This document shows, one piece after another, positions 1-21,646 of a stretch of DNA of 21,646 nucleotides. How positions within the stretch are numbered: the first letter of the stretch is position 1; every line of letters starts with the position of its first letter. The stretch spans positions 1 to 21,646 of the IMG/VR virus record IMGVR_UViG_3300025789_000177; one strand, given 5' to 3'. The DNA comes from a virus. The notes beneath the pieces were generated by a model. It was not told the DNA's origin. It was given only the letters and a program-made list of their open reading frames with translations, and searched no databases. The position numbers and the translations under genes are program-made.

Positions 1-345
1 ACCGTCCGCTTCCTCGATCTGTTCCGGTGCCGTGAGTTGCACCCAGTTGGAGTCGGCATCGTTCACATACGACATGATGCCTGCAGCTTGAATCTGGCAG
101 GCACGGACTGCGGTCGTGTCAAAGAGTTGGGTCTCACGGTCAAAGTTTGGCCCGTACTGTTGGTTGAGGATGTACGATTTCCTCGGCATGCAATAGGTGG
201 CGAGGATCTGCCACATCTGCATCCAGTAGGAGGCATCGGCATCGAGCGCAGCCCACCGTGCAGCAATCTGCGCGGAGAGTTTCGTTTCGGAGACCTTGGG
301 TGTCTTTACACCTTCCTCACCGTTCTTGAGGTCATCCTTTGCCAT
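1..345 (-). CDS. Portal (head-tail connector) protein, 5' part only
   Basis: This is the N-terminal 115 residues of a podovirus-type portal, the dodecameric ring through which DNA enters the capsid and to which the tail is attached. The frame is open from ATG at 345 to the left edge, so the C-terminal part lies outside the window. Family hallmarks are visible: a W-x-x-I-x-x-Y-x-M-P-R stretch (WQILATYCMPRKS), followed by QLFDTTAVRACQIQAAGIMS and a W-V-Q-L segment. These match the N-terminal signature of T7-type connectors (Head-tail_con family). The start overlaps the stop of the upstream gene by one base (TAATG), which indicates translational coupling. A 14-bp palindrome of the phage-wide motif lies within codons 12-16. 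The family call rests on motif recognition only. Confidence 0.85.
   Translation of the reverse strand, partial: MAKDDLKNGEEGVKTPKVSETKLSAQIAARWAALDADASYWMQMWQILATYCMPRKSYILNQQYGPNFDRETQLFDTTAVRACQIQAAGIMSYVNDADSNWVQLTAPEQIEEADG
299..312 (-). promoter_or_regulatory. Palindromic site GGTGTnnnnACACC (intragenic, portal)
   Basis: The plus strand reads GGTGTCTTTACACC, with two perfect 5-bp arms and a 4-bp centre. It is one of four such palindromes in the window and is related to the intergenic GGTGTATATAC copies. It lies just inside the portal coding region, about 40 bases after the start. A role as an operator is inferred from recurrence. Confidence 0.4.
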
Positions 346-785
346 TATCGACCTAGGAGAGATCCCACTCCGGTTGCCGAGTTGACTGTGCCGTTCGGCC
401 CCGTTTGACCAGCAGCACCAATCGGTGCCTTAAGGAGGCTTCCTTGGAACCCAAAACCTGCTCCTGCCTGTGCAGCACCTTGTTGTTGCGCCATCGCAAT
501 ATCAACTGCTGACGAGGAGGGAGCAACTGGTGTTGCGGGTGGTGTTGGTGCTGCTGGAATGTTTATCGTCGGAGCAACTGGAACAGGAGGAAGACTGACA
601 GAGGGTGCCTTGGGAGCAGGTGCAAAGAGTTCGGTGCCTAGAAACCCTCCAGCACCCTTGGCTAGGAAAAGCTGCTCTTTTTCCTCACCGCGATGGGGAG
701 GGAATGGCACACCACCTGCGATTGCCATCTCCGGTGCCAAAAGCACAAAGATGTCCGATATGAAAGAGTACAAAGCGTTGATCAT
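345..785 (-). CDS. Pro/Ala-rich virion-associated hypothetical protein
   Basis: This 146-aa protein lies between the terminase operon and the portal. The N-terminus is mildly hydrophobic (MINALYSFISDIFVLLAPEM). The middle (about residues 55-95) is a low-complexity linker rich in Pro, Ala and Val, and the C-terminus is Gly/Ala-rich with Q-G-A-A-Q-A-G and G-V-G-S-L-L-G segments. I recognise no domain. Small Pro-rich proteins next to the portal are common in podovirus-like genomes, which suggests a minor structural or assembly role, but this is inference. It is the first gene after a 33-base gap carrying a copy of the GGTGTATATAC element, so it probably heads the portal operon. An internal ATG at residue 20 (position 728) is an alternative start. 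Confidence 0.7.
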   Translation of the reverse strand: MINALYSFISDIFVLLAPEMAIAGGVPFPPHRGEEKEQLFLAKGAGGFLGTELFAPAPKAPSVSLPPVPVAPTINIPAAPTPPATPVAPSSSAVDIAMAQQQGAAQAGAGFGFQGSLLKAPIGAAGQTGPNGTVNSATGVGSLLGR

Positions 786-793
786 TGCCGTGG

Positions 794-822
794 TGATTAT
801 CGTATATACACCACCGTCTCAA
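794..822 (-). promoter_or_regulatory. Candidate promoter/operator of the portal operon (GGTGTATATAC copy)
   Basis: An exact copy of the recurrent 11-mer (GTATATACACC on plus, 802-812) fills the short gap before the Pro-rich gene. On the minus strand, TTGAGA (817-822) precedes it and GATAAT (796-801) follows, resembling -35 and -10 boxes. The spacer is only 15 bases, or 17 if TAATCA (794-799) is the -10 box. The block AAAATCGGTTG immediately upstream is also present before the terminase operon. Confidence 0.5.
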
Positions 823-1169
823 CCGATTTTGTGGGTGAGTCGAAAGATTTTTTGCCACGGGTAGACCCGCAGATCGTTCTTTCGTTCAAAAGAGACATAG
901 GGAAGGGGATGTGTGGCGCAGGCGAAAGCCATGTGGATTGGGCCTGACCAAAGGTATAGGTGCCAGCAGTCGTGGTACTCAAAGTCATTGACCCATGGGT
1001 TGACGATGTCCCTGTACCCTGCAGCCACGCACACGGGCCTCGCCATGATAAAGATGGTCGGATTGCTGACCACGATGCCATGGAGCATGTGGGCCTCTAG
1101 ATCCTCGGCAAAAGTTCTCGCGCATGCTTCCTGCTGGTAGACTGCTGCTGCTCGTTCGACGGGTTTCAT
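819..1169 (-). CDS. Conserved-looking hypothetical phage protein downstream of terminase
   Basis: This 116-aa protein is translationally coupled to the terminase large subunit by an ATGA overlap. It is rich in aromatic residues, with a WHLYLWSGP segment around residues 69-77 and a C-terminal YVSFERKNDLRVYPWQKI stretch. A protein of this size and style often sits between terminase and portal in podovirus-like phages, but I cannot name a family. The N-terminal helix (residues 4-27) followed by alternating beta-like segments suggests a compact fold. No catalytic motif is evident. It ends beside the candidate promoter of the next operon. Confidence 0.75.
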   Translation of the reverse strand: MKPVERAAAVYQQEACARTFAEDLEAHMLHGIVVSNPTIFIMARPVCVAAGYRDIVNPWVNDFEYHDCWHLYLWSGPIHMAFACATHPLPYVSFERKNDLRVYPWQKIFRLTHKIG

Positions 1170-2485
1170 GCTCCCTTGAATCCCATTTTGGCATTCTTGA
1201 AGCGTCTCGGTGCGTACCCGTAGTCGATGCGCTGCGGGATGGCCCTGCGGTCTATCACGAGACCGTGTTTGATAGCTTGGAAAGCAATCGAGAAAGCGTC
1301 CGCTGCATGGGAAGCATGGTCATGAATGGGGATGTCACGAATCGTGATTCCATCCGTCTCGGACTTGCTTGCGTATTGGTCGAGCGCATCGAGACCCAAC
1401 TGACACCCTGCCTCGTTGAATCCCACCCTTGGGAATGCCTCCAGTGCGAGGTTCACACCATCCCACACGGAGTTCTGTCTGGGCACGGGGACGACATTCT
1501 GAAGACCTGCTACCTGCAGTTGGTTCTGCCAGAGTCCACCGTTGGAAGTGGCACCGTCATGCGGTATTAGGTGGGCAGCGTAAGCGTATTGCTTGTCCAT
1601 GAGTCTCTTGGCCCACTCCGCAGGTGTTCCGCAGTCATGGGAACCAAACAGACTCTCCAGAAACACGATCCTGTCACCGATGAGTTGGAACACCCACACA
1701 CGCATGTTGAGAGGTGCTCCCAGATCCCACGAGGTGAACACGGGTGACTCCCTGTGCCAGAGGATGTCGTTGCTGATCCTGTGTTGCCTCCGTGCATCGT
1801 CGATGTACCGAGCGTAGATGGCACCCAGCTTGCCCACAGAGAAGTCACACTCCATCTCCTGACGGTAGAGGTGCTCCGGTGTGCCTGCCTTGATGCTGGC
1901 AAGTTCATTCGGGTCGATGATGTTGCTCTCGCTTGCCTTGAGCATGAGGGAGAACCATTCCGGATCGGTCAAGGATTGCTGCCACATGCGCCACAGGAAT
2001 CCCCGTCCCTTGGGAGTGCCAGAGAAGATGCACCACCCATGGTAATCGAGAAGGGTGGGACGGATGACCGAGTACCATGCCTGCGGATCCAGATCAGAGA
2101 CCTCATCAAGAACGACACCATCGAGGTACACGCCACGGAGACGCTCAAAAGCATCACCGGAGTAGAGTCGGATGGTCGCCTTGTTCGGAAGGGTGACCAT
2201 GAGATCCTGCTCGTTGTGCTTCACATTCGGTATCCTTTCGGTGAACTGCTTCAAATACATCCAAGCGATATTGCGGATCTGATCACGGGTTGGCCCGACC
2301 ATGGCATACCTGCATGGTGGGCCTTGCCTTTTGAAGGTCATGGCCCTCTTCACCATGTCCATGACGGCATGGTAACTTTTGCCACTGCGTCGATGCGCTA
2401 CCACGCACCCGAACCGTTGCTTCCTATCGATGAAGGGACGGAACTGCTCTCTGGGATCGAGATGGAATTTGATTTTCAGAGGCAT
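1166..2485 (-). CDS. terL: Terminase large subunit (packaging ATPase/nuclease)
   Basis: This is the packaging motor that cuts concatemeric DNA and pumps it through the portal. At 439 aa it has family-typical length and both domains. In the ATPase domain, Walker A is HRRSGKS (residues 31-37), Walker B is GVVLDE (123-128) and the coupling motif is SGTPKG (155-160). The RNase H-like nuclease domain has candidate metal-binding acids in TSWDLG (D254), IPHDG (D310) and HAADAF (D396). The start at 2485 overlaps the upstream gene by 10 bases, and the stop overlaps the next start (ATGA). The small subunit is not directly adjacent: a coiled-coil gene separates them. No frameshift or missing motif is seen. 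Confidence 0.95.
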   Translation of the reverse strand: MPLKIKFHLDPREQFRPFIDRKQRFGCVVAHRRSGKSYHAVMDMVKRAMTFKRQGPPCRYAMVGPTRDQIRNIAWMYLKQFTERIPNVKHNEQDLMVTLPNKATIRLYSGDAFERLRGVYLDGVVLDEVSDLDPQAWYSVIRPTLLDYHGWCIFSGTPKGRGFLWRMWQQSLTDPEWFSLMLKASESNIIDPNELASIKAGTPEHLYRQEMECDFSVGKLGAIYARYIDDARRQHRISNDILWHRESPVFTSWDLGAPLNMRVWVFQLIGDRIVFLESLFGSHDCGTPAEWAKRLMDKQYAYAAHLIPHDGATSNGGLWQNQLQVAGLQNVVPVPRQNSVWDGVNLALEAFPRVGFNEAGCQLGLDALDQYASKSETDGITIRDIPIHDHASHAADAFSIAFQAIKHGLVIDRRAIPQRIDYGYAPRRFKNAKMGFKGA

Positions 2486-3429
2486 TTGAGCTTCTGGATC
2501 TCGTCGCGGAGGTAATGCAGGGAATACTCAATCGACTGAAATACTCGGCAAGTGTAGAAATCATTTTGCTTGTCCGCGTATTGGTCGATGTCTTTTAGCT
2601 CATCTTCCAGCGGCATCTCTTCCTGCTTTGGCAACGGGCGGAGGGTGCGGGCCTTTACCAAGCCATCCCAATATCCGACTTTATATCCGACAGATGACTT
2701 TGCGGTTTGCCAGTCTTTTTCGGGCCACTGGATCTCATCCCCTTCTTGGATTATTTCGTCAGGGCCAAGCTCTCGCCATTCGGGTTCAGTTATTCGAGAA
2801 TCTTGGATAACTGGTTCCTCTGGCGCGGTGGCGAGTGCGGCTAGTTCTTCGCGTAGCTCTTTTAGACCGCATTCGCAGACAGCGAACATGCAACTAGAGA
2901 TTGGGCATAGGCGGTCGTGCTGTGTGTATTCATCTAGGTTTTCACATAGCTCACGGAGCCTTTCGACCTCGGCTTCTAGTTTGAGATTCATTTCTCCGAC
3001 TGGCTCACAAACGTAGCACGATCCTTGGCATCCTCTTTTGAAACGCTCAATTTCCTCCTTGAGCCTTGCGACATCGCTAGTTTTCTCGGCGAGGCGTTCA
3101 GCAGCTTCCTCTAGTGCTGGAGAGAGTTCTTTGTCTGGCCTGTGGAGTTTAATGACATCTTCCGCGAGTGCGGCATATCTTTTGCGCTCCTCACTTGTCA
3201 TGTCATTGCAGGATGATCTCAACTCAGAAGCGATGCGGGTACCTTCGCTCACTGGTTCCTCTGACGCGGGGGCGAGTGCTTCCTTTGCAAGCAACTCACA
3301 AGCCCTCCTGTCTCTGTTGTAAGTTCCATCTGGACGCATGGGTGCGGCGATAAGTTCAAGGGCTTTACGGAGCCTTGCGACCTCGTTGGTTTTCTCGTCG
3401 AGTTCTTTGTTAAAAATTTCGGAGTTCAT
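2476..3429 (-). CDS. Coiled-coil, cysteine-containing hypothetical protein between terminase subunits
   Basis: This 317-aa acidic protein has several predicted coiled-coil stretches (about residues 1-27, 103-130 and 147-170). It contains internally repeated segments: EKTNEVARLRKALE near the N-terminus resembles EKTSDVARLKEEIE in the middle, and a short A-x-EEPV motif occurs near residues 54 and 203. Cysteines cluster in a C-x3-C-x2-C group (near residues 134-141) and in CPISSCMFAVCEC (near 175-187), which might bind zinc. The gene overlaps both neighbours (ATGA from the small terminase, 10 bases into terL), so it belongs to the packaging operon. I recognise no family. A scaffold or adaptor role in packaging is possible but unproven. 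Confidence 0.75.
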   Translation of the reverse strand: MNSEIFNKELDEKTNEVARLRKALELIAAPMRPDGTYNRDRRACELLAKEALAPASEEPVSEGTRIASELRSSCNDMTSEERKRYAALAEDVIKLHRPDKELSPALEEAAERLAEKTSDVARLKEEIERFKRGCQGSCYVCEPVGEMNLKLEAEVERLRELCENLDEYTQHDRLCPISSCMFAVCECGLKELREELAALATAPEEPVIQDSRITEPEWRELGPDEIIQEGDEIQWPEKDWQTAKSSVGYKVGYWDGLVKARTLRPLPKQEEMPLEDELKDIDQYADKQNDFYTCRVFQSIEYSLHYLRDEIQKLKCL

Positions 3430-3794
3430 TCAACCCTCTGTCCTCCGATGTAGACCTCGACCTCCATGTTCTGGGTGATGTCGATTTTCTCTGGCTCGTT
3501 CCATCCCTGTGCCTTGGCAAGGATCTCGGCATACTTGGGAGCATGGGGGTGCTCCTCATTGATGAACCGAGCGTGTACCGTTCGGATGAAGTTCTGCCTG
3601 CTGATTTCCAGTGCTGACTCTGTCTTCTGTCTCAACTCTGTAATCCTTTCGGATACTTTCGGATCTTTGGCGATCTCGCAGGCACTCGATTCCGACCCAG
3701 AATACCCTGCTTTTTTGGCAGCTTCCTTGAGAGTCGCACCGGATGCCAGTGCGATGGCGAGTTTTTCCTGCTTGGGATTGAGTTTAGATGCCAT
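3426..3794 (-). CDS. terS: Terminase small subunit-like DNA-binding protein
   Basis: The 122-aa product starts LNPKQEKLAIALASG, followed by EAAKKAGYSGSESSACEIAKDPKVSERITEL. This is the helix-turn-helix pattern (KQ-x-K, AA-x-x-AGY, N/D-P-K-V) of phage terminase small subunits that recognise the packaging site. The C-terminal half would oligomerise or contact the large subunit. The ATG at 3794 is chosen because GGAG lies seven bases upstream. An in-frame ATG at 3812 is possible but would overlap the upstream gene further and lacks that ribosome site. The stop overlaps the next start (ATGA). The position in the packaging operon supports the call. Confidence 0.8.
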   Translation of the reverse strand: MASKLNPKQEKLAIALASGATLKEAAKKAGYSGSESSACEIAKDPKVSERITELRQKTESALEISRQNFIRTVHARFINEEHPHAPKYAEILAKAQGWNEPEKIDITQNMEVEVYIGGQRVE

Positions 3795-4131
3795 CTTTTT
3801 TCTCCAAGTCATTGATCATGTGATCGATAAACCACTTGGCTTTCTTGAGATCCTCGACTGCTTTGTTGGGATCTTTCTCGCCTGCACGGTAGATGTACTT
3901 GATGGCAGCACCCTTGGGAAAAGAGAGGTGACCGATCATGTCGATCAGTTCTATCCCTTTGGGGTTGTTCGTGTAGTGCTTGGGGTGATTGACTGCATCA
4001 ACCGTGAGTCCCTCATCACCGTTCTTTCCTTTGGAACGGCAAGGCTTGCAGTAATACCACTGAACATTGCCAGTGGCATTACCGCATGCGAGGCATGAAT
4101 TGGATCCGTGATTAGAACGGGAGGTCGTCAT
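3784..4131 (-). CDS. DUF3310 protein with N-terminal zinc ribbon
   Basis: The 115-aa product contains the DUF3310 signature: VNHPKHYTNNPKGIELIDMI, then FPKGAAIKYIYRAGEKD and EDLKKAKWFIDHMI. This small phage domain is widespread, and its biochemical role is uncertain (nucleotide metabolism has been suggested). Ahead of it lies CLACG...YYCKPC, a four-cysteine zinc-ribbon pattern at roughly residues 12-33. The ATG at 4131 lies inside the last codons of the SSB gene. An upstream in-frame ATG at 4170 would add 13 residues and is an alternative. The C-terminus overlaps the small terminase start. Confidence 0.8.
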   Translation of the reverse strand: MTTSRSNHGSNSCLACGNATGNVQWYYCKPCRSKGKNGDEGLTVDAVNHPKHYTNNPKGIELIDMIGHLSFPKGAAIKYIYRAGEKDPNKAVEDLKKAKWFIDHMINDLEKKDGI

Positions 4132-4423
4132 CCTTTTCGGCGGGTGCGTACCCATTTGCTTTTTCGGCATTGTGACGCTTTACGGCATCACTCTCTGGGA
4201 ACTCGCTTTTCTTCTGTCCGATGGTCTTCCAGTTGCCGAGGATCGGCATCTTGATGTCCTCGTCCTTGTCTTTGCCTTGGGTCAGGAATCCCTCGTTGCC
4301 GTAATCATCCGGACGGTCGAAAAGAATGATCTCTGCAAAGATTGCCTTTTCGCCATTCTTGCGGGTGACATGCTTGAAACGGGCCTTGTCTAGCTTGGTG
4401 ACATCGAGTTGGAACTTGATCAT
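4112..4423 (-). CDS. ssb: Single-stranded DNA-binding protein with DDDLPF tail
   Basis: This 103-aa protein would coat single-stranded DNA during phage replication and recombination. It ends EKDDDLPF, the acidic tip with a terminal Phe that SSB proteins use to recruit partners. Upstream are KFQLDVTKLDKARF, KAIFAEIILFDRPDDYGNEGFLTQ and a KMPILGNWKTI segment, consistent with a small OB-fold. The ATG at 4423 follows the previous stop by one base. A longer reading frame to 4471 exists but would overlap that gene almost wholly in another frame. It is the second gene after the tandem GGTGTATATAC copies, so it is co-transcribed with packaging genes rather than with the ERF block. Confidence 0.8.
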   Translation of the reverse strand: MIKFQLDVTKLDKARFKHVTRKNGEKAIFAEIILFDRPDDYGNEGFLTQGKDKDEDIKMPILGNWKTIGQKKSEFPESDAVKRHNAEKANGYAPAEKDDDLPF

Positions 4424-4424
4424 A

Positions 4425-4583
4425 TTATTTGTAAATGACTGTGGTTTTGTTGTTTTTCTTGAGAAAGACACGCCCCGTGTAGGGGTTGTCTCTCTTTAGA
4501 TCGGGAAAGTTCTTGTTGAACTTTGAAAAGTTGTCAGATCGACGGTCGCCTTTGCCCTGTGACCTTGGTTTGAAGACACTCAT
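4425..4583 (-). CDS. Small basic hypothetical protein
   Basis: This 52-aa lysine- and arginine-rich product (MSVFKPRSQGKGDRRSDNF...) is the first gene after the 73-base gap that carries two motif copies, so it heads the packaging operon. It ends one base before the SSB start (TAATATG), which suggests coupling. It has a KFNKNFPDLKRDNPYTG core and a basic FLKKNNKTTVIYK end that is likely a beta strand. No family is recognised. Nucleic-acid binding would fit its charge but is inference. Confidence 0.65.
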   Translation of the reverse strand: MSVFKPRSQGKGDRRSDNFSKFNKNFPDLKRDNPYTGRVFLKKNNKTTVIYK

Positions 4584-4601
4584 TGCTTTGAAAGTCCGGT
4601 G

Positions 4602-4651
4602 AGTTTACTGGTGCCGATATATACACCGCAACCGATTTTTGTATATACACC
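4602..4651 (-). promoter_or_regulatory. Tandem GGTGTATATAC copies: candidate promoter of the packaging operon
   Basis: The gap between the helicase loader and the small basic gene holds two copies in the same orientation. One is exact (GTATATACACC on plus, 4641-4651) and one has a mismatch (ATATATACACC, 4617-4627), 24 bases apart. Between them is AAAAATCGGTTG (minus strand), shared with the portal-operon gap. TTGCGG (4626-4631) with TAAACT (4602-4607) at 18 bases could be -35 and -10 boxes. The motif recurrence is seen directly; the promoter role is inferred. Confidence 0.55.
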
Positions 4652-4656
4652 CATGG

Positions 4657-5349
4657 TCAGGCAATTTTCACGATCTGGGAGAACTCTGCCAACCTGCGGA
4701 CGATGGCATCTCCTCTGTCAGCAGAGAACATGGCAAGGAGTCCACGGGCATCCGAATTGCTCGTCCAGATGATCGGGAGTCGGCGCGATGTCCTGTACTC
4801 CAGAAGGTCGTAGAGTTCTGATTCTGCACGGTCGGTCATGCGGTTCTTGCCGAGGTCGTCGAGCAGGAGGACGCAGGCACTCCTGCAGAGTTGCAGGATG
4901 TTCTGGGCAATGCTCTTGGTGGCGGGGTTGTCCGCGAACTGGTTGGCAGAGTTGAGTGCCAAATCGGTTGCCGTGATGTAATAGGTGTTCCGCTTCTCCT
5001 CATGCATCCGGTGGAGGAGTGCTATCGTGGCACGGGTTTTCCCTTTGCCAGACCTTCCGATGATCCCGATTCCCTTGGGTTGGTACTGCCAAAATTCGGT
5101 GACTGCGGTTATTTCCTTTGGAATCCTCGAAATGTCGGTGTCGTGGTAGATCGGAGGGATCATGAGGTTCCAGCGAGTTTTAGATGCCTCCCTGCGCTTT
5201 CTAGAGGCATTCTCGTGATCCTCTTGCGATGCCTTTTCGCAGCATGGGTCGCAATATCGAGGCTCAAAGATTTGCCTGCCATGGAAAATGACGGGTTCGT
5301 AGGTGAAGTTGATCCCGCAGGTCATGCAGGTGGATGTTTGAAGAGTCAT
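4657..5349 (-). CDS. DnaC-like helicase loader (AAA+ ATPase) with N-terminal zinc motif
   Basis: This 230-aa protein would load the replicative helicase at the phage origin. Its AAA+ core shows Walker A GRSGKGKT (98-105), Walker B LLLDD (161-165), a TSN sensor-1 (196-198) and a C-terminal RR pair (218-219) fitting an arginine finger. The N-terminus has C-x2-C (8, 11) and C-x2-C (33, 36), a zinc ribbon that may contact helicase or DNA. The ATG at 5349 lies just after the stop of the DUF1376 gene. An upstream ATG at 5370 would add seven residues and overlap that gene. Adjacency to the DUF1376 gene resembles the lambda O-P pair. The downstream gap marks the end of the early operon. Confidence 0.9.
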   Translation of the reverse strand: MTLQTSTCMTCGINFTYEPVIFHGRQIFEPRYCDPCCEKASQEDHENASRKRREASKTRWNLMIPPIYHDTDISRIPKEITAVTEFWQYQPKGIGIIGRSGKGKTRATIALLHRMHEEKRNTYYITATDLALNSANQFADNPATKSIAQNILQLCRSACVLLLDDLGKNRMTDRAESELYDLLEYRTSRRLPIIWTSNSDARGLLAMFSADRGDAIVRRLAEFSQIVKIA

Positions 5350-5353
5350 GGGA

Positions 5354-5980
5354 TTAGAATGCGGATACAAAAGGTGATTGGGTTGTTGCGGTTTGCTGGA
5401 TGGGAGTGTCGATCCGGTTCAGCCAGTTGACGACGAACCTGCGGGTCTTCTGCTTTCCCCTGCGGGTGGATAACCACGCATCCATCTTGCGGGACTCTGC
5501 CTCGATGTTGATGTGGGGATAGTTTCCCTTGAGGGATGCCATCCACTCATCGTCCGAGAGTTTTGGAGTCGGTTGCGCTTTTTGCGCGACTGTCTTCTTA
5601 TATGTATTAAGTAATGAGTCTTTCGTATTAAGTAGCAAGCGTTCGCTATGCGAACGGTCAGCGTTCGGTGTGCGTTCGCTATGCGTTCGCTTTGATAGTG
5701 CCGACTGCCTTGCCTTCTCGGATCGTTCGTATGCTTTCTCAAGTTCCTTATTCACAACCGGATGGATGAAACCCTCGTCGGTTGCGGTGAAGAACTCGTT
5801 CAGCACGATGAGAACCGTCTCCTCGGACATGCGTACCTTCCTTGCGAGTCCATCGAGTGAGATGGGACGCTCGGTGTCGTAGGCAATGTCGAGGAGTCTG
5901 CGGTAGCATAGATCCTCGTCATTGGTCAGGTGGACGGTAGCGTGTGCGTATGCCTTGATGTCGAACTGGTAGTAGTGCAT
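5354..5980 (-). CDS. DUF1376 replication protein (candidate initiator)
   Basis: The 208-aa product begins HYYQFDIKAYAHATVHLTNDE, then DLCYRRLLDIAYDTERPI, the classic DUF1376 (YdaU-type) signature found in phage replication modules. Residues 1-80 form a winged-helix-like domain. Residues about 95-128 are a hydrophilic linker, and a second basic region (RKMDAWLSTRRGKQKTRRFVVNWLNR) follows. The linker is encoded by repeated GCGTTCGC elements and an AT-rich stretch that resemble an origin. The start is the ATG sharing its A with the upstream stop (TGATG, 5980). An earlier in-frame ATG would add seven residues and overlap more. The DnaC-like gene directly follows. An initiator role is inferred from context. 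Confidence 0.85.
   Translation of the reverse strand: MHYYQFDIKAYAHATVHLTNDEDLCYRRLLDIAYDTERPISLDGLARKVRMSEETVLIVLNEFFTATDEGFIHPVVNKELEKAYERSEKARQSALSKRTHSERTPNADRSHSERLLLNTKDSLLNTYKKTVAQKAQPTPKLSDDEWMASLKGNYPHINIEAESRKMDAWLSTRRGKQKTRRFVVNWLNRIDTPIQQTATTQSPFVSAF
5596..5690. repeat. Iteron-like repeats plus AT-rich block: candidate replication origin
   Basis: Inside the DUF1376 gene lie three exact GCGTTCGC copies (5639-5646, 5672-5679, 5683-5690), a near copy GCGTTCGG (5661-5668) and an inverted GCGAACG (5650-5656). The first and inverted copies form the hairpin CGTTCGC-TAT-GCGAACG (5640-5656). Directly beside them is an AT-rich stretch with two GTATTAAGTA repeats (5604-5613 and 5625-5634, period 21). 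Iterons next to an AT-rich segment within the initiator gene is the plan of the lambda origin. Origin function is inference. Confidence 0.5.
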
Positions 5981-6312
5981 CAGAACGATTCCTCGATCCA
6001 CATCCCCTTCTTGCGGGTGAATGCCTTGAACTGGAATTGTGTGAAGATGGTCGCTGCGACCTTAATCTTGACCCGTGCGTCATCCTCCCAGAATCCCTTC
6101 ACCTCGTGCAGTTCGATAATGTCGTCTTTCGACACCACCATGAAGTCCGGTGTGTAGGTCGTGTTGGGTGCCAGCTTCAACTTGATCGGTTCAAACATGA
6201 ACGATTGGATCTCGCCTGCCATAGCGGACATCTTGAGAGACTCCGCATATGCCTGCTCCAGTTTGTTCATGGTTCCCGCGACACGGGGTGCCCTTGCTCT
6301 AGCGAACCTCAT
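5980..6312 (-). CDS. DUF1064 PD-(D/E)xK nuclease-like protein
   Basis: This 110-aa product carries the DUF1064 pattern: NKLEQAYAESL, EPIKLKLAPNTTYTPDF and IELHEVKGFW. The acidic residues in TPDF (D56) and E70-x-K72 form a PD-(D/E)xK nuclease core like that of VRR-type and Holliday-junction nucleases. The length suits a minimal resolvase-like enzyme. Phages carry this family among recombination genes, so it may process branched intermediates. The start at 6312 is coupled by ATGA to the upstream gene. An internal ATG at 6270 (MNKLEQ) would remove a basic N-terminal tail. The protein family is clear, but its substrate is inferred. Confidence 0.85.
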   Translation of the reverse strand: MRFARARAPRVAGTMNKLEQAYAESLKMSAMAGEIQSFMFEPIKLKLAPNTTYTPDFMVVSKDDIIELHEVKGFWEDDARVKIKVAATIFTQFQFKAFTRKKGMWIEESF

Positions 6313-6509
6313 TCGACTTCCTCCTCTGGCATTTCAAAGGCTGCGATGACGGCATCCTTGGGAAGGTCGATTTCCAACCTCCCCATGGTAAGTCCCAGCA
6401 GGAATCCTGCCTTCCACCGTTGTTCGGGAGTGGGGATACGGTTGCCTTCTGCAAGCATCCGGACACCTTCCTGCTCCCAGTATTCTTCTGCAATTTGTTG
6501 GTCGTTCAT
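6309..6509 (-). CDS. Small acidic hypothetical protein
   Basis: This 66-aa product (MNDQQIAEEYWEQEGVRMLA..., ending EMPEEEVE) is helix-rich and acidic, with no family recognised. The ATG at 6509 lies immediately after a GGTGTATATAC copy, whose GAGGTG portion sits eight bases upstream and could act as the ribosome-binding site. A longer frame runs upstream but would overlap the preceding gene. It is coupled by ATGA to the DUF1064 nuclease, so it probably serves in the same early operon. Confidence 0.7.
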   Translation of the reverse strand: MNDQQIAEEYWEQEGVRMLAEGNRIPTPEQRWKAGFLLGLTMGRLEIDLPKDAVIAAFEMPEEEVE

Positions 6510-6510
6510 T

Positions 6511-6521
6511 GTATATACACC
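6511..6521 (-). promoter_or_regulatory. GGTGTATATAC copy between early genes
   Basis: An exact 11-mer occupies most of the 17-base gap between the winged-helix gene and the 66-aa gene. The preceding GA creates GAGGTG, a good Shine-Dalgarno at eight bases from the ATG. Here the element may therefore serve translation as well as, or instead of, transcription. Confidence 0.45.
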
Positions 6522-6526
6522 TCTGG

Positions 6527-6820
6527 TTAAGATTTTGCCCGTGCGTAGACACCCACCATTCCTGCGTGTCTTTCTTTCCTGTTCGCCTTCCGGTATCCGG
6601 TCTTGACGATGATTCCCTGACGGCATGCCGTCATGAAAATTGCACCGAAAGCGTTGGGGTTGGGGGGATCTCCCACCCACTCCCTGACATCCTCTGCGGT
6701 GATCTCGTTGCCGTTGGCTACAAGGCACATGATGATCGAAAGTGCCGACTCCTTCCACTCGACCGGAGTGTTCTTGCTGACTCGGTAGATGCCGAGATCG
6801 CGTAGGGTCGTGCCACTCAT
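6527..6820 (-). CDS. Winged-helix-like phage protein
   Basis: This 97-aa product starts MSGTTLRDLGIYRVSKN. Its pattern of WKESALSIIMCLVANGNEITAEDVREWVG, then NAFGAIFMTACRQGIIVKTGYRKANRKERHAG, recalls small winged-helix proteins common in lambdoid replication and recombination regions. I know of no defined function or name for these. The ATG at 6820 overlaps the upstream stop (ATGA). A longer reading frame to 6895 would overlap that gene. The R-K-A-N-R-K-E-R segment could contact DNA. Confidence 0.7.
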   Translation of the reverse strand: MSGTTLRDLGIYRVSKNTPVEWKESALSIIMCLVANGNEITAEDVREWVGDPPNPNAFGAIFMTACRQGIIVKTGYRKANRKERHAGMVGVYARAKS

Positions 6821-7413
6821 GCTTCCACCTCCTCGCATTTGCGGATCTTCAGTGCGTGTCGGGCACAGATCGGGTCGATCTCCAGCATGATGCACATGCC
6901 GTCAAAAATCTCCCCTTGCATGAACTCGACGAGCGATACTGCGTCATCGAGGTTGTACCCTCGGACGCGATTGGTGGAAAGGGAGTCCTCTTTTCGGATC
7001 TTGGTCTTCCCCTTGGAAAACCAGAAGCGGGAGTCTACCTCATTGGTGGGTGTGATCGCACCCATGATCCGAAGTTCTCGGTAAGACTGAACCGCATCCA
7101 AGAGGACGGCACTCCAGAGGTTGTAGTACGGGTCACCATTGATCTTCTTGTTGGTGATGATCTTGCTGGTGGGTTCCGGACGCTCCCCTGCGATCCTCTT
7201 CACGGCCCAATCCTCCGTGAAACCAAGTTCCACAAAGGCAGCAACGATCACCTCGTCGGAAGGGTCAGGCAGGGTGCTATCGATCCACTCCTTGAAGAGT
7301 GGCGTTGAGGTCTTGTCGTCGCTGCAGATATCCCACCAGATGATGCGCCCCAAGATGGGACGCACCTCTGCGGGGAAGGAATTGATTGCAGCAATCCATT
7401 CGTTGGTGGTCAT
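6817..7413 (-). CDS. Hypothetical protein in the recombination operon
   Basis: This 198-aa product is coupled by ATGA to both the RecB-like nuclease upstream and the winged-helix gene downstream. It begins MTTNEWIAAINSFPAEVRPILGRIIWWDI. Later segments include FVELGFTEDWAVKRI and, near the C-terminus, FMQGEIFDGMCIMLEIDPICARHALKIRK, which looks helical. No catalytic motif or family is recognised. Tight coupling with ERF and the nuclease suggests a role in DNA metabolism, which is inference from context only. Confidence 0.75.
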   Translation of the reverse strand: MTTNEWIAAINSFPAEVRPILGRIIWWDICSDDKTSTPLFKEWIDSTLPDPSDEVIVAAFVELGFTEDWAVKRIAGERPEPTSKIITNKKINGDPYYNLWSAVLLDAVQSYRELRIMGAITPTNEVDSRFWFSKGKTKIRKEDSLSTNRVRGYNLDDAVSLVEFMQGEIFDGMCIMLEIDPICARHALKIRKCEEVEA

Positions 7414-8342
7414 GCTGCACCTCCCTTGTCTTCAACGAGTGACACGGTTGCCTCGCCAATCGTGGCGGGTATCGGTTCGTCGGTCAGTTCTTTCCACCTT
7501 GCTTTCACTGCCTTGGTGTCGAGACGCTCGGATCCCTTGCGGGTCTGCAGCTTCCATCCTGCCACCGGAGTTCCTGCCTCTAGTGTGGATTTTACATATC
7601 CCGCGACATCCATGTCCTTTTCAACAATGGCCTGCAGCTTCTTGTAGGCAGTCAAGAATCGACCTGCGTTCTCCGGTGATCCCAGAATCCACTCACGGGT
7701 GAGGGTTGCTGGCATCGACGGCATCACGGTCAGGGCACTCTTGGCATCCTCGTACCACTGTGGGCAGGTGGTGCGACGAGCGCACCATGAGCAAAACGAA
7801 TTCTCCTTGGGAGGTTCGGTTCCTGCCTGCACTCGCTCGATGATCCCGTCCACGAGTTTCTTGGCCTTCTCGATGCTCCAAGCAAAGATGTCATCTTCAC
7901 CGGAGTCGATGCCCACGATGATCGAAATGCACTCTTCCTCACCGACCCTCTCCATGAGCATAAGCGCATAGACTGCCATCTGCTCGACATACGATGACGG
8001 GTGCTGGCTTCCGGACTTGTAATCCACCAGAACGAGTTTCCCATCGTGGTATCCCCACATATCAGCAGTGCCAAAGGTGGTCTCGGTGAGGTCTCCTCCG
8101 ATGTAGGCAAGACGGGTCTCGATGCCACGGATGTCGGAGATGTATCCCTTGGCCCGTGCGTAGGCAGCAGAAGCACCTGCGTCATCGATGGGGATGCCCT
8201 TGGTGTGGTGATTCTCGATCTGCTTGTGCAGACTCGATCCTCGTTCCGCTGCAGGCCCAGCCACGGGGTTGGCCTTGTAGTGGATGCACTGTTTCAGCTT
8301 GGGGAAGCTAGAAGGGGAAAGGGTGGGGTGGTGATTGCTCAT
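7410..8342 (-). CDS. RecB/Cas4-like PD-(D/E)xK exonuclease with probable Fe-S cluster
   Basis: This 310-aa nuclease probably resects DNA ends for the adjacent annealing protein. Motifs in order are LSPSSFPKLKQC (C19), ERGSSLHKQIE (H39), GTADMWGY (D94) and LVDYKSG (D107-x-K109), the RecB-family nuclease core, then a QMAVYALML segment. A cysteine group CSWCARRTTC (C184, C187, C193) with C19 matches the four-cysteine iron-sulfur arrangement of Cas4/AddB-type nucleases. No cas genes or repeats are nearby, so the context is phage recombination. The start at 8342 is coupled to ERF by ATGA. The C-terminal 100 residues carry no recognised domain. Confidence 0.85.
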   Translation of the reverse strand: MSNHHPTLSPSSFPKLKQCIHYKANPVAGPAAERGSSLHKQIENHHTKGIPIDDAGASAAYARAKGYISDIRGIETRLAYIGGDLTETTFGTADMWGYHDGKLVLVDYKSGSQHPSSYVEQMAVYALMLMERVGEEECISIIVGIDSGEDDIFAWSIEKAKKLVDGIIERVQAGTEPPKENSFCSWCARRTTCPQWYEDAKSALTVMPSMPATLTREWILGSPENAGRFLTAYKKLQAIVEKDMDVAGYVKSTLEAGTPVAGWKLQTRKGSERLDTKAVKARWKELTDEPIPATIGEATVSLVEDKGGAA

Positions 8343-8947
8343 GCTGCTACCTCCTGCTTGCTGAATGCGACGACCTCATCCCAGATTTCCGTGAGACGCT
8401 TGAGCATGTTGACGGGTAGATCCGCAACAGATTTGACCTTTGCATCCAGTTTAATTCCCTTCCGAATGGTCAAGAAATCCAACACTTCAAAAGTGGAAAC
8501 GAAATCCTTGAGCATGAGTTCGTTCACTTGTCCTGCCCAATCGACCTTGGGTGCTTTCTCTGCCACTGGCTTGCTTGCCTGCTGACCGTCATCATCGTCA
8601 TCTGCGGCAATGCCGAGAACGGATGAGACTGCGTAGCGTCGAGCGTAGGTCAGTGCGCTACCGACTCCCTGTGCGGATTGATCGCGGAGGGGAAGCAGGA
8701 GGGTGGACTCACGGCACTCTCCACCAGAGTGGATGATGCGGGTCACGACCCCTGCCTTGCCGTCATCGAAGATCGGTTCCTGCGAAAGTGCGAGACCATG
8801 CTTGGAAAGCACGGGTCGTGCTGCGTCGAGGATCGCGTCAAGCGATGCGTATCGATTCTTGAAGTGCGGGTTTACCGCGTTTTTCGCCACATTGCGGAGT
8901 TCTCCGAGTGCTGCGACTAGTGCTGCGTTGATACCTATGTTGCTCAT
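8339..8947 (-). CDS. erf: ERF-family single-strand annealing recombinase
   Basis: This 202-aa protein anneals complementary single strands in phage recombination and genome circularisation. The ERF core is plain: NPHFKNRYASLDAILDAARPVL, then GLALSQEPIF, then the diagnostic GVGSALTYARRYAVSSVLGIAADDDDDG (residues about 92-120). The C-terminal third, after an Ala/Lys linker, is more variable and helical, and may bind partners. It opens the recombination group and is coupled to the RecB-like nuclease (ATGA), an exonuclease-annealase pairing like lambda Exo-Beta. The start at 8947 follows the tiny membrane gene by nine bases. Confidence 0.92.
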   Translation of the reverse strand: MSNIGINAALVAALGELRNVAKNAVNPHFKNRYASLDAILDAARPVLSKHGLALSQEPIFDDGKAGVVTRIIHSGGECRESTLLLPLRDQSAQGVGSALTYARRYAVSSVLGIAADDDDDGQQASKPVAEKAPKVDWAGQVNELMLKDFVSTFEVLDFLTIRKGIKLDAKVKSVADLPVNMLKRLTEIWDEVVAFSKQEVAA

Positions 8948-8956
8948 GGGTGTTGA

Positions 8957-9037
8957 TTAGATGCGGGTTGAGGTTCGACCGAGGAGGAAGGTGACAATGA
9001 CGAGTGCCACCACGAGGAGTTGCTGTTCAGTATTCAT
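8957..9037 (-). CDS. 26-aa single-span membrane microprotein
   Basis: The ORF encodes MNTEQQLLVVALVIVTFLLG followed by a short basic tail (RTSTRI). This is a short polar N-terminus, one hydrophobic span and a positive C-terminus. It fits tightly between the 53-aa gene and ERF, leaving only small gaps, which supports it being real. No strong ribosome site is visible. The function is unknown, and this could be a chance ORF. Confidence 0.45.
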   Translation of the reverse strand: MNTEQQLLVVALVIVTFLLGRTSTRI

Positions 9038-9057
9038 GTTGCTTTTTGGGTTTTGGG

Positions 9058-9219
9058 TTACTTGCACCTGCGGTGTCTATACACCTTGGGGCAAAAGACT
9101 GTGCCTGCGGGAAAGAGACGGGTAAGGAATTGATTCCAGATAAGGTTGGGACGGTCACCGTGGTACTCGACGGAGGGAATCGAGTAACGGTTGCGCTTGA
9201 TTAGCTCGGCTTTATCCAT
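9058..9219 (-). CDS. Small basic hypothetical protein following the excisionase-like gene
   Basis: This 53-aa product (MDKAELIKRNRYSIPSVEYHG..., ending KVYRHRRCK) overlaps the stop of the HTH gene (ATGGATAA), which indicates coupling. It is basic, with aromatic-rich NLIWNQFLTRLFPAGTVF in the middle. No family is recognised. Its last codons contain one of the GGTGTnnnnACACC palindromes. Confidence 0.6.
   Translation of the reverse strand: MDKAELIKRNRYSIPSVEYHGDRPNLIWNQFLTRLFPAGTVFCPKVYRHRRCK
9072..9085 (-). promoter_or_regulatory. Palindromic site GGTGTnnnnACACC upstream of the microprotein/ERF operon
   Basis: The plus strand reads GGTGTCTATACACC, one base from the ideal palindrome GGTGTATATACACC. 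It lies at the end of the 53-aa gene, 35 bases before the microprotein start, so it could control the recombination operon. The operator role is inferred from recurrence. Confidence 0.45.
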
Positions 9220-9493
9220 GGGACTCCACGAGATTGTCGAGATCAGTGACCTTGATGAGACGGGTGCGTCCGAGTCCATAGGACTTGAGTTGACCCTGCT
9301 TGAGCAGCTTATAGATGAAAGCGGGTGTGACCGAGATGCGTATTGCTGCCTCTTTGGGTCGAAGGTAGGTCGGTGTGCATACACCTCGTGCCAATTTTTT
9401 GCGGAGTTGTGCGGTAAAAGATTGCATGGTTTCGTTTGAGATGTCCTCGGTGGTTTCTATTTCCACCGGAACGAGGTCACTTGGTTTTGGCAT
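9212..9493 (-). CDS. Excisionase/MerR-type HTH DNA-binding protein
   Basis: This is a 93-aa product. Residues about 42-92 (YLRPKEAAIRISVTPAFIYK, then LKQGQLKSYGLGRTRLIKVTDL) form a short winged helix-turn-helix of the excisionase (helix_turn_helix XRE/MerR, 'excisionase family') type. Residues 1-40 are an acidic-to-basic extension (TTEDISNETMQSFTAQLRKKLARG). It lies two genes downstream of the integrase, so it is a good candidate for the recombination directionality factor, although a repressor role is also possible. It overlaps the ribbon-helix-helix gene by 17 bases. A palindromic site sits within codons 37-41, at the junction of the two parts. Confidence 0.75.
   Translation of the reverse strand: MPKPSDLVPVEIETTEDISNETMQSFTAQLRKKLARGVCTPTYLRPKEAAIRISVTPAFIYKLLKQGQLKSYGLGRTRLIKVTDLDNLVESHG
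9372..9385 (-). promoter_or_regulatory. Palindromic site GGTGTnnnnACACC inside the HTH gene
   Basis: The plus strand reads GGTGTGCATACACC. It falls between the N-terminal extension and the HTH domain. It belongs to the same motif class as the sites at 299, 9072 and 13664. It could be an operator or an internal start signal; neither is shown. Confidence 0.4.
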
Positions 9494-9644
9494 TTTTTGC
9501 TTTGATGTATTGGGTGAGTTCCTTCTTCAAAAAATCTCCTGCGGAGAGTCCTTGAATGTCGGAAAGTTTCTTGAGCGCGTCAAGTTCTGTGGGGGTAAGC
9601 CATAGTGTCTTGAGCTTTTTTCCTTTTGCTCGTTGGTTTGGCAT
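9477..9644 (-). CDS. Ribbon-helix-helix-like small DNA-binding protein, candidate regulator
   Basis: This 55-aa basic product (MPNQRAKGKKLKTLWLTPTE, then LDALKKLSDIQGLSAGDFLKK) has the pattern of Arc/CopG-type repressors: a beta strand (KTLWLT) followed by two amphipathic helices. Such proteins bind short inverted repeats as dimers. A GGTGTATATAC copy lies 20 bases upstream of the ATG at 9644, which makes it a candidate for binding the motif and autoregulating. A longer frame starting within the motif (…TGVYT…) is unlikely. The fold assignment is from pattern only. Confidence 0.65.
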   Translation of the reverse strand: MPNQRAKGKKLKTLWLTPTELDALKKLSDIQGLSAGDFLKKELTQYIKAKNAKTK

Positions 9645-9660
9645 AGGATTGAAACTAGTC

Positions 9661-9687
9661 GCAGTATATACACCCGTCAAGCGTGGT
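9661..9687 (-). promoter_or_regulatory. GGTGTATATAC copy upstream of the regulator genes
   Basis: An exact 11-mer (9664-9674) is immediately preceded on the minus strand by TTGACG, which resembles a -35 box. It lies in the 92-base gap between the integrase stop and the ribbon-helix-helix start. The rest of this gap is AT-rich and holds no gene. Confidence 0.5.
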
Positions 9688-9736
9688 GATCAACTATTTA
9701 ATTTGAAAAGATCAAACCGGACATCAATTTTTGTTT

Positions 9737-10747
9737 TTACAGTTCCCAAAACGCTTCTGCCTCACGCATCGTCGTGTTGTTTGCATAGGTCGAATAGAGC
9801 AATGTCGGGTTGGTGTGACCCATCTCAAATGCCGTTTCGACCGCATTCCCACTGGACTCCAGCAGCATCGTGGCAAATGTGTGGCGCAGGATATTCTTGG
9901 GGTAAAGTTTCATGCCGAGCAGTTCCGCAACTTTGGCCCACTCCGGTTCAAATTGCTTGTCGGTCTTGCCCTCGCAAAGCAGTCCCTTTCCTCGGTGCAT
10001 GTGCCTCTCAAATGCTGGGCGCAGCTTGATGGAACGAGGTCTGGAAGCATGTCCACCCTTGGAGTCTTCCTTGCGGATCACGATCTTCTTGTATTCCCAA
10101 TCGAGTGCCCGTTCGTGCGAAATCCTGCGAACCTCACAAGGACGGATACCGGAGAAGAGACCTGCCACTAGGTAGGCTCGAAACCATGCAGGGAACGGAT
10201 GGTCGAGGAGGATCTTGCACTGCTCCACGGTGAGGTGTGCTGCCCTGTGTCCTTTCTTTGTCTTGGGAGGGGCACCATGACCGAACGGGTTCACCGGACA
10301 AATCTCCTGCACCTGCTGCCAGTTGTAGAAGGTTCTGCAACATGCAAAGAGATTGAACTTCCCACGGGTCTGGAGTTTCAGCGTGGTGATCCAGTTCTTG
10401 ATCATCCGAGGGTTGAGTTCCTCCACGGGTAGGTGTCCGAACTGATCCACCAACTTGTTGGATGCCCAGACAAGTTGACGGTGGGTGTCGTACCCGACCT
10501 CCATCTTTTTCTCGGAAAGAAAGGCAGGGATGAGGTTGCGGATCTTGTGGTCGCTCGTGTCGTTGAGCAGGGGAGCGTCCATGGAGACCTGCAGGCCAAT
10601 CTTGCAAGCACCTTGAAATGCCTCGACCTCGGTCTTGTAGAAGAACTTTTTCCGCTTACCCGCGATGCTGGCAGGCACATCCACCATCCAGCAGTCCCTT
10701 GCGGGGTAGTATCGAGGCACCAGTGCCTTCAGTTTTTTGTTTCCCAT
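9737..10747 (-). CDS. int: Tyrosine-recombinase integrase
   Basis: This 336-aa site-specific recombinase would integrate the phage at a host tRNA gene. An N-terminal arm-binding region (1-60, basic) is followed by a SAM-like core-binding domain (about 70-155) and a catalytic domain. Catalytic residues visible are R202 (GIRPCEV), R288-H289 (ILRHTFAT), H311 (MGHTNPT) and the nucleophile Y321 (STYANN), with Y318 as a less likely alternative. The usual first His of the H-x-x-R box is Asn (N285), a tolerated but notable change. Its start codon lies inside a pair of direct repeats that look like arm-type sites, so binding to attP may repress it. The attP core lies 104 bases upstream. Confidence 0.93.
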   Translation of the reverse strand: MGNKKLKALVPRYYPARDCWMVDVPASIAGKRKKFFYKTEVEAFQGACKIGLQVSMDAPLLNDTSDHKIRNLIPAFLSEKKMEVGYDTHRQLVWASNKLVDQFGHLPVEELNPRMIKNWITTLKLQTRGKFNLFACCRTFYNWQQVQEICPVNPFGHGAPPKTKKGHRAAHLTVEQCKILLDHPFPAWFRAYLVAGLFSGIRPCEVRRISHERALDWEYKKIVIRKEDSKGGHASRPRSIKLRPAFERHMHRGKGLLCEGKTDKQFEPEWAKVAELLGMKLYPKNILRHTFATMLLESSGNAVETAFEMGHTNPTLLYSTYANNTTMREAEAFWEL

Positions 10748-10771
10748 TGTTTCCCAATAGCATGTTTCTCA
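10737..10771 (+). repeat. Tandem arm-type sites TTGTTTCCCA overlapping the integrase start
   Basis: TTGTTTCCCA occurs twice in direct tandem (10737-10746, 10747-10756), and a degenerate third copy ATGTTTCTCA lies at 10762-10771. The same 10-mer recurs on the other side of the attP core. This layout fits integrase arm-type binding sites. The integrase ATG is within the first repeat. Confidence 0.6.
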
Positions 10772-10782
10772 ATGGTTATCAA

Positions 10783-10794
10783 CTTGTATACACC
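10783..10794 (-). promoter_or_regulatory. Variant motif GGTGTATACAAG upstream of integrase
   Basis: This is a shortened relative of the recurrent element, preceded on the minus strand by TTGAGT at a distance of one base and located 36 bases before the integrase start. It may be the integrase promoter or operator. The match is weaker than at other sites. Confidence 0.35.
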
Positions 10795-10833
10795 ACTCAA
10801 CGGAACCGCATGAATACTGGGGCTGCGGGTGAT

Positions 10834-10853
10834 CCACTCATAAGAGAGAGTGG
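10834..10853. repeat. Inverted repeat beside the attP core
   Basis: CCACTC (10834-10839) and GAGTGG (10848-10853) are perfect 6-bp arms around an 8-base loop. The right arm overlaps the first bases of the tRNA-derived core. It could help position integrase or accessory proteins. It is not followed by a T-tract on either strand, so it is not a convincing terminator. Confidence 0.4.
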
Positions 10854-10875
10854 TGCTCGAAGAGGGACTTGAACC
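10851..10875 (-). other. attP core: tRNA 3'-end segment
   Basis: Read on the minus strand, this 25-base segment is the 3' end of a tRNA. It starts with GG and the T-loop TTCAAGT, followed by CCCTC (T-stem), TTCGAGC (acceptor strand), A and CCA. The rest of a tRNA is absent: the bases before GG (TTGAGAT) do not complete the T-stem. A tRNA 3' end next to an integrase is the standard identity segment that restores the host tRNA on integration. The cognate tRNA should begin GCTCGAA. A tRNA-Leu-like gene is possible but not certain. Confidence 0.8.
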
Positions 10876-10895
10876 ATCTCAACTACAGAGAGAAA

Positions 10896-10922
10896 TGGGA
10901 AACAGAACCCAGTTGTTTCCCA
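10896..10922. repeat. Inverted arm-type pair / possible terminator
   Basis: TGGGAAACA (10896-10904) and TGTTTCCCA (10914-10922) form a perfect 9-bp stem with a 9-base loop, directly after the stop of the metallopeptidase gene. The arms are the same 10-mer repeated at the integrase start, so this is best read as the second arm of attP. On the minus strand it is followed by TTTCTCT, so it may also terminate the tail/lysis operon. Confidence 0.55.
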
Positions 10923-10925
10923 AAA

Positions 10926-11288
10926 TCACGGTTTCAGCTTCAGCTTCTTCAATGCGGTCTGGGCAAGAAAATCGGTGAGGTAGCATAGGACTTCAGCAGT
11001 CTGGTCGGTCTCGTCTACACCCAATTCGGATCGGATGAACATCGATGCATGTACCAGTTCGTGTACCAGTACACCGATGTCCTTGATGCTGCCATCCCAT
11101 TTTTTAAGGAAGACTGCGGCACCGTTTCCCTTGCGTGTCGAGTAGCATGTAAACCCATGGCACTCTTCCAGTGCTTCCTCCTCGTATCCCCGTTTCTTCA
11201 ACCACTCATCCGCTTCCACTTTAGTGAACGGGTAAAGGATGTGACACCGCGACTCAAAGACCGGAACGCGGATGTTAATGTGGTTCAC
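10926..11288 (-). CDS. Putative zinc metallopeptidase (HExxH)
   Basis: This 120-aa product contains VLVHELVHASMFI, an HExxH zinc-peptidase motif at about residues 76-80. A conserved-looking TDQTAEVLCYLTDFL stretch follows, whose E could be the third ligand. Small phage proteins of this type are known, but their substrates are not. The N-terminus mixes beta strands and a helix (FTKVEADEWLKKRGYEEEALEE). The start is GTG at 11288, overlapping the upstream stop (GTGA), an unusual choice here dictated by coupling. It is the last gene before attP. A role in virion protein processing or lysis is speculative. Confidence 0.7.
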   Translation of the reverse strand: MNHINIRVPVFESRCHILYPFTKVEADEWLKKRGYEEEALEECHGFTCYSTRKGNGAAVFLKKWDGSIKDIGVLVHELVHASMFIRSELGVDETDQTAEVLCYLTDFLAQTALKKLKLKP

Positions 11289-11545
11289 TTGACCTTATAG
11301 AAAGAAGTCTTGTTCCCGTTGAGAACTTCTATCCGTCTTTCGACGGTGCCCGCTGCCAATCTCCTGCGGAGTCTTTTATCGGTTGCGTCTAGGGTCATGC
11401 CAAGTTGTTCTGCCATGGTTTTGGCAGTGAACCACCCTTCCCTCCCTAGTGCGTCTTCATCGACTCCATGCCTGCAGTTGATTTCATCGGCAAGTGCTTG
11501 AAGTGCCGATTGTCTGATGTCATGCGCGGATGGGTGTTGTTTCAT
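11285..11545 (-). CDS. Small winged-helix-like DNA-binding protein
   Basis: This 86-aa product has a helical start (AHDIRQSALQALADEINCRHG) followed by WFTAKTMAEQLGMTLDATDK, then RLRRRLAAGTVERRIEVLNG. The second part has the pattern of a winged helix (AKTMAEQLGMT = HTH; wing K-T-S-F-Y-K-V). The ATG at 11545 overlaps the end of the metallophosphatase gene by 26 bases. A longer upstream frame would overlap it much more. It could be a late regulator or packaging accessory protein; no family is named with confidence. Confidence 0.65.
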   Translation of the reverse strand: MKQHPSAHDIRQSALQALADEINCRHGVDEDALGREGWFTAKTMAEQLGMTLDATDKRLRRRLAAGTVERRIEVLNGNKTSFYKVK

Positions 11546-12326
11546 TGGGTGTGTATGTGATGGGAATGATTGCGGGGATCTCCCCTTCTGGGGTGATTGA
11601 CCAATCGAGGATGGTTCCACCGCAAGCGCAGATGGAGTCACCGACCACCTTGTGACCGTAACGGGTAAGCACCTGCCACGCAGGAGTCACAAGGAAGAGA
11701 CCTCGACCGTCCGAAAAGTGACCTCCGACATGCCTGTGCCCACGGGCGTAAACTTTCGGCACCCGATGTCCGGATCGAGCGTAGTTCTGCCTAGCGTTGC
11801 CCATGGTTATAGACATCGCTCCCGCCTCTAGGTATGCCCTAGAACTCGTCGGCATATGGTGGGCAATGTCCATAAGGGTTCCATTCACCTCGATGAGTGC
11901 TTTGTCGCCACACCACTCTCCGTTGAGTTCGGCACAGATGTACTTCTCAAAGTCACCCACATGGCATTCGGTTCCTGCAGTGAAGAACCTGCGCCTTGCT
12001 GCCTTTGCCAGTTTGGAAAGTATAACTACCGCAGCAGCGGCATGCTCCATGTTTTTGGAAACCACGATTTCCGTTGTCCCGTGGTGGCGACCCTCGATGA
12101 GATCTCCGTTGCAGATGAGGTAGAAGGGACGGTCACCAAAGTATTCCAGAACCCTGCACTCAAAGTCCTGCCAGCAATCCCACAACCACCGTTGGTGAAG
12201 GTTGTTCCCAATGTTGACCGTGTTCCCCGTGTCGGTCTCACACCCATCGGGCCACAATCCTACGGCACTTCCTGCGTGAAGATCGGAGACAATAACGACT
12301 CCAACCTTTTCTCGGTTTTCATTCAT
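11520..12326 (-). CDS. Calcineurin-like metallophosphatase
   Basis: This 268-aa protein has the metal-ligand blocks of the metallophosphoesterase superfamily: VSDLH (D15, H17), NGDLIEG (D75), GTECH (118-122), AHH (155-157) and GHRH (196-199). These enzymes bind two metal ions and hydrolyse phosphomonoesters or diesters. The substrate here is unknown. The ATG at 12326 overlaps the previous stop (ATGA). A longer frame reaching 12398 would run through the hydrolase gene. Its position downstream of the lysis cassette is unusual for a replication-type phosphatase, and it may act on nucleic acids or nucleotides. Confidence 0.85.
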   Translation of the reverse strand: MNENREKVGVVIVSDLHAGSAVGLWPDGCETDTGNTVNIGNNLHQRWLWDCWQDFECRVLEYFGDRPFYLICNGDLIEGRHHGTTEIVVSKNMEHAAAAVVILSKLAKAARRRFFTAGTECHVGDFEKYICAELNGEWCGDKALIEVNGTLMDIAHHMPTSSRAYLEAGAMSITMGNARQNYARSGHRVPKVYARGHRHVGGHFSDGRGLFLVTPAWQVLTRYGHKVVGDSICACGGTILDWSITPEGEIPAIIPITYTPNETTPIRA

Positions 12327-12916
12327 AGTGGTTGTAGTTGGAATCCTTCTGCTGGTTGATCGGGGAAGAAGGTGTACCGGAAGAACGGGTCGGAGCACCC
12401 TCCGGTGCGAGGGGATGGATTGACACCAAGTTGTCGTGCCATGGCTACCGATGCTTCACCGATGTGGTTGTTCGGGCCTAGGTCGGCAACTACTCCAGAA
12501 ACCTTGCGGTTGGTTCTTATGTCTTCCACGGTGGCAACACACCCCAAGACAACACCAGTTGCTTCTCGCGCAATGATGACGGGCACCACGATGTACGGAA
12601 CTACATCGGCATTCACATACCTGCGGGGATCGGTGCGTCCGTAGTTCTTGTTCTGCAGGGAAGTGGTCGAGATGTAAAAGTTCGGGAACGGGTCGGACGG
12701 GCCTTGAAGGATCGGGGAACCGTAATCGTTGGTCACAACTCCCCACCAGTTGCCTGCATGCCCTGCGTTGCCAAGATCATCGAGGCCGACACGGGGATCC
12801 GGTGAATAGCAGTTCGGAGCACCATCCGCATCGACCGAGAGACCCGCGACCCACGAGATCGATAGGTCGTCCTTTTGTACAATATCCTGACCATCGATGC
12901 GTCCTAGAAGTCTCAT
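12323..12916 (-). CDS. GH75 chitosanase-like hydrolase, candidate endolysin
   Basis: This 197-aa product resembles glycoside hydrolase family 75. It has SWVAGLSVDADGAPNCYSPD (candidate acid D29/D31), NAGHAGNWWGVVTN, NFYISTTSLQ, DPRRYVNADVVPYIVVP and the late VADLGPNNHIGEASVAMARQLG (E154). The family cleaves beta-1,4 aminosugar polymers. In a phage next to small membrane proteins, it most likely degrades the host wall or envelope sugar at lysis. No signal peptide is visible, so it would need a holin or other export. It is coupled to the upstream membrane protein (ATGA). The assignment rests on motif memory; the role is inferred from context. Confidence 0.7.
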   Translation of the reverse strand: MRLLGRIDGQDIVQKDDLSISWVAGLSVDADGAPNCYSPDPRVGLDDLGNAGHAGNWWGVVTNDYGSPILQGPSDPFPNFYISTTSLQNKNYGRTDPRRYVNADVVPYIVVPVIIAREATGVVLGCVATVEDIRTNRKVSGVVADLGPNNHIGEASVAMARQLGVNPSPRTGGCSDPFFRYTFFPDQPAEGFQLQPL

Positions 12917-13182
12917 GCGTTAGGGGGTGAAGGTTGGTTGTTACTGAAAACGGTTCCTGCGACTTCAATTCCTTTGCGTAACGCACCACCACCGAGAACT
13001 GTGTACCCGATGTCGGTCAGAAATCCCTTGATGCTATCGTTGAGAGGATGGTCGAACCATACGGTGCGAACGGTGACGGCAATGACCAACAGCATGAACA
13101 CGGTGCCCGTCCAGCGCATCCACGAGTCCGTGGTGTTTTCAGAATGTACTGACCGGATGTAGGCCAGAAGTCGTGGAATCAC
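12913..13182 (-). CDS. Small membrane protein, holin candidate
   Basis: This 89-aa product has one clear hydrophobic span (WTGTVFMLLVIAVTVRTVW, about residues 24-42) and a weaker Gly-rich one (GYTVLGGGALRKG, 59-71). The tail is polar. It directly precedes the GH75-like hydrolase and overlaps both neighbours by ATGA. Size, topology and position fit a holin, but there is no diagnostic holin sequence. Confidence 0.6.
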   Translation of the reverse strand: MIPRLLAYIRSVHSENTTDSWMRWTGTVFMLLVIAVTVRTVWFDHPLNDSIKGFLTDIGYTVLGGGALRKGIEVAGTVFSNNQPSPPNA

Positions 13183-13607
13183 GGGATGAGGTGTGAAAGG
13201 TAGAAAAGGATGTACCGACCGATGCCGTACCCGCAGGCAAGCAATCCAGCACCGATAAGCATCTGTTCAAAGATGTTGCAGTTGGCAATGTACCTACCGA
13301 GGGAGGAAAAGACTCCGATGGCAAAAGCGAAGGCAAAGAAGATCACGACCACATCTCGTTCCTTTGCCGTCTGGTGAAGACTTTGCTGCAGGGTGGATAC
13401 CTGTGCTTCTGCGGTTGCGAGTTTGGCACCCTGCGCTAGGTAGTCGGACTGTGCCTGCGCTAGGTCTTTCTTTTCCTCTGCGCACAGAACCTCGATCTGA
13501 GCCAGAAGGTGGCGTTGCTGTTCGTTGAGTGGAGCAGCGTGGACGGGAATCATGCCGATCAGTAGGTCGGCTGCGAACAATGCAATGATGAGGAGGATCT
13601 TGTTCAT
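13179..13607 (-). CDS. Secreted/membrane protein with signal peptide, coiled coil and two C-terminal spans
   Basis: This 142-aa product begins with a signal-like segment (MNKILLIIALFAADLLIGMI, cleavage likely after VHA at residue 24). A coiled coil follows (about 27-83, EVLCAEEKKDLAQAQSDYLA and onward), then two hydrophobic segments (VVVIFFAFAFAIGVFSSLG and MLIGAGLLACGYGIGRYILF). This architecture suggests an envelope protein of the lysis cassette, for example a spanin-like or holin partner, but no family is recognised. It is coupled at both ends by ATGA overlaps. Confidence 0.65.
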   Translation of the reverse strand: MNKILLIIALFAADLLIGMIPVHAAPLNEQQRHLLAQIEVLCAEEKKDLAQAQSDYLAQGAKLATAEAQVSTLQQSLHQTAKERDVVVIFFAFAFAIGVFSSLGRYIANCNIFEQMLIGAGLLACGYGIGRYILFYLSHLIP

Positions 13608-13810
13608 CGTGATTTTTCAAGAAGGACTGCTTTGTAGTCGATGCGGTCGTTGAGACTGCTTGCGGTGTCAATACACCCATTGGCAGATGAAGTATAACGC
13701 GATGCGTTATTGGCGCATCCGGTGAGGTTGCCAATGATCAATATAGAAAGGATAATCACGAGAAGAACCATGATGGCAGCAGCGAACTCTTCTTTATGGT
13801 GTGGTTGCAT
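13604..13810 (-). CDS. Small membrane/lipoprotein-like protein
   Basis: This 68-aa product has a short polar N-terminus (MQPHHKEEFAAA), a strong hydrophobic span (IMVLLVIILSILIIG) and then LTGC, a good lipobox, followed by a polar Ser/Asn-rich tail. The outer-membrane spanin subunit of phages has this general form, so an Rz1-like role is possible. The ATG at 13810 is used; the frame extends upstream only to a TTG at 13843. One GGTGTnnnnACACC palindrome lies within the coding region. It is coupled to the next gene (ATGA). Confidence 0.55.
   Translation of the reverse strand: MQPHHKEEFAAAIMVLLVIILSILIIGNLTGCANNASRYTSSANGCIDTASSLNDRIDYKAVLLEKSR
13664..13677 (-). promoter_or_regulatory. Palindromic site GGTGTnnnnACACC inside the lysis cassette
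   Basis: The plus strand reads GGTGTCAATACACC. It is located within the small lipoprotein-like gene, about 60 bases upstream of the start of the 142-aa membrane gene. It is the fourth perfect-arm palindrome of this class. Confidence 0.4.
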
Positions 13811-14048
13811 GGAAGGAAGGGTGTGAATGAACCTCCGTGGCAAGCGATGATACCTGCTCGGACAGGTTGTCTAATTTCTGGGTTTTAACTCCTGCGAAAT
13901 ACACGGTGGTCATGACTTGGATGAGCATGCCCAGTGCGATGGTGCGAATGATCAGTGCGTTGGAATCGGATTGCTTTTGCCGTTCCTGCAGCAATGCCTC
14001 GATCCGTGCGACCTTGAGTTCCAACATGGCGCGTTCTTGGTCACTCAT
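13794..14048 (-). CDS. Coiled-coil membrane protein (XhlA/holin-like topology)
   Basis: This 84-aa product has an N-terminal charged helix (MSDQERAMLELKVARIEALLQ), one membrane span (ALIIRTIALGMLIQVMTTVYF, about 36-55) and a second short coiled coil (QKLDNLSEQVSSLATEV). This layout resembles small phage lysis proteins of the XhlA kind, although the span is more central here. The ATG at 14048 is preceded by GGAGGT at nine bases and overlaps the upstream stop (ATGA), so it is preferred over an upstream GTG. Confidence 0.6.
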   Translation of the reverse strand: MSDQERAMLELKVARIEALLQERQKQSDSNALIIRTIALGMLIQVMTTVYFAGVKTQKLDNLSEQVSSLATEVHSHPSFHATTP

Positions 14049-14275
14049 TTGGAGTACCTCCACGCTTGAATGGACAATGCAAGGTACGCGATTGATCCGG
14101 TGATGTCAGAATGAGCAATCCCGCATTCCTTGATCAGTGCCTGACGGATTTTCTGGTAGGCAATTTGGAATTTCACCACCCCGACATGCTTGTCGGCATT
14201 GAGTTCCAGCACGAACCTCTTGGCTAGAGGAAGTGATTTCCAGAGCAGGTTAATGTCTTGGAAGAACTTTTTCAT
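14045..14275 (-). CDS. Hypothetical protein between structural and lysis genes
   Basis: This 76-aa product (MKKFFQDINLLWKSLPLAKR, then FVLELNADKHVGVVKFQIAYQKIRQ...) appears mostly helical and soluble. No family is recognised. It follows the 895-aa protein gene by three bases and is coupled to the membrane protein gene by ATGA, so it is part of the same transcript. Confidence 0.65.
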   Translation of the reverse strand: MKKFFQDINLLWKSLPLAKRFVLELNADKHVGVVKFQIAYQKIRQALIKECGIAHSDITGSIAYLALSIQAWRYSK

Positions 14276-14278
14276 GGA

Positions 14279-16966
14279 TCATGCACCCCATGCCACATAG
14301 GTCGCAGATGCCGTGGCATATAGATTGATGGATTGCGAAACGATGGCGTTGCTTTCCATCACGAACGATCCTCCGCTTGCAACGATTTGTAGACCGTTTG
14401 TCTGGGATGCAGTGGTTCCAAAGGCAAGGTAGATGGTCGTGGCAGAAGTGTTTTGGATGATCAGATATTTTGAAAGGACACCTGCGCTAATGATTGCAGT
14501 GCTGGTCGATGCGGTCAGGGTTCCATTGTATGCGGACACGGAAGTCTGCACCGGAGGGGTGCTTCCAATGGATGCCGTTCCTGCTCCATTGATTACCGTG
14601 CCGATGGAATTGGTTCCTGCGGGAATCGAAGGCAAGGAAGAGACACCGAAACTAGTGTTGGCAATGGTAGGGGTTCCGGAAATAGTAACGGACGGGGTTC
14701 CGGAGATCGTTGCCGTGACCGAGTCGCTTCCACTGGAAAGGTTCCATGTGCGTCCGGTGCTCCATGTGCCACTCTGGGTGGCAGCAAAAGTGCTGGGGAA
14801 ATTCGTAATCGATGCCGAAAGGGTCGAGGCAACTTTGCTATAGATCGATGACAACCAACCGAGGATGCCACTGCCACTGCCTAGTGACTGACCCGTGATG
14901 GCAGATCCTGCGTTCGTGTTGGTGGCAATGGTGGCAAGGGAAGTGTTGCCAGTGCTCTGGGCCGATGCCGTTGCAATTCCGGAAGTATTGCTGGCAATCG
15001 TTGCTAGGTTGCCTGCTTCCAGTGCAGCACCGGATGGAAGCGGAGTGGAAGAAAGGGATACGGGGATGGTTCCGTTGACATTGACGGTTGGCCTTCCCGA
15101 ACTATCGAGGGCGAGGGTGTTGCCACTGGAAACAATCTTGGTGCTCTGCGTCCCATCGGTCAGGTGTCCTGTGTTGGTGACAAGGGTGGCAAGGTTGCCT
15201 GTTTCTTGAGCAGCACCGAAAGGAAGAGGGAGGCTCGATGCAGATACGGGAACCGTTCCAGAAATCGATACGGTGGGAGTTCCGGTGATCGAGGTCGTCC
15301 ATGATCCACTCTGTGTTGCTGCTACGGTTCCAGAGACAGGCTGAACAGCAGCAGCAAGATTACTGGAAGAAGGTGCCGATGCCAGAACAGCACCACTCGT
15401 GGCATTGAACCATACACTAAAGGCAACCGCAGGGGTTGATGCTGCGGTGTCTACTCCGTAAGCGTGAATGATGACATCACCGGAGGAATATCCGGTTCCG
15501 GATGCCGTTGCCGTGAAAGTCTGATTTTCGATTGAAAGGTTCTGCACTCCCGCAATGGGAACCAGATTGGATACGGTAGGAGTTGCAGCTGAACCAGAAG
15601 GGGTAGTCCATGACACCGTGATGGTGCCTGCGTTGTCCGTAGTGTTGCGGACATAGTACACCGGAGGGTTGACTGTGTTGTCTGCCCATACCGAAGTGGA
15701 AAGGGAAACCTGCGCTTGTACCGCAGAAAGGATTGAAGAAAGTGTGCTGTTGGCAGTGTTTTGCAGGGAACTGGTGGCAGCACCTGTGGGCAATGCCGAC
15801 GAAGTAATCGTGGTGCTGGTTGGAAAATTCGATACCGATACGCTTCCGATGGCATTGCTTCCTGCAGCAAGTCCAACCGTCTGACCGGAAGCAATGTTGA
15901 CCGTAGGTGTATTCGACACCGACACGCTCGGAGTTCCGGAAATCGTAGCAGTCACCGATCCAGAGACAGGGACGGTAGCAGTGTCTCCAGCAATCGTGAC
16001 GGGCACCGGAGATGCCGAAGTGTTGTTAATCGATATGCTGGATGGTTGATTCGTTACCGATACGGATCCCGTGACCGAAGGAATGGAGGATACAGCAACG
16101 GTTCCCGACACGGGTTGAACCACGGAACTACCATCTGTCTTGACTGCGGTGCTGTTGCCACCTTGCACATTGACCGTGCCCGTGACAGTAGTCGAGGAGG
16201 GCCAATTCGTGACATGGGCGAGGGCACCACCGTCACCATTGATGGCGGGTTGAAGAGCACTCGTAGCGGCACCCGTTGGCAGTGCTGATGAGGTAACCGT
16301 CGTTGAGGAAGGGAAGTTCGATACAAAAACGCTACCGATAGCATTTGAACCAGCAGGAATAGAAGGAAGGCTTGTGACCTGTGTCTTTTGGTTTCCGTTG
16401 GTCAGGCTTGCATCGGTGGCAGCACCGGAGGGAAGAGGAGATGATGCAAGAGATACAGGAACCGCAGTGGCACGGAGTTGTGCATTGGTGAGGTAACCTT
16501 CACCGACCAGTGTCAGGTTGCTTGCGCTCGGAACAGAAGCAAGTGCCGCAGATTGCGTCTGGTTGTACCACAGGGAAGAAGTAACTGCTAACGGGGATCC
16601 ACCGAATACCTGTGCCAAGGTAATCGTGTCTCCAACATTGGCACCCGTGAATGCCGTGGTGCATGCGTAGGTGGTGATGGCAACACTGGCACCACTACCA
16701 CCACTGATTCCAGATGATGTGTTGCTTGCGATTGCCGCAAGGTCGGCAACAGCAGAAGTCAGGAGACCGTTGGTGGTGGTCAGGTCATTCTCGATGAGCG
16801 TTAGGTCTGCCTCGGATGCGGTCAGCGCATCCACCATCAATCTGCCCGTGGTATTGCTTACCAGCAAAGGCATGGCAACACCCCCACCATTGGATGGAAG
16901 GGATGTTCCCTCGACCCAAGTCACTGCAGGAGCTTGTACTCCCTGTGCATTGATTAGGTCGGACAT
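14279..16966 (-). CDS. Large repetitive Ser/Thr/Gly-rich virion protein (tail-fibre/adhesin-like)
   Basis: This 895-aa product is made of degenerate beta-rich repeats. Two long units match closely: residues about 203-239 and 367-402 share AGSNAIGSV-x-VSNFP-x-STT and SALPTGAATS. Shorter units recur, such as ISGTPSV-x-(V/I)S, VSGTVA, (P/S)LPSGAA and GNLAT(L/I). The C-terminal domain (about 808-895, KYLIIQNTSATTIYLAFGTT) resembles the separate 99-aa protein encoded just upstream. Composition and location after the fibre genes suggest an elongated virion or host-contact protein, but no enzymatic domain is visible. It starts at 16966, close to the preceding stop. The repeats invite recombination and size variation. 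Confidence 0.75.
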   Translation of the reverse strand: MSDLINAQGVQAPAVTWVEGTSLPSNGGGVAMPLLVSNTTGRLMVDALTASEADLTLIENDLTTTNGLLTSAVADLAAIASNTSSGISGGSGASVAITTYACTTAFTGANVGDTITLAQVFGGSPLAVTSSLWYNQTQSAALASVPSASNLTLVGEGYLTNAQLRATAVPVSLASSPLPSGAATDASLTNGNQKTQVTSLPSIPAGSNAIGSVFVSNFPSSTTVTSSALPTGAATSALQPAINGDGGALAHVTNWPSSTTVTGTVNVQGGNSTAVKTDGSSVVQPVSGTVAVSSIPSVTGSVSVTNQPSSISINNTSASPVPVTIAGDTATVPVSGSVTATISGTPSVSVSNTPTVNIASGQTVGLAAGSNAIGSVSVSNFPTSTTITSSALPTGAATSSLQNTANSTLSSILSAVQAQVSLSTSVWADNTVNPPVYYVRNTTDNAGTITVSWTTPSGSAATPTVSNLVPIAGVQNLSIENQTFTATASGTGYSSGDVIIHAYGVDTAASTPAVAFSVWFNATSGAVLASAPSSSNLAAAVQPVSGTVAATQSGSWTTSITGTPTVSISGTVPVSASSLPLPFGAAQETGNLATLVTNTGHLTDGTQSTKIVSSGNTLALDSSGRPTVNVNGTIPVSLSSTPLPSGAALEAGNLATIASNTSGIATASAQSTGNTSLATIATNTNAGSAITGQSLGSGSGILGWLSSIYSKVASTLSASITNFPSTFAATQSGTWSTGRTWNLSSGSDSVTATISGTPSVTISGTPTIANTSFGVSSLPSIPAGTNSIGTVINGAGTASIGSTPPVQTSVSAYNGTLTASTSTAIISAGVLSKYLIIQNTSATTIYLAFGTTASQTNGLQIVASGGSFVMESNAIVSQSINLYATASATYVAWGA

Positions 16967-16969
16967 TTC

Positions 16970-17269
16970 TTATTCTTGGATGGCGATGAAAGCGTGTCCA
17001 GTGGTGGCTGCAATCGCGTTGATCGCATCGTTGGGGATGTCATTGCCTTGAAGGATCAAGGTCGAATTAGATCCCGTGCAAGGAGTCAGAACGATGCCTG
17101 CGGTAGAGGACGGGGTGAACCCGATGCCGATGTACAGGTTTTCTGTGGTGGAGCAGTTGTGAATTAAAAGGAAATTCCTTCCGGTTGCTGGGAATACAAC
17201 TTGGGAAGTACCACCTGCGGCAATCGTCTGGCTTCCTTTGCTTTGAACTGTAGTGCCGTGGATGCTCAT
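16970..17269 (-). CDS. Small beta-sandwich virion protein related to the C-terminus of the 895-aa protein
   Basis: This 99-aa product (FPATGRNFLLIHNCSTTENL, then GIGFTPSSTAGIVLTPCTGS...) has the alternating pattern of a beta-sandwich. It parallels the last 90 residues of the neighbouring large protein: LLIHN matches LIIQN, YIGIGFTPSSTAG matches YLAFGTTASQTNG, and HAFIAI matches ATYVAW. This suggests duplication of a capsid-decoration or fibre-tip domain. The start at 17269 shares a base with the preceding stop (TAATG). The function is unknown. Confidence 0.7.
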   Translation of the reverse strand: MSIHGTTVQSKGSQTIAAGGTSQVVFPATGRNFLLIHNCSTTENLYIGIGFTPSSTAGIVLTPCTGSNSTLILQGNDIPNDAINAIAATTGHAFIAIQE

Positions 17270-17448
17270 TATGATTCAGCCTGTTCGGGTGCCACGGTGG
17301 ATTTTTCTTTCGGCATAGACTCTAGGGTCGTGGACGGAAAGATGTCTTGGGACAGGGGGCCATCTATGGGGCATCCAGCATTCGTCCATGCTACACGGAC
17401 GGGATCAGATTGGTCTTTTGTGGTCGTGCCGATAGGGGTGATTGCCAT
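17269..17448 (-). CDS. Small hypothetical protein
   Basis: This 59-aa product (MAITPIGTTTKDQSDPVRVA, then WTNAGCPIDGPLSQDIFPST...) ends one base into the next ATG (TAATG), which supports it as a genuine coupled gene. It is polar and probably poorly structured at the C-terminus (KEKSTVAPEQAES). No family is recognised. Confidence 0.6.
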   Translation of the reverse strand: MAITPIGTTTKDQSDPVRVAWTNAGCPIDGPLSQDIFPSTTLESMPKEKSTVAPEQAES

Positions 17449-17473
17449 AGGATTGGGATGTTAGGGGTGAGTA

Positions 17474-17695
17474 TTAGGGAAGCGTTGCTATGAAGGTTTT
17501 GATTTGTTCTGCGGTCATCGTGTTGCCGTCTGCGTCTTTGAGTTCGACAACCGACCCGTCAGCGTTTTTTCCTGTTTGCAATGCGAGTTTGAATGCTTGG
17601 TAGTCGGTGTTTGCAGGGTCGAAGGGGATGAAGGCGTTGTCAAACAAGCGTGTAACGCCAACTATTTTTCCTAGATATTCGTTTTGCTGATACAT
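17474..17695 (-). CDS. Small tail-fibre partner protein
   Basis: This 73-aa product contains FIPFDPANTDYQAFKLALQT and, at the end, ELKDADGNTMTAEQIKTFIA. The 'IP-x-D-x-A-N-x-D-Y-Q' pattern is common in small proteins encoded after phage tail fibres and thought to help fibre folding or attachment. It follows the 316-aa fibre gene by one base and so completes the third fibre + partner module. Confidence 0.65.
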   Translation of the reverse strand: MYQQNEYLGKIVGVTRLFDNAFIPFDPANTDYQAFKLALQTGKNADGSVVELKDADGNTMTAEQIKTFIATLP

Positions 17696-17696
17696 A

Positions 17697-18647
17697 TTAA
17701 AGTTCTGCGGACGCGGTTATCGGATTATTAAACCCATTTGCATTTGTGGAATTGGGGCGATTTGCAGTTAATCCTGTAAAATTTGAAATTGATGCCAATA
17801 AACCTCCCAAAGATGTTCCAAGATAAGATCCAGAATTGGCTGAACTTTGTGTGTAATTAGCAGATCCATCTGTAATAGTAAGAGTAGCTGTTATTGAAAT
17901 TGTTGGAACAGTCCTCATGGTTACTGGAAATGTAAGATTTAACGCTGCGACCGTTGTGAGTGGGCTATAACCAGATCCCGATAAAGAATTACAATAATAC
18001 CTCTGGCAAAGCGCAAGCTCGGTTCCGTATGGTCTGTAATCGAATGCCGTTGCCGTGGAGCCTTTTTCGAGTTGAATTTGTGAAAGGGTCAGAGTTCCAG
18101 AGGTCAGAGCACCAGTAGAAAAATAAATCTGAATCCCATTTATTGCCGTTGATGGCAATGTAAAGGTATAACTAAAGCGTGTTGCACTTGCATTGATCGT
18201 TGCAGTTCCAACCAAAACAGCGGAATTAGTTGAAACATAATTATCAACAGCAGTAGGAGTTGAATAATAGATTGGAAGACTTGTTAATGTTGAGCTACTA
18301 GCGGTGAATGAGAATGTTACAGTCTGGCTTGCCAAATCGCCTATGTTGTTTGATTCAATTCTTTGGATAAGCGTTAATCCTGTATTTCCAGAAGCACCTG
18401 TAATTTGCCACGAATAAGAACCTACGCTTCCAACTCTTTGAGAAGTTACAGCTACATTTGAACCAAGAAGCCACCTGTCTAAGGTGTATCCCAACGAAAC
18501 ACTCTGACTCGCACCAGCGTTCCTCTGGTCTATTGCAAACCCACCATTGATGATGCGGTTTTTGAAACCGAAGCCAGAGGGCGCAGTCGTCTGCACCGAG
18601 CTATCGGGAAAGGTGATGCCTGTGGAGGCGAGGGCGAGGTTTGGCAT
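17697..18647 (-). CDS. Tail fibre protein (third in the array)
   Basis: This 316-aa product has a short N-terminal anchor (GITFPDSSVQTTAPSGFGFK) like the other two array fibres. NRIINGGFAIDQRNAG and YTLDRWLLG follow, the start of a widespread phage fibre domain with carbohydrate-binding-like folds. Later, QIQLEKGSTATAFDYRPYGT and ELALCQRYY are also typical of that family. The C-terminal Thr/Ser-rich region is probably the host-contact tip. Most of the gene is AT-rich relative to its neighbours, which suggests exchange. Confidence 0.8.
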   Translation of the reverse strand: MPNLALASTGITFPDSSVQTTAPSGFGFKNRIINGGFAIDQRNAGASQSVSLGYTLDRWLLGSNVAVTSQRVGSVGSYSWQITGASGNTGLTLIQRIESNNIGDLASQTVTFSFTASSSTLTSLPIYYSTPTAVDNYVSTNSAVLVGTATINASATRFSYTFTLPSTAINGIQIYFSTGALTSGTLTLSQIQLEKGSTATAFDYRPYGTELALCQRYYCNSLSGSGYSPLTTVAALNLTFPVTMRTVPTISITATLTITDGSANYTQSSANSGSYLGTSLGGLLASISNFTGLTANRPNSTNANGFNNPITASAEL

Positions 18648-18650
18648 GGG

Positions 18651-18821
18651 TTATGAAAGTTGTTCGGGGGTCGGCTTTGGATGCACGGGATGATTCCACG
18701 ACTTGATGTAGTCGCCTTTGCCATCCGAATCGTTCTGAAGGACAATGGTTCCAGTAAGCGGAATGAAATCAGCCAAAGTTAGGTCGGGGTAAAGTTTGAT
18801 GATCTTGTCGTAGAGTTTCAT
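18651..18821 (-). CDS. XkdW-like small fibre-partner protein, copy B
   Basis: This 56-aa product (LYDKIIKLYPDLTLADFIPL, then TGTIVLQNDSDGKGDYIKSW...) matches the style of XkdW-type proteins encoded after phage tail fibres (Y-P-x-L-T, I-x-L-Q-x-D-S-D-G, Y-I-x-x-W, P-T-x-E-Q-L). It is 46/56 identical by eye to the copy at 19393-19563, and the second half is nearly identical at the DNA level. It follows the 188-aa fibre gene by one base. Confidence 0.7.
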   Translation of the reverse strand: MKLYDKIIKLYPDLTLADFIPLTGTIVLQNDSDGKGDYIKSWNHPVHPKPTPEQLS

Positions 18822-18822
18822 G

Positions 18823-19389
18823 TTATGCGGGTCGAATTAATGCTCCGGTAAACCAATAATATGGATATCCGCCACCAGATGAAGAGCCAATCGTGCCGTT
18901 TGAAATGTATGTGTAAACTTCAACATAATCTGTTGTGCCATTCATATAAATCATTGAAGAACCGGATATTGTCCCTGCGTTTGCAGTCTGCCGTCCAAGT
19001 TCGCAATAAACTGCGCCGTTTTTATATAGTGCCACAAGAAAAATGCCTGTTGTGGTTGTAATAAGACCCGCGCTTATTTGGTAATAACCAGCAACTGTTG
19101 GTGTAAATCGTGACGAGGCAAAATTGTTGTTAGTATCAAATAGTTTTGTGTCAAATGTTATTTTTACATTTACTGAATAAGACGGCGTTATGCTTGTTGA
19201 ATTGTACGCACTGAAAGCTGGCCCTTTGCCGCTGGTCTGGGTCGTTCCGTCTGGGAAGGTGATTGAACCACCGCTAGGAACAACGAGATTGCTCGTCACG
19301 CCACTAGTCGTCACGGTTGCGGCAGTCGTGCCGTTGACCTTGATGTAGCCTTGCGCGAGGGATGGATCAGCTGAAAGTGAGATGCTCAT
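18823..19389 (-). CDS. Tail fibre protein with C1q-like C-terminal domain (second in the array)
   Basis: This 188-aa product has an N-terminal segment ending GSITFPDGTTQTSGKGPAFS, shared with the next fibre. A C1q/TNF-like pattern follows (FDTNNNFASSRFTPTVAGYY, then QISAGL...VALYKNGA, ending WFTGALIRPA). C1q-like trimers often form receptor-binding tips on phage fibres. The start at 19389 follows the preceding small gene by three bases. The C-terminal half is AT-rich and differs from its paralogue, as expected of a host-range domain. Confidence 0.75.
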   Translation of the reverse strand: MSISLSADPSLAQGYIKVNGTTAATVTTSGVTSNLVVPSGGSITFPDGTTQTSGKGPAFSAYNSTSITPSYSVNVKITFDTKLFDTNNNFASSRFTPTVAGYYQISAGLITTTTGIFLVALYKNGAVYCELGRQTANAGTISGSSMIYMNGTTDYVEVYTYISNGTIGSSSGGGYPYYWFTGALIRPA

Positions 19390-19392
19390 GGG

Positions 19393-19563
19393 TTAAGAAA
19401 GTTGTTCGGGGGTCGGTTTGGGATGCACGGCATGATTCCACGACTTGATGTAGTCGCCTTTGCCATCCGAATCGTTTTGAAGGACGATGGTGCCACCGAA
19501 CGGGCTGAAGTCCTTTTCGGTCAGGTCGGGGTAGATTGAGAGGATTTTGTCGTAGAGTGTCAT
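19393..19563 (-). CDS. XkdW-like small fibre-partner protein, copy A
   Basis: This 56-aa product (LYDKILSIYPDLTEKDFSPF, then GGTIVLQNDSDGKGDYIKSW...) is a paralogue of the 18651-18821 gene. It follows the 170-aa fibre gene by one base. The two copies differ mainly in the first 23 residues, which suggests that the variable N-terminal part matches each fibre while the rest is constant. Confidence 0.7.
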   Translation of the reverse strand: MTLYDKILSIYPDLTEKDFSPFGGTIVLQNDSDGKGDYIKSWNHAVHPKPTPEQLS

Positions 19564-19564
19564 G

Positions 19565-20077
19565 TTATGCGGGCCTTGCTAGGAAGCCTTGGAAATATGT
19601 ATTGTATATTCCAGTTCCAGTAGTTTGTGATGTTCCTGTGTACCCATAAATCTCCACGAAATCAGAAGAACCGTTGCAATAAACCAAAGCATTCACGGTG
19701 TTGTTTTGTAAATATCCAGCATTAGTTGATTCTATGCCTCTTTTGTATTCACTTCCATTTTTGAATATTGTAATAAATGAATTTACTCCTGATATATTAT
19801 AGCAATTAGCGTTTATCTGATAATATCCAGCTATCGTAGGAGTGAACCTATAATTAGTTGTTGAATCATAATTTGAATTGGTATCATACTCTTTCGCTTG
19901 AAATTGTATTTTTGTGTATGTGGTGCTGGAAATCGTTTGAGCAGAAGATTGATACGCACTAAACGCTGGCCCTTTTCCGCTGGTCTGAGTAGTTCCGTCA
20001 GCAAAAGTAATTCCAGATGCACCAACGCTATCCGAAGGTGTCGTGATGCCAGTTGTTCCGTTGATCGTGACGCTCAT
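19565..20077 (-). CDS. Tail fibre protein with C1q-like C-terminal domain (first in the array)
   Basis: This 170-aa product shares ITFADGTTQTSGKGPAFSAY with the second array fibre. It then carries a C1q-like domain (YDSTTNYRFTPTIAGYYQIN, ending YFQGFLARPA). The first half is homologous in layout to its paralogue, and the middle is AT-rich and diverged. It starts at 20077, three bases after the preceding gene's stop. It is likely a host-recognition fibre of short length, perhaps attached to the longer anchor protein. Confidence 0.75.
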   Translation of the reverse strand: MSVTINGTTGITTPSDSVGASGITFADGTTQTSGKGPAFSAYQSSAQTISSTTYTKIQFQAKEYDTNSNYDSTTNYRFTPTIAGYYQINANCYNISGVNSFITIFKNGSEYKRGIESTNAGYLQNNTVNALVYCNGSSDFVEIYGYTGTSQTTGTGIYNTYFQGFLARPA

Positions 20078-20080
20078 AAA

Positions 20081-20284
20081 TTATACAACAGTCCAAGTTG
20101 ATCCGCTGGGAATCGTTACAGTTGTTCCAGCAGCAATGGTGATCGGGCCAAAGGTTCCAGCATTGTTATTGTTCGGAATCGTGTAGCTATAATTTACAGT
20201 CTGACCATTCGTGTAGAATACTTGATCCCCGCTTGATCCGGTGGGGATAGAGCTTCCCGATATGCTGGATAGTGTGAGTCCCAT
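20081..20284 (-). CDS. Small tail-associated protein
   Basis: This 67-aa product (MGLTLSSISGSSIPTGSSGD, then FYTNGQTVNYSYTIPNNNNA...) ends in TIAAGTTVTIPSGSTWTVV. This Gly/Ser/Thr-rich beta pattern is common at the tips of phage fibres and tail proteins ('T-V-x-I-P-x-G-x-x-W'). It sits between the T7-type anchor gene and the fibre array and starts one base before the anchor gene's stop. The precise role is unknown. Confidence 0.65.
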   Translation of the reverse strand: MGLTLSSISGSSIPTGSSGDQVFYTNGQTVNYSYTIPNNNNAGTFGPITIAAGTTVTIPSGSTWTVV

Positions 20285-20285
20285 A

Positions 20286-21032
20286 TTAAGTTAAAACCCT
20301 CCAAGTGGTGCCGTTGAAAAACAGGATGACATATTTGTTCCCGATGTTGCAGGTGAGGGGAACGGTTCCACCTTCAATGGTCTGTCCGGAATTAGGCTGA
20401 ACGGTCAGATTGTTGGTGCTCCAATAAGATCCACCGTCGAGAATGGTCACGATGCTTCCAAACGATGCAGGGGATGGAAGGGTAATGGTAAAAGCACCGG
20501 AAGTCGTATCTGCAGAAATGCGGTCACCGTTGAGTGCAGTGTAGTTGCTGGTCTGGGTGATCCACTGGTTGTACCCTAGATCGTTGGTGGCTACCCACTG
20601 CTGGGTTCCACCTGCCTGTGTTGCCGAAAGCACGAAAGGCCCAACACCCGTTGCTGCAATCGTGTCAGGGGAAGACTTCCTGCTTAACTGCTGCGTTTGG
20701 TAGGTCAGGTTGTCGAGTGCCTGTTCCAAGGTTTTCGCAGGTAAACGGTCACCCGTGGTGAGTGAAGTCAACTGCGTGTACGGGACACTGCGGACAATCG
20801 TGATTGTCGAGGTGGAAGGAACTGCTGCTGCGGTCACAATCGATCCGGTGGATCCACTGCCTCCGGAGACCGTGTAATCCGTGCCAAGGTTGAGTAGGGA
20901 AGAAATTCCAGATGTCACTTCATACACCTGCAGGTCGCTCGTGTAGTTAAACACGAACGGCACCGGATATGCCGTCACCGTCGAGGCATTCCCTGCGTAG
21001 GAGATGGAGGATGTAGAAGTAGAAACGGACAT
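20286..21032 (-). CDS. T7-type tail fibre N-terminal (head-binding) protein
   Basis: This 248-aa product begins with YPVPFVFNYTSDLQVYEVTS, and ITIVRSVPYTQLTSL and EQALDNLTYQTQQL follow. This is the pattern of the phage T7 tail-fibre N-terminal domain that plugs fibres into the tail. The second half is a beta-rich segment (FTITLPSPASFGSIVTILDG, then NLTVQPNSGQTIEGGT) like other fibre shafts. It lacks a long distal region, so the separate short fibres downstream may supply the tips. It heads the tail operon, behind a GGTGTATATAC copy. Confidence 0.8.
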   Translation of the reverse strand: MSVSTSTSSISYAGNASTVTAYPVPFVFNYTSDLQVYEVTSGISSLLNLGTDYTVSGGSGSTGSIVTAAAVPSTSTITIVRSVPYTQLTSLTTGDRLPAKTLEQALDNLTYQTQQLSRKSSPDTIAATGVGPFVLSATQAGGTQQWVATNDLGYNQWITQTSNYTALNGDRISADTTSGAFTITLPSPASFGSIVTILDGGSYWSTNNLTVQPNSGQTIEGGTVPLTCNIGNKYVILFFNGTTWRVLT

Positions 21033-21044
21033 CTTTGTGGGAGT

Positions 21045-21083
21045 GTTCTAGCAGTCCGGTATATACACCTCAACCTGTTTTCT
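21045..21083 (-). promoter_or_regulatory. Candidate promoter of the tail operon (GGTGTATATAC copy)
   Basis: An exact 11-mer (21059-21069) is preceded on the minus strand by AAAACAGGTTGAGG. TTGAGG (21068-21073) and TAGAAC (21045-21050) are 17 bases apart and could be -35 and -10 boxes. The upstream block resembles that before the terminase and portal operons. Confidence 0.5.
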
Positions 21084-21091
21084 GGGATTTC

Positions 21092-21125
21092 TTGACAATT
21101 TTTCTACGGGCGCGAGGGTGTATAC
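21092..21125 (+). promoter_or_regulatory. Leader of the rightward gene: TTGACA and GGTGTATAC
   Basis: TTGACA (21092-21097) is a perfect -35 box, but no good -10 box stands at 16-18 bases. GGTGTATAC (21117-21125) abuts the ATG, and its GAGGGTG part could serve as the ribosome site. This is the only plus-strand copy of the motif core, and it faces the copy in the tail promoter. Confidence 0.4.
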
Positions 21126-21383
21126 ATGAAATACCTCCTTGCACTGATCGTTGCGGGTTCGATTGCTGCCCACGCAGACCTAGACAATGCAGGCATCGAG
21201 GCAGGAAATGCCCTGTACGCACAACTGACCAAAGCAGTCCCTCCCGCCAATTCTTTGGCAGACACATCCGGTCAGATCGCCATCATGAAAGAAGCGATGA
21301 AGGATATCGAGATGCAGCAGAAGATGCAGCAAATTGCCCACGACGAGGCAATGGCAGTCATCCCCACCTATCCCAACAGGTAG
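21126..21383 (+). CDS. Small secreted hypothetical protein (only rightward gene)
   Basis: This 85-aa product has a clear signal peptide (MKYLLALIVAGSIAAHA, cleavage before DLD). The mature part is helical (NAGIEAGNALYAQLTKAVPP, then EAMKDIEMQQKMQQIAHDEA) and has no recognised family. It is transcribed against all other genes and ends one base before the convergent neighbour. A separately expressed exported protein could alter the lysogen envelope or block superinfection, but this is speculation. It might instead be a structural gene accessory. Confidence 0.65.
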   Translation: MKYLLALIVAGSIAAHADLDNAGIEAGNALYAQLTKAVPPANSLADTSGQIAIMKEAMKDIEMQQKMQQIAHDEAMAVIPTYPNR

Positions 21384-21384
21384 G

Positions 21385-21646
21385 TCATTCGTTCGCGTTC
21401 TGGACGGCACCCGCTGCTGCCTTACCCGTGTTGCTCCATGCAGCGACACCGGAAAGACCCTTGGCAAGGAGATCCTTTTGGAAGGCATAGGAGAGTGCCC
21501 ATGCCGCAACGATGGAGACATCTTTGACCATGTCGGCATAGTCTTTTCCGGTCATCTCGTCATTCTTCATGTGTTGGTAGATGTGGTATCCACCACGGGC
21601 CATATCAGAAAGAGGATTGCCTGCTGCGTAGAAAGGGTTGTGTCCG
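21385..21646 (-). CDS. C-terminal end of an unidentified (probably virion) protein
   Basis: The frame is open from the right edge (GHNPFYAAGNPLSDMARGGY...) to a stop at 21385, so at least 86 residues belong to a gene that starts outside the window. The C-terminus (VSIVAAWALSYAFQKDLLAK, then GLSGVAAWSNTGKAAAGAVQ) is Ala/Gly-rich with a mildly hydrophobic helix. In T7-like order, the gene before the fibre is an internal virion protein, which fits its position. The ATG at 21603 is unlikely to be the true start, because the frame continues upstream without a stop. Confidence 0.6.
   Translation of the reverse strand, partial: GHNPFYAAGNPLSDMARGGYHIYQHMKNDEMTGKDYADMVKDVSIVAAWALSYAFQKDLLAKGLSGVAAWSNTGKAAAGAVQNANE

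Follow-up and report, generated by a model that had tools for sequence, protein, structure and literature searches.

A polar 14-bp dyad recurring at gene starts across one family of uncultured, temperate freshwater phages, and its probable role as an operator

A short string repeated along a 21,646-base phage genome fragment (a complete IMG/VR record, hereafter the window) is part of a 14-bp dyad, GGTGT-N4-ACACC, that recurs at equivalent gene starts across a family of uncultured temperate freshwater phages. The sites are probably operators of a phage-encoded DNA-binding regulator in this family, some of them roadblock-like. The original prediction had singled out GGTGTATATAC, and the five exact minus-strand copies and three variants that it reported are all present in the sequence (Table 1); dinucleotide shuffles of the window never produced the 11-mer (mean 0.00 copies), in agreement with its estimate that far fewer than one copy would be expected by chance. 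The core of the string, GGTGTATA, occurs nine times in the window, eight times on the minus strand, which is the coding strand for nearly all window genes, and once on the plus strand, where the sole rightward gene begins. The repeated string is thus real but was under-described, being a portion of a larger polar dyad. The claim that all copies lie in gaps or directly before a gene holds for the exact 11-mer but not for the whole element, since four perfect dyads that had been missed (at 299, 9072, 9372 and 13664) lie mostly within coding sequence.

Perfect dyads are far more frequent than expected, with 30 observed in 289 kb of related phages compared with 0.35 in Markov sequences, and arm spacings of 3 and 5 gave 0 and 4 perfect dyads, respectively. 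The left arm is retained and the right arm is often degenerate, such that many sites have the left arm only. Sites with exactly four of the five right-arm bases lie on the coding strand in 31 cases and on the opposite strand in 2, indicating that the element is palindromic in design and polar in use.

The core GGTGTATA is present in 17 of 19 related records; in pieces of eight contigs, its copies lie nearly all on one strand (54 versus 3), and the string read backwards is rare in the relatives. Each of eight contigs from related phages has 5-16 sites (12-16 in those of 34-39 kb) at the same gene starts. With genes called by a simple open-reading-frame rule, and with starts counted as orthologous when six or more contigs shared the gene, a site between -120 and +70 was present at 49 of 191 such starts in the eight contigs, compared with 0-5 for nine permuted dyads composed of the same arm letters. 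A site precedes the ribbon-helix-helix (RHH) gene by 16-32 bp in 7/7 phages (mostly 29-32 bp, 16 bp in one) and the 52-aa gene (4425-4583) by 43-73 bp in 7/7 phages checked, and a site 44-86 bp before one structural gene is kept in nearly all phages. The original prediction had named absence from equivalent gaps in relatives as evidence against itself; the sites instead recur at equivalent gene starts, and this recurrence lends good support to a phage-wide regulatory element that one factor would read. A wider IMG/VR scan with TTGMGGTGTATATAC returned 88 matches, mostly single chance ones outside this phage family, and the extended string was dense only in the family and in one further contig, L115.

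The site within the portal gene occupies the same place, 33 bp into the gene, in nearly all of the phages and, in every phage seen, is read as Gly-Val-Lys/Asn-Thr-Pro in the codons GGT-GTA-AA[G/C]-ACA-CC. GTA and ACA are minority choices, at 11% of Val and 18% of Thr codons, respectively, and because they are kept while the residues flanking the site vary between relatives, the conservation points to selection acting on the DNA.

Two classes of site, P and S, were defined after the sites had been inspected. In class P, which comprises 20 of 62 non-redundant sites (near-identical sites were collapsed at a 65% identity cut, and some redundancy among related phages persists), the site lies within the spacer of a separate sigma70-like promoter, TTG[A/C]nn-N17-TAnnnn, with spacers of 16-18 bp, mostly 17 bp. 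A sigma70-like match of at least 6/12 accompanies 32 of 46 non-redundant sites, whereas with shuffled flanks 7.7 of the 46 on average, and 16 at most, reached the same score. For the 23 sites preceded by TTG at a distance of 4-8 or 10 bp, TA falls at exactly +23 from the TTG in 13 and in 0-4 at other offsets; the site slides inside the spacer, and the promoter spacing is constant. Genome-wide, TA signals before start codons showed no clear enrichment beyond class P. Whether the element is a promoter, an operator or a translation signal had been left open by the original prediction. The evidence points to an operator rather than a promoter element or a translation signal, because the class P promoter is a separate TTG-N17-TA pair around the site, and other sites lie past start codons.

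Class S sites lack a promoter, have a T-tract 8-11 bp upstream in half of the cases, and are located in short gaps, at gene ends and in early coding sequence (for example, the first codons of the portal gene). Of 42 non-promoter sites, 21 have TTT between -16 and -7; the same triplet precedes 1 class P site out of 20 and occurs at 7% of random positions. Base preferences in class S are for T from -11 to -8 (23-31 of the 42 sites), for C at -5 (28 sites) and for a purine at -1 (38 sites). By inspection, the T-tract-plus-dyad string is read in different frames in different genes, and hence is not a protein motif. Within the window, the portal and 13664 sites are without a T-tract, and the sites at 21117 (which has a weak right arm and is also found in the relative G004) and 6508 match either class poorly. 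The HTH_17 gene holds a site in 7/7 phages that have the gene. In the relative G003, a site (L020:13055) lies inside a long gene; relatives conserve the EVY residues encoded there, and the match may simply be a coincidence of coding.

Table 1. Positions in the window of the repeated string, its dyads, predicted promoters and associated genes
Feature	Sequence	Position	Strand	Context
Exact 11-mer copies	GGTGTATATAC	802-812, 4641-4651, 6511-6521, 9664-9674, 21059-21069	minus	
11-mer variant	GGTGTATATAT	4617-4627		
11-mer variant	GGTGTATACAA	10784-10794		
11-mer variant and site	GGTGTATACAT	21117-21127	plus	directly before ATG 21126, sole rightward gene
Perfect dyad	GGTGTAAAGACACC	299-312	minus	inside portal gene, 33 bp past ATG
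Putative class P operator	GGTGTATATACGAT	799-812	minus	ATG 785, gene before portal
Predicted promoter, pre-portal gene	TTGAGA, TAATCA	-35 817-822, -10 794-799		spacer 17
Putative class P operator, second tandem site	GGTGTATATATCGG	4614-4627	minus	upstream of ATG 4583 (52-aa gene)
First tandem site of a pair (pitch 24 bp)	GGTGTATATACAAA	4638-4651	minus	
Predicted promoter, 52-aa gene	TTGCGG, TAAACT	-35 4626-4631, -10 4602-4607		spacer 18
Site	GGTGTATATACAAT	6508-6521	minus	touches ATG of small early gene
Perfect dyad, class S	GGTGTATAGACACC	9072-9085	minus	last codons of small ORF
T-tract	TCTTTTGCCCCAA			upstream of dyad 9072-9085
HTH_17 (excisionase/MerR-like) protein, 93 aa		9212-9493	minus	second candidate regulator
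Perfect dyad	GGTGTATGCACACC	9372-9385	minus	within HTH_17 gene
RHH (CopG/Arc-like) protein, 55 aa		9477-9644	minus	candidate regulator
Putative class P operator, RHH gene		9661-9674	minus	ATG 9644
Predicted promoter, RHH gene	TTGACG, TAGTTT	-35 9675-9680, -10 9652-9657		spacer 17
Tyrosine integrase		9737-10747	minus	marks temperate lifestyle
Integrase-leader site	GGTGTATACAAGTT	10781-10794	minus	left arm only
Weak promoter match, integrase leader	TTGAGT-N16-TAACCA			
Candidate attP core, tRNA 3' end	GGTTCAAGTCCCTCTTCGAGCACCA	10851-10875	minus	adjoins integrase
Perfect dyad	GGTGTATTGACACC	13664-13677	minus	intragenic; also in relative G004
Putative class P operator	GGTGTATATACCGG	21056-21069	minus	precedes tail-fibre gene 20286-21032
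Predicted promoter, tail-fibre gene	TTGAGG, TAGAAC	-35 21068-21073, -10 21045-21050		spacer 17

An operator located in a promoter spacer would most simply be a repressor site, and at class P promoters a protein bound there would be expected to block RNA polymerase because the operator lies inside the spacer. At non-promoter sites, the bound protein may act as a roadblock to elongation, in the manner of a stoperator. In the prophage, one protein could in this way silence the operons for replication, packaging, the portal, the tail and the regulators all together, and the most likely purpose of the sites is that a single phage protein shuts off most phage genes at once. A further reading, which strikes us as doubtful, is that the non-promoter sites are composite roadblock terminators, hairpin-free and repressor-dependent, that enforce lysogeny genome-wide. 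The T-tract at -11 to -8 would then place a weak rU-dA hybrid in the polymerase as it meets the bound repressor, and a polymerase halted with such a hybrid might release, giving termination in one direction at each site; this would account for why an operator of palindromic design is polar in use.

Alternatively, the string itself could be a promoter element (a -10-like TATATAC or an extended -10) for host or phage RNA polymerase. It faces the downstream gene, often 20-30 bp before the ATG, and, by eye, TATAGA or TATATA within the site has a -10-like placement in a few relatives. This is quite improbable, however, as a separate TTG-N17-TA pair keeps a fixed spacing while the site slides, the invariant part of the sites is GGTGT rather than TATA, the centers of perfect dyads are ATTG, AAAG or CTAC, and many sites lie past the start codon or at gene ends. 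The sites could also bind a phage activator or timing factor that turns operons on, such as the HTH_17/MerR-like protein, the gene for which is kept in the seven phages that have the RHH gene and itself carries a site. MerR-type regulators do bind in promoter spacers, but the spacers of MerR promoters are typically 19-20 bp, unlike the standard 17 bp here, and at class S sites an activator would find no promoter to act on; we therefore consider activation unlikely.

The polarity of the element, its proximity to start codons and the 5-bp stem that it could form would also suit a dyad that works at the RNA level, as a small GGUGU-N4-ACACC hairpin that is either protein-bound or serves as an attenuator. 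Class P sites would not be transcribed from their own promoters, because they lie upstream of the predicted transcription start, and right-arm changes (GGTGTATATACTGC, ...ACAAA, ...ACGAT) occur without matching left-arm changes, leaving a hairpin very unlikely. Borrowing of a host regulator's operator by the phage is very improbable: eight bacterial genomes with distant TerL relatives show no enrichment of the 11-mer (0-2 copies per genome), and the extended string is dense in IMG/VR only in this phage family and contig L115.

If the sites are operators of a phage-encoded repressor, the best, though tentative, candidate for that protein, picked by position and fold only, is the 55-aa RHH protein, which would then be autoregulated. 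Its profile matches are to CopG (E=0.0085), NikA (E=0.01) and Arc (E=0.99), its top Foldseek matches are nearly all RHH proteins (E > 0.6), and a monomer model (pLDDT 73) contains helices at residues 18-31 and 35-53 with the strand unformed; profile and fold together agree with a beta-alpha-alpha fold of Arc/CopG/NikA homology. The gene is present in all seven phages checked and adjoins the HTH_17 gene, which is conserved in the same seven. P22 Arc and CopG are small RHH proteins that regulate their own operon, but they control one or two loci rather than sites across a genome. Among the small proteins tested, which were part of the relatives' set, none was identified as a CI-like repressor, and the window proteins that were scanned included no recognizable L5-like repressor.

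Judged by its gene content, the window comes from a temperate tailed phage: it encodes the start of a portal protein, terminase large and small subunits, a DnaC-like loader, a resolvase, an exonuclease, an Erf-like annealing protein, an excisionase-like HTH protein, tail fibres and an integrase that is the only tyrosine recombinase noted. A tRNA 3' end, GGTTCAAGTCCCTCTTCGAGCACCA, stands beside the integrase gene, and a near copy occupies the equivalent place in relatives, making it the probable attP core; ARAGORN found no whole tRNA. The near relatives come from metagenomes only and include a near-identical 39-kb contig with an identical TerL and 11 + 1 copies of GGTGTATA; the TerL proteins of the others are 74-89% identical. 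Searches for a close TerL among genome contigs (best at most 44% identity), 388 Verrucomicrobiota (best match 201 bits) and 137 genomes from a single order yielded none. Of 241 Verrucomicrobiota, 1 contained the attP tRNA end; it was absent from all 249 genomes of the G022 phylum and from all 58 of the G021 phylum. Because a close TerL was not found and the tRNA end is nearly absent from the genomes searched, we claim no host.

Repeated repressor sites have been described in several temperate phages. The conserved inverted repeats (CIRs) of phiC31 are repressor sites in intergenic regions that resemble the present sites in being repeated inverted repeats, but their sequence, host and repressor presumably differ. 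In mycobacteriophage L5 and cluster A, one repressor (Rep, gp71) reads both operators and stoperators, located at promoters and in short intergenic spaces in nearly always one orientation relative to transcription, and this orientation matters (PMC9283540, PMC6550527). The present sites resemble those of L5 in being many, dispersed through temperate phage genomes in one orientation (12-16 per 34-39 kb; 31 versus 2), and found both in promoters and in short gaps away from them. They differ from L5 sites in number (more than 20 per L5 genome) and in the T-tract on half of the non-promoter sites and the intragenic locations. The L5 site is 13 bp and asymmetric, whereas the site here is a 14-bp dyad with 30 perfect cases, and thus falls outside the L5 definition. 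The L5 repressor is a monomer with two DNA-binding domains (HTH plus Stoperator), in contrast to the RHH candidate. SPBRE of SPbeta, which was known by sequence long before its reader MrpR, is likewise a repeated element at many prophage promoters, but it is 15 bp and read by a protein with a tyrosine-recombinase fold, and the available text of that study describes promoter-region sites and reports no class S counterpart (PMC10516654). The literature searched contained no mention of the dyad, and the sole match to the 11-mer was unrelated. The suggestion that no described system has this sequence consequently stands for that literature, although the design parallels L5 stoperators and SPBRE. 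The system would work like these two and is probably a member of neither; it is best filed under genome-wide phage repressor sites, which are already known, as a version that differs in its palindromic site.

Stoperator-type control is best known from actinobacteriophages. An unrelated family of uncultured temperate phages, recovered from metagenomes, seems to have evolved this logic around a palindromic site, with a T-tract that could give the roadblock a direction. Concrete sites, predicted promoters and a candidate repressor are now defined for phages that metagenomes alone have revealed.

In the window and its relatives, 11 of the 20 class P promoters, whose spacer contains the predicted operator, have a -10 hexamer that ends 6-9 bp 5' of the ATG. 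From this spacing, the start of the mRNA is therefore predicted at, or adjoining, the start codon, and class P mRNAs with such a -10 placement would be leaderless. In the literature, leaderless genes in bacteria are marked by a TANNNT signal ~10 bp upstream of the start (PMC3160421). Shine-Dalgarno-like motifs accompany 34 of 156 genes, compared with 17% of random positions, and are thus close to background.

Positions in the window of three predicted class P -10 hexamers and of the tRNA end
Feature	Position	Neighbour
-10 hexamer, class P	21045-21050	tail-fibre gene
-10 hexamer, class P	9652-9657	ribbon-helix-helix gene
-10 hexamer, class P	794-799	gene before portal
tRNA 3' end including CCA	10851-10875	integrase gene (adjoining)

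The tRNA 3' end is surrounded by GGGAAACA/TTTCCCA repeats that look like integrase arm sites, and this region beside the integrase gene is probably attP. A similar tRNA-Leu end is present in one Verrucomicrobiota genome (locus L084). Elsewhere, at 12323-12916, a weak Pfam match to glycosyl hydrolase family 75 chitosanase (E=0.0007, below the cut-off) suggests a possible lysis or cell-wall enzyme.

The operator-like sites at 4614-4651 lie in tandem, as they do at the equivalent place in the related contig G004 (locus L023), and the 24-bp pitch is common to both phages with the pair. The site core also occurs eight times, equally divided between the strands, in an 8.6-kb viral contig (L115, IMGVR_UViG_3300010885_039424), possibly an additional relative with a different layout.

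Follow-up and report, generated by a model that had tools for sequence, protein, structure and literature searches.

A candidate replication origin inside a phage DUF1376 gene, and related repeat arrays across the DUF1376 family

Could a phage gene of the DUF1376 family carry the site at which its own product starts replication? DUF1376 proteins are common in phages and prophages and have no assigned function; of 5.39 million papers searched, 5 mention the family, none of them in a title or abstract. The question was raised by a metagenomic virus fragment from IMG/VR, 21,646 bases long. We refer to this whole stretch of DNA as the window; a 39-kb contig contains all of it at 100% identity. Window genes include those for integrase-like, Erf recombinase, exonuclease, DUF1064 nuclease-like, DUF1376, DnaC-like helicase loader and terminase proteins. 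The DUF1376 gene (5354..5980, minus strand, ATG at 5980-5978) encodes a candidate replication initiator of 208 amino acids. The protein belongs to the family by its score against the PF07120 profile (64.9 bits, curated cut-off 30.1, E=9e-18) and also matches PHROG primosomal protein families. The original prediction placed a lambda-like origin in this gene, with a helicase loader gene following. Such a gene is indeed present: a DnaC/IstB-like reading frame (4657..5370, minus strand) overlaps the end of the DUF1376 gene and matches PF01695 and the DnaC-like helicase loaders of phrog_50 (E=1.5e-25). The neighbouring gene in named relatives encodes IstB/DnaC, DnaB or a primase-helicase, and PHROGs labels relatives primosomal or replication initiation proteins.

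GC skew gave no information about the replication start, since it was nearly monotonic, with most genes in one direction, both in the window and in five near-complete contigs of 34-39 kb. The window contains other repeated DNA. The sequence GTATATACACC occurs 8 times at no more than 1 mismatch (0.16 expected), mostly between genes (802-812, 4617-4627, 4641-4651, 6511-6521, 9072-9085, 9664-9674 and 21059-21069). The copy at 6511-6521 is directly upstream of a minus-strand ATG (..AGAGGTGTATATACA-ATG); this phage may use the sequence as a common leader, ribosome-binding or promoter-like. Separately, 18645-18831 and 19387-19573 each align a second time elsewhere in the 39-kb sister contig, with about 84.5% identity; two neighbouring window genes share this diverged repeated segment of about 187 bases.

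The iteron array consists of five SCGWWCGC units (5639..5690, minus strand). In gene-strand order the units lie at 5683-5690, 5672-5679, 5661-5668, 5650-5657 and 5639-5646, the fourth being inverted (CCGTTCGC). The gene strand reads GCGAACGC ata GCGAACGC aca CCGAACGC tga CCGTTCGC ata GCGAACGC. Three exact copies, one near copy and one inverted copy had been predicted. All are there: on the plus strand, GCGTTCGC is at 5639-5646, 5672-5679 and 5683-5690, GCGTTCGG is the near copy at 5661-5668 and GCGAACGG, at 5650-5657, is inverted and itself a near copy. The five form one array at an exact 11-bp pitch, a regularity beyond that prediction. Allowing two mismatches, CGAWCGC-n4-CGAWCGC occurs 6 times in the window, always at the array, against 0.56 expected; none of 100 shuffles reached this count. 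A series of five CGWWCG units at 11-nt steps appeared in 0 of 20,000 synonymous-codon shuffles of the gene, and a series of four in 3. Simple lag-11 matching in this gene alone is weak (756 of 20,000 shuffles reach the observed value). The repeat claim is carried by the exact unit series and by the family-wide test described below, rather than by single-gene lag-11 matching. The array occurs once per contig in each of five 34-39 kb contigs, the 39-kb window contig included.

A candidate unwinding element adjoins the iterons. This AT-rich array (5599..5633, minus strand, 23% GC) has five 7-nt units, ACTTAAT ACGAAAG ACTCATT ACTTAAT ACATATA, and its GC content is among the lowest 0.4% of 35-bp windows in the record. 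Two AT-rich repeats with a 21-base period had been proposed here. The repeats exist (GTATTAAGTA at 5604-5613 and 5625-5634) but the period is actually 7 nt, 21 being three times 7. The lag-7 matches were equalled in 25 of 5,000 synonymous shuffles. Judged from the sequence, evidence for the heptads is moderate in the window gene alone and strong once relatives are counted.

How the repeats relate to the protein was considered with an AlphaFold2 model. Residues 1-100 (5681..5980, minus strand) form a confident N-terminal domain (pLDDT 87-98), with a winged helix and a long C-terminal helix. A disordered linker follows (residues 102-141) and then a C-terminal helical domain (residues 143-191; 5408..5554, minus strand), a candidate contact for the loader or helicase. 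The arrays lie exactly in the part encoding the modelled linker, as had been proposed. The same C-terminal block is found behind other N-termini in loci L010-L014; in two of these loci the N-terminal part matches PHROG families of replication initiation or DnaD-like proteins. Foldseek returned weak matches for the window model, mainly to winged-helix proteins. A profile search of solved structures gave no match.

Loss of the linker repeats as DNA in close relatives would have spoken against an origin; the outcome favoured one. In loci L004-L008 (62-93% protein identity) all five iterons keep their position and pitch, with a core that alternates between AAC and ATC. The heptads are near-perfect in L004-L006 (e.g. 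ACTCATT ACTCAAG ACTCACT ACTCAAT ACTCAAG in L004). Where relatives share an amino acid, they use the same codon in 83% of cases for iterons and 85% for heptads, compared with 58% for the N-terminal domain and 71% for the C-terminal domain. For distant pairs alone the shares are 65%, 84%, 43% and 69%; the C-terminal domain is also well conserved in these pairs, so the iteron contrast is with the N-terminal domain. Relatives with other linkers do carry other iterons, a check that had been proposed. L009 has the C-terminal domain of the window family together with a different N-terminal domain, tail and iteron class. Set against L008, this shows an apparent module character, in which one C-terminal domain can be joined to modules that differ in tail and iterons.

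We searched 2.9 million viral contigs by iteron units, using DNA only. The four-unit scan found 13 loci, 13 of 13 in the linker of a DUF1376 gene, and their C-terminal parts differ widely. The two-unit scan (GCGAACGCWNNGCGAACGC) found at least 124 loci. Among the matches listed, 114 of 124 are in DUF1376 or Lin1244_N genes. An open frame with a DUF1376-like match accounts for 89 of those listed, a few with the site in the domain-coding part instead of the linker, and 25 of the other 35 listed belong to Lin1244_N genes, where the site has the same position, following 'SAxxRW'. PHROGs labels these iteron-bearing Lin1244_N genes as replication initiation protein. By profile, Lin1244_N (PF14297) is a relative of DUF1376 (hhalign probability 98.4, E=9e-15; the alignment is partly of iteron-coded peptide, and the domain aligns too), with the same iteron at the same place. 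A three-unit scan of genome contigs gave 7 matches, of which the one at L031 falls in an initiator gene (Lin1244_N). The remaining six look like repetitive DNA of chromosomes that are mostly GC-rich, and in genome contigs the motif by itself therefore has no diagnostic value. Scanning viral sequences with YdaU brought up E. coli prophages that were nearly identical.

Individual loci vary on this plan. In L025 (about 1147-1275) the iterons flank an AT-rich stretch (four units, AT-rich, two units), an arrangement also known from SaPI-type origins. Lin1244_N genes (e.g. L036, L050 and L070) follow their iterons with purine-rich repeats (AAAGGAAAGTAAAG), not AACCAAT-like ones, so the putative unwinding element differs while the iteron stays the same. 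In L095 (749-1420, minus strand) a GCGAACGC pair is followed by GAAGTGAAGAGAAG-type repeats, and the N-terminal part has no visible DUF1376 or Lin1244_N match; the gene is possibly a third initiator type that uses the GCGAACGC iteron.

A protein-first sample avoids selection on the repeat. It comprised 80 viral loci, loci from 300 genomes (the GTDB family of a Paraburkholderia genome) and a few others, thinned to 59 dissimilar DUF1376 linkers, and synonymous shuffles were the null. Self-matching of linker DNA stood out at lag 11 (z=+13.2), lag 22 (z=+9.5) and lag 7 (z=+9.5). Lags 7, 14, 21 and 28 mark the distal half of the 59 linkers. No lag-11 peak was found, by the same shuffles, in the first 40 residues of the DUF1376 domain in the 59-gene sample. 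The proposal of a lambda-like origin in the window gene passed the tests run, but it had underestimated the generality of the feature, which is family-wide.

DUF1376 genes have several unrelated iteron sequences, including GCGAACGC, AACCCA, CGTTCAAC and ATCAGAT. The 11-bp pitch recurs in the GCGAACGC (z +9.3), AACCCA (+7.2), CGTTCAAC (+8.5) and G- or C-run (+4.5) classes. A common pitch with varied sequence is as expected for different binding specificities within one architecture. A minority of linkers lack a clear class motif and as a group have a weak lag-11 signal (z +3.1). The class follows the tail motif, which ends the domain just before the repeats. The SAxARW tail goes with GCGAACGC iterons in 22 of 24 cases, NGKxGGRP with AACCCA or CGAATCGA in 16 of 17, and AGKASxxRR with GTTCAA in 7 of 7, E. 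coli Rac YdaU among them. Mutual information between tail motif and iteron class is 1.72 bits (shuffle maximum 0.99), for classes defined after inspection of the same data. Hence, we then examined 17 cultured phages. Judged by eye, all fit the pairing, Vibrio phage 1.003 only weakly. A tree built from the DUF1376 domain with the tail left out requires 19 or more changes of tail class, with no crossing between classes A, B and F. Three switches are on well-supported branches, all concordant with iteron class; with only three, a formal test of co-change has no power. Tail codons adjoin the iterons in the DNA, so co-transfer is an alternative to recognition for their association. An extra GCGAACGC-type unit was seen in the domain-coding part of 19 of 37 protein-first SAxARW genes (e.g. 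L016, L077 and L137), and an extra unit in 2 of 29 and 2 of 31 genes of two other classes; SAxARW genes possibly have a second iteron cluster upstream.

The closest precedent for such an arrangement is the lambda origin in gene O (NC_001416) and the related Stx-phage origins. Lambda O has two DNA targets, the iterons and AT-rich DNA in single-stranded form (PMC7466680), and the origin of Stx phage P27 was tested by synonymous recoding (PMC7466680). Features of a lambda-type origin were found here: an iteron array inside a putative initiator gene, an AT-rich region directly beside it as a sequence feature, and an adjoining helicase loader or helicase gene. In lambda too, iterons and then an AT-rich tract lie mid-gene, between the parts encoding the DNA-binding N-terminal domain and the C-terminal domain, and the helicase loader gene is next. 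Some phages with DUF1376 have the gene order CI, CII, DUF1376, helicase, which resembles cI-cII-O-P. Conversely, the initiators are unrelated in sequence. Lambda O matches PF04492 (Phage_rep_O) and DUF1376 proteins match PF07120 only; by sequence, we rejected membership of DUF1376 in the lambda O family (hhalign probability 0.1, E=0.75). Each lambda iteron spans 18 bp, with a spacing of 20-24 bp, whereas those of the window are 8 bp at 11. The same lag analysis of lambda O peaks at lags 23-24, so the pitch differs. DUF1376 also differs in an AT-rich part made of 7-nt repeats and in having many iteron classes in one family. The lambda precedent exists for the mode; in the searchable literature we found no description of the initiator family, the pitch, the heptads or the class-specific iterons.

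Other systems offer partial parallels. The ydaU gene of the E. coli Rac prophage is a DUF1376 gene, followed by a gene for an ATP-binding protein (ydaV). Its linker has its own TGTTCAAACA-type repeats, spaced 33, 33 and 12, and the iteron class differs from that of the window. An active origin, oriJ, has been reported for the Rac prophage as a whole (PMC3945230); a literature search on DUF1376 function or the position of oriJ found nothing usable. Origins of phage-inducible chromosomal islands (SaPI-type) have iterons and an AT-rich melting region beside the initiator gene (PMC6092414), a combination that resembles the one in DUF1376 genes. However, SaPI-type origins lie 3' of rep, and their AT-rich region is flanked by iteron sets left and right, whereas DUF1376 arrays are part of the coding sequence and have most of their iterons on a single side. 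Among plasmids with DUF1376, considered as cases where it might be the sole initiator, one also has RepM and two, considered over part of their sequence, look like phage-plasmids.

Could the repeats have a role other than that of an origin? A low-complexity linker peptide might happen to be encoded by repeated DNA; such linkers are disordered in the model and peptides such as NANAMRTHSERNAN recur. However, 11 and 7 are not multiples of 3, so successive units fall in different frames, which a protein repeat cannot produce. Furthermore, copies of GCGAACGC fall in each of the three frames (103, 46 and 79 cases), and the signal is above that of peptide-preserving synonymous shuffles, on which the repeats vanish. 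For these reasons we rejected a protein-level repeat, an explanation that is almost certainly wrong. An RNA-level element of the transcript is hardly more credible. Although the array is transcribed within the gene, it has inverted units (unit 4 in the window, the first unit of L234 and L236) and palindromes (GCGATCGC), which suit recognition of double-stranded DNA. Rfam gave no credible match, the one hit being below the gathering score and outside the arrays. This candidate was rejected on both counts.

Two further explanations operate at the DNA level. Partition, or recombination between phage modules, would fit the exchange of different tails and iterons between C-terminal domains (L008 versus L009). 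Yet the repeats differ between classes and so cannot be shared recombination sites, and the one-turn pitch and AT-rich heptads beside a helicase loader are left unexplained; we consider such a process very unlikely. The array might instead be an operator by which the DUF1376 protein represses its own gene and the downstream loader, without origin function. A winged-helix protein with an array in its own gene also fits autoregulation, and most of the weak structure matches are transcription regulators with a winged helix. Against this, the array is about 290 bp inside the gene, AT- or CA-rich repeats always follow it in the same orientation, and the adjoining genes encode helicases or their loaders. 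An operator of this kind is therefore unlikely, and operator and origin roles could occur together.

Taken together, the iterons, with a pitch of one helical turn, and the AT-rich heptads are, at the level of sequence, frame-independent, conserved as DNA and family-wide, with class-specific iterons. The segment 5599-5690 is likely to be a phage replication origin inside its own initiator gene, working in a lambda-like mode, and genes of the DUF1376 family probably encode initiators of replication and contain the site where it begins. The DUF1376 winged-helix domain and basic tail helix would bind the iterons side by side on one helix face. The complex would melt the adjacent heptads, and the C-terminal domain would bring the DnaC-like loader encoded next door, which would load the host DnaB helicase. 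By analogy, we infer the same order of events as for lambda ori, O and P.

A broader reading, to which we give an even chance, is that DUF1376 and Lin1244_N make up a large superfamily of self-templated replicators. Each would have a winged helix and a short basic tail specifying the iteron class, and the neighbouring codons would hold iterons at one-turn pitch and 7-nt unwinding repeats; tail, iterons and heptads would be an exchangeable cassette, joined to different C-terminal recruiting domains. If so, the sequence of a protein could reveal its target site. If the origin reading is true, one rule would give a function to DUF1376 and Lin1244_N, and origins could be located, with a precision of about 100 bp, in the genomes of many phages. 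The iteron classes would also be a natural set for studying the joint change of initiators and origins.
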